DNA of 64,000 bases from Chloroflexota bacterium (GTDB taxonomy: Bacteria; Chloroflexota; Anaerolineae; Aggregatilineales; Phototrophicaceae): positions 122,633-186,632 of the forward strand of contig WTGC01000004.1 of the NCBI GenBank assembly GCA_011523705.1, read 5' to 3'. A model generated the notes under the pieces. It saw only the letters and a list, made by a program, of their open reading frames with translations, had not been told where the DNA came from and searched no databases. A program made the translations under genes and the position numbers. Positions 1 through 64,000 of the stretch are shown here, in pieces. How positions within the stretch are numbered: the stretch's first letter is position 1; each line of letters starts with the position of its first letter.

Positions 1-203
1 TAAAAATGCGTGTGGGCGCAAATCCCGCCCGGCATGACATATTGCCAGCGGGCGTCGACGATCTCGGCGTCGGGGTAGCTCGCCGCCAACTCAGCCTGCG
101 CGCCCATGGCGGCGATACGGTCGCCATCGATATACAGCGCATGATTTGGCAAAATGCGTGGATCAGCGCCCAGCGTGATCAGGTTGGCGTTGATGATCAG
201 CAT
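1..203 (-). CDS. ssnA: SsnA-like aminohydrolase/chlorohydrolase, N-terminal part (gene runs off left edge)
   Basis: Reverse complement from ATG at 203 reads MLIINANLITLGADPRILPNHALYIDGDRIAAMGAQAELAASYPDAEIVDARWQYVMPGGICAHTHF: amidohydrolase N-terminus with 'VMPG-x-C-x-H-x-HF' as in SsnA; genomic context with ygeW/ygeY. Confidence 0.75.
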   Translation of the reverse strand, partial: MLIINANLITLGADPRILPNHALYIDGDRIAAMGAQAELAASYPDAEIVDARWQYVMPGGICAHTHF

Positions 204-234
204 GACCCTTCTCTCTTCTAACCCCTAGGTCAAG

Positions 235-678
235 TCAGCTGCGCAAGGCGTGATAGACCCGGTCGACAAAGAAGTCGCTCTTGAGGTAGAGGTCGCCCAC
301 AAACTCGGCGCCGATGAAGCGGTCCCAGGTGGTGCGTATGAAGCTGATGGGCCGCGCCGGCTGATTGCGTATCGGCGGATCTTTTTGGATCAGATCGCGA
401 AACTGCACCTTGTAATAGACTTCGTCCGCCCGACGCGATTCATCCGGCAGCAGATCGCGGCGCCGCGCTAATTCCAAGCCGGTGATCCGAGCGAAGAAGG
501 CGACGCTGCCGCCCCACTCTTCAAATGATCGGCCGCTGAGGAATAAAGCGATGTATTCGGCGTTCAAACCTCGCGGCAGTTGCCCTTCGGGAATGCGATA
601 CCAATGGTGTCGCCGCGCGATTTCGAAGTCTTTTGCGCGCTTGACAACGCCAATCAGCACGCGGTCGTCAGCAAACAT
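235..678 (-). CDS. conserved hypothetical protein (~147 aa)
   Basis: ORF 235..786; probable start MFADDRVLIGVV at 678, avoiding overlap with the upstream gene. Confidence 0.55.
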   Translation of the reverse strand: MFADDRVLIGVVKRAKDFEIARRHHWYRIPEGQLPRGLNAEYIALFLSGRSFEEWGGSVAFFARITGLELARRRDLLPDESRRADEVYYKVQFRDLIQKDPPIRNQPARPISFIRTTWDRFIGAEFVGDLYLKSDFFVDRVYHALRS

Positions 679-694
679 TGCCCCTTCCGTTTCC

Positions 695-2077
695 TTAGCG
701 CGCGCCCCGCTGCGCCAGCAGGCGCTTGTCGATCTCGATGACCCGCTCTTGATGCCCCAGCCACCAGTCCGGATCGCGCTGGGCATCGAGCTCGGCGACT
801 GTTTTGCCTTGCTGCTCGACCCAAGTATAATACTTCAAATTGTGCCATCGTTCACGGGCGGCGCGCTCGCCTTCCATGATCCAATCGCTGCCGGCGCGAT
901 GGTAAACGCCATCGACGATGGCTGTCGCTCCCGCTTCATCCAGCGCGCCCTGAGCAGTTCGCATATTCGCCATCACTGAAAGATAACGCTCCATGGCGTC
1001 GGTCGCCACCGTCACGATGACGTCTTGCCCGTTCATCTTATAGAATTTCGCGGTCTTGATGGCGCCGATAATATTGCAGACGCCGCTGATGCCCAGGTTA
1101 TCGGCCAAGGCGGCCACGGCGCTTTCCTCCAGGCCGAAGCGCCGCGTCAATGCTTCGCGCCCCTTTTCTTCCCAAAGGACGCGCAATCCATTTAAGGCAT
1201 CCAAATCGTCAATCGCCATGAGCGCGTCCATGTTGAAGACATTGTGGATCCAGGTCACATGCTTGTCGCCAATGCCCTGGATCTCATGCGCGCCATAGCC
1301 GTTGTTATAGAGAGTGGGACACTGGATCGGCTCCAAGCCCACAATTTTGTGCTCGGGCCAGACCTGCTTGAGGCGGTCGCCGGCCGCGATTGTGCCGGCG
1401 CTGCCCATGGCCGAGACGAAGGCGGAAATCCGACCGGCGCCGATGCCGGCGTCCTTCAGTTCGGCCGCCAATTCGACCAGCGTATTGCCCGTCACATAAT
1501 AGTGAAAGCGATAATTGCCCATCACTTCAAATTGATTCAATACGCGAATTTTGGGATCGCTGCCGCGCAGACGCTTGACTTCGTCGTAGATCTCTTTCAC
1601 ATTGCTTTCACTTCCAGCGGTGCGGATGATGCGCGCGCCGTAACTGCTGATGCGATCGAAGCGCTCCTGGCTCATCTCCTCGGGCAGGACGACGATGCTG
1701 TCATATTCCATGCGACAGCCGATGAAGGCGCCGCCGATGCCATAATTGCCCGTTGAGGGCCAAACCAGGGTATGCACCGCCGGATCGACTTCGCCCAACA
1801 ATTGTTCTTCCAGCAAGACAGAATAAGCCGCGCCAACCTTGTGGCTGCCCGAGGGAAAACGCTTGCCATAAATCACCACGATCTGGGCCTCGACGCCGGT
1901 CAATTCGCGCGGCAGCACGATGTGATACACCTGATTCTGTGGATCGCGCCAGGTAATATTATAAAGATTCAGCGGATTCAAGGGGTCGGCATCCAAAGCG
2001 GCGATTGCCTCCGACCGAATGGCCGGGTTCATCTTTTGCGGATGCAGCATTTCTTCAAAGGTGGGACCGGTTATCAT
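695..2077 (-). CDS. fold-type-II PLP-dependent enzyme (cysteine synthase/diaminopropionate ammonia-lyase-like)
   Basis: GSHKVGAA (putative PLP lysine), 'PSTGNYGIGGAFIGCRM' Asn loop; clustered with carbamate kinase, YgeW and YgeY. Confidence 0.75.
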   Translation of the reverse strand: MITGPTFEEMLHPQKMNPAIRSEAIAALDADPLNPLNLYNITWRDPQNQVYHIVLPRELTGVEAQIVVIYGKRFPSGSHKVGAAYSVLLEEQLLGEVDPAVHTLVWPSTGNYGIGGAFIGCRMEYDSIVVLPEEMSQERFDRISSYGARIIRTAGSESNVKEIYDEVKRLRGSDPKIRVLNQFEVMGNYRFHYYVTGNTLVELAAELKDAGIGAGRISAFVSAMGSAGTIAAGDRLKQVWPEHKIVGLEPIQCPTLYNNGYGAHEIQGIGDKHVTWIHNVFNMDALMAIDDLDALNGLRVLWEEKGREALTRRFGLEESAVAALADNLGISGVCNIIGAIKTAKFYKMNGQDVIVTVATDAMERYLSVMANMRTAQGALDEAGATAIVDGVYHRAGSDWIMEGERAARERWHNLKYYTWVEQQGKTVAELDAQRDPDWWLGHQERVIEIDKRLLAQRGAR

Positions 2078-2087
2078 TTGGAGGTTC

Positions 2088-2339
2088 TCAGTCTGCGCTG
2101 GGCGCGTCGTCTCCCGACAAGTTTAGCTGCTGTTCAATCAGGCGCATGTCATTTAGTAGCTCGGTTCGCTTCCGCGCCCATTCGCGATACTGGCGCAGGT
2201 CAGCGGCCGACATCTCCTTGGGCTCGCCGCGGCTCGCGGTGACGAGCTCATCAATCTTGCTGTCCAGCGCTTCATAAGCCTCGACCAATTGTCGGTATTG
2301 CCGCACCAAGGCAAGCTGGTCGCTTTTCTCAGGAGGCAT
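2088..2339 (-). CDS. small coiled-coil-like hypothetical protein (83 aa)
   Basis: MPPEKSDQLALVRQYRQLVEAYEALDSKIDELV...; overlaps end of the glycosyltransferase gene by 11 nt (translational coupling). Confidence 0.5.
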   Translation of the reverse strand: MPPEKSDQLALVRQYRQLVEAYEALDSKIDELVTASRGEPKEMSAADLRQYREWARKRTELLNDMRLIEQQLNLSGDDAPSAD

Positions 2340-3375
2340 CGCCTTCGGCCTCCAAATTCGCCTCGGCAAGCGGATCAGTCCTATTCGCACTTGCTTCCAT
2401 CGTGACGGCGATACGCTGGTTCGCCACCGGCGCTTCGGCCAAGCCTGTTGTCGCCGCGACCACGTAGAGGGGTCGGTCGCGCGATTCATCGTAGCTGCGC
2501 GCCACATACTGTCCGATGACGAAGAGGAAAAACAACTGAAACGAACTCAAGAGCAGCAGGAGCACGATCGTGGTCGCCTGACCGCCGAAAAAACCTTCAC
2601 CCATCGTCAGCCGCAGGACGGAAATCACCAAGCCCACCAGTAATGAAAGCACCGCTAAAATAAAGCTGATATAAATCATAATCTGCAAGGGGAAGAAGGA
2701 AAAGCTGGTAACCGCGTCGAGGGCGAATGCGATCATCTTGCCCAGCGGATACTTGGTCTCGCCCCAGACCCGCCGCTCGCGCACATATTCGACGCCGGTC
2801 TGTTTGTAGCCGACCCAACTGGTCATCCCGCGGATGAAGCGATGATGCTCGCGCATTTGCTTCAGCACCAGCGCCACCCGCGCATCCATCAAGCGAAAGT
2901 CGCCGGTATCGACTGGAATGTTGATGTCGGTGATGCGATGGATCAGCCGGTAAAAGAGCTTGGCGCTGATCCGTTTCCAGAAGCGCTCGCCTTTGCGCTG
3001 CGCGCGCACGGCGTATACCACTTCAAAACCTTCTTTCCATTTGGCGATCAGGTGCGGTATCGCCGCCGGCGGATCTTGCAAGTCGGCGTCGATCAAGATG
3101 ACGGCTTCGCCGCTGGCGTAGTCGATGCCGGCCGTCACCGCGATCTGGTGGCCGAAATTGCGCGCGAAGCTGATTACTTTTATCCGATTGTCGGCCTTTG
3201 CCAGTTCGAGCATGAGTTCATAGGAACCATCGGTACTGCCGTCGTTGACGATCAGCAATTCCCAGCTTTCGCCGACAGATTCGAGCGCGTTGACGACCTC
3301 CGCGTAGAATTGCCTCAGATTGCCCTCTTCATTGAAGACGGGCGCGACGACCGAATATTTCGGAGGCGCTTTCAT
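2329..3375 (-). CDS. GT2-family glycosyltransferase (DPM1/GtrB-like) with C-terminal TM helices
   Basis: SVVAPVFNEEGNLRQFY, LIVNDGSTDGSYE, ILIDADLQDPPAAIP motifs; two hydrophobic C-terminal segments. Confidence 0.9.
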   Translation of the reverse strand: MKAPPKYSVVAPVFNEEGNLRQFYAEVVNALESVGESWELLIVNDGSTDGSYELMLELAKADNRIKVISFARNFGHQIAVTAGIDYASGEAVILIDADLQDPPAAIPHLIAKWKEGFEVVYAVRAQRKGERFWKRISAKLFYRLIHRITDINIPVDTGDFRLMDARVALVLKQMREHHRFIRGMTSWVGYKQTGVEYVRERRVWGETKYPLGKMIAFALDAVTSFSFFPLQIMIYISFILAVLSLLVGLVISVLRLTMGEGFFGGQATTIVLLLLLSSFQLFFLFVIGQYVARSYDESRDRPLYVVAATTGLAEAPVANQRIAVTMEASANRTDPLAEANLEAEGDAS

Positions 3376-4628
3376 ACCAGCCCGGCGCTCTTCAAGGCGA
3401 CCTCGACCGCCGCGCGATCAGCCGCGACCCGGGTCCCGCCCGATACCGATTTCCGGGCGCGGTCGACGTCCTTGAGACCATTACCGGTGCTGACGATGCA
3501 GACGCTTTCATCGCCGTCGATGAGACCGGCGCTCACCGCTCGCTTCAAGCCGGCATAGGTAGCGGCGGCTGCCGGCTCGGCGAAGACCCCGCTCAGTTGG
3601 GCGAATTCCGGTATCGCCGCTTGAATCATAGCATCGGAAACCGTGACGTAGCAGCCATCCGTGCGGCGCACCGCCCGCAAGGCTTTGGCGCGATCGCGAG
3701 GCAGTTCCGAAGCGATGCTGTCGGCGATGGTTGCGACCGCTTCTCGTTTGACATCTAGCGGGTCCAGCCCCTGGTCAAAGGCTTTGGCCAAAACAGCGCT
3801 GCCTTCAGCCTGAACGCCAAGCAGCCGCGGCATGCGATTGATCCAGCCCAACTGACGAAGATCGTAAAAGCCTTTGTACAGCCCACTGATGATGCTGCCG
3901 TCGCCGACGCTGACGGCGACCACATCAGGCGCGCGCCAATTCAACTGCTCGGCAATTTCCAAAGCGACGGTTTTCTTGCCCTCGGTCGTGTAGGGATTGA
4001 CGCCGGTATTGCGAGAATACCAGCTCTGCGCGGCGCAGGTCTCCAGGCAGAGGTCAAAAGCTTCGTCGTAGCTGCCCTCGACCAAGAGCACGTGGGCGCC
4101 ATAGACCAGCAATTGCGCGATCTTGGCCGCTGGCGCGCTGGCCGGCACGAATATGACGATGTCGACCTCGGGGGTGGAAGCGCCCAAACCAGCCAAGGCG
4201 GCCGCCGCGTTGCCGGTGCTGGCGGTGCTGACCGTGCTGAAGCCCAGCTCCAGAGCGCGCGCCAATACGAGCGCGCTGGCGCGATCCTTCAGCGAGCCGG
4301 TGGGGTTGGCGCCGTCGTCTTTCACGTAGACACTTCGCAGTCCGAGCTTTTGCGCGATTCGCGGCGCGTCGTAAAGTGGCGTCCAACCGACAGACAGCGG
4401 CGGGACCACCGCCTCGGGAGCCAGCGGCATCAGCGATTTGTAGCGCCAGCAATTGGCGGCGGACGAAGCGCTCAGTTCATCTCTATCCAGCTGGGAGCGC
4501 AATGCGGCGTAGTCATACAGAATATCGAGCGTTCCCAATTCGCCATGCGCCGGGCAGGTATAGCTGACTTCGTCAACCCCAAAGCGGCAATCACCGATGA
4601 CACAGCGCAATTCCTTTACTTCCGCCAT
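3372..4628 (-). CDS. threonine-synthase-like PLP-dependent lyase
   Basis: PTGSLKDRASALVLARA lysine motif, STGNAAAALAGLGA, SVGDGSIISGLYKGF; start MAEVKELRCVIGDC at 4628. Confidence 0.8.
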   Translation of the reverse strand: MAEVKELRCVIGDCRFGVDEVSYTCPAHGELGTLDILYDYAALRSQLDRDELSASSAANCWRYKSLMPLAPEAVVPPLSVGWTPLYDAPRIAQKLGLRSVYVKDDGANPTGSLKDRASALVLARALELGFSTVSTASTGNAAAALAGLGASTPEVDIVIFVPASAPAAKIAQLLVYGAHVLLVEGSYDEAFDLCLETCAAQSWYSRNTGVNPYTTEGKKTVALEIAEQLNWRAPDVVAVSVGDGSIISGLYKGFYDLRQLGWINRMPRLLGVQAEGSAVLAKAFDQGLDPLDVKREAVATIADSIASELPRDRAKALRAVRRTDGCYVTVSDAMIQAAIPEFAQLSGVFAEPAAAATYAGLKRAVSAGLIDGDESVCIVSTGNGLKDVDRARKSVSGGTRVAADRAAVEVALKSAGLV

Positions 4629-4773
4629 GGCCAATATGTCTCTTGTTTCGCAAACCTCTTGCTCATGCCAGGCATTGGCTTGCTTTTTGCTGTAATCACC
4701 TTTGATACGATTCCATGCCGGCGCGCGGGATGCAGTATCGATACTTCTATTGCCGTATACACCGATTCTGCCC

Positions 4774-5733
4774 TTAACCCGTGCCGCCAGGGACGATTCG
4801 CGTACCCGTTTCATTGTGCAGCGCCCGCGTGATATTTGTCGGACTGGTGATGATCGCGCGCGGCCCCCCATTGTGTACGAAGTCTATCGCCGCATCTATC
4901 TTGGGGTACATGCTGCCGCGGGCGAAATGACCCGCTTCCAGGTAGCGGCGCGCTTCATCCAGCGTGATCTCATCCAGTTTGCGCTCGCGCGACGTGTTGA
5001 AATCCAAACAGACTCTTTCCACGCCGGTAGAAATCAGCAGCAGGTCGGCGCGCAGCGTCTGCGCCAGCAAGCTGCTCGCGCGGTCTTTATCGATCACCGC
5101 GGCGACGCCTCGCAGACTTCCATATTCGTTGCGCACGACCGGCACGCCGCCACCGCCACATACAATGACGATGTAACCGGCCAGCACAAGCGCCTGAATC
5201 GCGTTAATCTCGTTGACCACGAGGGGCTTGGGCGAGGCGACCACGCGCCGCCAGCCGCGGCCAGCATCTTCGAAGACCTGCCAGCCTTCAGCCTCGGCCT
5301 TATCGGCTTGCGCCCGCGTCATGAAGCCGCCGATGGGTTTGTCCGGATGATCGAAGGCCGGGTCCTCGGGATCGACGCGCATCTGGGTGATGATGGTGGC
5401 GACGGTGTGGTTCATGCCGACCCGCCGCAGCGAATTGTCCAGCGCCTGCTGCAGCATATAGCCGATGCTGCCCTGGGTATCGGCCACCACCAGGTCCAGC
5501 GGCACATCATGGATGCCGGCCTCGCGCATGGCGATCTCGGACCGCTGCATAATGTAGCCGACCTGGGGACCGTTGCCGTGGGTGATGATGACCTGCCAGC
5601 CATCGGCGATCATATCGGCGATATGACGACAGGTTTCCCGCACCGCTTGCCATTGCTCGTCGATATGGGGGTTGCGCGGGTCCGGAATCAGCGAATTGCC
5701 GCCGATCGCCACCACCACCAGTTTATCGATCAT
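4774..5733 (-). CDS. arcC: carbamate kinase
   Basis: AIGGNSLIPDP, VIITHGNGPQVGYI, VCGGGGVPVV, IDKDRASSLLA motifs. Confidence 0.92.
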   Translation of the reverse strand: MIDKLVVVAIGGNSLIPDPRNPHIDEQWQAVRETCRHIADMIADGWQVIITHGNGPQVGYIMQRSEIAMREAGIHDVPLDLVVADTQGSIGYMLQQALDNSLRRVGMNHTVATIITQMRVDPEDPAFDHPDKPIGGFMTRAQADKAEAEGWQVFEDAGRGWRRVVASPKPLVVNEINAIQALVLAGYIVIVCGGGGVPVVRNEYGSLRGVAAVIDKDRASSLLAQTLRADLLLISTGVERVCLDFNTSRERKLDEITLDEARRYLEAGHFARGSMYPKIDAAIDFVHNGGPRAIITSPTNITRALHNETGTRIVPGGTG

Positions 5734-5793
5734 CGTCAGCCGCTCTCACTCGGCGCCGTCAGCATCGACGAAGTCTCTCTTTAATTCATCCGA

Positions 5794-6774
5794 CTATCGC
5801 ATTGTCAGCGCCATTGCCGCCTTCTGCACATGCAGCCGGTTCTCTGCTTCATCATAGACGACGCTTTGAGGACCATCAATGACACTGTCGGTCACCTCAA
5901 TATTGCGATCGGCCGGCAAGCAATGCATGTAGATGGCGTCGTCGTTGGCCAGCGCCATGCGCCGGTCATCGGTGATCCAGTCCTGGTACTTGGCGCCGAT
6001 TTCGGCCGATTCCGCATCGTCTTCGGTGGTGAGCCAGCTGCCCCAACTCTTTGGATAGAGGATATCCGCGCCCGCGAAACCAGCATCAAAGTCGTCCAGG
6101 ATCTCAAAGGATCCGCCGTGTTTCGTCGTGTTTTCCTTGGCCTGTTCAATGATGTCCGGCATTAGCTGGTATTCCGGCGGCCGCGTCAGGCGGACATTCA
6201 TGCCGAAGCGCGACATCAGCAAAACGAGACTCTGCGGCACCGATATCGGTTTCTGATAACTTGAGGCGTAAGCCCAGCTGATGTTGATGGTCTTGCCGCG
6301 CAGGTCGCGCCCGAATTTCTCCTGTATGGTCATCAGGTCGGCCAGGATTTGAAAGGGATGATAGACCTCGCATTGCATATTCAGCACGGGCACGCGGCTG
6401 GCCTCCGCCACCGCGTTGATATAGGCGTTGCCGATGCCCCAGTCACACTGGCGAATGGCGATACCATCGGTATAACGACCGACAATTTCGCCAATTTCCT
6501 TCGCCGTATCGCCATGGCTGATCTGCGTCGTCGTGCTGTCGATGAATTGAGCGTGGCCGCCCAATTGAGCCATACCCGCTTCAAAGCTGATGCGGGTGCG
6601 CGTGCTGGTGAAAAAGAAGAGCAGCGCCAGCACTTTGTCGCGCAGCAAGGCATGAGGCTCACCCAGTGCGCGCTTTCGCTTCAGGTCCCAAGCGACATCC
6701 AGCAGCGTCTCTATCTCTTCCTTCGACCAGTCTTGTGTGCTGATAAGGTCCCGACCTCGCAAGTCCGTTTGCAT
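5794..6774 (-). CDS. ygeW: knotted carbamoyltransferase YgeW family
   Basis: STRTR carbamoyl-phosphate motif, QISHGDTAKE, ISWAYASSYQKPISVPQ, GADILYPKSWG, YMHCLPAD. Confidence 0.9.
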   Translation of the reverse strand: MQTDLRGRDLISTQDWSKEEIETLLDVAWDLKRKRALGEPHALLRDKVLALLFFFTSTRTRISFEAGMAQLGGHAQFIDSTTTQISHGDTAKEIGEIVGRYTDGIAIRQCDWGIGNAYINAVAEASRVPVLNMQCEVYHPFQILADLMTIQEKFGRDLRGKTINISWAYASSYQKPISVPQSLVLLMSRFGMNVRLTRPPEYQLMPDIIEQAKENTTKHGGSFEILDDFDAGFAGADILYPKSWGSWLTTEDDAESAEIGAKYQDWITDDRRMALANDDAIYMHCLPADRNIEVTDSVIDGPQSVVYDEAENRLHVQKAAMALTMR

Positions 6775-6818
6775 TGCTCGCTCCTGAAGATTACCGGCGT
6801 AATTTTGCTTGCATTAGC

Positions 6819-6962
6819 GGGCGAGCCACCGGCTCGCCCCTACAGGTCCTTCTGGTTTGCCGGCGAGACGAGTCTCGCCCCTACAGGTCCTTCTGGTTTG
6901 CCAGCGAGACGAGTCTCGCCCCTACAGGTCCTTCTTTTTCGCGGGCGAAACAAGTTTCGCCC
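6819..6962. repeat. Four-unit tandem array of hairpin-forming palindromes (~41-42 bp period)
   Basis: Stems GGGCGAGCC/GGCTCGCCC (6819-6839), GGCGAGAC/GTCTCGCC (6862-6879), GCGAGAC/GTCTCGC (6904-6919), GGGCGAAAC/GTTTCGCCC (6943-6962), separated by CCTACAGGTCCTTCTGGTTTGC-like linkers. Confidence 0.9.
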
Positions 6963-6981
6963 CTACATCGTCGTCTGTCCT

Positions 6982-8196
6982 TTAGCGTGCGCCGTTCAGC
7001 GTTTGCTGAAGAATGGCGGGAAATAGCGCATACCATTCGGTCGAGCGCACGACATCTTCCAGCGGCACCTGGTCCAGCACCGTATGCGCGTGGATCTCAT
7101 TGCCCGGCGCGAAGCCGATGCTGGGAATGCCGGCTTTGCCCGCCCAGTAAATGCCGTTGGTGGAGAAATCCCACTTGCCGGTGTCTACGTGACCATATAG
7201 CACCTCGGCCGCCGACAAGCCGGCCTTCACAATCGGCTCATCTTCTTCATAAGCCCAAGCTGGATAAATCTTGTCCAGCGGGAATACAAATCCGGTATAA
7301 CTCGGCTCGTCATAAACGAGGATCTCGGCGTGGATATCGTCCCGTTGGCCGATAATCGCCTGCAGGCGTTTCAATTCGGTTTCGGGATCTTCGCCAAAGG
7401 TGATGCGGCGATCGACGTAAATGGTCGCCTCATCAGGCACGGCGTTGATGCTGGGGGTCTTGACTTCCATATCGGTGACGGTGATCCGCCCCTGCCCCAG
7501 AAAGTCGTGATCGCCCAATTCCGGCTCAATGTGGCTGATGCGTTCAATGATGGGAAGCAACTTGTAGATCGCGTTATCGCCCAGGTAGTTGCTGGCGGCG
7601 TGGGCGCTTCTGCCCTTGGCCACAATCTTGAATTCGACCCGTCCCTTGTGGCCCCGGTAGATTTGCATTCGGGTCGGCTCGCCGATGACGACAAAGTCCG
7701 GCTTGACGCCCTCGGTTTGTACGAAGGCATGGGGCGCCTGCCCGTCGTTCCATTCTTCCATATTGCCAAAGTAATAAGCGGTGTATCCCTCGAGCAAACC
7801 CAGATCACGCGCCAGCGCCAAGCCATAAACCATGCCGGGCGTGCTGCCCTTTTCATCGCAGGCGCCGCGCGCGTATAAGATGCCGTTCTCGATTTTGCCC
7901 TCGAAGGGATCCCATTCCCACTCATCGGGGTCGCCAATGCCGACCGTGTCGATGTGGCTGTCGTAAAGCAGGATCTGGTCGCCGTGGCCAATCACGCCGA
8001 CGATATTGCCCATCTTGTCCCAGTAGACGTCGTCATAGCCGAGACGCTTCATCTCCTCAGCGATGCGCTCGCCACAAGCGCGAATCTGGTTTTCCATGCT
8101 CGGTATAGCGCAGATCTCACGCAGAAAAGTAATGATCTCTTCCCGCTGCTCTTCCACGCGATGGCGCAAATCTTGAAGTTTTGTATGGTCTACCAT
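6982..8196 (-). CDS. ygeY: YgeY family M20-type hydrolase
   Basis: LLYDSHIDTVGIGD, ARGACDEKGSTPGMVYG, GNMEEWNDGQAPHAFV, GEPTRMQIYRGHKGRVEF. Confidence 0.9.
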   Translation of the reverse strand: MVDHTKLQDLRHRVEEQREEIITFLREICAIPSMENQIRACGERIAEEMKRLGYDDVYWDKMGNIVGVIGHGDQILLYDSHIDTVGIGDPDEWEWDPFEGKIENGILYARGACDEKGSTPGMVYGLALARDLGLLEGYTAYYFGNMEEWNDGQAPHAFVQTEGVKPDFVVIGEPTRMQIYRGHKGRVEFKIVAKGRSAHAASNYLGDNAIYKLLPIIERISHIEPELGDHDFLGQGRITVTDMEVKTPSINAVPDEATIYVDRRITFGEDPETELKRLQAIIGQRDDIHAEILVYDEPSYTGFVFPLDKIYPAWAYEEDEPIVKAGLSAAEVLYGHVDTGKWDFSTNGIYWAGKAGIPSIGFAPGNEIHAHTVLDQVPLEDVVRSTEWYALFPAILQQTLNGAR

Positions 8197-8271
8197 TTCC
8201 TTGCCCGACCCCGTATACCGCCGCCAAACCTCGCCACTTTAGCATAAAATGACAAAATTATGCACGGCTTC

Positions 8272-9984
8272 TTAGACAAATAGATCAACTGATTTGAACT
8301 GTTCGACATCCACCAATCCCACATCAGTGAGTTTCAGTTTGGGAATCACCTCCAGCCCCATAAAACTCATGACCATGAAGGGGTCGGGCATGGGGCTGCC
8401 CAGCGAATGCGCCGCGGCTGTCATCGCTTCGTAGTCGGCGCGCACTTTTTCGATCGGGTCTTCGCTCATCAAGCCGGCGACGGGCAAGGGCAAACGAGCC
8501 AAGACCGCTTCACCGTCGACAGCGGCCAAGCCGCCGCCCATTTCCACGATGGCGCTCACCGCGGTCCTCATGCTTTCATCATCGACGCCGATAACGGCGA
8601 GATTGTGGTGATCGTGCGCCACGGTGCCGGCGATTGCGCCGCGCTGCAAGCCAATTCCCTTGATGAAACCCAAGCCGGTATTGCCGCTGGCCTGATGACG
8701 CTCGATCATGGCGAACTTCAAGATATCGCGTTCGACATCGCTGACGGCGCAGCCATCCACGATCCTGGCGCTTTCGACCCGGTGCTCCGTATACACTTGA
8801 CCCAGCACCTTGCCGATGACGCGAATTTTCTCGCCCCGCGCCGGAATCGTGAAATCGAGCGAATCCCCCGCGATATTGACGCTGGCTGGCAAGTCTATAG
8901 CGCGGGCTTTTTTCCGCTCGCCGATCATGACGCCGTCTTCCGCCACCAGTTCGCCGCCGCGATACACCTGTTGCGCGCGGAATTCGTGTAGATCGGGCAC
9001 GACCAGCAGATCGGCATAGCGACCCGGCGTCAAGGCGCCATATTTGCGCAAGCCAAAGTGCCGGGCCGTGTTGTAGCTGCCCATGCGGATCGCCATGACG
9101 GGGTCGATGCCGGCGGCGATAGCCTGGCGCAACATGAAGTCGATGGAGCCTTCGTCGATGAGGTCGGCCGGGACGCGATCGTCGGTGCAGAAGCAGATGG
9201 CGCCGTGATTTTCGGGCGTGATAAGCGGAAGCAGCGGCAGCAGGTTGCGCGTGCCTGAGCCTTCCCGGACGAAAATGGTCAAACCCAGGCGCAATTTCTC
9301 GCGCGCTTCTTCCAGCGTCGTGCATTCGTGTTCGCTCTGGACGCCAGCCGCTACGTAGGCATTCAGCATTCTGCCTGTCATCGCCGGCGCGTGCCCATCC
9401 AATACCCGCTTTTTGAACAGGGTAATTTTATCCAGCATGCCTTCATCGCCCAGCGCCACGCCCGGATAATTCATCAACTCGGCCAAGCCAGGCACCCAAT
9501 CATGTTCCAGCAGCGGCGCAAGATCTGCCGCTTCCAGTTGCGCGCCAGAAGTTTCCATGTGCGTGGCTGGCACACAGCTCGAGGCCATGACAAACATATT
9601 GAGATAGCCGCCTTTGGCGCGTTCCAGCATATAATGGATGCCGGCGATGCCCAGGACATTGGCGATCTCGTGCGGGTCGGTGATGACACTGGTGACGCCG
9701 TGCGGCACGACAGCCCGCGCGAATTCCGGTGGCGTCACCAGGCTGCTTTCGATATGCACATGCGCGTCGATCAGCCCGGGCGTGACAAACGCGCAGCCCA
9801 GATCAACTTCTCGTTCGCCACTGTAGCCCTCGCCCAGAGCAACGACATGACGGTCATGAATGACGATATCGGTCGGATAAATCTCGCCGCTGATCACATT
9901 GACCAGGCGAGCATTGCGCAGGATCAAATCTGCCGGCACATCGGCGCGGGCCGCGGCCAGACGGTCAACAATAGACATTGGCAC
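8272..9984 (-). CDS. ade: adenine deaminase
   Basis: TPGLIDAHVHIESSLVTP, HGVTSVITDPHEIANVLG, CTDDRVPADL, GLGFIKGIGLQRGAIAGTVAHDHHN. Confidence 0.95.
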   Translation of the reverse strand: MPMSIVDRLAAARADVPADLILRNARLVNVISGEIYPTDIVIHDRHVVALGEGYSGEREVDLGCAFVTPGLIDAHVHIESSLVTPPEFARAVVPHGVTSVITDPHEIANVLGIAGIHYMLERAKGGYLNMFVMASSCVPATHMETSGAQLEAADLAPLLEHDWVPGLAELMNYPGVALGDEGMLDKITLFKKRVLDGHAPAMTGRMLNAYVAAGVQSEHECTTLEEAREKLRLGLTIFVREGSGTRNLLPLLPLITPENHGAICFCTDDRVPADLIDEGSIDFMLRQAIAAGIDPVMAIRMGSYNTARHFGLRKYGALTPGRYADLLVVPDLHEFRAQQVYRGGELVAEDGVMIGERKKARAIDLPASVNIAGDSLDFTIPARGEKIRVIGKVLGQVYTEHRVESARIVDGCAVSDVERDILKFAMIERHQASGNTGLGFIKGIGLQRGAIAGTVAHDHHNLAVIGVDDESMRTAVSAIVEMGGGLAAVDGEAVLARLPLPVAGLMSEDPIEKVRADYEAMTAAAHSLGSPMPDPFMVMSFMGLEVIPKLKLTDVGLVDVEQFKSVDLFV

Positions 9985-10020
9985 TCCTCACAATTTCCGG
10001 CGCTGGATTAGGGAGTGGCA

Positions 10021-11376
10021 TCAAGTTTCACCCCGAATCAATTGTAGCGATATTCTATTGTGCTGCTCAATCAGAAGCGGCAGGTCGACGGTGAGCAATT
10101 TGCCGTCCTCCACCACGATATCTCCGTTGATGATCGACAGATCGACCGCCGACGGCTGACAGAAGACAAGCGCCGCGACCGGGTCGTGGGTGGCGCCGGC
10201 CATGCCCGCCCCATCCAGTCGAAAGGCAACGACATCGGCCGACATGCCCGGCGCGATCTGCCCAATATCGTCCCGCCCGAGCACAGCGGCGCCGCCGCGG
10301 GTCGCCACTTGAAGGGCTTCGCGGGCGGACAAAGCGGCCGGATCGCCCGAGGCGCGCGCCAATAGCAGGGCCTGCCTCGCTTCGCCTAAGAGATGACCAC
10401 TGTCGTTGGAGGCGGAGCCATCGACGCCCAAGCCCACCTTGACGCGCTTATCGAGCAACTTTCGAATGGGCGCGATGCCCGAGGCCAGCCGCATATTTGA
10501 CGACGGGCAGTGGCAGACGCCCGTGCCGGTTCGCCCGAAGAGAGCGATTTCATCCGTATTCAGTTTGACGCAATGCGCGTGCCAAACGTCATCGCCGATC
10601 CAGCCCATGTCTTCGGCGTAATCCCCGGGCCTCATGCCAAAGCGCTCAACGCTGTAAGCGACATCGGCATCGGTTTCCGCCAGGTGCGTATGCATTTGCA
10701 AGCCATAGGCTCTCGCAAGCGCCGCCGATTCGCGCATCAAATCCACCGTCACGCTGAATGGCGAGCAGGGCGCGACGACAATTTGCAGCATGGAATGCGG
10801 CGAGGGATCGTGCCAGGTCTCGATCAGGCGCTGCGTGTCGCGCAGGATATCGGGCTCGCGCTCGACCAGATGATCGGGCGGCAGGCCGCCGTGCCCCTCG
10901 CCCAGGCTCATGCTGCCGCGCGCCGCATGAAAGCGAATGCCCATGTCTTGCGCGGCGCGGATCTCGTCTTCCAGCCGCACATCATTGGGAAAGACATAGT
11001 GATGATCGCTGGCGGTTGTGCAGCCGGAAAGCAGCAATTCGGCCATTGCCAGCCGAGCGGCAGCATAGACATGTTCCGATCGCATCCGCGCCCAGCAAGG
11101 ATAACAAGCGCGCAGCCAGCCAAAGAGGTCTTCTTGCTGGCCCATCACCCGAGTCAGACTCTGAAACATATGGTGATGGGTATTGACCAAGCCCGGCAGC
11201 GCAACGTGATTGGAAAGGTCAATGACACGATCGGCTTTTTCCGGCGGCGCATCATCGGCCGCGCCGAGGCTCTCGATGATGCGGTCGCGAATCAGCAGCC
11301 AGCCGCCTTCCAATTCACGCCCATCATCATCAAATGTCGCCAGACAGCGAATGTTCTGCAAAAGAAGCGTCGACAT
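10021..11376 (-). CDS. 8-oxoguanine deaminase / ATZ-TRZ family amidohydrolase
   Basis: LPGLVNTHHHMFQSLTR, HTHLAET, HCVKLN, GLGVDGSASND; start MSTLLLQNIRCLA at 11376. Confidence 0.85.
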   Translation of the reverse strand: MSTLLLQNIRCLATFDDDGRELEGGWLLIRDRIIESLGAADDAPPEKADRVIDLSNHVALPGLVNTHHHMFQSLTRVMGQQEDLFGWLRACYPCWARMRSEHVYAAARLAMAELLLSGCTTASDHHYVFPNDVRLEDEIRAAQDMGIRFHAARGSMSLGEGHGGLPPDHLVEREPDILRDTQRLIETWHDPSPHSMLQIVVAPCSPFSVTVDLMRESAALARAYGLQMHTHLAETDADVAYSVERFGMRPGDYAEDMGWIGDDVWHAHCVKLNTDEIALFGRTGTGVCHCPSSNMRLASGIAPIRKLLDKRVKVGLGVDGSASNDSGHLLGEARQALLLARASGDPAALSAREALQVATRGGAAVLGRDDIGQIAPGMSADVVAFRLDGAGMAGATHDPVAALVFCQPSAVDLSIINGDIVVEDGKLLTVDLPLLIEQHNRISLQLIRGET

Positions 11377-11476
11377 CGGCCCGCGACTCCTTCGATCAAT
11401 GCCACTAATATAATACGCTGGCAAATGGGCTTCAAGATTCAGCTGGACAGGCGTCGGTCCTCGCCGGAGTCGCGGG

Positions 11477-12358
11477 TCAGGCTTCCAGGCTGCGGCGAGC
11501 CGCCTTCAACGTATTCGACAAGAGCATAGTGATGGTCATGGGACCGACGCCGCCGGGCACTTTGGTGATGTATCCGGCAACTGCACACGCCGATTCAAAT
11601 TCGACATCGCCGACATAACGATAGCCTTTTTCGCTATCGGGGTCGGGCAACGAATTGGAGCCAACGTCAATGACAATGGCGCCCGGCTTGATCCAATCGC
11701 CTTTGACATATTCGGCCCGCCCCACCGCCGCCACTACGATATCGGCGGCTCGGACTGTTCCGGGCAGGTCGCGCGTGCGGCTGTGGCAGATGGTGACCGT
11801 GGCGTTGGCCTTTGCCAGCATAAGCGCCACTGGCAGCCCGACGATATTGCTGCGGCCGATGACAACCGCCCGCAGCCCCTCGATGGCTTCGCCCGTTTCC
11901 GCGATTAACTGCATCACGCCAGTGGGCGTCGCCGGCGTGAATGTCGGCTCGCGCCCGCGCATGCCCAGGCGCCCGAGGTTCATCGGATGGATGCCATCGA
12001 CATCTTTGGCCAGGCTGATTTCGTTGAGCACAGCCTCCTCATTGATGTGATCGGGCAAGGGCAATTGCACCAAGATGCCGTGGATGCTTGGATCGGCGTT
12101 GTAGGCTCGCACCGCGTCCTCCACCTCAGCCTGCGTCGACGCGGCCGGCAAGATTCGTGCCTCCGAGCGCAAACCGGCTCGATCGCAGGCGCGGCGCTTC
12201 ATGCGCACATACATCGCCGAGGCCGGATCATCGCCGACCAGGACGACGCCCAAGCCCGGCGCCGCCCCTGATTTAGCCCGCAAGTCTTCGACCGCCCGCT
12301 TGATCTCGCCCTGAATGCGCTGAGCTACCGGACGTCCATCAATGATCTTGGCTGGCAT
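11477..12358 (-). CDS. folD: bifunctional methylenetetrahydrofolate dehydrogenase/cyclohydrolase FolD
   Basis: GILVQLPLPDHI, KDVDGIHPMNLGRL, IGRSNIVGLPVALML, VPGGVGPMTITML. Confidence 0.95.
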   Translation of the reverse strand: MPAKIIDGRPVAQRIQGEIKRAVEDLRAKSGAAPGLGVVLVGDDPASAMYVRMKRRACDRAGLRSEARILPAASTQAEVEDAVRAYNADPSIHGILVQLPLPDHINEEAVLNEISLAKDVDGIHPMNLGRLGMRGREPTFTPATPTGVMQLIAETGEAIEGLRAVVIGRSNIVGLPVALMLAKANATVTICHSRTRDLPGTVRAADIVVAAVGRAEYVKGDWIKPGAIVIDVGSNSLPDPDSEKGYRYVGDVEFESACAVAGYITKVPGGVGPMTITMLLSNTLKAARRSLEA

Positions 12359-12522
12359 CGCAATTCCCTTCCGCTGTCACTTGAATCGCAGGCGAAGACT
12401 GGCTGAAAGCCGCGCCTTGCTGTTGTCGCCGCCGCTGAAGCTGGAGGCGGATGGATATGGAGATTGGGGCGCGCTCTTGTTACACTGGTCCTAGCCGACA
12501 ACTGCCTTGAGGATAGCACAGA

Positions 12523-13149
12523 GTGGCGCCAGCCGAGAATTTGCCGGGCATCATCTTCGTCATCATCGGACCGGGTGGCGCCGGCAAAAACGCCATCATG
12601 AAGGCGGTCATCGCCTCGACTCCGGCGCTGCAGCAACTGGCGACCGCCACCACGCGGCCCATGCGCGCGGATGAAAAGCAAGGGCGCGAGCATGTCTTTG
12701 TGAGCGCGCAACAATTTCACGAAATGATAAGCAACGATGAATTGCTGGAGCATCAGGAAGTGACGCCGGGCAAGCATTATGGCATCCCCCGCCAGACTGT
12801 CTTGGAAGTCCTGACCGCTGGGGCTGCGCGCATCGCCGATATTGAAGTCCTTGGCGCCATTGAGCTCGCCACCGCTTATCCGCAAAACGTCGTCCAGATC
12901 TTCGTCACCGTGCCGGGCGCCGATATCGCCAATCAAATGGCGCTGCTGGAAGCGCGGATGCGCTCGAGAGCCGATAAGGCGACCGACATTGAACAGCGGC
13001 TCGAACGCGCGCGGGCGCTGGAATTGCCCTATCAATCGCGTTGCGATTACGTCGTTGTGAATGACGATTTGGCGCAGGCAATTGAGGCGACGGCCGCCAT
13101 CATCCGCCGCGAAATGGCCGAACGGCAAATGCAGGAAGTGAATCCATGA
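12523..13149 (+). CDS. guanylate kinase-like P-loop kinase
   Basis: IIFVIIGPGGAGKNAIM (variant Walker A), TATTRPMRADEKQGREHVFVS, GKHYGIPRQTV; the non-canonical P-loop lowers certainty that it is the housekeeping Gmk. Confidence 0.75.
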   Translation: MAPAENLPGIIFVIIGPGGAGKNAIMKAVIASTPALQQLATATTRPMRADEKQGREHVFVSAQQFHEMISNDELLEHQEVTPGKHYGIPRQTVLEVLTAGAARIADIEVLGAIELATAYPQNVVQIFVTVPGADIANQMALLEARMRSRADKATDIEQRLERARALELPYQSRCDYVVVNDDLAQAIEATAAIIRREMAERQMQEVNP

Positions 13150-14234
13150 ACGACCTCGCGCAACACCATCTTGCGCTGGGAGCGCGCCTGGCGCCTGATG
13201 GAATCCCGCTCGATTACGGCGACCTGGCGGCGGAATATGCGGCCGCGGACCAGGGCGCGATCCTGCTCGATCGCTCGCATGAGGGCCGTATCTTGCTGCA
13301 GGGACGCGACCGGCTTGAGCTGGTCAACCGCATGTCAACCAATGACGTGAGCCGCCTCGAAATCAATGAGGGCAAGCCGACCGTATTCGTGAACGCCAAT
13401 GCGCGCATCCTGTTTCGCGTGGTCTGCTACAACTTGCCGCGAGGCTTGCTGCTGATCAGTGAGCCGGGCCAGGGCGATGCGTTGGCGAGTTTTCTGCAGC
13501 GCAGCATCTTCTTCGGCGATCAGGTCGCCGTCAAGGACATCAGCGCCGAGACGGCTCACTTCGCCCTGCATGGAGTGGCTGCCGACACGGTAATCGAATC
13601 GCTGGCGCCGGCGGCGCGGTCCATTCCGGCGCTGGGCGTCGTTGAAGTCGAAAGCGATGTCGGCAATCTGATCATCGCCCGGCGAAAATCCATCTGCGGC
13701 GCACATTGGATTGTGATCGCCGACCACGTTGCGGGCGCGCATGTGCACCACCTGCTGCTGCAATGCGGAGGGGCTGCCGGTCTGATCGCAGCCGGTTCTT
13801 TAACCTTCAATTGCTTGCGCATACGCAGCGGCAGGCCCGCTGGTCTGGAGCTGTCGACCGATTATATTCCGCTGGAAGTGGGACTCTGGGACGAGATCAG
13901 CTTCAGCAAGGGCTGTTATACCGGGCAAGAAATCATCGCGCGCATGGAGAGCCGGGGGCGCTTGGCAAAGACGCTGGTCAAGGTGGCGCTATCTTCCATG
14001 GTTCCCGCGCCGGCGCCGATTTACGCGCTGGGCAAGGCAGCAGGTACTTTAACGAGCAGCGTTCAAGCCCCCGACGGCCGAATCCATGCTGTGGGGGTGC
14101 TCAGAATCGGCAGCGCGCAGCCCGGCACAGAACTAACCGTAGGTAAAGATGGACGGGCGGCCAAGGTCGCCGACTATGCCGGGGCGCAACCGCCATTCGT
14201 CCTACAGGAAGAGACAATAACGCCAGGCACATGA
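13146..14234 (+). CDS. ygfZ: YgfZ/GcvT-domain folate-binding protein
   Basis: KGCYTGQEIIARMESRGRL signature; LDRSHEGRILLQGRDRLELVNRMSTNDV N-terminus. Confidence 0.9.
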   Translation: MNDLAQHHLALGARLAPDGIPLDYGDLAAEYAAADQGAILLDRSHEGRILLQGRDRLELVNRMSTNDVSRLEINEGKPTVFVNANARILFRVVCYNLPRGLLLISEPGQGDALASFLQRSIFFGDQVAVKDISAETAHFALHGVAADTVIESLAPAARSIPALGVVEVESDVGNLIIARRKSICGAHWIVIADHVAGAHVHHLLLQCGGAAGLIAAGSLTFNCLRIRSGRPAGLELSTDYIPLEVGLWDEISFSKGCYTGQEIIARMESRGRLAKTLVKVALSSMVPAPAPIYALGKAAGTLTSSVQAPDGRIHAVGVLRIGSAQPGTELTVGKDGRAAKVADYAGAQPPFVLQEETITPGT

Positions 14235-14273
14235 CGCTTAGCGCGTAGCGATTCTGTGGCGCGGACGCTTGAT

Positions 14274-14735
14274 TCAGTTGAATTTGGGCGGCTCGCCATC
14301 AAAAAACAGCGCCCACCACAGCTTCCAATTCGCAGGTTCGGGCGCGGTCGTCTGGAATTCGACCAAGGGCGCGGTCGATCGCGCGGTCGACCTCGGTATG
14401 CCGCTGCTCTTGGGCATGATCAGGACTTCGCCGTCACGGATCATTTTGCCTTCGTCGCGGGCCCAATACTCGACGTAGGCATCGCTCTTGACATAGGCGA
14501 GCTCTTCAATCAAGTCCCGCTGCTCTTCTAGCAAGGCTTCAATTTCGGCGGCGAAACGTGCGTGTATTCTGCCTAAATCGCGGTCCAGCTTGATGCGCCC
14601 GCTGAAGTTCAGCGTGAGCACCAAACCAAAAGCCAGCACGACAGCCAGCGTCACCTGTATGCTGGTCAAGCCCTGTCCTGCGGCGCGCCGGTTGAGGGCG
14701 CTCGATTGCGTGCCGCCCATTCCGCCTTCCGCCAT
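14274..14735 (-). CDS. septum formation initiator (FtsB/DivIC)-like protein
   Basis: Single TM (VTLAVVLAFGLVLTL) followed by coiled coil (RFAAEIEALLEEQRDLIEELAYVKSDAYVEYWARDE); start MAEGGMGG at 14735. Confidence 0.7.
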   Translation of the reverse strand: MAEGGMGGTQSSALNRRAAGQGLTSIQVTLAVVLAFGLVLTLNFSGRIKLDRDLGRIHARFAAEIEALLEEQRDLIEELAYVKSDAYVEYWARDEGKMIRDGEVLIMPKSSGIPRSTARSTAPLVEFQTTAPEPANWKLWWALFFDGEPPKFN

Positions 14736-14955
14736 TTGCAACCTGCAATTCTGAATTCCGCCTGACAACAATGATATTAGAGCGACGGAAATACGCCAGC
14801 GCAGGCGGCGCGGATTTCTCTTCGTCGGTGTTGGTGACGGCGCTTGAGAAGAAGAGGGTGCTGGGCACAGGCTGCGGGCGAGCACGGTCTGACAATCAAA
14901 ATTTCGGAATGCCACAAGAAAGACAAAACCCGGCCATTTGACCGGGTGTAATCGT

Positions 14956-15039
14956 TGCCGAAGGTGGGAGTCGAACCCACACTCCCCGAAGAGAACTACG
15001 CCCTGAACGTAGCGCGTCTGCCAATTCCGCCACTTCGGC
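14956..15039 (-). tRNA. tRNA-Leu (anticodon CAG)
   Basis: Reverse complement GCCGAAGTGGCGGAATTGGCAGACGCGCTACGTTCAGGGCGTAGTTCTCTTCGGGGAGTGTGGGTTCGACTCCCACCTTCGGCA; acceptor stem, long variable arm, GTTCGACTC T-arm. Confidence 0.93.
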
Positions 15040-15054
15040 GCCTCAGCAGCCTGA

Positions 15055-15082
15055 AGTATAGCGGCTGAGGGCGGCTTGTCAA
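15055..15082 (-). promoter_or_regulatory. sigma70-like promoter for tRNA-Leu
   Basis: Minus strand TTGACA (15082-15077), 16 nt, TATACT (15060-15055), just upstream of the tRNA. Confidence 0.6.
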
Positions 15083-15180
15083 TACGCTGCTTGCGCGAGA
15101 TTTGCTGTCCGGTCACTGTTTCGCGTGATACAATGCAGCGCGTTTTCATGTGGCAAGGATAAGTAACGGGAGACCTCAGG

Positions 15181-16929
15181 CTGAAAGACAAGGCTCCGCC
15201 GCGAATTGACCCGCAAGACTCGCGAATTCCTTGGCTGCGTTCCTGCGTTCCGGCTCTGATCATCACGGCCGCCCTTCTGGTCGCCGGCTGGGGCGCGCAG
15301 GCGCAGCGTCAAAACTTCGGCGTATACGCGCAGGCGATCGGGCAAGCCAATCTTCGCGCCGACGACAATATCGAGGCGCGGCTCGTCGGCGAAATCCGAA
15401 GCGGCGTCAGCTATCCCGTGCTCGGTCGCAGTCAGCTCTACCCCTGGCTGTTATTAGGCGAAAGCGAGACGGATCAGCCCTTGGGCTGGGTATTCGAGAC
15501 GCTGGTCGTTGTGAGCGGGGATATCCATCGCGTCCCCTTCAGCGATCTGATAATGGGCGAATCAGCGCCGCCCACGCCTTTGATGACGAGCGCCAGCCCG
15601 GCGCCAGCCGCCACAACAAAGAGCGCCGCGCCAACGCCGACGCCGACGATTGGCGTCTTTGGCGTCAGCGGCACGGTTTCGGGCGAGGTGAATATTCGCT
15701 ACGGACCCGGCGTCGAATACCCCCGAGCTGGCGTGGCGTATTCGGGCGATCGCTTTGAAGTGACCGGTTATCACACGATATATCCCTGGGTGCGGATACG
15801 CTATCCGGAAGCGGCCGGCGGGCAAGCCTGGATGGCCAGCGATCTGCTGGAGATCAGCGGGAATATCTTCAACACGGTCGCGATCTCGCAGACGCGCTTC
15901 AGCTTGCCGCCTTTCACGCCGACGCCGGCGGCTGTTCAAGCCAGCGGCATCAACGGGGAACGAGCGCTGCCGCTGGGCGGCGATTTGCAGATTCTTGCCG
16001 ACGAGCTGTGGAATCTGCTATTGCAGAATGACTTTGATCCGCAGACGAGCCGCTTCGGCGCGCTATTCTTCATGGACCTGGCCAGCGGCGAAGCCTTCAG
16101 CTTCGGCGACGAAATCGCTTTCAGCGGCACAAGCCTGAACAAGGTCGCCATTCTCGTCAAGCTCTATCAAAAGCTTGACGCCCCGCCGTCAATCGAGACA
16201 GCCACCGATATTCTCAACACGATGATTTGCAGCGAAAACGCGGCCACCAATCGTCTGCTGAGCATCATCGGCGACGGCAACGCCTACGTCGGCGCGGACG
16301 CGGTCACCAAGCTTTACCAGGAGCTGGGCTTGACGCGGTCATTCTTGATCGCGCCCTTCACGACGATTGGCACGCCGGAACCGCCCCCGCGCCCGCTGGT
16401 ATTTCCCGAAACGGCGGCTGATCAGGTCCGCGCCTTGCCCGATTTATCGAATCAGTTGACTGTTGTCGAAATTGGCTCTCTGCTCGCCAATCTCTACCAA
16501 TGCGCTTACGGCGAGGGCGGCGCGCTTGTGGATAGTTTCGGCGAGACAATCGAAGCGCGCGAATGCCGGCAGATGCTGCACGTGATGAGCAACAATACCG
16601 TCGATGCCCTCTTGAAATCGGGCGTGCCCGCCGATACACGCGTGGCGCATAAGCATGGCTGGATACCCGATACGCATGGCAATGCCGCCCTGTTCTTCAC
16701 GCCCGGCGGCGATTATGTCATCGCGATGATGCTATTCCAGCCAGAGTGGTTGAACTTCCAGGAGTCGCTGCCGCTTTTCGCCGAGGTATCGCGCCGCGTC
16801 TATAACCACGTCAATCCGGAGCAGCCGCAGGCATCGGGCCGCGAATGGGATATACCCGATGCCAACAGCTGCAACTACTTTGGCAGCCCGCTGGTCGTCG
16901 ATCTCCTGCAAAGTCACTGGGATGAATGA
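15181..16929 (+). CDS. Secreted protein: signal peptide, two SH3-like domains, class A beta-lactamase-fold serine hydrolase domain
   Basis: Open frame from 15163; LRSCVPALIITAALLVAGWGAQA signal; QANLRADDN... and VNIRYGPGVEYPRAGV... SH3 repeats; STSLNK-like active-site region, SENAATNRLL, HKHGW. ORF track starts only at GTG 15418; no ATG/GTG/TTG upstream, CTG at 15181. Confidence 0.7.
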   Translation: MKDKAPPRIDPQDSRIPWLRSCVPALIITAALLVAGWGAQAQRQNFGVYAQAIGQANLRADDNIEARLVGEIRSGVSYPVLGRSQLYPWLLLGESETDQPLGWVFETLVVVSGDIHRVPFSDLIMGESAPPTPLMTSASPAPAATTKSAAPTPTPTIGVFGVSGTVSGEVNIRYGPGVEYPRAGVAYSGDRFEVTGYHTIYPWVRIRYPEAAGGQAWMASDLLEISGNIFNTVAISQTRFSLPPFTPTPAAVQASGINGERALPLGGDLQILADELWNLLLQNDFDPQTSRFGALFFMDLASGEAFSFGDEIAFSGTSLNKVAILVKLYQKLDAPPSIETATDILNTMICSENAATNRLLSIIGDGNAYVGADAVTKLYQELGLTRSFLIAPFTTIGTPEPPPRPLVFPETAADQVRALPDLSNQLTVVEIGSLLANLYQCAYGEGGALVDSFGETIEARECRQMLHVMSNNTVDALLKSGVPADTRVAHKHGWIPDTHGNAALFFTPGGDYVIAMMLFQPEWLNFQESLPLFAEVSRRVYNHVNPEQPQASGREWDIPDANSCNYFGSPLVVDLLQSHWDE

Positions 16930-16947
16930 GAGTGCGGCACGCGCCCA

Positions 16948-17988
<1,041 letters not shown>

Positions 17989-18873
17989 TCAACTCCGCAG
18001 TTGCATGAGGCCGTGGCTAAGCCCGACGACGGCGCGTTCTTTGACCTTGGTCTGAAAGTGGATCTCATTGTCGCCATTGCGCCACATTTCGGTCACCAGC
18101 GTGTCGCCCGGGAAGACGTGACGAGAGAACCGAACATTGAGTGATTTGAAGCGGTCTGGGTCGTTGTCGGCGCAGCGCTTGAGGATGGCGCGGGCGGCGA
18201 ATCCCATCGTGCACAAGCCATGCAGAATCGGTTTCTCGTAGCCGCCGCTCTGCACCAGTTGCGGGTCTGCGTGCAGCGGGTTGTCATCGCCGGCCAGTCG
18301 ATACAGCAGCGCCTGCGCCACATGGGTGGATTCTTCTAATACGAAATCGGGTTCGCGCGTCGGCAGGACCCACTGTGTTGAAGGGCCGCGCTCGCCGCCG
18401 AAGCCGCCCAGCCCGCGAAAGAAAAGCGAATGACGCGCCGTCGCCAACTCTGAGCCATCATCGACACAGCTCCTTATGTCGATGATCATTAGCAGCCCGC
18501 TGCCCTTGTCATAAATGTCCGCTATCGTGATCGTGGAAGTCACGGTCGCCGCCTTGGGCAAGGGTCGGTAGACGCGCAGGAATTGTTCGCCATGTACGAC
18601 CATCATTGGGTGGTACTTGATGCCGGCGATTTCGCCCATTGGCACGCGGCGATTGAATGCATAAGAGAAGACGACGGCGAAAGTCGGGAAGACTTGAAAA
18701 CCGACGCTGCTCAACTCATAGACGAATTTCAACTCATCTTGATCGAGGGGATCGGCCGGCGCGCCGATGCCCAGCGCATACAACGCGACATCGCGCTCAT
18801 TGTAGCGGTAGGTCGTGCGCTCAAGCTCGGCGCCGATTGCGTGCTTCACGATGTCAAGGGCGGGCGGCTGCAT
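17989..18873 (-). CDS. MaoC-like (R)-specific enoyl-CoA hydratase 2 type dehydratase
   Basis: YRLAGDDNPLHADPQLVQSGGYEKPILHGLCTMGFAARAIL hot-dog hydratase-2 motif; start MQPPALDIV at 18873. Confidence 0.85.
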   Translation of the reverse strand: MQPPALDIVKHAIGAELERTTYRYNERDVALYALGIGAPADPLDQDELKFVYELSSVGFQVFPTFAVVFSYAFNRRVPMGEIAGIKYHPMMVVHGEQFLRVYRPLPKAATVTSTITIADIYDKGSGLLMIIDIRSCVDDGSELATARHSLFFRGLGGFGGERGPSTQWVLPTREPDFVLEESTHVAQALLYRLAGDDNPLHADPQLVQSGGYEKPILHGLCTMGFAARAILKRCADNDPDRFKSLNVRFSRHVFPGDTLVTEMWRNGDNEIHFQTKVKERAVVGLSHGLMQLRS

Positions 18874-19000
18874 AGCGTCGTTCCTGTCCGGGCGCGGCGG
18901 ATGATCTACAGTCGAAGACAAGTATAATCAGGAAGGTTGAGCAAAGCTACCAGGCGGGTGCCGTGGCGCAAAGCCGCTTCGGCGCTTCGAGCCGCGGCAT

Positions 19001-19330
19001 CTAATCGGTCGGCTGCTGCGGCGAAATCAATCGCAGATATTCCCAAGTGTAGATGCCCGTGTGGTGGCCATCGTCCCAACTGGGCTGCAGCGCGTAATTG
19101 CCGACCGCGTCCATGCCGGTAATGGCGTATGAGCGGCGCGGCGTCAGCTTGAGGATGTCATCGGGCGCATGCTCCATGCCCATTTTGGCGTGCCCGCCGC
19201 GGCATTCGACGCAGGGGCAGGCTTCGCGCAGTTGCGCCAGCGGGTAGACGCTGACGAGACCATCGTCCCAGATGATCTGCAGCTCGCCCTGCTGCCGGTC
19301 CACGGTTATATTCGTCGGTCGATTGTCCAT
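19001..19330 (-). CDS. DUF971 family protein
   Basis: ITVDRQQGELQIIWDDGLVSVYPLAQLREACPCVECRGG...LQPSWDDGHHTGIYTWEYLR. Confidence 0.85.
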   Translation of the reverse strand: MDNRPTNITVDRQQGELQIIWDDGLVSVYPLAQLREACPCVECRGGHAKMGMEHAPDDILKLTPRRSYAITGMDAVGNYALQPSWDDGHHTGIYTWEYLRLISPQQPTD

Positions 19331-19518
19331 TCAGCGCGCCTTTTGCTCCGCCCCCTGCGTATATGCTAAAGATTGGGATCAAAGCTGAACACCCGCAAGC
19401 GGAGACGAGACCGAGACCGTCGCTGAAGGCGCCAGCAAGTTCGCCCAACTTGCTTATCGAAATCGCTTTGATACAATGATTTCATTCATTTTACCGTTTC
19501 TCTGGCGGAGCGCTCCAA

Positions 19519-20187
19519 ATGTCTCATATTAGACTTACAGCTTGTCTGATGGTTTGGCTCCTGATCTTGACAGCTTGTCAAAGCCAGTCGACATCGCCGG
19601 CGGACGTGACCGCTACCGCGCTGTCGGATGCGCTCGCCCAAGCCGTCGCCACCGCGGACAGTCTCGCGGCGACCGCCACCGCCATCACGAAGGCGACCGA
19701 AGCGGTACCGACGGCGACGCCGACGTTGACGCCAACGCCGGACCCGTTTCCGGAAACGATAGTCGGCTCCATCTATGTCGCTGAACAGCGCTTTGAAGGC
19801 GGATGGATGTTCTGGCTGCAGCCCAATACCCAGATCTGGGTGCTGACAGAAAATGACGACGGGAAGCAGATCTGGAGCGTCTATGAAGATACATTCGTCG
19901 AAGGCGACGCGGAGTCCGATCCGCAGATTTTGCCGCCCGAGGGCCGCTTGCAGCCCATTCGCGGCTTCGGCAAGCTTTGGCGCGAGAACCCGGAAGTGCG
20001 CCTGGCGATCGGTTGGGCGCTGGATGTCGAACTGGGACACACAACCCGTTACGAGTACCATCATGGCGGTTATGTGAATGATGACAACGATTATGTGCCG
20101 GCGCCGGGTTACCATCAGGTAACGACGCTGGGCGGCGACACCGTTCAATTCGTTGAAGGCTCCCGCACTTGGCGAATCCAAAGCTGA
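19519..20187 (+). CDS. lipoprotein with Thr/Pro-rich linker
   Basis: Lipobox LILTAC; ATPTLTPTPDPFP linker. Confidence 0.7.
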   Translation: MSHIRLTACLMVWLLILTACQSQSTSPADVTATALSDALAQAVATADSLAATATAITKATEAVPTATPTLTPTPDPFPETIVGSIYVAEQRFEGGWMFWLQPNTQIWVLTENDDGKQIWSVYEDTFVEGDAESDPQILPPEGRLQPIRGFGKLWRENPEVRLAIGWALDVELGHTTRYEYHHGGYVNDDNDYVPAPGYHQVTTLGGDTVQFVEGSRTWRIQS

Positions 20188-20209
20188 AGACGAGCGCGAA
20201 GCCCGAACC

Positions 20210-22804
20210 ATGCGTAATCTCAGACGCCATTCGATAGATGCAAGCAAGCCCTTCGACTACTACCTGGCCGCCGACGCGCGCAACAGCCGCACCGATTACG
20301 GCGATGATCAAGCCTGGACCGCCCGACTTGGCCGGCGCGATGAGGCGGCGCTGGCTTTCCAAACGCAATTCGGCGGGCGTGCGGGCCTCGTCAGCCTCGT
20401 GCCGATGTGGCGCTGTGACGGAAGCGTCGTCTATCAGCAGCAGACCTACGCCGCGCCCCCGGTCATTACCCACTTCGCGCCGAACTATATGCAAATCGAG
20501 GCGGCGCCGCTGGCTGATGTCTCGCTGGTCGCGCGCTTTTGGGTGATGGAGTCGCACGCGGCTGGCGGCGAATTCACGCTGACCAACACCAGCGCTGAAG
20601 ATATTCAGTTGCAGCTTGAACTCTTTGGCCACGCCGTAATCAACAGCCGCAAGGTCCGGCTCAATGTGCTGACGCTGGGCGATGGCACCCTGGCGCTGCA
20701 TCTGGGGCAGATCGGCAATATCAATCCCGTCACCACCTTGGAAGGCGCGAGCGCCGAGATCTATGGTGGCCGCATCGGCAGCCCGAAAATCGGTCGCGTG
20801 CTGAGCCTGCCGCCGTTGGGTACCGCGCGCATACCCTTTGCTGTGGCTGGGCTGGAAGACATGCGGGACTCCTTCAGCGTGGCGATGAACTGGATGTCGC
20901 GGAACTGGGATCGTCACTTCGAAGTCATCGAGCGCGCTGCCGCCGCCGTCCCCCGGATCAGCACGGGAAATGAAGATTGGGATCTCGTCATCGATCTCTC
21001 TTATGCGCATCTCATCAAAGGCTTCATGGAGCCCAGCGAGCATCTGCCGCATGCCTCGATCGTCGCCAATCGCGTCGGCGATCGTGGCTGGAGCCGGCGC
21101 GGCGACGGTCGCGATCATATCCGCGCCTGGTCCGGGCAAGACCCGACGCTCGCCTATTTGGCTGTCAGCGCGATCGCCAATATCGACCCCGAACTCGCCA
21201 AGGGACTGATTCGAAATTATCTGTCGACGCGGGATGAAGCGGGCTTCGTCGATCGTCAGCCCGGGTTGGCGGGTCAGCGGCAGGGTTTACTGATGATGCC
21301 GCTCTTGGCGAAGCTCAGCTGGCAGGTCTATGAGCGGACGGGCGATCAAGACTTTCTGCGCGAGCTCTACCCGGGTCTGGTCGCCTTCTTTGGCCGCTGG
21401 CTGCAAAGCGATATGGACGCCGATGACGACGGTGTCCCGGAGTGGCGTTCGGAACGACAGATGGGCTATGTCGCCTTTCCTACCTTCGGGCAAGGTCAAT
21501 ACTGGGCGCAAGGAGCCGAAATCGAACAGATGGAAGGCCCCGACCTGCTGGCTTATTTGATTGCCGAAGCCGATGCGCTCTGCCAGATCGCGGAACAATT
21601 GGATGAAGCTGAAAGCGTGCAGATCCTCTCCAAACAGCTGGCCATGATGGAAGCGAGCCTGGAAGAATTCTGGGACGGTGGGCGCTACAGCTATCGCGAT
21701 CGCGACACGCACATCAGCGCGGAAGCTGATGAATTGTTGTACCGAGGCGCGGGCGACCAAACTCACGAACTGGATCATGCCCTGCTGATGCCGGCCAGAG
21801 TCGTTGTCCGCGTGGTCGGCGGCGTCAGCCAACGGCCGCGGATTACGCTGAAGCTGCAAGGCAGAGACGAGAATGGCGAGGAATGCGCGATTGAAGCGGC
21901 GGCCGACGAGTTTGATTGGCAGAATCGCCAGGGCTTCTACACCACCGCAAAGCCGCTCTCGCATGTTCACCGCATCGCAATCAAAGGCTTAAGCCGGGTA
22001 TACAAGGTTTTTGCGACAACAATCGATAGCAGCCGCCTCGACATCAACGCCTTGATGCCGCTGATCTGTCGACGCCTGCCGCCAGAGCGGGCCGCCGCCT
22101 TGGTTGCCCTGGCGCTGGACGAAGCGCATTTCCTGCGACCGAATGGCTTAACGATGGTCAGCGCGAGCGACCGTAACTTCGACCCCTCCAATGCGCGCGG
22201 TGGCGGCGGCATCTGGATGTACTGGCTGTCGCAGATCGGCGAGGGCATGGCGGCGGCCGGCTACCGGCGGGAAGCGGCCGAGTTGATGAAGCGGGTCCTG
22301 GATGGTTTGACGCGCGTCCTGGCGCGAGAAGGCAAGCTTTCGCAGTTTTATCACGCGGACGAGGCCAAGGGCTTCGGCGAAGATCATCATATCGGCGGCA
22401 TCGTCCCGCTGAAACTGCTCAGTGACCTCCTTGGCGTCTCAATCGTTGCGCCGGACCGCGTCTGGTTGGGAGGCGCATTCACCTGGGACGAAGCGATTTC
22501 AGTTGAGCAGCACGGCGTCCTCGTCCGGCGAGACGACAAGGAGACGCTCATTGATTTTCCCTCGGGCCATAGCGAGCGCTTGCCAGCCGACGCGCCCTGG
22601 CAGCTCGTCCAGGATCCAACTCCAGTTAGCCCGGTCTTCGAGGCGAGCGAACCGCCGCAGTTGCCGGATGTCCCGATGCCGAGCGAGACCGATGATGATC
22701 GGCTGATCATTGATGTCGAAGACTCCGAGGCTGAAGATGAAGCTGTTGGCGCGTCAGCCGACCCAGCTGCGGATGAAGACGATGACGATCCGCCCCCGGT
22801 GTAG
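20210..22804 (+). CDS. six-hairpin ((alpha/alpha)6) glycosidase-like protein with acidic C-terminal tail
   Basis: MRNLRRHSIDASKPFDYYLAADARNSRTDYGDDQAW start; barrel-like segments (WSGQDPTLAYLAVSAIANIDPELAKGLIRNYLS..., GGGGIWMYWLSQIGEGM); tail DEDDDDPPPV. Confidence 0.65.
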   Translation: MRNLRRHSIDASKPFDYYLAADARNSRTDYGDDQAWTARLGRRDEAALAFQTQFGGRAGLVSLVPMWRCDGSVVYQQQTYAAPPVITHFAPNYMQIEAAPLADVSLVARFWVMESHAAGGEFTLTNTSAEDIQLQLELFGHAVINSRKVRLNVLTLGDGTLALHLGQIGNINPVTTLEGASAEIYGGRIGSPKIGRVLSLPPLGTARIPFAVAGLEDMRDSFSVAMNWMSRNWDRHFEVIERAAAAVPRISTGNEDWDLVIDLSYAHLIKGFMEPSEHLPHASIVANRVGDRGWSRRGDGRDHIRAWSGQDPTLAYLAVSAIANIDPELAKGLIRNYLSTRDEAGFVDRQPGLAGQRQGLLMMPLLAKLSWQVYERTGDQDFLRELYPGLVAFFGRWLQSDMDADDDGVPEWRSERQMGYVAFPTFGQGQYWAQGAEIEQMEGPDLLAYLIAEADALCQIAEQLDEAESVQILSKQLAMMEASLEEFWDGGRYSYRDRDTHISAEADELLYRGAGDQTHELDHALLMPARVVVRVVGGVSQRPRITLKLQGRDENGEECAIEAAADEFDWQNRQGFYTTAKPLSHVHRIAIKGLSRVYKVFATTIDSSRLDINALMPLICRRLPPERAAALVALALDEAHFLRPNGLTMVSASDRNFDPSNARGGGGIWMYWLSQIGEGMAAAGYRREAAELMKRVLDGLTRVLAREGKLSQFYHADEAKGFGEDHHIGGIVPLKLLSDLLGVSIVAPDRVWLGGAFTWDEAISVEQHGVLVRRDDKETLIDFPSGHSERLPADAPWQLVQDPTPVSPVFEASEPPQLPDVPMPSETDDDRLIIDVEDSEAEDEAVGASADPAADEDDDDPPPV

Positions 22805-22897
22805 CAGCGCTGTGTCAGCCGCCGGCAAGCAGAAGCACGTATCTTCGGCCTTGGTGACGCGGCGCCTTCTCCCGCCGGGCGAGCGCGCAAGAGCGAC

Positions 22898-24697
22898 ATG
22901 ATATATCGCATCCGATCTCCCGGCGGAGACAAGAATCGCGACGTACCGGCAGCGCCGATGCAGTGGCGCCGGCTCCTGTCGTATTTGGCCGCCTACAAGC
23001 TGCGGCTGCTGCTCGCGACGATCGGCTTGTGCTTTGCGTCGGCGCTCAGCCTTGTTTTCCCGGCGGTGATACAGCGGGTGATCGATTCGGTATTCACCGA
23101 CGCCGATATCATGCTGCTGGATACGATCACGCTCGCGCTCTTGGCTGTCTTCGTTTTTCGGTCGCTGGCGAGCTTCGTTCAAAATTATCATCTCAATTTT
23201 GTCGGCGAGAAGATCGTGGTCGATATTCGCTGCCAGCTCTACGCCCACTTTCAGACCCTGTCGATCAAGTACTACAACGAAAGGCGCGTCGGCGAGCTAA
23301 TCAGCCGCATCTCATCCGATGTCACCGTCGTCCGCACCGTGCTAACCGGCAATATCAGCGGCTTCCTGCAGCAGACGCTGACGCTGGTCGGCTCGGTGGC
23401 GATCATGTTCTACTTGAACTGGCGCTTGACGCTATTCATCATCGTGCTGATGCCGATCATCGTCGCGGTCGCCTTCGTCCTGGGCAGCGCCATCCGCCGC
23501 ACCAGCACGCGCGTGCAAGATGAAATCGCCGGCGCCACCGTCGTCGCCGAAGAGGTCTTTCAGAATATCCGCGAAGTCAAGAGCTTCGTGCGCGAAAGCT
23601 ACGAGATCGCCCGCTACAACAAGGCTATTGAGATCGCCTTTCGCGCCGCGGTCAAACTGCTCACGATACGCTCGGTTTTCGGTCCCATCATCGCCTTCTT
23701 CGCCTTCGCTGGTCTGGCGCTGATATTGTGGTTTGGCGGTCGCGAAGTGCTTGATGGCCGGCTGAGCGCGGGCGAATTGATCGCCTTTTTGATTTACGGC
23801 TTGACGGTGGCGGCCAACTTCGCCGGCGTGATCAGCATGTACTCGCAGCTTCAGGAAGCCCTGGGCGCAACCAAGCGCGTATTCGAGATCCTCGATACAG
23901 AGCCCGAAATACGCGATGCGCCGAAAGCCAAGAATCTGGCAGTGGTCAACGGCGCGATTTCTCTGCAGGGGGTCAGCTTCGCCTATGAAGACGGCCTGGA
24001 AGTTTTGAGCGACATCAACCTGGAGATCGCCGAAGGCGAGATCATCGCTTTGGTCGGGCCCAGCGGCGCGGGCAAAAGCACCCTCTTCAATCTGATTCCG
24101 CGTTTCTATGATGTAGACGCCGGTTCCATTTGCATAGACGGGCAGGACATCCGCGACCTGACGCAGAGCAGCCTGCGCGGGCACATCGGCATCGTGCCAC
24201 AAGAGACGCTGCTCTTCGGCGGCAGCATTCGCGAGAACATTCTGTACGGCAAGCTGGACGCGCATGAATCAGAGATGATAGAGGCGGCGCAATCAGCCAA
24301 CGCCCACGATTTCATCATCGAGTTGCCCAAGGGCTACGATACCATCGTCGGCGAGCACGGCATCAAGCTGAGCGGCGGGCAACGTCAACGCGTCGCCATC
24401 GCGCGCGCCTTGCTCAAGAATCCGTCGATCCTGCTACTGGATGAAGCCACATCCAGCCTGGATAACGAAAGCGAGCAACTGGTGCAAGAGGCGCTGGCGC
24501 GCTTGATGAAGCATCGAACGACCCTGATCATCGCCCATCGGCTGAGCACGATTCGGGTCGCGCATCGCATCGCCGTGCTCGACCGGGGGCGGATCATCGA
24601 ATTGGGACCACATGAAGACTTGATGGCGCAGCGGGGGCTTTATGCCAAACTTTATGAGATGCAGTTTCGCGAGACGGATCTCTTTGTCGCCGATTAG
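22898..24697 (+). CDS. ABC exporter, fused permease/ATPase (MsbA-like)
   Basis: GPSGAGKSTLF Walker A, LSGGQRQRVAIARALL signature, ILLLDEATSSLD; six-TM N-terminal half. Confidence 0.92.
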   Translation: MIYRIRSPGGDKNRDVPAAPMQWRRLLSYLAAYKLRLLLATIGLCFASALSLVFPAVIQRVIDSVFTDADIMLLDTITLALLAVFVFRSLASFVQNYHLNFVGEKIVVDIRCQLYAHFQTLSIKYYNERRVGELISRISSDVTVVRTVLTGNISGFLQQTLTLVGSVAIMFYLNWRLTLFIIVLMPIIVAVAFVLGSAIRRTSTRVQDEIAGATVVAEEVFQNIREVKSFVRESYEIARYNKAIEIAFRAAVKLLTIRSVFGPIIAFFAFAGLALILWFGGREVLDGRLSAGELIAFLIYGLTVAANFAGVISMYSQLQEALGATKRVFEILDTEPEIRDAPKAKNLAVVNGAISLQGVSFAYEDGLEVLSDINLEIAEGEIIALVGPSGAGKSTLFNLIPRFYDVDAGSICIDGQDIRDLTQSSLRGHIGIVPQETLLFGGSIRENILYGKLDAHESEMIEAAQSANAHDFIIELPKGYDTIVGEHGIKLSGGQRQRVAIARALLKNPSILLLDEATSSLDNESEQLVQEALARLMKHRTTLIIAHRLSTIRVAHRIAVLDRGRIIELGPHEDLMAQRGLYAKLYEMQFRETDLFVAD

Positions 24698-24751
24698 GCG
24701 CGCCCCTAAGACAAGATTCAAATCGCAAGCGCCCGGCAATTTGCAATTCAC

Positions 24752-25507
24752 ATGATGTCGCTTCTGGCGGTTTTCTTTCTTTTGCTCATTTTCGGCTTCC
24801 TCTTCTGGTGGCTGGTCATCGAGACTGAAGGCGTCTACCTGGGCCGGCGCATGGTCATTTTTCTCTACGACCTCTACGCTTCGCGCTATGATCGCGTCAA
24901 GCAATTTGATGAGCACGCCGACCTCATGTTGATCTCCCAGCCTATTATGGCGTGCATCCAGCCACAAGCTGATCCCCTGATACTGGATGTGGCCACCGGC
25001 GCCGGACGCCTGCCGCTGATCATGGCGCGCAACGGATGCTTCCGCGGCCACGTCATCGGTTTGGATGCCAGCCGCCGGATGCTGGATGTGGCTTGGCGGA
25101 AAGTGGCCGCCGAGCGCTTCGAGGGCTACATCACACTGATGCGCCATGACGCCGGGGAAGGACTGCCATATGACGATGACGCATTCGATGTTGTGACCTG
25201 CCTGGAGGCGCTTGAGTTTCTGCCTGATCCGCAGGCCGCCCTCAAAGAGATGTGTCGGGTTCTTCGCCAGGGCGGCACGCTGCTAACATCCATCCGCATC
25301 GACACGCGCTGGATGCCAAATCGCACCTGGAATGATCAGAAAATGCGGTGCGAGCTGAAGGCGCTGGACATGCGCGACATTCGCATCGAAATCTGGCAGG
25401 AAGACTACAGTCAAGTTTGGGCGCGGAAAGCGGGCGAATGCGAGCCGATTGGCGCCGGCGCCCGCGATCAAGTCCTGCCCTCGCCTCATCAAGTCGCCAT
25501 ACCTTAA
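24752..25507 (+). CDS. N-terminally membrane-anchored class I SAM methyltransferase
   Basis: TM LLAVFFLLLIFGFLFWWLVI then ILDVATGAGRLPLIMAR ... DDDAFDVVTCLEALEFLPDPQAALKEMCRVLRQGG. Confidence 0.8.
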   Translation: MMSLLAVFFLLLIFGFLFWWLVIETEGVYLGRRMVIFLYDLYASRYDRVKQFDEHADLMLISQPIMACIQPQADPLILDVATGAGRLPLIMARNGCFRGHVIGLDASRRMLDVAWRKVAAERFEGYITLMRHDAGEGLPYDDDAFDVVTCLEALEFLPDPQAALKEMCRVLRQGGTLLTSIRIDTRWMPNRTWNDQKMRCELKALDMRDIRIEIWQEDYSQVWARKAGECEPIGAGARDQVLPSPHQVAIP

Positions 25508-25569
25508 GCTTGCCAAGTTTGCTAGAATCCGTAGCCGCTTCACTCGCCTTGTGCAGAGGACTTTTTGAT

Positions 25570-27294
25570 TTGAAATTGCTGAATAAAGTGCTGCAACAGG
25601 CACTTGAAGACGCCATTGAGGCGGCGCAGGAATCAGGCGAACTGCCGCCGTTTGCGATTCCTTGCATCCCGGTCAGCGCGCCGAAACGCGCGGGCCAAGG
25701 CGACCTTTCTTATCCGGCTATGGGCTTGGCGAAGCTCGCGCGCAGAAAGCCCCTCGATATTGCCAACCTGATCGTAGGCAGACTGCCGAACCTGGAATTC
25801 GCCGGTGAAATAAGGGTGGCGCCGCCCGGGTTCATCAATTGTTTCATCGCCGACGACTATCTCAGGCTACAAGTCGATGCGATGATTGAAGAGGGCGATG
25901 CGCTGTTTCGCTTGGATATCGGGCGTGGGAAGCGGGCTCAGGTCGAGTTCGTCAGCGCCAATCCCAGCGGACCCATCACCATCGGGCATACGCGGGGCGC
26001 AGTCGTCGGCGATGCCATGGCGCGCCTGCTGGCAGCGGCCGGCTACGACGTCCAACGAGAGTATTACTACAACAACGCGGGCGCGCAGATGGTCAAGCTG
26101 GGAAAGAGCCTGATGCTGCGCTATCGGCAGCAGTTGGGCGACGATGTTCAGCTGCCGGCGGACTACTATCAAGGCGGATATCTGGTTGATGCCGCGGCGG
26201 ACCTGCTGGCGGAGCACGGCGATTCGTTGCGTGGCGAAAGCTGGGAGCGCTTCAAAGACGCCGCCGAATCTCGCATGTTTGACTGGATCAAGCGCTCGCT
26301 GGCGTCAATCGATATCAAGCACGATGCCTTCTACAACGAGACCTCGCTCTTCGATTCGGGCAAAATTTGGGCGGTGCTGGATTCCATGCGCGCCAACGGG
26401 CATATCTACGAGTCACCATTTTGGGAAGGCGCCGACCAAGACGAGATCGCTGACGTGAAGTCCAAGGGCTATCAGCCAGCTACTTGGTTCCGCAGCACGA
26501 GTTTCGGTGACGAAAAAGATCGGGTGATGGTCAAGAGCGATGGCGCCCCCACTTATACCCTGCCCGATATCGCCTACCACTGCGACAAGCTGGAGCGCGG
26601 CTTCGACATCGCCGTGAACGTATTGGGCACCGACCACTTCTCCCAGGCGCAGGTCGTCAAATACGGCATCAAGGCGATGGGCATGGATCCGGAACCTATA
26701 AAGGTCATTTTCAATCAGATGGTGCGCGCGGTGCGCTGGAATGACGAGCGCGGCGAATACGAAGCGGTCAAGCAATCGAAACGCGCGGGCGACTTCGATA
26801 CCCTTGACGACCTGGTCGCCATGACCAGCGCCGATGCGGTGCGCTACCACATGTTGGCGCGAAGCCCTAATTCACAGCTGGATTTCGATGTCGATCAAGT
26901 CGTCAAGCAGTCGAACGAGAATCCAGTCTACTATATTCAAAACGCCTATGTGCGCTGCGCCGGCATCTTCCGCGAGGCGGAGGAACGCGGCTTTGATGAC
27001 CAAGGCGCCGACTTGAGTCACCTGGGCGAGGACGAGCTGAGGTTCATTCGCAAGGCGCTCGAATTGGGCAATGTCATTGAGCAGGCGGTGGTCCATTACG
27101 AGCCGCACAAGATCGCCTTCTTCGCGCATGAGCTGGCCGCCGTCTTTCATCCAATTTACGATCGCGCGCGCGTGCTGCACAGCGAGGTACCGGTCGACAC
27201 CGCCAAAGCGCGCCTGCGCTTCTACCGGGCGGCGGCGGTCGTCTTTTATCGTCTTCTGCGCTTGATGGGCATGTCTGCGCCGGAACGCATGTAA
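25570..27294 (+). CDS. argS: arginyl-tRNA synthetase
   Basis: NPSGPITIGHTRGAVVGDAMARLL (HIGH region), KQSKRAGDFDTLDDLV (KMSK region), C-terminal DALR; probable TTG start ~25570. Confidence 0.93.
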   Translation: MKLLNKVLQQALEDAIEAAQESGELPPFAIPCIPVSAPKRAGQGDLSYPAMGLAKLARRKPLDIANLIVGRLPNLEFAGEIRVAPPGFINCFIADDYLRLQVDAMIEEGDALFRLDIGRGKRAQVEFVSANPSGPITIGHTRGAVVGDAMARLLAAAGYDVQREYYYNNAGAQMVKLGKSLMLRYRQQLGDDVQLPADYYQGGYLVDAAADLLAEHGDSLRGESWERFKDAAESRMFDWIKRSLASIDIKHDAFYNETSLFDSGKIWAVLDSMRANGHIYESPFWEGADQDEIADVKSKGYQPATWFRSTSFGDEKDRVMVKSDGAPTYTLPDIAYHCDKLERGFDIAVNVLGTDHFSQAQVVKYGIKAMGMDPEPIKVIFNQMVRAVRWNDERGEYEAVKQSKRAGDFDTLDDLVAMTSADAVRYHMLARSPNSQLDFDVDQVVKQSNENPVYYIQNAYVRCAGIFREAEERGFDDQGADLSHLGEDELRFIRKALELGNVIEQAVVHYEPHKIAFFAHELAAVFHPIYDRARVLHSEVPVDTAKARLRFYRAAAVVFYRLLRLMGMSAPERM

Positions 27295-27315
27295 TTCACA
27301 ACGAGGGACACTTCT

Positions 27316-27870
27316 ATGGGACTCAAGCCCGACCGCTGGATCAAAGAGATGGCGCGGAAGCATCGCATGATCGAACCTTTCGTCGACCAGCAAGTGCGCG
27401 AAGGCGCCATTAGCTACGGCGTCTCGTCTTATGGTTACGACCTGCGCGTCTCCGACGAGTTCAAGATTTTCACCAATGTGCGCTCGGCCATCGTCGATCC
27501 CAAGCACTTCGCCAGTGAATCCTTCATTGACTTCCGCGGCGACGTTTGCGTCATTCCGCCGAATTCCTTCGTGCTCTCGCGCTCGGTCGAGTACTTTCGC
27601 ATACCTCGGAATGTGCTCACCATCTGCCTGGGCAAATCGACCTACGCTCGCTGCGGCTTGATCGTCAACGTCACGCCCTTCGAGCCGGAATGGGAGGGCT
27701 ACGTCACGCTGGAGGTCAGCAATACGACGCCCTTGCCAGCCAAGGTTTACGCGAACGAAGGTCTGGCGCAGGTCTTGTTCTTTGAAGCGGATGAAACCTG
27801 CGAGCAGTCTTACGCCGACAAGAAAGGCAAGTATCAAAGGCAAATGGGCGTGACGCCACCAAGAATGTAA
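27316..27870 (+). CDS. dcd: dCTP deaminase
   Basis: [64 protein letters not shown]. Confidence 0.95.
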
Positions 27871-27906
27871 GCGCTTGACGGGCGCTAATTCTGGAGCGGG
27901 TTTGCC

Positions 27907-27936
27907 TTGACGAACTCCTAAACGAGCGGCTATAAT
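27907..27936 (+). promoter_or_regulatory. sigma70-like promoter for tRNA-Val
   Basis: TTGACG (27907) - 18 nt - TATAAT (27931), tRNA begins 27949. Confidence 0.6.
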
Positions 27937-27948
27937 CCCTATTTGCGC

Positions 27949-28021
27949 GGGCGTTTAGCTCAATTGGCAGAGCATCCGGTTTACACCCGGAAGGTTATAA
28001 GTTCGAGTCTTATAGCGCCCA
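27949..28021 (+). tRNA. tRNA-Val (anticodon TAC)
   Basis: GGGCGTTTAGCTCAATTGGCAGAGCATCCGGTTTACACCCGGAAGGTTATAAGTTCGAGTCTTATAGCGCCCA; complete cloverleaf arms, loop TTTACAC. Confidence 0.95.
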
Positions 28022-28040
28022 TACGGCAGATTTCTTAGAG

Positions 28041-28072
28041 ACAGGCGTGTCAAGAGGCGCCTGTTTTCTTTT
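28041..28072 (+). terminator. Rho-independent terminator after tRNA-Val
   Basis: ACAGGCG-N10-CGCCTGT followed by TTTTCTTTT. Confidence 0.7.
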
Positions 28073-28146
28073 GGTCTGTCCCTTCGCGCCGCTGCAAGAC
28101 GCGCTCTGACAGTTTCACCGGTCCGGGCCTGGACGCTCTCGTTTGC

Positions 28147-28175
28147 TTGACAGGTTTTTGTCAATTGTCTACAAT
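28147..28175 (+). promoter_or_regulatory. Promoter with overlapping palindromic operator, upstream of ABC ATPase genes
   Basis: TTGACA (28147-28152) - 17 nt - TACAAT (28170-28175); palindrome ATTGTCTACAAT 28164-28175. Confidence 0.7.
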
Positions 28176-28208
28176 GCGACGCGATCCGCGAGAGGGCGAT
28201 TGCGCGAT

Positions 28209-29234
28209 ATGTCTGAAGAATTCAGCGATGTACTCGAACTGCGCGACCTCAGAACCTACTTTCATTTGCCCGAAGGCACGCTGAAGGCGGTTGATGGCGT
28301 CGACTTGACCATCGCTCCCCATCAGACCGTCGGCGTCATTGGCGAGTCTGGCTCCGGCAAAAGCGTCACCGCCCAATCCATCTTGCAAATAGTGCCGCCG
28401 CCGGGCGCGATCGAATCCGGCGAGATCATTCTGCGGCGCAAAGACGGCGACGCCGTCGATGTCGGCAAGCTCAATCCGCGCAGCCGGGCAATCCGCGCCA
28501 TTCGCGGCGCCGAAGTCTCGATGGTATTCCAGGAGCCGATGACCAGCCTCTCGCCGGTTCATACGATTGGCGCGCAAATTGTCGAAGCGATCTTGCTGCA
28601 TATCGAGCGTGACAAAAGGAAAGCCAGGCAGCTGGCGCTGGATATGATCAATCGCGTCGGTATCTCCAATCCCGAGCAGCGCTTTGATGAATATCCGCAC
28701 CAATTGTCAGGCGGGATGCGTCAGCGCGCGATGATCGCCATGGCGCTCTCTTGCAGCCCTTCCCTGCTCATCGCCGATGAACCGACCACCGCGCTTGACG
28801 TCACGGTACAGGCGCAAATTCTGGAATTGATGAAAGAATTACAGGCGCAGTTTGGCATGGCGATCATGTATATTACGCATGATTTGGGCGTCATCGCCGA
28901 AATCGCTGACGAAGTCAATGTCATGTACCTCGGCCGGGTGGTGGAGCGCGCTTCTACCGTGGAGCTATTCAAGAATCCGCTGCATCCGTACACGCAGCGA
29001 TTGCTCAAGTCCATTCCGCGTCTTGGCGGGCGCGGGCGGGGACGCCTCGACGCCATTCGCGGCAATGTGCCGGTGCCGATGAATCCGCCGCCGCAATGTG
29101 GCTTCGCCTCGCGCTGTGATGAATTCATCCGCGGCAAATGCGATGTGGCCGTGCCCGCGCTCGTCGACATGGGCCAGGACCACTACGTGCGCTGCTACCT
29201 GCACAGCGAAGAAAGCGAGCCGGTCTATGCCTGA
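28209..29234 (+). CDS. peptide/oligosaccharide-type ABC importer ATPase (DppD/OppD-like)
   Basis: GESGSGKSVTAQSIL, QLSGGMRQRAMIAMAL, C-terminal Cys-rich OppD motif (PPPQCGFASRCDEFIRGKCD); start ATG 28209. Confidence 0.92.
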   Translation: MSEEFSDVLELRDLRTYFHLPEGTLKAVDGVDLTIAPHQTVGVIGESGSGKSVTAQSILQIVPPPGAIESGEIILRRKDGDAVDVGKLNPRSRAIRAIRGAEVSMVFQEPMTSLSPVHTIGAQIVEAILLHIERDKRKARQLALDMINRVGISNPEQRFDEYPHQLSGGMRQRAMIAMALSCSPSLLIADEPTTALDVTVQAQILELMKELQAQFGMAIMYITHDLGVIAEIADEVNVMYLGRVVERASTVELFKNPLHPYTQRLLKSIPRLGGRGRGRLDAIRGNVPVPMNPPPQCGFASRCDEFIRGKCDVAVPALVDMGQDHYVRCYLHSEESEPVYA

Positions 29235-30273
29235 AGCGGATACGCCCACCAGGAAACAGATCGGCGATGTGCTGTTGGATGTCCGCGAACTCAAGAAGCA
29301 TTTTCCCATTGAGAAAGGCTTCTTTCGCAGCGTGTATGGCTACGTAAAGGCAGTAGATGGCGTCAGCTTCACGATTCGTGAAGGCGAGACATTCGGCTTG
29401 GTGGGGGAATCCGGCAGCGGCAAGACCACCTTGGGGCGCTGCATCGTGCGCGGCATTGAACCGACCGCGGGCGAAATATTGTTTCGTCTGCCCAATGGCA
29501 ACGAGGTTGATATCGCGGCGCTGGATAAGAAGGCGCTGCGCGACGTGCGCCAACACTTTCACATGATCTTTCAGGATCCCTATTCCTCGCTCGATCCGCG
29601 CATGTCGGTGCTCGATATAATTGCCGAGCCGATCCGCAACAATAAGCTCCTCTCGGACACCCGCGAAATACAAGACCGCGTGCGTGAACTGATGGACAAG
29701 GTGGGCTTGGATATCCAGCATCTCAACCGCTATCCCCATGCCTTTTCCGGCGGCCAGCGCCAACGCATCGGTATCGCCCGGTCGCTCGCGCCAAGTCCGC
29801 TGCTGATCGTTTGCGATGAGGCGGTCTCCGCGCTGGATGTTTCGATTCAAGCACAGATTCTCAACCTGCTTGAGGACTTGCAGGAGGAGTTCAACCTGAC
29901 CTTTCTGTTTATCGCCCACGATCTGTCCGTCGTGGAGCATATTTCCGATCGCGTCGGCGTGATGTATGTCGGGCAACTGGTTGAGCTGGCCGACACCGAA
30001 TCCCTGTTCACGTCGCCCAAGCATCCTTATACCGAGGCGCTTCTATCGGCGGTGCCGACAACGGACCCCGAGATCAAGATGGACAGGATCATTTTGCCCG
30101 GCGAAGTCGCCAATCCGGCCGCGCCGCCTTCGGGCTGTTATTTCCACCCGCGCTGCCGCTATGCGCAGGAGATTTGCGCGACTGAGGCGCCTGAATGGAC
30201 CCAAGTCGCGGAAGGTCATTTTGCCGCCTGCCATTTCGCCGATGAGCTGGCCCTGCGTGGGGTCGAAGAGTAG
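29227..30273 (+). CDS. peptide/oligosaccharide-type ABC importer ATPase (DppF/OppF-like)
   Basis: [49 protein letters not shown]; overlaps preceding gene by 8 nt. Confidence 0.92.
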
Positions 30274-30278
30274 CGCAG

Positions 30279-30638
30279 ATGGACCTGCTGGCGCTCTTCA
30301 TAGTCGCATCGCTTATTGGCGGCGGGATGGTCGCCTGGGTCGCCATTTGGACGACCAATCGAGCGTCGAACGCCGCCATCACGCGCCATTTCAAAGCCAG
30401 CGAATATATCCTCGAGACGGGAAAGCCGCCGCCAGAATGGCTAAAGGCGCCCGCCTGGAAACGGCTGCTCGCATTTCCGCTCTCTTCTACCGGGGACCAG
30501 CTCGCCTTGGCGCGCCTTGACGAGCTAATTCGTTTCTTCAAACATTGCAGTTTCTACGAAGACGAGTTCGCGCGCGATGAGCATCTGTCGCAATTGAAGG
30601 GCGTGAGAAAAGCTTGGCTATCGGGCGAGATCTCGTAG
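30279..30638 (+). CDS. small membrane-anchored hypothetical protein
   Basis: N-terminal TM LLALFIVASLIGGGMVAWVAIW; 5 nt after dppF-like stop. Confidence 0.55.
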   Translation: MDLLALFIVASLIGGGMVAWVAIWTTNRASNAAITRHFKASEYILETGKPPPEWLKAPAWKRLLAFPLSSTGDQLALARLDELIRFFKHCSFYEDEFARDEHLSQLKGVRKAWLSGEIS

Positions 30639-30641
30639 GCG

Positions 30642-32432
30642 TCATTGCAACTTGACAATTGCCCACATATCCAGCGTTGGCAGGGAGACGATGGTTTCCG
30701 AACCGGCCGCGTCGCAATCGATCTCACGAGGCAATTCCCCGGGCGCGTAGAGCGTCGCGCGAGTGAACACCCGGTCCAGCAGGTCTCCGGCGATCGTCAA
30801 CTCGACATCGCGCAAGCTCTCATAGGCGTCCGACTGCAAGTCATAGTTGCTGTTTAATACATGACAGATGGCCGGCGCGCCAGGCTGATCCGGCATTTGA
30901 CGCAGCTGCACGCTGATGTTCTCAGCGCCGGCGACGCGGATGGCGCCCCCAACCCGGTCGAGCAGGTCGCTCGCGCCCGACCAAGTACAGAGTCGGTCAC
31001 CTGCAGACAATAATTTGCTTTCCTGTTCCTCCGTCAGGAACGACGGCTCAAATCGAACGACAGCGCGGTAAGGTGATAGGTCCGTATTCAGAAGGCGGTC
31101 CTCCACCCAGTCATCGCCGGCGACGATCACGTGAAAGGGAACATTGGCGCGGCTCAGGGCGAAGCAAGCTTCCGCCAAATCGGTCCGCGGCGCGCTGCGA
31201 TTCTGGCCCCCGAGATGCCCGCCGGTCAAGCGGTCGCCGAGATACTGCCGAACGGCGTTGTTGCTGAAGATCAGCGCGACTTTCGCGACCGATTCGTAGC
31301 CATCGAATAGTTCAGGATAATCACGAATGAAGTGATAAAGCGGCTCATAATCGCCCGTCTTGCTGTGATACCAACGGTCGGGCTCGCCAGCGTTGCGCAG
31401 CGTCCACATCTTGTCCGGCGCCATGAAGACATGCCCATAGGCGTAGGCTTGCGCGATCCACAGGCGAATATGCCCGGGGCGGTCGTTGAGGCGGCAGGGC
31501 TCGAAGGCGCGCGGCACACCCGTAATCGCCAGAAGCCGCCCCAGACCGTCCGCCAGTTTGAAGGTGTAAACGGGATCGGTCGGCAGGATCTCCTCTTCTG
31601 GCGGCAGATATTGCATCTCATTGGTGTAGAAGTCATGCGCGTCTACGGCGTACATGAATTCCGCCCAATAAAATGGCGAATTGGAACTCATCGGCACATC
31701 ACTGCTGAATTCGCGGGCGTAGCGCTTGAATTCGCGAAAGAGCGCGTTGACCTCTTGCCACTGGAAATCGATGTATTCGTTTGCCAGTGGAATCGCCGCC
31801 GGGAATGCCAGTATTTCCGCTCGATAGCGCTCGTCGGTGAAGCCACGCGCCAGCAGGAAGTCGCGATAATTGAATGACTCGAGATCGTCAATCTCCCAGA
31901 TTTCACGATCGGCAGCGTCAAGATGCGACTTAAGGTATTCGCGAAAGCCGGCCAGGCAATGCTCACAGAAGCAGCCGCCATAACGCGCGTTGAGCGAGGC
32001 GATCGTGGGAATCGCCGAATCGATCATCAGCCAGTCCGACCCCGCCTCCATGACTCGGCGCACTTGGTACATGAGGTAATGCCGATAGCCGGGCGCGTTG
32101 GTGCAGAAGAAATACGGCGGATGTCCCTTGTATCGATGCGCCCACCAGGTGATCGCGGGCCGGTCATTGAGATCGCGCACGGTCGATTCCATGAAATTGG
32201 AGTCGAAGTCGATCATGCCCATCCAATCCGCGTCCAACTCGACCCGCCCCTGAAACTTGACGCCGCAGCGATGCGCCTCATCGACATCGCGCATCATCTC
32301 TTCGTCCGGCGGCAGGCCGCGGCGGTCGGGCTCGGGCAGGAAGCCCCAGCCCAAACCAGTCGCGCGATATCGTCGGTAGACGTCCATGCTGCATGGACGA
32401 GTGATCAGCACATCTGATCGTTTCAAGGTCAT
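30642..32432 (-). CDS. putative TIM-barrel glycosidase-like protein of unassigned family (596 aa)
   Basis: WHRYKGHPPY..., 'RYGGCFCEHCLAGFREYL' typical of GH42/GHL-like barrels; located in the GH117/sulfatase operon. Confidence 0.5.
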   Translation of the reverse strand: MTLKRSDVLITRPCSMDVYRRYRATGLGWGFLPEPDRRGLPPDEEMMRDVDEAHRCGVKFQGRVELDADWMGMIDFDSNFMESTVRDLNDRPAITWWAHRYKGHPPYFFCTNAPGYRHYLMYQVRRVMEAGSDWLMIDSAIPTIASLNARYGGCFCEHCLAGFREYLKSHLDAADREIWEIDDLESFNYRDFLLARGFTDERYRAEILAFPAAIPLANEYIDFQWQEVNALFREFKRYAREFSSDVPMSSNSPFYWAEFMYAVDAHDFYTNEMQYLPPEEEILPTDPVYTFKLADGLGRLLAITGVPRAFEPCRLNDRPGHIRLWIAQAYAYGHVFMAPDKMWTLRNAGEPDRWYHSKTGDYEPLYHFIRDYPELFDGYESVAKVALIFSNNAVRQYLGDRLTGGHLGGQNRSAPRTDLAEACFALSRANVPFHVIVAGDDWVEDRLLNTDLSPYRAVVRFEPSFLTEEQESKLLSAGDRLCTWSGASDLLDRVGGAIRVAGAENISVQLRQMPDQPGAPAICHVLNSNYDLQSDAYESLRDVELTIAGDLLDRVFTRATLYAPGELPREIDCDAAGSETIVSLPTLDMWAIVKLQ

Positions 32433-32453
32433 AACGTGGACTCCATAGCCGGG

Positions 32454-34100
32454 CTAAACTTTCGTGACATAGACAAAATAGGCGCCCCTTCGTCGATCAC
32501 CGCCGTCATTGCTCAATTCAGTACGCAATTTGCGCAGCCCTGAATCAAGTTCCAAGTCGAAGGTCGCATGACAGTCTTCCCCCGACAGGGGCTTTGACCA
32601 CTCTGTATCGTCAACTTGCAGGCTGGCAGCCGACACGCCCATAGGTCGCTCAGCTTCGCGCGGATGCGTCCGCAGCTCGATTCTGTAGGGACCGGGCCGC
32701 GTCACATCAATCCACCAGAAGCCGTTGGCGTCGTAGGCGGGATCGTCTATCCAGCTTTGCCGCCAGGGAACGCGACCTTCCGTTGGATGCCAATCGCGCG
32801 CCGAGAGCAGCGTCGGATTCTCGCATTTGGTACCAACAGGAATCGCGATGGAATGGGAAAAACTGTCTTGCATCTCTTCCCAGAAAGCATCATAGTCCCG
32901 GCGCAGCGCCGCCACAACATGGGGGAATTCAGCGGAGACGTCGTTTTCCTGCGCCCGGTCGCGGTCCACATCGTAGAGTTCCTCGCCATTGACCAAGCGC
33001 CAGCGTCCGTCGAGCAGTGCCGTCTGATGCCACTTGCGCGGCTGGTCGCTTTGAAGCTGAATCACCAGCGAACGCTCGGGCAATTCGCATTCGTCGCCGC
33101 GCAGCAATTCAGCCAAGCTTAAACCATCAAAGGCCGGTTCGGTATCGCATTCAAGACCACAGATGTCAATCAGCGTCGGCAGTATATCAATGTGCGCCGT
33201 GAGTTGACGCACCTTGCGCTCGGCCGGCAGTTGCCCGGACCAACGGAAGAAAAAGTTCACCTGATGCCCGCCATCATAGACCGAGCCCTTTTTGCCCCGC
33301 AGACCGGCATTGTAGCCGTCGCCAGTCTCCGGATCGTAACCGGCGGCCGTGCCATGATCGGCGGTGAAGATGACCAGCGTGTCTTCATCGAGACTGAGTT
33401 GTCTCAGACGCGCGAACAAGCGGCCCATATTCTCGTCGAAATTGGCGATCATGCCATAGAACTTGGCGCGTTCTTCGGGCAAGCCCTGCGCCAAATAAGG
33501 CTCTGCATATTCGGCCGGCACGATATGCGGCGCGTGCATCGCATTCGGCGCCAGATAGACCAAGAAGGACGCTTCCCTGTGCGACTCGATGAAAGCGAGG
33601 GCGGCGTCAAAGAATACATCGGTGCAGTAGCCCTCGCAGCGGATGGGCTCGCCATTGTGAAAATAAACGTCGTCCACATAGCTGTTGCCCCAGTAGTCGG
33701 GCAGCTCGCCCACGCCGCCGCCGCGATGACAGAGCGATTCGTCGAAGCCGCGATACTGCGGGGCGAAGGGATAATTGTCGCCGAGATGCCACTTGCCGAA
33801 CAGGCCGGTGCGATAACCGTCCGCGGCGTAGACATCGGCCATGGTCACAGCCGCGGGATGCAGCAGATGACGCCCATGAATCACATGCCAAACGCCGTTG
33901 CGACAGGCATATTGCCCGGTCAGCAAGGCGGCGCGGGAAGGGGAACACAGCGGGTCGTGATGATGATTGTCCAACTGGACGCTCTCGCGCGCCATTTGAT
34001 CGAGATGAGGGGTCTTGAGAACGGGATTGCCATGATAGCCAATATCAGCGTAACCCTGATCGTCGGTGATGACGAAGATGACATTGGGCGGCCGCGTCAT
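32454..34100 (-). CDS. arylsulfatase-family (S1-type) sulfatase
   Basis: RPPNVIFVITDDQGYADIGYHG; formylglycine motif C-S-P-S-R in DPLCSPSRAALLTGQY; GKWHLGD; start 34100. Confidence 0.92.
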   Translation of the reverse strand: MTRPPNVIFVITDDQGYADIGYHGNPVLKTPHLDQMARESVQLDNHHHDPLCSPSRAALLTGQYACRNGVWHVIHGRHLLHPAAVTMADVYAADGYRTGLFGKWHLGDNYPFAPQYRGFDESLCHRGGGVGELPDYWGNSYVDDVYFHNGEPIRCEGYCTDVFFDAALAFIESHREASFLVYLAPNAMHAPHIVPAEYAEPYLAQGLPEERAKFYGMIANFDENMGRLFARLRQLSLDEDTLVIFTADHGTAAGYDPETGDGYNAGLRGKKGSVYDGGHQVNFFFRWSGQLPAERKVRQLTAHIDILPTLIDICGLECDTEPAFDGLSLAELLRGDECELPERSLVIQLQSDQPRKWHQTALLDGRWRLVNGEELYDVDRDRAQENDVSAEFPHVVAALRRDYDAFWEEMQDSFSHSIAIPVGTKCENPTLLSARDWHPTEGRVPWRQSWIDDPAYDANGFWWIDVTRPGPYRIELRTHPREAERPMGVSAASLQVDDTEWSKPLSGEDCHATFDLELDSGLRKLRTELSNDGGDRRRGAYFVYVTKV

Positions 34101-34126
34101 CCCTTCGCTCCCGAGCCAATCAAGCG

Positions 34127-35212
34127 CTAGACCCAGCCCAGCGACTGATCGTGGCGCTCCCAGCGGATGAGGAAGTCCCAGGGTTCGTCGATGGTTGAGA
34201 TCCCAAGCGGATCCTGCCCTTGCCGCGCCGCATGCGGGCTCCACTGCGTGACATGGCTGAGCCCCCAGCTCAAGCCGGCGAGCGGCTCGCTGTTCGATTC
34301 TTCCGGAATGCGCAAGGCGCCCGCTGCTTGGGGCGGATCAATGATCGTCGCTTTCGGTTCAAAGTTGATGCCGTCGGCGGCGAACTGAATCGTATTCTTC
34401 TCCGGTCCGCAGCGGGTCAATAGGGCGCCGACGCCGCCAGCGTAATTCCATACCATCACCTCATGTCCGCTGTTGGTGATGGGATTGAGCGGTGATTTCT
34501 CGTAGGGACCCAGCGGATCATCGGCCATGGCGACGCCCCATTTGCTCTCCATATTGCTGTGGCCGATGCCTTCGCCTTTGAAGTAGAGCCAATAGCAACC
34601 CTCGCGGAAGAGCAGCGCCGGGTCGTGCACGCGCAAGCTGTCGAAGGTCCCCTGCGCCGTCGCTTCCAGCGGGTGAGCGCGATCATCAACCTCGCCCGAT
34701 GGATCCGGTTCCACTACCGGCGCTGGCGTTTTCGTCCAGGGACCATGCGGAGAATCAGCCCAAGCCAAGGCGATTGACTCCGGCGTGCTCCGCCAGGTTG
34801 GCGCTCTCGTCACCTGATAGACCAGAAAGAAACGACCGTCATGCGCCAGCACGTCGGGCGTAAAGATGCTGCGCTCGTCATAGCTGCCGGCCGGTCCGCG
34901 CTCGACAGCCGGACCCTGCTCGCTCCAATGATGGCCGTCGGTGGACGTGGCGTACCAGACATCGGTCAGGTCCCAGGGCATGGCCGGAATCACGTCGGTG
35001 GCGCGCTCGTGGCCGACCGCCGGGCAAGGGTGCGCTCCACGCGTATACCAGACGAAATAGAGGCCGTCAACTTCAATGATGCAGCTTGGATCGCGGCGGA
35101 CGATGCCCTTCTCATAGCCGAGGCCCGAGATCGTCATGTCTTGGAATTTGGCGAACCACGGATTGTCGGCGTCCCGCAATTGGAATCGTCGCATTGCTGC
35201 GCTAAGCGTCAT
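34127..35212 (-). CDS. GH117-like glycoside hydrolase (copy A)
   Basis: SAAMRR (SxAxxR), RRDPS, WDLTDVWYATS, VHDPAL, NPITNSGHE; five-bladed propeller pattern. Start 35212 (MTLSAAMRRF) or 35242. Confidence 0.8.
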   Translation of the reverse strand: MTLSAAMRRFQLRDADNPWFAKFQDMTISGLGYEKGIVRRDPSCIIEVDGLYFVWYTRGAHPCPAVGHERATDVIPAMPWDLTDVWYATSTDGHHWSEQGPAVERGPAGSYDERSIFTPDVLAHDGRFFLVYQVTRAPTWRSTPESIALAWADSPHGPWTKTPAPVVEPDPSGEVDDRAHPLEATAQGTFDSLRVHDPALLFREGCYWLYFKGEGIGHSNMESKWGVAMADDPLGPYEKSPLNPITNSGHEVMVWNYAGGVGALLTRCGPEKNTIQFAADGINFEPKATIIDPPQAAGALRIPEESNSEPLAGLSWGLSHVTQWSPHAARQGQDPLGISTIDEPWDFLIRWERHDQSLGWV

Positions 35213-35322
35213 TGACTGACTCTCCACAGACTTCTTGCGCAACAGGGCGGGCGCCGCGAGGACATGTCCGCCGATATCTGGCAGTTGCAGGTCCGCTAGC
35301 GCTCGAAGCCAAAGCAGCGCCC

Positions 35323-36414
35323 TTAGATATAAGTACGGCGATGATGATCATGCTCCCAGCGAACCAGAAAATCCCAAGGCTCGTTAATTTCGGCCAGCGC
35401 CAGCGGATCATGCCCCTGCATGGTCAGGTGCGAGCTATGCGGGATTACATGGCTCAGTCCCCAGCTGAATCCCGAAAGCGGCTCTGTGTTGCATGCGTCA
35501 TCAATCCGCAGGGGTCCGGCGGCTTGCGGCGGGACGACAAGGGAAGACTTGATCTCAAAATTGACGCCGTCCGGCGCGAACTGAATGGTGTTTTTCTCCG
35601 GTCCGCAGCGATTGACCAAACCGGCAACGCCGCCATCGTATTGCCAGACCACGACTTCGTGGCCGCTGTTTGTAATCGGATTAAACGGAGACTTGGTGTA
35701 AGGACCGAAGGGTGAGTCGGCGGTAGCGACGCCCCATTTGGATTCCATGTGGTGATAGCCAATTCCTTCGCCCTTGTAATAGAGCCAGAATTTGCCTTCG
35801 CGATAAAGCAGCTCGGGGTCATGCACTTGCAGGCTGTCCCAGGCGCCCTTGACTGCCGCCTGCTCCGGAATTCCTTTTTCGTCGACTTCGCCGGAGGGAT
35901 CGGGTTCGAGGATGGGCGCCGGGCTTTTGGTCCAGGGTCCGGCCGGCGAATCAGACCAGGCGATAGCGATGGACTCGGGCGTGCAACGATAGTTGGGATG
36001 GCGCGCCACCTGATAGACGAGGCAATAAAGCCCGTCGTGCGCCAGGATGCCCGGGGTGAAGACGCCGCGTTCGTCATAAGCGCCAGGGGGACCGCGCTCC
36101 ACCGCCGGACCCTGCTCCTCCCAATGATGGCCGTCGGCCGAGGTGGCATACCAGACATCAGCCAAATCCCAGGGAGTCGCCGGCAGCTCTTTGGTCATTC
36201 GGTCAAAGCCAACCGGCGGGTGGGCATGGGCCGCGCGCGTATACCAGATGTAATAGCGGCCATCGATCGCCAGGATGGCGCTGGGGTCGCGGCGGACAAC
36301 GCCTCTTTCGTAGCCCAAGCCCGTTATCTTGCTGTATTTGAATTTGGCGAACCAGGGATTGTCCTTGTCTGGACCTTCAAATCGCCGCATGGCGGCGCTT
36401 CGTGGCATGTTCAT
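35323..36414 (-). CDS. GH117-like glycoside hydrolase (copy B)
   Basis: SAAMRR, RRDPS, WDLADVWYATS, VHDPELLY, NPITNSGHE; close paralog of copy A. Confidence 0.82.
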   Translation of the reverse strand: MNMPRSAAMRRFEGPDKDNPWFAKFKYSKITGLGYERGVVRRDPSAILAIDGRYYIWYTRAAHAHPPVGFDRMTKELPATPWDLADVWYATSADGHHWEEQGPAVERGPPGAYDERGVFTPGILAHDGLYCLVYQVARHPNYRCTPESIAIAWSDSPAGPWTKSPAPILEPDPSGEVDEKGIPEQAAVKGAWDSLQVHDPELLYREGKFWLYYKGEGIGYHHMESKWGVATADSPFGPYTKSPFNPITNSGHEVVVWQYDGGVAGLVNRCGPEKNTIQFAPDGVNFEIKSSLVVPPQAAGPLRIDDACNTEPLSGFSWGLSHVIPHSSHLTMQGHDPLALAEINEPWDFLVRWEHDHHRRTYI

Positions 36415-36484
36415 ATCCTGGGAAGTAGGAGCCGCAGTGTGACGCGCGCCACACCACGACTCTCGTATCTGACGAATTGGCGAA

Positions 36485-38485
36485 TTACATGTCGTCTTCG
36501 AAGTACCACTGCTCGGGCATGAACATCACCCACTGACGATAGCTGAAGCTCCACATGCCGTCGGTATCGTTCGGCGGCGTGTTCTTCAGAGTCTTCTTGA
36601 AGAGCAGTGGCTGAGGCGGTCGCTGCACCGTGCCGATCTGATACAAGCCGCGGAAGGTCATGTCATGGAATTGCTTGCCGATTTCCAGATAAGACTCGGA
36701 ACCATAAGGCTGCTGCAGCCACAGCTGGCTGAGATCCCACAGTTCCTTGATGTCCGCAGGCGGTTCGCCGCCGCGTTCGCCACCGCTGTTGAGCCAGTCG
36801 GTCCATTCCTTGGAGCCGGCGCGCGCGCCCCAATGCGGTCTGATGTTGTTGATCGCGCCGGAGAATTCGCCGATGTCGACGATGTCCAGTCCCCAGCCGG
36901 CGATATCGTGCGTTCCCGTGCCGCGCAGTTCATTATAGTAGCTGCGCTCGATCAGCTTGAGCTGCGTCTTGACGCCGACCGCGTTCCAATAGGAGACGAC
37001 CAGCTCGGCGATCTGCCCCCAAGCCTCCTCCGGCACCGCGACTTGCATATTGATGAACAGCGTTTCGCCATCGGGGCGAAGACGATTGCCATCGCCCTCG
37101 CGCTGATCCAAGCCCATTTCATCGAGCAGCGCGTTCGCTTGATCGGGATCGTATTCGGCGAAGTAATCCGTCATCCAGGGTTCGTAGAAGCTGGAATCGG
37201 GCGTCGGCGCCGATTGCGACGGCGTCGCCAAGCCGAAGTAGATCAACTCGTTAATCTCGCTGCGGTTGATCGCCAGCGACATCGCCTGACGGAAGCGCAC
37301 ATCGTTGAAGATCTCGCGCATCACCGGGTCGGGATGGGTCAAGTTGAACATCATGCTGTATTCGTTGCCACGATTGTAGGTGACCAGCGCCGTACGATAA
37401 CCGCCGGCCTCTTCATTTTCGCGGTATGTCGGCACGCTCAGCAGCTTGCCCCAACCGAAATGGCTGTATTCGCCCGCGATCGCACGCAGATCCTGTACTT
37501 GCAGGTCTTCCACCAGGACGCGCCGCAGCGTGTCGGCATAGGGCAACTGATTGCCAGCGATATCCACCTTGAAGAAATAGGGATTGCGCTCGAAATGCTT
37601 GTTGCCGAAGGAGTCCTCGCCGGTATACACAAAGGTGTTCAAGGTTGGGATGCCGACGACGGTGTCGGTGGCGGTCGTACCCGTATTGGTGTTGGGACGC
37701 AGGCGCGCGTTCAGCAATTTCGCCCAATCATCAAATCCCGCTTCCGCCGCCAGATCGTTCGCATTTTCGTTGTAATCGATGTGGAATTGCTTGAAGTAAT
37801 GGGCGGCGCGGAAACCACGATGGCGGGGATTGCTGGCCATGCGCACAATCATCGACGGATGCGGCTGCGAGAAGGTGTAGCGGAGCGTCGTCTCATCAAT
37901 GATTTCCAGCAGCGGTTTCTGGTTGCCAGGGCGCCATTCGCCTGGAATCCCGCCGGTGACTTCTTCATTCCACAGTACGTCTTCGAACCAGAAGCGGAAG
38001 TCTTCAGACGTAAAGGGATGGCCATCCGACCACTTATGCCCTTCGCGCAAATGGATGGTCAGCTGCGTTTGGTCGTCGGAAACTTCGTAGGCTGAGGCGA
38101 TATTGGGGATGATCGTCTGCAAGTCAGTGTCGATGGTGAAGAGCTTCTGCATCACCATCTCAGAAACATCCCAGCCGCAGCAGGTCGGGCTGGTGGATGG
38201 TCCCGCCAGTTCGCCACCGTAGGCGCCGATCGCGTCCAACGGTTCGACAACAACCGGCTCAGCAGGCAGGCGCTCTTCCACAGACGGCAATTCGCCAGCT
38301 GCGACGCGCTCGGCCAGCATCGGCGCTTCGCCGTACATGCCGACGCTGTTACCTGTCGCCGCTTCGTAAGCCGCCGGCGATCCATATTGCTGCGGATAGG
38401 TCTTTTCGCTGATGGTCTGTCCCGTAGCCATGCCGCCGATAGAGATCAAAATCACCATCAATAGAACGATTATCTTGCGCTTCAT
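36485..38485 (-). CDS. family 5 extracellular solute-binding protein (ABC importer), paralog 1
   Basis: Signal peptide MKRKIIVLLMVILISIGGMATG; LREGHKWSDGHPFTSEDFRFWFED; FNDVRFRQAMSLAINRSEINELIYFG. Confidence 0.9.
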   Translation of the reverse strand: MKRKIIVLLMVILISIGGMATGQTISEKTYPQQYGSPAAYEAATGNSVGMYGEAPMLAERVAAGELPSVEERLPAEPVVVEPLDAIGAYGGELAGPSTSPTCCGWDVSEMVMQKLFTIDTDLQTIIPNIASAYEVSDDQTQLTIHLREGHKWSDGHPFTSEDFRFWFEDVLWNEEVTGGIPGEWRPGNQKPLLEIIDETTLRYTFSQPHPSMIVRMASNPRHRGFRAAHYFKQFHIDYNENANDLAAEAGFDDWAKLLNARLRPNTNTGTTATDTVVGIPTLNTFVYTGEDSFGNKHFERNPYFFKVDIAGNQLPYADTLRRVLVEDLQVQDLRAIAGEYSHFGWGKLLSVPTYRENEEAGGYRTALVTYNRGNEYSMMFNLTHPDPVMREIFNDVRFRQAMSLAINRSEINELIYFGLATPSQSAPTPDSSFYEPWMTDYFAEYDPDQANALLDEMGLDQREGDGNRLRPDGETLFINMQVAVPEEAWGQIAELVVSYWNAVGVKTQLKLIERSYYNELRGTGTHDIAGWGLDIVDIGEFSGAINNIRPHWGARAGSKEWTDWLNSGGERGGEPPADIKELWDLSQLWLQQPYGSESYLEIGKQFHDMTFRGLYQIGTVQRPPQPLLFKKTLKNTPPNDTDGMWSFSYRQWVMFMPEQWYFEDDM

Positions 38486-38512
38486 CTTGGCAATCCTTTC
38501 ACTAGAGTGACA

Positions 38513-38545
38513 AAAGGGGGATTGACGTCATGCCGATCCCCCTTT
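38513..38545 (-). terminator. Intergenic stem-loop (terminator/attenuator or mRNA-stabilising hairpin) between the two SBP genes
   Basis: AAAGGGGGAT (38513-38522) / ATCCCCCTTT (38536-38545), 13-nt loop, U-run on minus strand. Confidence 0.65.
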
Positions 38546-38565
38546 GAATTGAAGCGACAAATGCC

Positions 38566-40563
38566 TTACATGTCGCTCTCAAAGTACCACTGTTCGGGCA
38601 TAAACATGACCCATTGACGGTAGGTCCAGCTCCACTGCCCGGTGGTGTCGTTTGGCGGCGTATTCCTCAAGTTCGTCTTGAAGAGCAGCGGCTGCGGCGG
38701 ACGCTGAATCGTGCCGATTTGATAGAGCCCGCCCATGGACAAGCGATAGAATTCCTTGCCCAATTCCAGCCACTCATCGGAGCCGTAGCTGGCCTCGAGG
38801 AAGGCTTCGCCAGCCGCCCACAGGTCTTTGATCTCTTGCGGCGGTTCTTCTCCATTTTCGCCGTCGCTTTGCATCCATTGACGCCAGAGATGACCGGAGG
38901 CGCGCGCCCCCCAGTGGGGCCGCATATTCGCCAAGCCGTTGGCGACTTCGCCAATATCAAGCATATCGGTGCCCCAAGCAGCCATGTCAACCTGATTGCC
39001 ATCGCGCAATTCGCGATACAAGCCAATCTCAATCAACTTGTAGCTGGTCTTTACCCCGACATCGTTCCAATAGGAGGTGATCAACTCGCCGATCTGGCGC
39101 CAGGAGTCTTCCGGAACCGAGACCTGGAAGTTGATGAATAGCGTTTCGCCATCGGGCCGCTGGCGGAATCCATCGGCATCGCGCTGATCGAGTCCCATTT
39201 CGTCAAGCAACTCGTTGGCGAGTTCGGGATCGTATTGGGCGAAATATCCCGGCATCCAATCCTCGAAGAAGAGCGACGAAGGTACGGGCGAATTCGCCGA
39301 TGCGTTTGCCAAGCCGAAGTAGACCAACTCGTTGATCTCATCGCGATTGATCGCCACGGACATGGCTTGACGGAAGCGAATATCCCAGAATATCTCGCGC
39401 AGTTCCAGGTTTGGCGTGGTGAAGTTGAACATGATCGAGTATTCGTTGCCGCGGCTGTATTCGGCCAGGGCCGTGCGGTAACCGCCCGCTTCTTCGTTTT
39501 CGCGATAGGTCGGGAAGCTCAATAGCGTGCCCCAGCCATAGTGGCTGTATTCGCCGGCGATGCCCTTCAGATCTTGCACCTGCAAATCCTCGACCAGAAT
39601 GCGGCGCAGCGTGTCGGTATAGGGCAGCTGATTGCCGGCGGTATCCACCTTGAAGAAGTAGGCGTTGCGCTCGTAATGCTTATTGCCGAAAGTATCCTCG
39701 CTGACGAAGACGAAGGTGTTAAGCGTCGGCGAATATGCATCCGTTTCCGAACCCAGATTCCAGGTAAAGTTGTAAGGGCTCATCTTGGCGTTGAACATCT
39801 GGACCCAGTCTTCAAAGCCGTTCTCTTCGGCTTGCGCGTTGGCGTCTTCGTTGTAATCCAGATGGAACTGCTTGAAGTAATGCGCCGGGCGGAAGCCACG
39901 ATGTCCCACTTCGCTGCCGACCGCGATGAGCAGAGTTGGCCGCGCCTCAGGATAGGTCATGCGCACGGTGGTCTCGTCGATGATGTCGACCTGCGGCAAT
40001 TCGCCATCCAGCACCCACGGACCGCCGGGGTTGGGCGTTATGTCGCTGTTGCCCAAAATGTCTTCAAAGTAGAAGCGGAAGTCCTCGGTGGTGAAGGGCG
40101 CGCCGTCCGACCATTTGTGACCTTCGCGCAGATGGAAGGTAAAGGTCGTCCAATCATCCGAGACTTCGTAAGCGCGGGCAATATTGGGGATGATTGACGT
40201 CAAGTCGGTGTCGATGGTGAGCAGCTTCTGCAAGCGCATCTCCAGCACATCCCAGCCACAGCAGGTCGGATTGGTCGTGGGACCAGCCAACTCGCCGCCG
40301 TATTCGCCGATGGCTTCAAGCGGCTGCACGACGACGGGCTGCGCAGGCAGGCGCTCTTCAACCGGCGGCAATTCGCCCGCGGCTACGCGATCAGCCAGCA
40401 TCGGCGCTTCGCCCCACATGTCAATGGAATTGCCGGTGGCGGCCGCATACGCATCCAGATCGGCGTATTGGAAGGGATAGACCAGCATCTCATCCGCCAG
40501 ATTTGCGGCTGACGGAATCAAAAGGGTCGCGAGCAAAAGCAGGGTAAAGACGATTCGTTTCAT
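38566..40563 (-). CDS. family 5 extracellular solute-binding protein (ABC importer), paralog 2
   Basis: Signal peptide MKRIVFTLLLLATLLIPSAANLA; same fold and motifs as paralog 1; start ATG at 40563. Confidence 0.9.
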   Translation of the reverse strand: MKRIVFTLLLLATLLIPSAANLADEMLVYPFQYADLDAYAAATGNSIDMWGEAPMLADRVAAGELPPVEERLPAQPVVVQPLEAIGEYGGELAGPTTNPTCCGWDVLEMRLQKLLTIDTDLTSIIPNIARAYEVSDDWTTFTFHLREGHKWSDGAPFTTEDFRFYFEDILGNSDITPNPGGPWVLDGELPQVDIIDETTVRMTYPEARPTLLIAVGSEVGHRGFRPAHYFKQFHLDYNEDANAQAEENGFEDWVQMFNAKMSPYNFTWNLGSETDAYSPTLNTFVFVSEDTFGNKHYERNAYFFKVDTAGNQLPYTDTLRRILVEDLQVQDLKGIAGEYSHYGWGTLLSFPTYRENEEAGGYRTALAEYSRGNEYSIMFNFTTPNLELREIFWDIRFRQAMSVAINRDEINELVYFGLANASANSPVPSSLFFEDWMPGYFAQYDPELANELLDEMGLDQRDADGFRQRPDGETLFINFQVSVPEDSWRQIGELITSYWNDVGVKTSYKLIEIGLYRELRDGNQVDMAAWGTDMLDIGEVANGLANMRPHWGARASGHLWRQWMQSDGENGEEPPQEIKDLWAAGEAFLEASYGSDEWLELGKEFYRLSMGGLYQIGTIQRPPQPLLFKTNLRNTPPNDTTGQWSWTYRQWVMFMPEQWYFESDM

Positions 40564-40717
40564 GATTATGTTCCTCTCCAGAACTGTGTGCGTTTCAGGA
40601 CTTGCCGGATGCTCAAAGTATGCCAACTCGCCTCCTCTCGTCTAAACGCAATGAAAAAGATTTCCTGGCACAAACTATAGCGTATCGTCCACTTGCGCCA
40701 TAATCAGCAAGCCGGAA

Positions 40718-41920
40718 TCAAATTATTTCGTGCTCACCCAATCGATCCCAGTCGAATTGAACGCCATGCCCTGGCGCGTCTGACGCCGTCATATAACCGT
40801 CGCACAGTTTCGGCGGATTCTTGATAAAGCGTTCCAAGCCAAAGCTGTGCACCTCAAGAAATGACGCGTTGGGTATCGCCGCCAGCAAGTGCAGGTGCAG
40901 CTCGTGCACACCATGCGAAGTCACAGGCAAGTTGTAAGCGTGAGCAAGTTTCGCAACCCGCATCCAGTTTGTAATGCCGCCGATATTGGAAACGTCCGGT
41001 TCCGGGAAAGCGATCTTCGCGTCTTCAATCGTGTGCCGAAATTCATAGATCGTATGCAAATTTTCGCCGGCAGCGATAGGCAGGCCGCCTTCCGTCGCAA
41101 TACGCGCCATACCCTTGTAGTCATCCGGTATGGTCGGCTCTTCAAACCAATAAACGTCAAAATCACGAAATTTGCGGGCGGCGCTGATCGCTTGTTCAAC
41201 GCTGTAGCGCATGTTGGCATCCACCATCAGGGGCATATCAAGTCCGATGCAATGGCGCACGGCGCGCAGGCGCTCAACATCTTCCGAGACATTGGCGCGC
41301 CCGACCTTGATCTTGATCGCGCGGAAACCCTTTCGCAGATTGCAGCGAGTCTGCTCCACCAGTTCCTCAGGCCCCAGCTGCAGATCAATCCCGCCGGCAT
41401 AAGCCCGCACCTCGGGCGAATAACCGCCGAGCAGCTTCCACAGCGGCAGGTTCTCTCGCTTTCCCTGAAGGTCCCAAAGCGCGATATCGACCGCGGACAT
41501 GGCGAAGGAGACCAATCCGCCTCGACCAATATAATGCAGGCGCCACCACATAAGGTCCCAGATCGCTTCAATGCGATTCGCGTCGGCGCCGAGCAGAAGA
41601 GGCTTCAAATCTCTGTCAATCAGCGACCGGATGGCGGAGCCGCCGCAGCCAATCGTGTAAGTGTAACCGTGTCCGGCTAATCCACACTCGGATTTCAGCT
41701 TGACGAGCACGACTTCAAAATGGGTCATGACGCCATGCGACGCGTCGCTCATGGGATGCGTCAGCGGGAGAAGATAATGTTTGGTCTCGACGCTCTCGAC
41801 AATCAACTTGCGGTCCTCGTGCCCTAGGACGCCTGGAATTGACCGTTCGGAAATCATCAGCGCAGGAGGCGTCCGCCCCGGCATTGGCAAACTGCGCTTG
41901 ATGGTATCCCATTCGACCAT
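40718..41920 (-). CDS. enolase-superfamily (MR/MLE) enzyme, probable 3,6-anhydro-L-galactonate cycloisomerase-like
   Basis: KIKVGRANVSED, VDANMRYS, WFEEPTIPDD, AGENLHTIYEF, HGVHELHLHLL; recalled similarity to AHG-acid cycloisomerase (GRGG..FAMSAVDIALWDLQGKRENLPLWK.LGG; GVQFDWD). Start could be 41884. Confidence 0.7.
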   Translation of the reverse strand: MVEWDTIKRSLPMPGRTPPALMISERSIPGVLGHEDRKLIVESVETKHYLLPLTHPMSDASHGVMTHFEVVLVKLKSECGLAGHGYTYTIGCGGSAIRSLIDRDLKPLLLGADANRIEAIWDLMWWRLHYIGRGGLVSFAMSAVDIALWDLQGKRENLPLWKLLGGYSPEVRAYAGGIDLQLGPEELVEQTRCNLRKGFRAIKIKVGRANVSEDVERLRAVRHCIGLDMPLMVDANMRYSVEQAISAARKFRDFDVYWFEEPTIPDDYKGMARIATEGGLPIAAGENLHTIYEFRHTIEDAKIAFPEPDVSNIGGITNWMRVAKLAHAYNLPVTSHGVHELHLHLLAAIPNASFLEVHSFGLERFIKNPPKLCDGYMTASDAPGHGVQFDWDRLGEHEII

Positions 41921-41946
41921 GATTTACAAAAGATTGTACAGTGTAT

Positions 41947-41979
41947 ATTGTTGACAATCTATAGTGATAAGGCTAGAAT
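41947..41979 (+). promoter_or_regulatory. Promoter with overlapping palindromic operator in divergent region cycloisomerase/permeases
   Basis: ATTGTTGACAAT 41947-41958; TTGACA (41951-41956) - 17 nt - TAGAAT (41974-41979); larger dyad AGATTGT...ACAATCT 41931-41960. Confidence 0.7.
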
Positions 41980-42046
41980 CTGCGCTACTATCCATGGTCT
42001 TGGTTCATGCTTGCTATAATCAGCGAGTTCGACGAATAATCAGCTG

Positions 42047-43042
42047 ATGAGAAGCTACGTTTTTCAACGCCTGATCTATATGATTTTCCTTTTGTGGCTG
42101 GTCTCGATCGTCACCTTTGTCGTCATTCAGCTGCCGCCAGGCGATTATCTCTCCACCTATATCAGCCGGCTTGAACAGGCGGGTCAAGATCTGAGCGACG
42201 AAGAAGTCGAGAATCTGCGCCGCCAATATGGCTTGGACCTGCCGCTATTCCTGCGTTACTTCAAATGGTTCGGGCAGGTACTGCAGGGCGAATTCGGCTT
42301 TTCTTTTGATTGGCAGCAACCAGTCAAAGATATCATCGGCGAGCGGCTGGCGCTGACATTCACGATCGCTATTCTCAGCGCCATCTTCACCTTCGCCGTC
42401 GCCATACCGATAGGCATTTACTCGGCGACGCATCAGTATTCCCTTGGCGATTACATCGTCTCCATCATCGGCTTCATTGGTCTGGCGATACCCAATTTCA
42501 TGCTGGCGCTCATCATGCTATACATCGCCTGGAAGAGTTACGAACTCAATTTGACCGGTTTGTTTTCGCCCGAGTATGTCTCCGCGCCCTGGAGTTGGGC
42601 GAAGCTTGGCGATCTGCTTCTGCATTTGCCGATTCCCATCATCGTGGTCGGCACGGCTGGCACCGCGGGCATGATTCGCGTGCTGCGCGGCACCTTGCTC
42701 GATGAGCTCAACAAACAATATGTGATCACAGCGCGCAGCAAAGGCGTCGGCGAAGTGAAGTTGCTCTTCAAGTACCCGGTGCGGGTCGCGCTCAACCCGA
42801 TCGTCAGCGGCTTGGCATGGCTCTTTCCTTCGCTGATCTCCGGCGGCACGATTACCGCGATCGTGCTGGGATTGCCCACCGCCGGACCGATGCTCTATCG
42901 CGCGCTGATTACGCAGGATACCTTCTTGACGGCAACGCTGCTGATGTTTGTGACAATCTTGACCGTTATCGGAACGACGGTATCCGATATCTTGCTAGTG
43001 GTGGTGGATCCGCGCATTCGCATGGAGCGCGCCGCCAACTGA
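42047..43042 (+). CDS. ABC importer permease (DppB-like)
   Basis: MRSYVFQRLIYMIFLLWLVSIVTFVVIQLPPGD; LPIPIIVVGTAGTAGMIRVLRGTLLDELNKQYVITARSKGVGE. Confidence 0.92.
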   Translation: MRSYVFQRLIYMIFLLWLVSIVTFVVIQLPPGDYLSTYISRLEQAGQDLSDEEVENLRRQYGLDLPLFLRYFKWFGQVLQGEFGFSFDWQQPVKDIIGERLALTFTIAILSAIFTFAVAIPIGIYSATHQYSLGDYIVSIIGFIGLAIPNFMLALIMLYIAWKSYELNLTGLFSPEYVSAPWSWAKLGDLLLHLPIPIIVVGTAGTAGMIRVLRGTLLDELNKQYVITARSKGVGEVKLLFKYPVRVALNPIVSGLAWLFPSLISGGTITAIVLGLPTAGPMLYRALITQDTFLTATLLMFVTILTVIGTTVSDILLVVVDPRIRMERAAN

Positions 43043-43051
43043 ACGAGGGAG

Positions 43052-44200
43052 ATGATGCTGCGCCGTTTCGGCTTGAGCCGAGCAAAACCAGCTAAAGAAG
43101 CCGCCCAATTTGACGAGAGCTATTATCTGGCGTCGCAGTGGCAGCTGATCTGGCGCAAGTTCCGGCGGCATCGTCTGGCGATGATCTCGGCGCTGGTGAT
43201 CATCGTCCTCTACTCGCTGGCGATTTTCCCTGAGTTTTATTCCGTCAACGACCATCACAAGCGTCACGTCAAATATGCCAAAGCGCCGCCACATACGGTT
43301 CGCTTCGTCGACGATGAGGGCAATTTTCATCTGAATCCCTTCATTTATGACATCGTGCAAAAGCTGGATATGGATACGCTGAAGCGCAATTACAGCGAAG
43401 ACAGATCGAAGCGTTATCCCATCCGTTTCTTCGTCGAGGGCGAACCCTACCGGCTTCTCGGTCTAATCGACACCACGATTCATCTGATGGGCGTGGATGA
43501 GCCGGCAGTCTTCTTCCCATTCGGCACCGATGAATTAGGGCGCGACCTGTTTTCACGCACCATGCACGCGGCGCGAATATCGCTATCGATTGGCTTCCTC
43601 GGCATGGTCACCAGCTTCGTGCTCGGCTGTCTCATTGGTGGCGTGTCCGGCTATTTCGGCGGGTCGGTTGACATCATCGTGCAGCGCGTCATCGAATTTC
43701 TCGTTTCCATTCCCCATATCCCGCTAATCATGGCGCTTTCCGCCGCCTTCCCGCCGGAGTGGAGTTCCACGCAAGTTTATTTCGGCATTACCGTCGTCTT
43801 GGCCATTGTGAGTTGGCCGCCGTTGGCGCGCGCTGTGCGCGGCAAGCTGCTGGAACTGCGCGAAGCCGACTTTGTAATGGCGGCGCGGATATCCAATATG
43901 GGCGACATGGAGATCATCGTTAAACATCTCTTGCCCTCCTTCGCCAGCTTCCTGATTGTGGTGCTCAGCCTGGCAGTGCCCGGCATGATCCTGGCGGAGA
44001 CAGCTTTGAGCTTCCTGCAAATCGGCATTCGGCCGCCGGCTGTCAGCTGGGGCGTATTGCTGCAAGACGCCCAGAATATCCGCAGTCTGAGTCAGAGCCC
44101 CTGGCTGCTGATTCCGGGCTTGTTTGTCATCGCCACGGTGCTCGCCTTTAACTTTCTCGGAGACGGCTTGCGCGATGCCGCTGATCCCTACAAGCAGTAG
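43052..44200 (+). CDS. ABC importer permease (DppC-like) with long soluble insert after TM1
   Basis: FPFGTDELGRDLFSRTMHAARISLSIGF; WPPLARAVRGKLLELREADFVMAAR; NFLGDGLRDAADPYKQ. Confidence 0.92.
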   Translation: MMLRRFGLSRAKPAKEAAQFDESYYLASQWQLIWRKFRRHRLAMISALVIIVLYSLAIFPEFYSVNDHHKRHVKYAKAPPHTVRFVDDEGNFHLNPFIYDIVQKLDMDTLKRNYSEDRSKRYPIRFFVEGEPYRLLGLIDTTIHLMGVDEPAVFFPFGTDELGRDLFSRTMHAARISLSIGFLGMVTSFVLGCLIGGVSGYFGGSVDIIVQRVIEFLVSIPHIPLIMALSAAFPPEWSSTQVYFGITVVLAIVSWPPLARAVRGKLLELREADFVMAARISNMGDMEIIVKHLLPSFASFLIVVLSLAVPGMILAETALSFLQIGIRPPAVSWGVLLQDAQNIRSLSQSPWLLIPGLFVIATVLAFNFLGDGLRDAADPYKQ

Positions 44201-44296
44201 GCTTCCAATTGCCTTTCATCCGCGTGACATGCTTCAAATGCGCTGTAGTTTGTCGACGAAATCTGGCGCGATGCCCACTTGAGCGGAAGACAAGCG

Positions 44297-44905
44297 ATGC
44301 CGACCTTCGAAATCTTCAGGACACTGCCGGAGCAGATCGCGGCGCGACTGCAGCAAGACATCCTGGCGGGCCAGCTGCAACCGGGCGACCCATTGCGCGA
44401 GGTCGATCTGTCGGAACGATTCGGCGTGAGCCGCGGGCCGGTACGCGAAGCTTTTCGTCAGCTCGTGCAGCAGGGCTTGCTGGTGTTGGAGCCGAACAAA
44501 GGCGTACGCGTGGCGCCGAATCCCAGCGACGAGATGCGCCCGCTTGTTGTGCAATTGAGGCGTACCATCGAGGTCTTTGTGCTCGAGAGCATCTTCGACC
44601 GCATCACCGCCGACGACATTGCCGTCTGGGATGAGATTCTTGACGACATCAAATCCGCCTGCGAGTCGAATGACCTGAACGCGCTGACCGACCATGATTT
44701 GCGCTTTCACCAGGCGATTGTCAAAAGCCATGACGACCGCGATCTCTTCACCCTTTGGCAGCCAATAGCGATGCGAATGATGATGCAATACAATCGGCTG
44801 GACGATCTGATGGAGAGCTACCGCGAGCACAAGCGAATCCTGGACGCGATACGCGCCGGAGACCAATGGGCGGCAATCGAGGCGCTGTCCACCAATATTC
44901 AATAG
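44297..44905 (+). CDS. GntR-family (FadR/FCD subfamily) transcriptional regulator
   Basis: LPEQIAARLQQDILAGQLQPGDPLREVDLSERFGVSRGPVREAFRQLVQQGLLVLEPNKGVRV wHTH; helical FCD domain. Confidence 0.9.
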   Translation: MPTFEIFRTLPEQIAARLQQDILAGQLQPGDPLREVDLSERFGVSRGPVREAFRQLVQQGLLVLEPNKGVRVAPNPSDEMRPLVVQLRRTIEVFVLESIFDRITADDIAVWDEILDDIKSACESNDLNALTDHDLRFHQAIVKSHDDRDLFTLWQPIAMRMMMQYNRLDDLMESYREHKRILDAIRAGDQWAAIEALSTNIQ

Positions 44906-45016
44906 AGGACTTGCCGTCATCTCAGATTGCTTTTTAACGAGCCTCAGCTGGCTGAATTCGAGATTCGTCAAAACAATCTGATAAGCACACATATTTTGCA
45001 ACGAAGGAAAAACGAA

Positions 45017-46033
45017 ATGGCGCAAGCAGCCTATTACGAAGGCGACCGCAAGATTCGATTGGGCGCGTGCGAGCCAGTCCCTCCGGGCGCAGGCGAAGTG
45101 CAGCTGAAGATATCGCATTGCGGCATCTGTGGGACCGATTTGCATATTTTCCACGGCGCCATGGACGCGCGGGTGAAAATGCCCTTGGTCATGGGTCATG
45201 AAATGTCGGCTACCGTGCAGCGCCTGGGTGAAGGCGTCGAGGACTTTGAATTGGGCGACGAGGTTGTCGTCATGCCGCTGGCCCCTTGCGACGACTGCCC
45301 CGCTTGCGCCGCCGAGCACAGTCATATCTGCCACAACTTGAACTTCCTCGGCATCGATACGCCGGGCGCCTTCCAAAGTTATTGGACGGTTCCCGCATAC
45401 ACTTTGCACCGCATACCGCCGAATTTGTCGTTGAAGCACGCCGCGCTGATCGAGCCGCTGGCGGTGGCTTGCCATGATGTTCGTCTCGCTAACGTGCGCC
45501 CGGGCGATCATGCAGTCGTGCTTGGCGGCGGACCGATCGGCATGCTGGTGGCGCTGGTGGCGCGGGAAGCCGGCGCGGATGTGATCGTCTCCGAGATTAA
45601 CCCCTATCGCGTCGAACTCGCCAGCAATCTAGGCTTTGAGGCGATCAATCCAAGCGAGACCGATTTGATCGAACTGGTCATGCGGCGGACGAAGGGAAAG
45701 GGCGCCGACATCGTCTTTGAAGTTTCGGGTTCGCAAGCGGGCGCCGACATCATGACGGAATTGCTGCGGACGCGGGGGCTGGCGGTGGTGGTGGCGATCT
45801 TCGCGCAGAAGCCGCAAATCGACCTTTTCCGTTTCTTCTGGCGCGAGCTTCGTTTGCAAGGCGTCCGCGTTTACGAGTCGCAAGACTTCGCCGATGCGAT
45901 CGCGCTGGCCGCAGCGGGCGCCCTGCCCCTGGATGAGCTCATCACCGATATCCGTCCGTTGAGCGGGCTGCGCTCCGGCTTCGAGGATATGGAAAAAGGC
46001 GGCCGCGCAATGAAGATTCTCTTGGAGATTTGA
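45017..46033 (+). CDS. zinc-dependent medium-chain dehydrogenase
   Basis: CGICGTDLHIFHGAM, GHEMSATVQRLGEGVEDFELGDEVVV, LGGGPIGMLVALVAREAGA; start ATG 45017. Confidence 0.88.
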   Translation: MAQAAYYEGDRKIRLGACEPVPPGAGEVQLKISHCGICGTDLHIFHGAMDARVKMPLVMGHEMSATVQRLGEGVEDFELGDEVVVMPLAPCDDCPACAAEHSHICHNLNFLGIDTPGAFQSYWTVPAYTLHRIPPNLSLKHAALIEPLAVACHDVRLANVRPGDHAVVLGGGPIGMLVALVAREAGADVIVSEINPYRVELASNLGFEAINPSETDLIELVMRRTKGKGADIVFEVSGSQAGADIMTELLRTRGLAVVVAIFAQKPQIDLFRFFWRELRLQGVRVYESQDFADAIALAAAGALPLDELITDIRPLSGLRSGFEDMEKGGRAMKILLEI

Positions 46034-46804
46034 ATGAACATCATGGAACAGTTTCGGCTTGACGGCAAAGTCGCGCTGGTCACTGGCGCGCGCCGCGGCA
46101 TTGGCAAAGCGATGGCGCTTGGCCTGGCGGAAGCGGGCGCCGATATCATCGCCGTCAGCGCCAATCTTGAAGCGGGAGGAAGCGAGATTGAGAAGGAGGT
46201 CACAGCGCTAGGACGCGCCTTCGCCGGCTACCGCTGCGACTTTTCCAATCGTGAGGATCTATACCGCTTCATCAAAGATGTAACCGCCGATCATCCCACC
46301 ATTGACATCCTGGTCAATAACGCCGGCATGGTATTGCGGGAAGCGGCGGAACGGCACAGCGACGAATTTTGGGACAAGGTCATCGACACGAACCTCAGCG
46401 CGCAATTTGTACTTAGCCGCGAAATTGGGGTAGGGATGCTTGCGCGCGGCAGCGGCAAAATCATCTTCACCGCCTCCCTGCTCACCTTTCAAGGCGGCAT
46501 TACTGTGCCCGGCTACGCGGCCAGCAAAGGCGGCGTAGGACAATTGACCAAGGCGCTCGCCAATGAATGGGCCGGCCGCGGCGTGCAGGTGAACGCGATT
46601 GCGCCTGGTTACGTGCGCACCGACGTCACCGAAGCGCTGCAAAACGACCCTGAGCGCTATCGATCCATCCTGGAGCGGATACCGGCTGGGCGCTGGGGCG
46701 AAGTCGACGACTTCAAGGGACCGGCGGTCTTCCTCGCCTCAGCCGCCTCCGACTTCGTCAACGGCGAGATTCTGGTGGTCGACGGCGGCTGGATGGGACG
46801 CTGA
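46034..46804 (+). CDS. short-chain dehydrogenase, KduD-like (2-keto-3-deoxy-sugar-acid 5-dehydrogenase type)
   Basis: VALVTGARRGIGKAMALGLAEAGADI, NNAGMV, YAASKGGV, WAGRGVQVNAIAPGYVRTDVTEAL. Confidence 0.8.
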   Translation: MNIMEQFRLDGKVALVTGARRGIGKAMALGLAEAGADIIAVSANLEAGGSEIEKEVTALGRAFAGYRCDFSNREDLYRFIKDVTADHPTIDILVNNAGMVLREAAERHSDEFWDKVIDTNLSAQFVLSREIGVGMLARGSGKIIFTASLLTFQGGITVPGYAASKGGVGQLTKALANEWAGRGVQVNAIAPGYVRTDVTEALQNDPERYRSILERIPAGRWGEVDDFKGPAVFLASAASDFVNGEILVVDGGWMGR

Positions 46805-46825
46805 ATCACCGACTCCAACCGTGGA

Positions 46826-48061
46826 TCAGGCGCCGATGGTCGGGCGGTCCATTTGGGCTTGCTCCGCCAGGATGCGCGCGCGCCATTCATCAGGCAACCG
46901 CACCTGGGGCTGAAACCAGGACGCTTCATGCCAATGCAGATTGCTGCCCTTGAATTCGGGCCGCTCGCTATCGCGCGACAGGGCGCAATCGAATCGCACA
47001 ATGTACAGACCGCTATACGAATCGGGCGTTTGGGGAATGATGTGGCTTAGCCCCCAGGTGACGCCACGTCCGTCGCCATTGTCGGCGAAAGCGTCCGGAC
47101 AGAAGGGGCCGGGCGCGTGAGGCGAATGCTGAACGTGCGATTTCGGTACGAAGTTTAGGCCATCCGGCGCGAATTGCACCGTGTCTTTCTCCGGACCATC
47201 CTGGATGAGCAAGGCGGCAATGCCCGATTCATAGGGCCAGAGCATGGTCTCGTGCCCGGAATTTGTCACCGGGTTCAGTTCAGACTTGATGTAGGGACCT
47301 TCGGGGTGATCGGAAATGGCGACGCCTTGCGCCCGCAATAAGTTGCCGGGCGATTTGTCCGCCGGCGAGCCTTTGTAATACACCCAGATTTTGCCCTGAT
47401 AGACCAAGGGATAAGGATCGTGAATGGCGCAGCTGTCCCATGCGCCTTCCGCGCCCTGCTCCACGACCGGGCGTTCCAGCCGCGTCCAGGGGCCATCGGG
47501 CGAGTCCGACCAAGCCATGCTGACATTCACGCAGTCGTTCTGCCGCCACATCGTCGTGAAGCACTGATAGTAGAGATAGTAGCGCCCGCCGTAGATGAGA
47601 ATATCGGGTGTCGAGAGCGAGCGGTCGCCATAGTTGCCTTTGGGCGCGCGCGGCACCGCCACCCCCTGCTCGACCCAATTGAAGCCGTCCTTTGACGTAG
47701 CGTAGCAGATGTCCGCCAGATCCCAGTCGACGATCGGCGTCTGATCATCGCCTTGGTCGATGTTGAAACGCCCAACCGGCGCCCGCTCCGTCCGCCGGCG
47801 CGTATACCAGACGTAATAGGTATCGTTGATTTTTAGCACCTTGGACGGATCGCGGCGCGACACAGACAATTCGGAATCGTCTTTGCCGATGCCGCTGACC
47901 GGCGAATACTTGAAGACGGTATAAAATGGATTCCCTGGATCTTGCCTGGGCGTCCACATGTCATAGAGGCGTTCCATCGCCGCGCTCAGTGGACGATCGG
48001 TCGGTTTTTCCAGCGGCAGTCGACCGGGAAATGCGGCTCGCTCTCGTCTGTCTTCGCTCAT
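46826..48061 (-). CDS. GH117-like glycoside hydrolase (copy C)
   Basis: RPLSAAMERLYD (SxAxxR), SVSRRDPSKVLKI, WDLADICYATS, IHDPYPLVYQGKIWVYYKG, NPVTNSGHETMLW; AGGAGG upstream of 48061. Confidence 0.85.
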   Translation of the reverse strand: MSEDRRERAAFPGRLPLEKPTDRPLSAAMERLYDMWTPRQDPGNPFYTVFKYSPVSGIGKDDSELSVSRRDPSKVLKINDTYYVWYTRRRTERAPVGRFNIDQGDDQTPIVDWDLADICYATSKDGFNWVEQGVAVPRAPKGNYGDRSLSTPDILIYGGRYYLYYQCFTTMWRQNDCVNVSMAWSDSPDGPWTRLERPVVEQGAEGAWDSCAIHDPYPLVYQGKIWVYYKGSPADKSPGNLLRAQGVAISDHPEGPYIKSELNPVTNSGHETMLWPYESGIAALLIQDGPEKDTVQFAPDGLNFVPKSHVQHSPHAPGPFCPDAFADNGDGRGVTWGLSHIIPQTPDSYSGLYIVRFDCALSRDSERPEFKGSNLHWHEASWFQPQVRLPDEWRARILAEQAQMDRPTIGA

Positions 48062-48101
48062 CATTCCTCCTGAACCAGGTTTGCGAATCGACACGCAAAA
48101 A

Positions 48102-48165
48102 TTGTATGGCGCAAAGTCACTCTGTATAATGGCTGAATTGTAGACAATAGACACAGTCAATTCAA
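48102..48165. promoter_or_regulatory. Divergent promoters sharing one palindromic operator (GH117 copy C / GMC oxidoreductase)
   Basis: Plus: TTGTAT 48102-48107 - 17 - TATAAT 48125-48130. Minus: TTGAAT 48165-48160 - 17 - TACAAT 48142-48137. Operator ATTGTAGACAAT 48137-48148. Confidence 0.65.
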
Positions 48166-48368
48166 ATCGCCGGATTACGCTAAGCGCGTCGCCATCCGAA
48201 ATGGGAGCGCGCTGTGAAACCGCCGCACACGCAATCAACTTTGCGACTCGCCGCGGGCAAAAGAACCGACGAGCAAAGCGGTCGCGAGGCTTGGCTCCCC
48301 TTCCTTAGCTCGCTGGCGAAGGGGCCGGGGGATGGGGTTTGCCGCTGGCAAGAGAACAGGAGCGCGAA

Positions 48369-49943
48369 ATGATCACCGCGGATTACATCGTGGTCGGCGC
48401 TGGCTCGGCTGGAGCGGCGGTCGCGAGCCGCCTCAGCGAAGACGATACCTGCTCGGTGGCGCTGCTCGAAGCTGGCGGACCCGACAGCAATCCAAACATT
48501 CGCATACCGGCGCGCTTCTCCGAGCTGTTCCACAGCGAATACGACTGGGATTACCAGACCCTGCCTCAGCCCGGGCTCAACAATCGGCGGGAATACGTGC
48601 CGCGTGGCAAGGTCTTTGGCGGCACCAGTTCAATGAATGCCATGGTTTATCAGCGCGGGCACCCATCGGATTACGACGGCTGGGCGGCACGCGAAAACGA
48701 GGGCTGGGCGTACCAGGACGTGCTGCCCTTCTTCCGCAAAATGCAGCATCAGGAACGCGGGGAATCCGAGCATCACGGCGTCGGCGGACCGATCAACGTC
48801 GCCGACCCGCAAGATCCGAATCCGCTCAGTCTGGCTTTCGTCGAAGCGGCGCTCGAGCTGGGATACAAGAGCAACGCCGACTTCAATGACGGCGAGCAAG
48901 AAGGCTTCGGCGTCTACCAGGTGACGCAGAAACGGGGTCAGCGGCAAAGCACAGCCTTGGGCTATTTGCGACCGGCGCTGCAACGTGAAAACTTCGCCGC
49001 GCTGCCCTATGCTCAAGTCACAAAACTCATCATCGAGAACAGTCGGTGCACGGGCTTAAAGTATTTTCACGACGGCGAACTCAAAACGGCGCGCGCGAAT
49101 CAGGAAGTCATCATCTGCGGCGGCGCGATTAACTCGGCTCAGCTGTTGCTGCTTTCCGGCATCGGACCGGCCGATCAACTCACCGAATTCGACATTCCGC
49201 TGGCGATGGACTTGCCCGGCGTTGGTCAAAACTTGATGGACCATATACAGGTCCCACTCGCTTATCATTGCCTAAAGCCGGTCAGCCTGGTCGGCAAAGA
49301 CGCGCCTGAGCAAGTTCGACTTTATCAAGATGAGCGCATAGGACTGCTGACTTCAAATCTCGGCGAGTCTGGCGGCTTCGTAAAGCTCAATCCCAATGCG
49401 CCGGCGCCCGAATTGCAGTACCACTTTGGTCCAGACTGGTTCGTCCGCCATGGCTTCGAAACGCCCGCCGGGCATGGATTCACGATACTGGTGGGACTGG
49501 TGGGCACGAAGAGCGCCGGCGAGCTCAAGCTGCTTTCCGCTGATCCCTTTGCGCCACCTTCCATCGACTTCGCTTGTCTCGAACACGATGACGATGTGCA
49601 GGTGCTTCTGGAAGGGCTCCATCTTGGTCGGCAGATCGCGGCGGCCTCCCCTTTCGATCCCTTTAGAGGCGACGAGTTCCTGCCCGGTGAGCAGGTGACA
49701 GCTGAGGAAGAACTCATTCACTTCATTCGCGAATTCGCCACGACAATCTATCATCCGACTTGCAGCTGCCGCATGGGGCGCGACCCACAGGCGGTGGTGG
49801 ACGAGCGCCTCCGCGTGCACGGTATTGCGGGCCTGCGCATCGCCGACGCCTCGATTATGCCGCATATCATCAACGCGAATACAAATGCGCCCTGCATCAT
49901 GATCGGCGAGAAAGCGGCCGCCATGATCAGGGAGGACAGGTAA
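48369..49943 (+). CDS. GMC-family FAD oxidoreductase
   Basis: MITADYIVVGAGSAGAAVASRLSED; GKVFGGTSSMNAMVYQRG; GAINSAQLLLLSGIGP; C-terminal HPTCSCRMG...NANTNAPCIMIGEKAA. Confidence 0.92.
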   Translation: MITADYIVVGAGSAGAAVASRLSEDDTCSVALLEAGGPDSNPNIRIPARFSELFHSEYDWDYQTLPQPGLNNRREYVPRGKVFGGTSSMNAMVYQRGHPSDYDGWAARENEGWAYQDVLPFFRKMQHQERGESEHHGVGGPINVADPQDPNPLSLAFVEAALELGYKSNADFNDGEQEGFGVYQVTQKRGQRQSTALGYLRPALQRENFAALPYAQVTKLIIENSRCTGLKYFHDGELKTARANQEVIICGGAINSAQLLLLSGIGPADQLTEFDIPLAMDLPGVGQNLMDHIQVPLAYHCLKPVSLVGKDAPEQVRLYQDERIGLLTSNLGESGGFVKLNPNAPAPELQYHFGPDWFVRHGFETPAGHGFTILVGLVGTKSAGELKLLSADPFAPPSIDFACLEHDDDVQVLLEGLHLGRQIAAASPFDPFRGDEFLPGEQVTAEEELIHFIREFATTIYHPTCSCRMGRDPQAVVDERLRVHGIAGLRIADASIMPHIINANTNAPCIMIGEKAAAMIREDR

Positions 49944-49945
49944 CG

Positions 49946-52432
49946 ATGAGAAAATTCAGCGATAATAGACCTCGCCTCCCGGGCGAACCGAGCGAACAGA
50001 AGCCAAGCGATCGCCCGCTCAGCGCCGCCCACGCGCGCCTGTACGACAAATGGGGCATTTATCAGGACTCGACCAACGAGTTTTATACGACCTTCAAGTA
50101 CAGCAAGATCAGCGGCATCGGGAAAGAAACGGGTGTCTCTCGGCGCGATCCTACGACAGTTTTGCGCATCGACGGCACTTACTATGTATGGTACACCCGC
50201 CGTCAGACCGACCATGACCGCGACCACCGGAACAAGCCGCCCCAGCGCGAGCAAACTTGGGATACGCCAGTCTTCGATTGGGACCTGGCGGAGATCTGGT
50301 ACGCCACATCTGACGATGGCTTCAACTGGACGGAACAAGGCGTCGCCGTCAAGCGCGGACCCGATGACACTTATGACGGGCGTTCTGTTTTCACGCCCGA
50401 TGTGCTGATGACCGGCGCCGGCTTCTACTTGTATTACCAGGCTGTTGATTACCCCTATCGGACGCGGACGCGCAATACAATCGGCATGTCCTTTTCAAAG
50501 ACGCCCCACGGTCCCTGGCAGCGCGCCGAAAGACCGGTGCTGGAGCCAGGCGCGCCGGGCGAGTGGCTGGGCGCTGATGATTCCGACGAGGTCCGCCGCT
50601 ATGGCGCCTGGGACAGCCACAAGGTGCACGATCCCTTTATTCTCGTCCGCGACGGCAAGTACTGGCTCTACTACAAGGGCCAACCGATGGGCTGGACGAC
50701 CAAATACTCGCGAGGCATCGGCTGGGGCGTGGCGATCGCGGACAAACCCGAGGGACCCTTCATCAAATCGCCGCTGAATCCGGTCACCAACAGCGGCCAC
50801 GAAACCTGCCTTTTCCCCTATGGCGAAGGCCTGCTCGCCATCTGCGGACATGATGGACCGGAGAAAGACACCGTTCAATTCGCCCCCGACGGGCTCAACT
50901 TCGACGTGGTCGCCCATGTCAATCTGCCGCCGCTTGCCGCCGGTCCCTTCGCGCCTGATTCGTATTGCGACACACAGGACGGCGCCGGCATCATCTGGGG
51001 CTTGTCGCATATCGCCACTGAAGAGATGAAAACCGGCAATTCTTATATCGTCCGCTTCGACTGCAACCTGCGCCGGGATTTCGAGCGGCCCGGCTTTCGC
51101 GGGAGCAATATTCGTTTCCCGGAGGAGGTTTACTTCTCGCCCGATCTGGCGCTGAACGAAGACAATATGCAGGACCTGGTCTATGCCAGCGAGCCGGAAC
51201 GACCAGAGGAAGCGCGACCTGCCGGACCCATCAGCAAGGCGATGGAGCGCGTTTACGACACCTACGGCTTGTACAAAGACGCGCAGAGCGAATTCTTCAG
51301 CGCCTTTCGCTACGCGCCCGTCAGCGGAATTGGGAAGGAGCCAGGCGTCACGCGGCGCGATCCATCCAAAGTCATTCAGGCGGACGGCGTCTTCTACGTC
51401 TGGTATTCGCGGCGGCAGACCGACGAGCGCTGGCTGGGGATTTCGCGCGCCAGCGAGACCAGACCCGCCTGGGATTGGGACATGGCTGATATCTGGTACG
51501 CCACATCGGGCGACGGCTTCCACTGGAAAGAACGCGGGCCGGCCGTGCAACGAGGTCAGCCGGGATCATTCGACGATCGGTCGGTGTTCACACCCGATAT
51601 TCTGGTTCTCGACGGCAAATACTATCTCTACTATCAGGTGATTCAGGGCGTCTGGATGCACCGGGCTATTCATCAGATTGCCATGGCTTGGTCGGATAGG
51701 CCGGACGGACCCTGGACGAAGCTGCCTGCGCCCGTCTTGCGCACCGGCCCGCGAGGCAACTTCGTCGGCGAGGAGGACGACGCCGATGCGATAGACCGCT
51801 TCGGCGATTGGGATTCGCACAAGCTGCACGACCCCTTTGTCTTGATATACCGCGGCCGGATTTGGCTCTATTACAAAGGCGTGCAATTTGGCCGCACATA
51901 CCGTCATGACCTGGGCATTGGCTGGGGCGTCGCCACCGCCGACGATCCGCGTGGTCCCTTTGTCAAATCACCTTTGAACCCGCTGACCAATAGCGGTCAT
52001 GAGACATTTCTTTATCCCTTCCGCGGGGGAATCGCCGCCATTACCAGCCACGAAGGTCCGGAAAAGAATACGGTGCAGTTTGCGCCGGACGGTTTGAATT
52101 TCGAGGTTGTTGGCAAGGTATCGGCGCCCCCGGTCGCAGCTGGACCCTTTGTGCCCGATGCCTTCAGCGACAGCGGCGATGGGCGCGGCGTAAACTGGGG
52201 GCTGGCGCATATCCAGCATGGACACGACGAACGCCTGGCGAACGGCTACCTCGTTCGCTTTGACTGCAACCTCAGCCGAGATAGGCGGCGCGCCGACTTT
52301 TATCGCGCTTGGAATTACCGATTTCCCGAATCCGTCTACTTCAGCAATGATTTCAGATTGACGGATGAAGAGAAGGCGGAAGCGATTCTGCTGATGTCGA
52401 GCATCGACGAAGATACCAGGCCGCTTGCGTGA
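49946..52432 (+). CDS. Tandem double GH117-like protein (two complete domains in one polypeptide, copies D1 and D2)
   Basis: Each half has SxAxxR (SAAHAR; SKAMER), SRRDPT/TRRDPS, WDLAEIWYATS/WDMADIWYATS, KVHDPF/KLHDPF, NPVTNSGHE/NPLTNSGHE and C-terminal YIVRFDCNL/YLVRFDCNL. Confidence 0.88.
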   Translation: MRKFSDNRPRLPGEPSEQKPSDRPLSAAHARLYDKWGIYQDSTNEFYTTFKYSKISGIGKETGVSRRDPTTVLRIDGTYYVWYTRRQTDHDRDHRNKPPQREQTWDTPVFDWDLAEIWYATSDDGFNWTEQGVAVKRGPDDTYDGRSVFTPDVLMTGAGFYLYYQAVDYPYRTRTRNTIGMSFSKTPHGPWQRAERPVLEPGAPGEWLGADDSDEVRRYGAWDSHKVHDPFILVRDGKYWLYYKGQPMGWTTKYSRGIGWGVAIADKPEGPFIKSPLNPVTNSGHETCLFPYGEGLLAICGHDGPEKDTVQFAPDGLNFDVVAHVNLPPLAAGPFAPDSYCDTQDGAGIIWGLSHIATEEMKTGNSYIVRFDCNLRRDFERPGFRGSNIRFPEEVYFSPDLALNEDNMQDLVYASEPERPEEARPAGPISKAMERVYDTYGLYKDAQSEFFSAFRYAPVSGIGKEPGVTRRDPSKVIQADGVFYVWYSRRQTDERWLGISRASETRPAWDWDMADIWYATSGDGFHWKERGPAVQRGQPGSFDDRSVFTPDILVLDGKYYLYYQVIQGVWMHRAIHQIAMAWSDRPDGPWTKLPAPVLRTGPRGNFVGEEDDADAIDRFGDWDSHKLHDPFVLIYRGRIWLYYKGVQFGRTYRHDLGIGWGVATADDPRGPFVKSPLNPLTNSGHETFLYPFRGGIAAITSHEGPEKNTVQFAPDGLNFEVVGKVSAPPVAAGPFVPDAFSDSGDGRGVNWGLAHIQHGHDERLANGYLVRFDCNLSRDRRRADFYRAWNYRFPESVYFSNDFRLTDEEKAEAILLMSSIDEDTRPLA

Positions 52433-52453
52433 AAACAGCGACCCGCAAAGGGC

Positions 52454-54025
52454 TTATCGCTCGGCCAGCGCGTTTACAATCGGACCGATCAACGACTCGG
52501 CCACCGTGCGATTGCCGATTTCGGTGATATGCACGCGATCGAAGAAAAGGCCCTCGCTCACATCGCCGAACAAATCCGTCAAGAAAACGGTATCAGCTGT
52601 GCTGTCGCTCGCCAGCCCTTCACGCACGATGCCGACTACAGTGCGATACAAGTCGATGAAGCCGGGCTCTTGTCGCTCAATATCGTCAAAGATTTGTTGC
52701 TCGCCATCCATTCGCGCCGCCTTGGCAAAGAGCGCCGGCTGCCAAACGAAGAGAACACGGACGCCGTGTTCCTCGGCGGCGGCGCGGATCAAGCGACGAT
52801 TGGCCAGCCAGCGCTCGGCGATCGCCCTCGGCGCGGCCGACCCGCTTGTGACCAGGCGCCAGTCATATTCGCTGATATCAGCGTCAAATGGTAGCAGAAC
52901 CGGCTGTCCGCTCCGCAAGAGCCGCCCGAGTTCGACATCGTTCACGCGCAGGTTTTCGCGCAGGGTCAAGCCGGCGCCGCCTTGCAAATAAGCGGCGTAT
53001 ACATCATTGAATCCCTGATAAAACACCGCGAGATTGGGCGCATTGTCCAACGCCAGTTGCGCTTGAAACAGCAGCAAATCTTGCCAGCTGACATAGCCGG
53101 TTTGCGCGTAGCTCTGCACTTGCGCGGGAAAATCTCGCTCGGCGAGCAGCTGCGCCACTTGCGCCGGAATCGCATAGGCATCGCGCGCGCCCAGCCCCCA
53201 CATGGTGGAGCCGCCAAAGAAATAGATGCGCGGCGCCGCAGGATCTTCTGTGTATGAGGGCGTATGCCGTCTGCCCGATTGATCGACATTGATATAGGCG
53301 CCGTCAAATGGCTCTACCGTCCAATAACTGTAGGGTAGCCAGCGCACAAGCACGGTGCTTTGCTCGGCCCAAAACTCGCGCGACGATGGCGCCGATCCGT
53401 CGTCAATGAATTCGAGCGGGCGGTAATCCAAGGCCCCGCGCATTCGCTCGTATATTCCGCTCTTGCTGAGCAACCGGCCGCTGAGCGTCGTCAGTAAAGT
53501 GAACAGCAGGAGCGCCAACACAGCGAATCCCAGCAGCGCCATCGAGTTTCGCCCACGCGAAATGCCGAGGCGTACCGCGCGCCAATGTACGGTCAGCATC
53601 ATGGCGGCAAAGACGACCGTCCAACAGACCAGCAAGAACTTGAAGGGAGTGGTTATTGAAGGCGCAATGTCGCGGAAGAGAAGAAAAGACAAGATGCAGG
53701 ATTCAATCAATAGCAGGACCAGGAGCAGCGCCAGACGAAGGCTGCTGAATCGCCCGGCAATGGATTGCGCCAGTTTCCTAATGTCGGCCTCGCTACGACG
53801 TGAAATCCAGAAGCCGCCAATCAATGTGAGCGCGGTCACGACTCCGACGCCGAGCAGCATGGCGCGGCGAATCTGTTCGTATGATTGCGCCGGTGAAGCT
53901 GGGGAGAGTAAAAGCAGAATCCAGGCGACCAGCAGCGGTATCCAGGCGGAGAAGACAAAGCCGACCAGACCGCGCGCCAACGTCGTGTCCGGATCGTATT
54001 GTCTTGCGCCGGCGCCGTCCCTCAT
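52454..54025 (-). CDS. multi-TM membrane protein with C-terminal SGNH-hydrolase-like domain
   Basis: Several N-terminal TM segments; IYFFGGSTMWGLGARD (block I), YQGFNDVYA (block III), FFDRVHITEIGNRTVAE (block V). Confidence 0.75.
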   Translation of the reverse strand: MRDGAGARQYDPDTTLARGLVGFVFSAWIPLLVAWILLLLSPASPAQSYEQIRRAMLLGVGVVTALTLIGGFWISRRSEADIRKLAQSIAGRFSSLRLALLLVLLLIESCILSFLLFRDIAPSITTPFKFLLVCWTVVFAAMMLTVHWRAVRLGISRGRNSMALLGFAVLALLLFTLLTTLSGRLLSKSGIYERMRGALDYRPLEFIDDGSAPSSREFWAEQSTVLVRWLPYSYWTVEPFDGAYINVDQSGRRHTPSYTEDPAAPRIYFFGGSTMWGLGARDAYAIPAQVAQLLAERDFPAQVQSYAQTGYVSWQDLLLFQAQLALDNAPNLAVFYQGFNDVYAAYLQGGAGLTLRENLRVNDVELGRLLRSGQPVLLPFDADISEYDWRLVTSGSAAPRAIAERWLANRRLIRAAAEEHGVRVLFVWQPALFAKAARMDGEQQIFDDIERQEPGFIDLYRTVVGIVREGLASDSTADTVFLTDLFGDVSEGLFFDRVHITEIGNRTVAESLIGPIVNALAER

Positions 54026-54876
54026 TGCTTCCGCTCGGCGACCAGGCTAAACATGAGGGGGAAATTCTGGGGAAAACGGGCTGGCATCGCATAACGCCGC
54101 CCGCCCGAATCAACCATGTCAGACATCGGCTTGAAACCATTGCTTACGTTGTACTCCGTCAGATGCGAAAGCGACAAGTGGGCGTCGAGCAATGCTGTCG
54201 CTACTTCGGCGATCCCCCAGTGGAATTCGACCCCCGGATAGGGATTGTGAAAGTCGCGCACGCCCGGCAGCAAGCTATCGATCTCGGCGGCGGCGCCGGT
54301 CCAGGCGACATAATCGCCCACACCCGACTCGTATTCGCAGGGGGCGCCGCCCATATAATCGTGCTTCAGTTGCCATTCTTCGCTGAACATGACTAAGGCG
54401 GGATGGAAATCGACCAGCACAAATCGGCCGCCGCGCTTGAGACAGCCGGCAATGCCGCGCCCCCAGGCGGCGAGGTCCGACAGCCAGCAAAGCACGCCGT
54501 AGGATGAGAAGACGACATCATAGCGTTCGCCTGCGTCGGCGAAGAAGTCGTATACATCGGCGCGGATGAAATTCGCAGGTATGTCGCTTTCGCGGGAGAG
54601 CCGCCGCGCGAAGCAGATCGCCTCGTCGCTGATATCGACGCCGGTAACGATCGCGCCAAGATGACGGGCGATGCTAAGGCTGTCCTGACCGGAGTTGCAC
54701 TGGAGATGAAGCAGGGTCTTGCCGGTGATATCGCCCAGCAGACGTGATTCGTCGGGAAAGAGCGTATTGCCGCCGGCGCGAAAAAAGGCGGCTTGATCGC
54801 CTTTGTGGCTGTTGTGCGCCTTGGTGCCCTCATTCCAGGACAGGCGATTCGTCTCGTGATGCGCTTTATTCGGCAT
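54022..54876 (-). CDS. class I SAM-dependent methyltransferase
   Basis: LLHLQCNSGQDSLSIARHLGAIVTGVDISDEAICFAR. Confidence 0.85.
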   Translation of the reverse strand: MPNKAHHETNRLSWNEGTKAHNSHKGDQAAFFRAGGNTLFPDESRLLGDITGKTLLHLQCNSGQDSLSIARHLGAIVTGVDISDEAICFARRLSRESDIPANFIRADVYDFFADAGERYDVVFSSYGVLCWLSDLAAWGRGIAGCLKRGGRFVLVDFHPALVMFSEEWQLKHDYMGGAPCEYESGVGDYVAWTGAAAEIDSLLPGVRDFHNPYPGVEFHWGIAEVATALLDAHLSLSHLTEYNVSNGFKPMSDMVDSGGRRYAMPARFPQNFPLMFSLVAERKQ

Positions 54877-55229
54877 TGCTTAGTCTCGTTCCCTAGCCGC
54901 TGGTCAAATACAAGCCGTACCGTTTCAGCTGCCTCGAAACAGAAGGTCTCGCGGGCAAGTTTCTCTCTTCTGTCGGGCCCGCCTCATGATATTCTACTTC
55001 GTTCATAATCGTCCAGCTTCTTTCGAGGCGCTCGCCGGGTATTGCGCAGTTCCATTGACCCGGCCGAGATCAGCGTGCAGCACGAAAAATCGCGCTTCTA
55101 TTCTCATACTGGCGTCCTCAGATTTGTCCATCGGTACTGGATGCTTGGGTATACGCGCCGCCAAAAAATTGAGCGCGAATTCACCACATATCAGCGATCA
55201 CTTGCGTTAAAAATCGACGGACGATTTTC

Positions 55230-55258
55230 TTGCCCGATAAGGCGCTCAGGTCTATAAT
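55230..55258 (+). promoter_or_regulatory. sigma70-like promoter of double-HTH gene
   Basis: TTGCCC (55230) - 17 nt - TATAAT (55253-55258); dyad AAAATCG-N5-CGATTTT (55210-55228) abuts the -35. Confidence 0.5.
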
Positions 55259-55373
55259 CTTCGATACACAGCCGCCCGGCGGCAGCGAAAAGAGTCATCC
55301 GCGCTTACACAAATTACCAAGCCCGTTCCTTGCGCGCGCAAGCGGGTTTGCCAATGATGAGTTGAGAACATCA

Positions 55374-56141
55374 ATGGATCGCGTTGACCTGATACAAGCG
55401 GCGCTGGAAGCGCTGCAACCCGCGGCAGCGGCGAAGATAGCAGACGGAAACCAGGACGAAGCGCGCAGAATTCGCGGCAAACTCCTTGGCGTTCTCATAC
55501 GAAAGTGGCGACTGGAAGCCGAACAGTCACTCGAGGCCTGCGCCAGTTTCATGGGTGCCGAGCCAAAGCTTATCGAGGACTGGGAGTATGGCGAAAGCGA
55601 ACCATCACTGCCGCAACTGGAATTGCTTTCGCAGTTTCTGAATGGACGCGCTTCCTCGCTTGCCGGCGCGCATCCAGCGGATCGGGCAGCGCAAGACGAG
55701 TATATTCTGCTGCGGCAGCGCCTGATTGGCGCCTTGCTGCGGGCAGCGCGAGAAGCGAGCGCACAGCCGATTGAAGAATTGGGCGAGTCCATCGGTCTGG
55801 AAGCGGCCCAACTCACCAACTTTGAATTCGGCGAAGACGAAATTTCCGTCAGCGAGCTGACCGCCTTGGCGCAAGCGCTCGGTACTGATGTGAATTATTT
55901 CGCGGCGCTGCCACAAGACAGGCATTTGCCGTCTCGATCAGGCGGCTTATCGAGTAGGCAAGCGGTCGAAGAATTTGCGTGGCACGACTTCGCCGCCGAA
56001 AGCGACAATCTCCCGTTCATTCGTCTGGCGATGGCATTCCAGCATATCGCGCGCGATGACCTGCACCGTATCGCCGATGCGCTATTCGCCATTATCAGAA
56101 CAAAGGGAGAGATCAACGGCTTGACTGGCGCCCCGTCGTGA
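55374..56141 (+). CDS. XRE-type regulator with two HTH domains
   Basis: RKWRLEAEQSLEACASFMGAEPKLIEDWEYGESEPSLPQLELLSQFL and REASAQPIEELGESIGLEAAQLTNFEFGEDEISVSELTALAQAL; start ATG 55374. Confidence 0.7.
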   Translation: MDRVDLIQAALEALQPAAAAKIADGNQDEARRIRGKLLGVLIRKWRLEAEQSLEACASFMGAEPKLIEDWEYGESEPSLPQLELLSQFLNGRASSLAGAHPADRAAQDEYILLRQRLIGALLRAAREASAQPIEELGESIGLEAAQLTNFEFGEDEISVSELTALAQALGTDVNYFAALPQDRHLPSRSGGLSSRQAVEEFAWHDFAAESDNLPFIRLAMAFQHIARDDLHRIADALFAIIRTKGEINGLTGAPS

Positions 56142-56151
56142 ATCCATTGCA

Positions 56152-58551
56152 ATGACCATCACATCGGATCGAAGCCAGCGCATTCGTGTTTTCTTGTTGC
56201 TGGTCGCGTTTTGCCTTGGCATTTATCTGCTCACTTACCGAGCGCTTATCCAGTCTGGCGATACGCGGCGCGCTCTCGACGCGGTCAGCAGTTTCGTTCG
56301 CTATGGCGATTGGCTCATGGACGAAACGAACTGGATAAAGCTGCCTTTTCGAATTCGTGAGTCGGCCGCCCTGCCCTTGGGAGAATACCGCGTCGACGAG
56401 CGCCTCCACATTCTTCTCGCGAGCCCCCTGCTCAGGCTTGCGGAAGCGCTGCCGCGGCTTGGTAATATACACACGATATGGCTCTTCAATGTGATCGTCA
56501 CGGCGCTGACTGTGGGCATGATATACTTGCTTTTGCGCGCGATTGGCTATGCGGATGCGGTCGCGGCAATTGTTGCGATCAGCGCTGGCTTAGGTACCAA
56601 CCTTTGGGCGTATAGCCAGACACTCTTTCGCGATCCTTTAACGTCTTTGTTCATCGTGTCGACCCTGCTCGCCTTGCAACTTGGCGCGGGCAGGGGCATT
56701 GGCGGCCGCGCAATTTGCTACCTCGTTGCCGCTGCGACGATTTATCTTGCCGTCGCAACGAAATTTTCAGCGGTATTCGCCACGCCCGCGCTCGTCATAT
56801 TCGCCATCCCTGATCGGCAAATTCAGCGTCATCCGGCTCTGCGCCAGGCTCTTGTCATTTTGATGGGGTTCGCGGCGCTAGTCATCTGCATCCTGATGCT
56901 GCTCGTGCCCTTTCCGCCAGTGGCGCGCGATCTCCTGCTTAAATTCGGCATCGAGACCAAGCATCTGGCTGCCGCTCTGCGCGCCTACATACTCAGCCCG
57001 GGCGCCAGCGTATGGGCGACATCGCCGCTGCTGCTTCTCGCCATACCTGGAGGTCTTATATTATGGCGCCGCGGGCAGACGCGACTCGTCGCCGCCGTCT
57101 GGCTGCTTTTCGCCGGCTATGCCCTTGGACACGCGCTGCTGACCGAAACGCACTGGTTTGGCGGGTTGAGCTGGCCGCCGCGTTTCCTGCTGCCGGCGAT
57201 TCCCGTCCTAATCTTGCTCACCGCGCCGATTGTTCAGGCGATGTTGAACACGAGAGCCAGGTGGCTACAGTTCATCTGGGTTGCTCTGCTCTGTTATGGC
57301 GTCTGGATTCAATTCGTCGGCGTATCGCTCAGCTTTGAAAGATTCGGCGAGACGCTGCCGCCCGAGGCGGAGGGACTAGCCGAATGGGAACCATCAATGC
57401 TGCAACCGCGCTATTTCAGGTGGGTGGTTTTGCCAGAGCGCTGGGGAGATTTGGGCTACGAGTTTCTTTGGACGCGCGCCCAGTTGCCGGTATGGGGCTT
57501 AAGCTTCGCTGTGTTCTCGGCAGTAATCGCCGCCGTCATCGCGCAAACTCTGCGCCAGCCCCAACATCGCTGGCGCCATCTCTCGCCAGTGCTAGTCGTC
57601 TTGAGCGTGCCGCTGGTCCTGCTCAACTTGATGTCCGCCTACGACAAAGATCCGCAGACGCAATCGAGCCAAAAGGCATTGCACGAAGCGCTTGACTATC
57701 TGGCGGAGAATGCGCGCCCTGACGAAGTATTGCTGCTGCCCGGCGCCGACTACGGCGACTTCATTTTGAATCACGTAGACAGCGCAGCGCCGCGCCCGGT
57801 CATCTTGGAGCGACCACTGGCACAGGCAGCCAGCGCCAAGCAGCCGGCGAATGTCGTTTCCGAAAATCCCAACGACTGGTTCGATGTGCAGAGTTTCCGA
57901 ATGATACGGCATATCGCCGAAAGCCAGGACCGTTTATGGGTGTTGAACAGCACCAGTCCATACATGGGCTGGAGCTACCGGCCGCTCGAGCGCTATTTGG
58001 CGCAGCACTATTATCCATTGGGCGAAGTAAAGTTGTCCACAGACGACGAAACCGTGCGCCTGCTGGAATACAGTACGCGCAGCGCGGCGCCCAATCCTTT
58101 GAGCCCGTACGCGGGCGAGATTGGGGCGGACCTGCGCTATGGCGCGAGCATAAGGCTATTGAGCTTCGTGCTGCCGAATGGCGCGAGCTATCGTCCAGGA
58201 GAGACGATCGAACTATCGCTTTTATGGGGGACGGAAGCCCCGCTTGAGCACGACTACTCGATTGCCTGGTTCATCGCCGACGAGGCGGCGAATGAGCTGC
58301 TCACTCAGGGAAGGGATACCGGACCTCAGGAAAGTTTCGCGCCGACTTCAACCTGGAAGCCTGGCTGGCCCATTTGGGATAATCGCGCGCTGCGCCTGCC
58401 GGAAGAGGCCGCGCCCGGCGCCTATCGGATCTGGGTGCTGATGTACCGCTACAACGACAGTGGCGAGATCGTCCGCTTGCCTGTCACTGGCGCCACCGTC
58501 GCCGACGGCGGGACAGTTGGTGTTCTGCCCATAACGCTCGTCATTGAATGA
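56152..58551 (+). CDS. large multi-TM protein (glycosyltransferase-like, 799 aa)
   Basis: Many TM helices in first ~500 aa; soluble C-terminal beta-rich region (NGASYRPGETIELSLLWGTEAPLEHDYSIAWFI). Confidence 0.6.
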   Translation: MTITSDRSQRIRVFLLLVAFCLGIYLLTYRALIQSGDTRRALDAVSSFVRYGDWLMDETNWIKLPFRIRESAALPLGEYRVDERLHILLASPLLRLAEALPRLGNIHTIWLFNVIVTALTVGMIYLLLRAIGYADAVAAIVAISAGLGTNLWAYSQTLFRDPLTSLFIVSTLLALQLGAGRGIGGRAICYLVAAATIYLAVATKFSAVFATPALVIFAIPDRQIQRHPALRQALVILMGFAALVICILMLLVPFPPVARDLLLKFGIETKHLAAALRAYILSPGASVWATSPLLLLAIPGGLILWRRGQTRLVAAVWLLFAGYALGHALLTETHWFGGLSWPPRFLLPAIPVLILLTAPIVQAMLNTRARWLQFIWVALLCYGVWIQFVGVSLSFERFGETLPPEAEGLAEWEPSMLQPRYFRWVVLPERWGDLGYEFLWTRAQLPVWGLSFAVFSAVIAAVIAQTLRQPQHRWRHLSPVLVVLSVPLVLLNLMSAYDKDPQTQSSQKALHEALDYLAENARPDEVLLLPGADYGDFILNHVDSAAPRPVILERPLAQAASAKQPANVVSENPNDWFDVQSFRMIRHIAESQDRLWVLNSTSPYMGWSYRPLERYLAQHYYPLGEVKLSTDDETVRLLEYSTRSAAPNPLSPYAGEIGADLRYGASIRLLSFVLPNGASYRPGETIELSLLWGTEAPLEHDYSIAWFIADEAANELLTQGRDTGPQESFAPTSTWKPGWPIWDNRALRLPEEAAPGAYRIWVLMYRYNDSGEIVRLPVTGATVADGGTVGVLPITLVIE

Positions 58552-58653
58552 CGCGCCATACGTCGTGACTATGCCGACCAGAATCATCCATTCTGCAAAA
58601 GATGAGCGTCGTATAAACTCGGCGCATCATCCGTCATCCGCGCCGGAAATGCC

Positions 58654-60447
58654 ATGACCGCCGAGTTCAACGTCAAATCGCCAATCAAGAGCAACCACAG
58701 CAGCCCCTTCCGCTTCATTGTTTCGCATATCTTGCGCCATCCGGTCACCGCTGTGCTTCTCGTATTGGGCGCCTTCAGCAACGCCTACTTGGCTGGCGTG
58801 GTGCCTGGCGCTCTAGGCGACGCCTTTAACGCGATTCTGCTTCTCAATGAAGAGACTATCGCTCTCGTCTTGAACAGCGTCCTGGTAATCATCGTTTCTC
58901 AGACGCTGCGGTCGGTTTTGCAATTCCTGCGCAATTTCTCGGCCGAGGTCTTCGCGCAGCGCTTCGAGCGCGACATTCGCGATGAGCTTTATTCGAGCCT
59001 GCTGGGTAAGAGCATGAGTTATCACGACCGGCAGCCGGTCGGCGAGACGATGGCGCGCGTGACCAATGACGTGCGCGAAATGAATCTGATGATGAACCCG
59101 GGCGTCAATCTGATCACGGGCGCCAATATGTTCTTGATTATGCCCGCGATTTATGCGCCGGCGATTTTGCCCGAGCTGATCATCGTCCCGCTGTTTTTCA
59201 TCGTTTCTCACATTATGGTGCAAATTTATTTCGTCTTCCGCCTGCATCCGATCGCGCAGGAAGTCCGCGCAAGCTTCGGCAGCATGAACGCCAAACTGGC
59301 GGAGTCGCTCGACGGCTTGGAGGTTGTCAAGGGCGCGGCGCAAGAAACGGGCGAGATGCGCGCTTTTAATGACTTGGCGGATCTCGTCCGCGATCGCTTT
59401 ATCGATCAAGGCGAGTTCGAGGCGCGCTATCTGTCGGTTCTGCTCTTTGGCTTGACCATTGTCGGCGCGCTCTATCATTCAGCAGCCTTGTATAACAGCG
59501 GCGCAATCAGGGAGGGCGATGTCATTGCCTTCCTCGGTCTCATCAGTCTCTTCCAATTCCCGGTGTTTATCTCGCTGTTCACTTCATCCCGGCTGGCATC
59601 TGGTTACGCCAGCGCAGCGCGCATCCTCGAAGTATTGGTGACATCCAACAAGCTCGACCAGAATATGGACGGATATTGCGGCGACATCGGCGGCCGAATT
59701 GAGTTTGAGAATGTCTCCTTTGGATACGGCGCTGACGATGCCAATCTAATCGACATCTCCTTCCGCGTCGAACCCGGTCAGACGGTCGCCATAGTTGGGC
59801 AGACTGGCGCCGGCAAAAGCACAGTGAGCAAACTCGTCAATCGCATTTATGATGTCGATTGCGGCCGTGTGCTGATAGACGGCGTCGATGTGCGAGAATG
59901 GAATCTACAGGCGCTGCGATCCCAGATTAGCATCATTGAACAAGATGTCTTTCTCTTCAGCCGCAGCGTGGCCGAGAATATCGCCTTTGGCAGAGATGAA
60001 GTCGATATGGACGACATCATCGAATCGGCCAAATTGGCGCAGGCGCATGAATTCATCTCGGATCTGCAAGCCGGATATGACACCATCATCGGGCAGCGCG
60101 GCATGACTCTCAGCGGCGGGCAGCGTCAGCGGCTAGCTCTCGCCCGCGCCTTCCAGACCGACCCGCCAATCCTCATCCTCGACGACAGCACGAGCGCCAT
60201 CGACAGCGCGACCGAAGACAAAATACAGCGCGCCATCTGGTCGGCGGCGAGCGGGCGCACGACATTGTTGATCACGCATCGGCTCTCGCAAATCCGTTGG
60301 GCCGATCACATTGTCGTTCTGCGCAAGGGACGGGTGGTCGCGCAAGGCACGCACGAGGAACTCTTGCGAAGCTCCGAGTCATACCGGCATATTTTCGACC
60401 GTTACGCATCGCCGGACGCGCCGATGCAGCTCGCGGCGGGAGGGTAG
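58654..60447 (+). CDS. ABC exporter half (fused permease/ATPase)
   Basis: GQTGAGKSTVSKLV, LSGGQRQRLALARAFQ, ILILDDSTSAID (D-D-S in place of D-E-A at Walker B). Confidence 0.9.
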   Translation: MTAEFNVKSPIKSNHSSPFRFIVSHILRHPVTAVLLVLGAFSNAYLAGVVPGALGDAFNAILLLNEETIALVLNSVLVIIVSQTLRSVLQFLRNFSAEVFAQRFERDIRDELYSSLLGKSMSYHDRQPVGETMARVTNDVREMNLMMNPGVNLITGANMFLIMPAIYAPAILPELIIVPLFFIVSHIMVQIYFVFRLHPIAQEVRASFGSMNAKLAESLDGLEVVKGAAQETGEMRAFNDLADLVRDRFIDQGEFEARYLSVLLFGLTIVGALYHSAALYNSGAIREGDVIAFLGLISLFQFPVFISLFTSSRLASGYASAARILEVLVTSNKLDQNMDGYCGDIGGRIEFENVSFGYGADDANLIDISFRVEPGQTVAIVGQTGAGKSTVSKLVNRIYDVDCGRVLIDGVDVREWNLQALRSQISIIEQDVFLFSRSVAENIAFGRDEVDMDDIIESAKLAQAHEFISDLQAGYDTIIGQRGMTLSGGQRQRLALARAFQTDPPILILDDSTSAIDSATEDKIQRAIWSAASGRTTLLITHRLSQIRWADHIVVLRKGRVVAQGTHEELLRSSESYRHIFDRYASPDAPMQLAAGG

Positions 60448-60448
60448 G

Positions 60449-62269
60449 ATGGCGGCGGTCTTTGGCGGTTTGGAAAGCGACGTCTACGACCGGCAATATG
60501 GCGATGGGTATTTGTTCAAGCGCATCGGCAATTACCTCGCGGCGCACAAACGACTCGTCGTGTTGGGACTGCTTGGCTTCCTGGTCGTGGGCTTGGCGCG
60601 CGCGCTTAGGCCCGTATTCATTAGCGCCGCGGTGGATGAACTGGTGGGCACTGGCGGCGCGCTCAATTTCATCCTCTTCATTTTGAGCTTGATCGCCTTT
60701 AGCGAATACATCTGCAATTATGGCCGGCGCCGCTTCACCGTGGTCGTCATTGGCCGGATCGTCGCCCAAATGCGAAAAGATTGCTTTGAAGCGGCGATCG
60801 AACGCGACCTGGCTTTTTACGACCGACACAAGTCCGGCGCCGTGATCAGCCGCATCACCAGCGATACGCAAGAATTCGGCGATGTCATGCTCTTGGGCAG
60901 CGAAGTCATCTCGCAGTTTCTCGCCGTGTCGATACTCTTCGTGGCGCTCTTGAGCTATTCACTGGAAATGACCATCGTTCTCCTGTTCACCATGCCCCTG
61001 GTTATGTTCGCCGCGCTCGGCTTTCGTTATTTGGCGCGGATCGTCACACGCCAGGGCTCACGGGCGATGGCGATCGTGAACGACAACATACAGGAAAGCG
61101 TCACCGGCATCAGCGTCGCCAAGAATTTCCGTCAGGAAGAAATGATCTACAACGAGTTTTCCGCAGTCAACATTCTAAGCTACCAGATCAATCTGCGCCG
61201 CGGCTTCATTCTTTCGCTGGTGTTTCCCACGATGGGCATTCTCTCCGCGGTCGCTCTTTCAATCGTCGTCTGGGTCGGCACGCATTCCGTCCTGGCGGGC
61301 GCATTTAGCGCCGGAACCTGGTATCTGTACATCCAGAGCGTCGATCGTTTCTGGTTTCCCTTCATGAATCTGGCATCGTTTTGGAGCCAGTTTCAGCAGG
61401 GTTTAAGCGCGGCTGAGCGCATCTTCGCGCTGATTGACGCCGAGAACACCGTCTTGCAGACGGACAGCATCGCCGTAGGAGATCTTGCCGGGGGGATTCA
61501 ATTTGACGACGTTTCATTCGAATACGACCGCGGTGAGCCGGTGCTGCGCAATTTCAGCCTGGATATCCGACCGGGCGAGAACGTCGCCTTTGTTGGGCAT
61601 ACCGGCGCGGGAAAGAGCACAATCGCCAAATTGATCACGCGCTACTACGAATTTCAAGGCGGGGCGATTCGCATCGACGGCGCCGATATTCGCGCGCTCG
61701 ATTTGAAGAGCTATCGATCGCGACTGGGCACTGTGCCGCAGCAGCCCTTTCTCTTCAGCGGCACGGTACTGGAGAATATTCGCTATGGGAATCCAAATGC
61801 GTCGCTGGACGAAGTCAATGAGATTGCTTTGAGCATCGGCCATGGAGAATGGCTGGACAGTCTGCCGGATGGGCTGGATACGCCAGTCGGCGAGCGGGGC
61901 GCGCGCCTCAGCGTGGGCCAGCGGCAATTGGTCAGCCTGTTGCGCGTGCTGGTGCAGAAACCAGCCATCTTCATCCTCGATGAAGCAACCGCCAGCATTG
62001 ACCCCTTCACCGAGTCGCAAATTCAGGACGCCATCGATCTGATTTTGGCGCGCTCAACATCGATCCTGATCGCCCATCGCCTCAGCACCGTGCGCAGCGC
62101 CGACCGCATTATCGTCTTGCGCGATGGCGCGATCATTGAGCAAGGCAATCATGAGGCGCTGATGCGCGACAGTGGACATTACGCCGAACTGTACAATACT
62201 TACTTCCGGCATCAATCATTGAATTACATCGAGCGGGCGAAAGACAGGTTCGCCGTGGAAGCGCACTGA
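60449..62269 (+). CDS. ABC exporter half (fused permease/ATPase)
   Basis: GHTGAGKSTIAKLI, LSVGQRQLVSLLRVLV, IFILDEATASIDPFTE; start ATG 60449, 1 nt after preceding stop. Confidence 0.9.
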   Translation: MAAVFGGLESDVYDRQYGDGYLFKRIGNYLAAHKRLVVLGLLGFLVVGLARALRPVFISAAVDELVGTGGALNFILFILSLIAFSEYICNYGRRRFTVVVIGRIVAQMRKDCFEAAIERDLAFYDRHKSGAVISRITSDTQEFGDVMLLGSEVISQFLAVSILFVALLSYSLEMTIVLLFTMPLVMFAALGFRYLARIVTRQGSRAMAIVNDNIQESVTGISVAKNFRQEEMIYNEFSAVNILSYQINLRRGFILSLVFPTMGILSAVALSIVVWVGTHSVLAGAFSAGTWYLYIQSVDRFWFPFMNLASFWSQFQQGLSAAERIFALIDAENTVLQTDSIAVGDLAGGIQFDDVSFEYDRGEPVLRNFSLDIRPGENVAFVGHTGAGKSTIAKLITRYYEFQGGAIRIDGADIRALDLKSYRSRLGTVPQQPFLFSGTVLENIRYGNPNASLDEVNEIALSIGHGEWLDSLPDGLDTPVGERGARLSVGQRQLVSLLRVLVQKPAIFILDEATASIDPFTESQIQDAIDLILARSTSILIAHRLSTVRSADRIIVLRDGAIIEQGNHEALMRDSGHYAELYNTYFRHQSLNYIERAKDRFAVEAH

Positions 62270-62404
62270 ACGGGCGAGTCCGCTGACCGGGTCGCGCGAT
62301 TGCATTCTCCGACTGCGCCCGTATTGCTCTATTGAAGAATCTGCATATATTTTGAAGCGTTGGATTTCGCATTATACTTTGAATTGGCGCTGTAGCCACA
62401 ACGT

Positions 62405-64000
62405 GTGAAGATCGAACGAAAGCGCCTCGCGATCATGCTTGCGAGAACCGCTCAACTGAAGCTTAAAGGGCGCCGCCTATTCAAGCGATTGATGGCGGGC
62501 GTCGAGCGTGTCACTGAGTTGCTGCTTTGGATTTGGCGCTGGCTGAACTCGCTTGACATTCCCCTCAGCCCCCTGCAGTGGATTTTGCTGTTCTATCTGC
62601 TGTTTGGGCTCATCTATGCCTTTGCGACGCCTGCTTTTGAGGCAAACGAAGAGCTCTGGCATTTTGGATACGTAGAGCATCTGCGTGAGACCGGCAACCT
62701 CCCAGCGCAGAGCCTGTACCAGCGGCATACGATTTACCGGCATCACGGCAGCCAGCCGCCGCTGTATTACGCCTTGATGGCGATCGTGACGGCGCCGATC
62801 AACATCGACGACGCGGGCGAATTCCGCCGGCTGAACCCGCACGTCAACATATCTCAGCCAAGTTCCTTTGGCAACAAGAACTTAATCGTTCATGATGATT
62901 CGCTTTTTCTCTTCCGTGGCGCCGGCTTGGCGGTCTTGATCACACGGGCGCTGGGAATCGCCTTCGGCGCCGGCACAATCGTTTTCGTTTACAAGATTGG
63001 CGAGCTGATCGCGCCGCAGCGGCAAACCGTCGCCTTCGTCGCCGGGGGAATAACCGGCTTAAATCCAATGTTCATCTTCGTCACCGCGTCGGTCAACAAT
63101 GACGCGCTTGCAATGCTCCTCAACGGCGCGCTGATCTGGCTGCTGCTGCGTACAATGCGCGACGGTTTCTCGCTGCGCGCCATCCTGATGCTGGCTCTGC
63201 TGTTTGCCTTATCCAGTCTGACGAAACTGACCGGCTTGGCGCTATTTCCGGTTCTGCTGGGCGTCGCCGTCTTTGTTCAGCGCAAGACAGGTGATCGTCG
63301 TGGCTTGCTGTTATTGTTGTACGCCCTAGCGCTGGGCTGGCTGCTGATCGCCGGCTGGTGGTATTTCCGCAATTTTCAGCTTTACGGCGAGCCCTTGGGC
63401 ATCATCACCATGGCTGAACTCGCGGGCCCGCGCGATCCAACCTTCAACCTGGCCGACGTCTTCGCCGAATATCAGCAATTTCGCATGTCCTTCTGGGGGC
63501 TGTTTGGCGCGCTCAACATTCAGGTGGCGAGCATTATCTATTTGCTGCTGGATCTGATGGCAGTCCTGAGTCTGATCGGCTGCGTTTTTCTCGGGCTGCA
63601 GTTGCTGGCGATCAGCGATTTTGCCTATGCCCGCTACGAATTGGCGCATCTGCTGACGCTCGCCAGCGCCATTTTGCTTCTGTGGCTGGGCGTTCTGTAC
63701 TGGAGCACATTGACGCGCGCGGCGGAGGGGCGCATGCTCTTCCCGCTGATCGCCGTGGTCAGCCCTCTGCTGGCGGTGGGCTTTGTCGAAGTCGTCTGGT
63801 GGATCGTATTCTCGTTGCGGCCGCCGAATCTGGAATTCGTCCGCGCTGGCGACGCCGTGCCCAAAGAATTGCTGCACAGCACCATGCTCTGGCAACTGAA
63901 ATTTCTCGCCGTTGTGGCTGCCTTCGTACCGTTCACAGTCATCGCCGGTCAATACAACGCGCCACAACCAGTGGAGGCGCCTCCGGAACGGGCGCAGCCG
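62405..64000 (+). CDS. multi-TM glycosyltransferase-like protein (ArnT/GT39-like), runs off right edge
   Basis: Open frame from GTG 62405: VKIERKRLAIMLARTAQLKLKGRRLFKRL...PLQWILLFYLLFGLIYAFATPAFEANEELWHFGYVEHLRETGNLP...HHGSQPPLYYALMAI...; no stop to window end. Confidence 0.7.
   Translation, partial: MKIERKRLAIMLARTAQLKLKGRRLFKRLMAGVERVTELLLWIWRWLNSLDIPLSPLQWILLFYLLFGLIYAFATPAFEANEELWHFGYVEHLRETGNLPAQSLYQRHTIYRHHGSQPPLYYALMAIVTAPINIDDAGEFRRLNPHVNISQPSSFGNKNLIVHDDSLFLFRGAGLAVLITRALGIAFGAGTIVFVYKIGELIAPQRQTVAFVAGGITGLNPMFIFVTASVNNDALAMLLNGALIWLLLRTMRDGFSLRAILMLALLFALSSLTKLTGLALFPVLLGVAVFVQRKTGDRRGLLLLLYALALGWLLIAGWWYFRNFQLYGEPLGIITMAELAGPRDPTFNLADVFAEYQQFRMSFWGLFGALNIQVASIIYLLLDLMAVLSLIGCVFLGLQLLAISDFAYARYELAHLLTLASAILLLWLGVLYWSTLTRAAEGRMLFPLIAVVSPLLAVGFVEVVWWIVFSLRPPNLEFVRAGDAVPKELLHSTMLWQLKFLAVVAAFVPFTVIAGQYNAPQPVEAPPERAQP

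Follow-up and report, generated by a model that had tools for sequence, protein, structure and literature searches.

A putative regulon for catabolism of 3,6-anhydro-L-galactose oligosaccharides in sponge-associated Chloroflexota

Within the window of 64,000 nucleotides from a Chloroflexota bacterium there is a cluster of genes for the import and breakdown of a glycan, and every gene listed in the original prediction was found at about the place given there. The Pfam families reveal an Opp/Dpp-type ABC importer. It comprises two oligo_HPY ATPases (OppD/DppD-like ATPase 1, 28143..29234, and OppF/DppF-like ATPase 2, 29098..30273, both on the + strand), OppB-like permease 1 and OppC-like permease 2 (42047..43042 and 43052..44200, both +), and SBP_bac_5 solute-binding proteins 1 and 2 (36485..38485 and 38566..40563, both −). 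This bears out the proposal that an ABC importer takes the place of SusCD. The structures closest to solute-binding protein 1 are 5ipw and 7ver (SPH1118), followed by the alpha-galactoside-binding protein 6epy. The N-termini of both solute-binding proteins are hydrophobic, so that signal peptides are likely, and those of the hydrolases and the sulfatase are not; judged by N-terminal hydrophobicity, no signal peptide was seen on the sulfatase, the GH117 proteins or the GH96-like enzyme discussed below. A GntR/FCD transcriptional regulator (44279..44905, +; Pfam GntR 9e-20, FCD 8e-19) lies next to the permeases. An open reading frame at 44237-45511 (−) was dropped as spurious because it has no family match and lies antisense to the regulator and part of the Zn-dehydrogenase. 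The GalT noted at 16.9 kb is also present (16948-17985, −).

Homology searches confirm five GH117 domains in four open reading frames. GH117a (34127..35212, −), GH117b (35323..36414, −) and GH117c (46826..48064, −) are single proteins, and GH117d (49946..51130, +) and GH117e (51131..52432, +) are domains 1 and 2 of one protein. A five-domain profile search matched GH117 with E values from 1e-106 to 1e-119. GH117b matches SdNABH, BuGH117, BpGH117 and AhgA with E values of 1e-88 to 1e-94 (7.5e-94 for PDB 3r4y), GH117c matches 4u6d (4.6e-113), 4u6b (2.8e-100) and 4ak5 (5e-72), and GH117e matches 3p2n (8e-88) over residues 510-824 of the two-domain protein. The homology covers the five-bladed propeller and, at a level far above chance, puts these propellers inside GH117, as had been proposed. 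The locus proteins matched no GH117-named model in Pfam or NCBIfam, only models of the GH43/GH32 clan, and no further GH117 was found elsewhere in the genome above E 1e-20.

Alignment of the active sites shows that D90, D245, K260, H302 and E303 are retained in all five domains; the general base D90, the general acid H302 and E303 are also kept in all the sponge homologues. Asp320 completes the His/Asp dyad of the GH117 general acid (PMC11574756). This aspartate is present in GH117c and GH117d only, being replaced by cysteine in GH117a and GH117b and by glutamate in GH117e. The cysteine occurs in 43 out of 43 sponge homologues of GH117a/b, a natural Asp-to-Cys substitution in an unusual catalytic dyad. 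The position of Glu167 is mostly aspartate, and glycine in GH117b. We did not take Asp320 to define the family by sequence, yet its replacement makes it less certain that GH117a, b and e share the exact mode of action of BpGH117. GH117c is by homology closer to Zobellia Zg3597/Zg3615 than to the classical neoagarobiose hydrolases, and taken with the changes at Asp320 this indicates that the five GH117s are not equivalent.

The gene at 30642..32432 (−) had been described as an unassigned glycosidase. It is present, and its 596 aa product can now be assigned as a predicted divergent homologue of the catalytic domain of GH96 alpha-agarases. It aligns with alpha-agarase 9m0b across residues 18-595 (E 2e-50) and with Catenovulum and Agaribacter open reading frames of 1261-1457 aa (E 6e-55 to 1.5e-58). 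If the residue numbers are offset by 671, as was inferred, the catalytic Asp994 and Glu1129 of Cm-AGA correspond to D138 and E272, a predicted catalytic pair that is invariant in all the sequences compared. The predicted structure has a mean pLDDT of 59 and was not used for fold searching, and a plasmid search found no GH96-like enzyme on plasmids. It is possible, if rather doubtful, that this enzyme is no alpha-agarase and cuts another linkage, for example a beta-galactosidic one, standing in for the missing beta-galactosidase. Identity to GH96 is only about 25%, there is weak similarity to GH42 beta-galactosidase and the locus encodes no beta-galactosidase. Against this, the homology spans the whole catalytic domain of GH96, both catalytic acids are kept, and the gene sits among the alpha-1,3-acting GH117s. 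On the assignment as a GH96 relative, the protein would represent a small branch of cytoplasmic enzymes close to the alpha-agarases, few of which have been sampled.

The enolase-superfamily protein encoded at 40718..41920 (−) closely resembles 3,6-anhydro-L-galactonate cycloisomerases. It matches 2ovl, a Streptomyces coelicolor protein that is presumably SCO3480, with E 1e-126 and VejACI (5xd7) with 1e-120, against 1e-57 for the next enolase family (2pp0); the scores are 423 and 406 bits for the known cycloisomerases and 199 for that next family. Further along lie a Zn-dependent dehydrogenase recognised by Pfam (45017..46033, +), a candidate 2-keto-3-deoxy-L-galactonate 5-dehydrogenase, and a KduD-like SDR (46034..46804, +; TIGR01832 KduD, 1e-92, under the curated cut-off), a candidate 2,5-diketo-3-deoxy reductase giving D-KDG. 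Relatives of all three are encoded together in 11 non-Chloroflexota GH117 loci among the matches listed, and they adjoin GH117 in bacteria that degrade agar or probably do so; identities in the 11 loci are 47-53% for the cycloisomerase, 47-59% for the Zn-dehydrogenase and 65-72% for KduD. Across the GH117 loci of other phyla, the Zn-dehydrogenase that adjoins KduD is 45-59% identical. The cycloisomerase-like gene is found with GH117 and genes for 3,6-anhydro-L-galactose (AHG) here, in those other phyla and in L179, a locus from another Anaerolineae family. Many plasmids for which no link to agar is known, rhizobial ones among them, likewise encode cycloisomerase-like proteins of about 50% identity, and this counts against AHG as the substrate. 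The dehydrogenase and reductase pair points to epimerisation at C5 to give D-KDG rather than a stop at KDGal. Homology and common gene neighbourhoods support the expected route from AHG to KDG; KDGal no longer seems to be its end product.

The further genes for which the original prediction proposed a genome search are found in part. A KDPG aldolase, Eda, scores above its curated cut-off; there are 22 PfkB genes, and none of those scanned reaches the cut-off for KDG kinase. A dedicated AHG dehydrogenase of the ALDH family was not found in this or same-genus genomes (34 searched), where the best ALDHs have about 28-37% identity to the GH117-operon ALDH of Agaribacter. No beta-galactosidase is encoded in the locus, with three weak GH2 matches elsewhere in the genome. 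Both results are further points against AHG catabolism.

The FAD-dependent GMC oxidoreductase (48369..49943, +; Pfam, NCBIfam) might tentatively be a replacement for the NAD(P)-dependent AHG dehydrogenase, oxidizing AHG at C1. Enzymes of this family oxidize alcohols and hydrated aldehydes. In loci of the same and sister genera that cover the place, the gene adjoins GH117c or GH117d-e, and the GH117 loci of other phyla give no GMC match at E 1e-10 and often have an ALDH instead. We nevertheless consider this role doubtful: the nearest structures are the generic choline dehydrogenase and alcohol oxidases, L179 matches neither ALDH nor GMC, and the oxidation could fall to one of the genome's generic ALDHs.

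An S1 sulfatase with a CSPSR motif is encoded at 32454..34100 (−; Pfam Sulfatase 1e-55). Its presence had been predicted; its likeness is to carrageenan sulfatases and not to any demonstrated agar or porphyran sulfatase. The best PDB matches are S1_19-type kappa- and iota-carrageenan enzymes (1e-44 to 1e-47), the nearest being the exo-4S-kappa-carrageenan sulfatase 6prm. Full-length relatives with 40-42% identity adjoin GH117 in the Saprospiraceae-type loci L100, L102 and L105. In Polaribacter L111 two GH29 genes adjoin GH117 and a sulfatase, an indication, though no decisive one, of porphyran-like material. Both FGE-family matches look non-dedicated and provide no explanation of how the sulfatase matures, which weighs against the use of a sulfated AHG-containing substrate. 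The structural matches would suit carrageenan as the substrate, the sulfatase removing galactose 4-O-sulfate and other enzymes releasing 3,6-anhydro-D-galactose. We regard this as very improbable. All characterised GH117 enzymes known to us are specific for the L-sugar, and the Zn-dehydrogenase and KduD pair fits L-KDGal. GH127 and GH129, which define the Zobellia carrageenan locus (PMC5698469), were not seen among the locus genes.

Of 11 same-genus genomes sampled, this one included, 10 have the GH117 set, and gene order, together with the ATPase genes, is maintained across the sponge-lineage loci. The locus is conserved in an uncultured Chloroflexota genus whose named relatives, as far as checked, are sponge-associated. 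The more distant L179 contains ATPases, permeases, a solute-binding protein, cycloisomerase, Zn-dehydrogenase, KduD, a GH117 with a canonical active site and a GH16; ATPase 1 is 73% identical, and so is solute-binding protein 2 at 66%, encoded there next to GH117 and the cycloisomerase. That GH16 is 57% identical to annotated beta-agarases on plasmids of Bacteroides uniformis and Phocaeicola vulgatus. In our genome a family-by-family search recognised no GH16 beta-agarase-like gene; its own GH16 was rejected as an agarase, being beta-glucanase-like. The absence of a recognised beta-agarase supports the proposed lifestyle of a scavenger, using fragments made by others.

The sponge association leaves room for another source of substrate. 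The locus might serve the sponge's own sulfated polysaccharides, in which case the GH117s would act on host-matrix residues, L-galactose or similar ones, and the enolase on another aldonate. Named relatives of the genus include sponge-derived MAGs, and the active-site change is fixed in GH117a/b. Moreover, arylsulfatase-ABC-dehydrogenase clusters of a symbiont guild have been proposed to use sponge matrix polysaccharides (Slaby et al. 2017, PMC5649159), and that guild includes bin20, our L063. We think this unlikely, since GH117 loci of marine agarolytic genera carry this specific set of cycloisomerase, Zn-dehydrogenase and KduD, and pathway and importer are shared with L179 and its beta-agarase-like GH16. 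We know of no AHG or AHG-like sugar made by sponges, which counts against a matrix substrate and also against AHG use by sponge symbionts. An equally speculative variant is a symbiont pathway for the holobiont's own sulfated anhydro-galactan or L-galactan, to which a Cys-dyad GH117 subfamily and a new cytoplasmic GH96-related family would be tuned. Among open-licence papers naming both GH117 and sponges we found none on sponge symbionts.

Our preferred reading, to which we give a probability of about 0.74, is that sponge-associated Anaerolineae use the locus as a regulon for the catabolism of AHG-containing oligosaccharides, probably of sulfated agar type. There is good support for AHG catabolism supplied by an oligopeptide-type ABC importer, with all activities deduced from sequence. 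The two presumably secreted solute-binding proteins would capture oligosaccharides for import by the Opp-type transporter. In the cytoplasm the sulfatase would remove sulfate, and the GH117s and GH96-like enzyme would cut AHG-alpha-1,3-Gal bonds. Oxidation of AHG at C1 would give 3,6-anhydro-L-galactonate, which the cycloisomerase homologue should convert to 2-keto-3-deoxy-L-galactonate. The Zn-dehydrogenase and KduD-like reductase may pass this through a 2,5-diketo intermediate to D-KDG, from which a KDG kinase, not pinned down, and Eda, encoded elsewhere in the genome, would yield pyruvate and glyceraldehyde-3-phosphate. GntR probably controls expression. Sulfated polysaccharides are the presumed food of sponge-associated Chloroflexota, and the locus names a candidate sugar, AHG. 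It could connect the microbes of sponges with material from red algae, or else bring a new host glycan to light, and would add Chloroflexota to the bacteria that use agar-type sugars, here by way of an ABC importer.

The cycloisomerase step is common to the AHG pathways of Streptomyces coelicolor (SCO3486/SCO3480; PMC9706016) and Vibrio sp. EJY3, whereas here no dedicated NAD(P)-dependent AHG dehydrogenase was found and the Zn-dehydrogenase and KduD are added. The carrageenan regulon of Zobellia galactanivorans (PMC5698469) shares the logic of sulfatase, anhydrogalactosidase and cycloisomerase, but differs in its D-series sugar, GH127/GH129, 2-keto-3-deoxy-D-galactonate kinase/aldolase end and SusCD. 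GH117 clade A (BpGH117, SdNABH, AhgA) and Zg3597/Zg3615 have the fold family, D90, H302 and E303 in common with the locus enzymes, which are distinguished by Cys or Glu for Asp320, mostly Asp for Glu167, a two-domain protein and the absence of a visible signal peptide. GH96 alpha-agarases (Cm-AGA, PMC11311870; PDB 9m0b) are homologous end to end over the catalytic domain, with the Asp994/Glu1129 equivalents kept, but are about 1400 aa in length; at ~25% identity the 596 aa enzyme lacks their N-terminal modules and shows no signal peptide. GH117 enzymes and an agar-type substrate are shared with the agar locus of Bacteroides uniformis NP1 (PMC5849685), and a B. uniformis plasmid encodes a cycloisomerase relative (46%) with aldA adjoining. 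In place of the SusCD import, GH16/GH86 endo-agarases and GH2 of NP1, this locus has no recognised endo-agarase and encodes an Opp-type ABC importer, a GH96-like enzyme, a sulfatase and five GH117 domains. Importer and several of the enzymes form a combination not seen in known agar-eating bacteria.

Every gene named in the original prediction of a GH117-centred locus is found in the window, and its assignment to GH117 is borne out by matches to solved structures. On sequence comparison GH117b, one of five GH117 domains (a to e, the last two in one protein), matches SdNABH (3r4y) at 7.5e-94, BuGH117 at 1.3e-91, BpGH117 at 3.7e-89 and AhgA (3p2n) at 2.4e-88, and a profile of all five domains scores 1e-106 to 1e-119 against solved GH117 structures. 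Within this genome (4.7 Mb in 246 contigs, an estimated 96% complete) the GH117 domains above E 1e-20 are all confined to the locus. Outside it, at 20153-22804, lies a gene for an 883-aa protein containing an MGH1-like glycoside hydrolase domain (PF22422), and adjoining it, at 52454-54025, one for a membrane protein that weakly matches a GDSL-type hydrolase domain and is ~52-86% identical in some same-genus loci.

The enolase-superfamily protein matches 2ovl at 1e-126 and the cycloisomerase VejACI (5xd7) at 1e-120 on sequence comparison; the next-best family trails at 1e-57. Many plasmids, rhizobial ones among them, also encode cycloisomerase-like proteins at ~50% identity, so this gene alone would not prove the use of 3,6-anhydro-L-galactose (AHG); it is the combination that does the work. 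In other phyla, eleven GH117 loci (including those of Agaribacter, Alteromonas, Paenibacillus soyae, Fulvivirga and Dyadobacter) hold together a cycloisomerase, a Zn-dehydrogenase and a KduD with 47-53%, 47-59% and 65-72% identity to those of the window, and several more hold one or two of the three. Non-KduD SDRs of such loci reach only 27-37% to the window's KduD-like protein. Following the agar pathway as published, the Zn-dehydrogenase and KduD would together turn 2-keto-3-deoxy-L-galactonate via a 2,5-diketo intermediate into D-KDG. A genome search had been proposed for the remaining steps; it recovered the Eda aldolase, and the KDG kinase could not be pinned down among 22 PfkB genes. An aldehyde dehydrogenase is frequent in GH117 operons of other phyla, and no close relative was found in this or same-genus genomes (34 searched; matches ~28-37% identity). 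In its place the sponge-lineage locus carries a GMC oxidoreductase, whose closest solved structures are choline dehydrogenase and alcohol oxidases; it may, as a guess, oxidize AHG.

L179, a locus in another Anaerolineae family, has the same importer (66-73% identity) together with cycloisomerase, Zn-dehydrogenase and KduD, and this co-occurrence ties the importer to the AHG pathway. Its single GH117 (L025 in the active-site comparison) has a canonical active site, and its GH16 is 57% identical to annotated beta-agarases on human gut plasmids, suggesting that an endo-agarase is present in a relative and lacking in the sponge lineage.

In a simple hydropathy check (not SignalP) both solute-binding proteins (SBPs) have strongly hydrophobic N-termini, a feature not shared by the hydrolases, the sulfatase or the pathway enzymes. 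On this evidence oligosaccharides would be imported first, then desulfated and hydrolyzed in the cell. The sulfatase carries the motif CSPSR, and on sequence comparison it is similar to carrageenan enzymes of the S1_19 type; a dedicated maturation enzyme was not recognized in this genome. An FGE-sulfatase-type domain at L129 (G000:C145:22783-23466 and flanks) lies in a protein with a TIR-like N-terminus that looks more like defence or signalling than sulfatase maturation. In a Polaribacter MAG (L111), possibly a porphyran-type locus, two GH29 alpha-L-fucosidase-family genes lie beside a GH117 and a sulfatase that shares 38% identity with that of the window.

The glycosidase-like gene, present as predicted and then unassigned, can now be related to GH96 alpha-agarase. 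A profile built from 18 homologues matches 9m0b, an alpha-agarase, at 2e-50 across residues 18-595, and Catenovulum and Agaribacter ORFs of 1261-1457 residues at 6e-55 to 1.5e-58; only 4 of 38 other GH117-bearing genomes (three Catenovulum, one Agaribacter) have a match. The catalytic residues of Cm-AGA are Asp994 and Glu1129 by mutagenesis (PMC11311870). We equate these with 9m0b residues 323 and 458, because the spacing is 135 in both and five docking residues agree with the same offset of 671. Through this inferred offset D138 and E272 of the window enzyme align with the catalytic pair, and neither varies in any sequence of the comparison, which extended to a more remote third group from another Anaerolineae family (L161, L162 and L163; ~500 aa, 26-27% identity to the window's). 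Enolase-superfamily genes neighbour those of L162 and L163, and no GH117 was seen near L161-L163. At ~25% identity to GH96, the window enzyme probably works like, or derives from, an alpha-agarase; weak resemblance to GH42 makes another specificity possible.

In BpGH117 numbering (H302 anchored by the 4ak6 mutant sequence), D90, D245, K260, H302 and E303 are conserved throughout the GH117 sequences compared. Asp320, the proton-sharing partner of the acid His302 (PMC11574756), is Cys in 28/28 GH117a-group and 15/15 GH117b-group homologues and Glu in 11/11 of the GH117e group, and is kept in GH117c (4) and GH117d (10) homologues; outside the sponge lineage it is Asp in 44/47 and 9/10. The structures nearest GH117c are Zobellia 4u6d and 4u6b. 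From these differences we infer a division of labour, the proteins probably acting on different oligosaccharides or sulfation states. In another Anaerolineae family (L183, genome G603) divergent GH117-like genes are paired with sulfatases beside a distant enolase-superfamily gene, an arrangement different from that of the window and common to several genomes (L030-L036).

Among sampled genomes of the class, the GH117 set is present in 10 of 11 of the same genus (this one counted) and in one sister genus. A scan of named genomes gave 28 Chloroflexota/Anaerolineae MAG loci with the window's gene order: ATPases, GH96-like enzyme, sulfatase, GH117a, GH117b, SBPs, cycloisomerase, permeases, GntR, Zn-dehydrogenase, KduD and GH117c. 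Some have a single SBP or one member of the GH117a/b pair; the GH96-like gene is absent from four (L048, L051, L059, L068) and a fragment in L058. One locus-bearing record, bin20 (MPMG), comes from the sponge Aplysina aerophoba (PMC5649159), and we read the bin prefixes COS, RHO and APA as fitting the hosts Coscinoderma, Rhopaloeides and Aplysina of PMC8163846. Red-algal detritus ingested by the sponge would be the simplest glycan source. Sulfated polysaccharides of the sponge matrix, proposed by Slaby et al. (PMC5649159) for similar clusters in a guild including bin20, are the alternative, and the data do not decide between the two.

Taken from its genes, this is a predicted AHG-oligosaccharide utilization locus in a sponge-associated Chloroflexota lineage; the core of the original prediction, AHG-oligosaccharide use through an ABC importer, holds, with several parts corrected. 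AHG-oligosaccharide utilization is itself already known; what appears new is the Opp-type importer, the GH96-like, predicted cytoplasmic enzyme and the altered GH117s.
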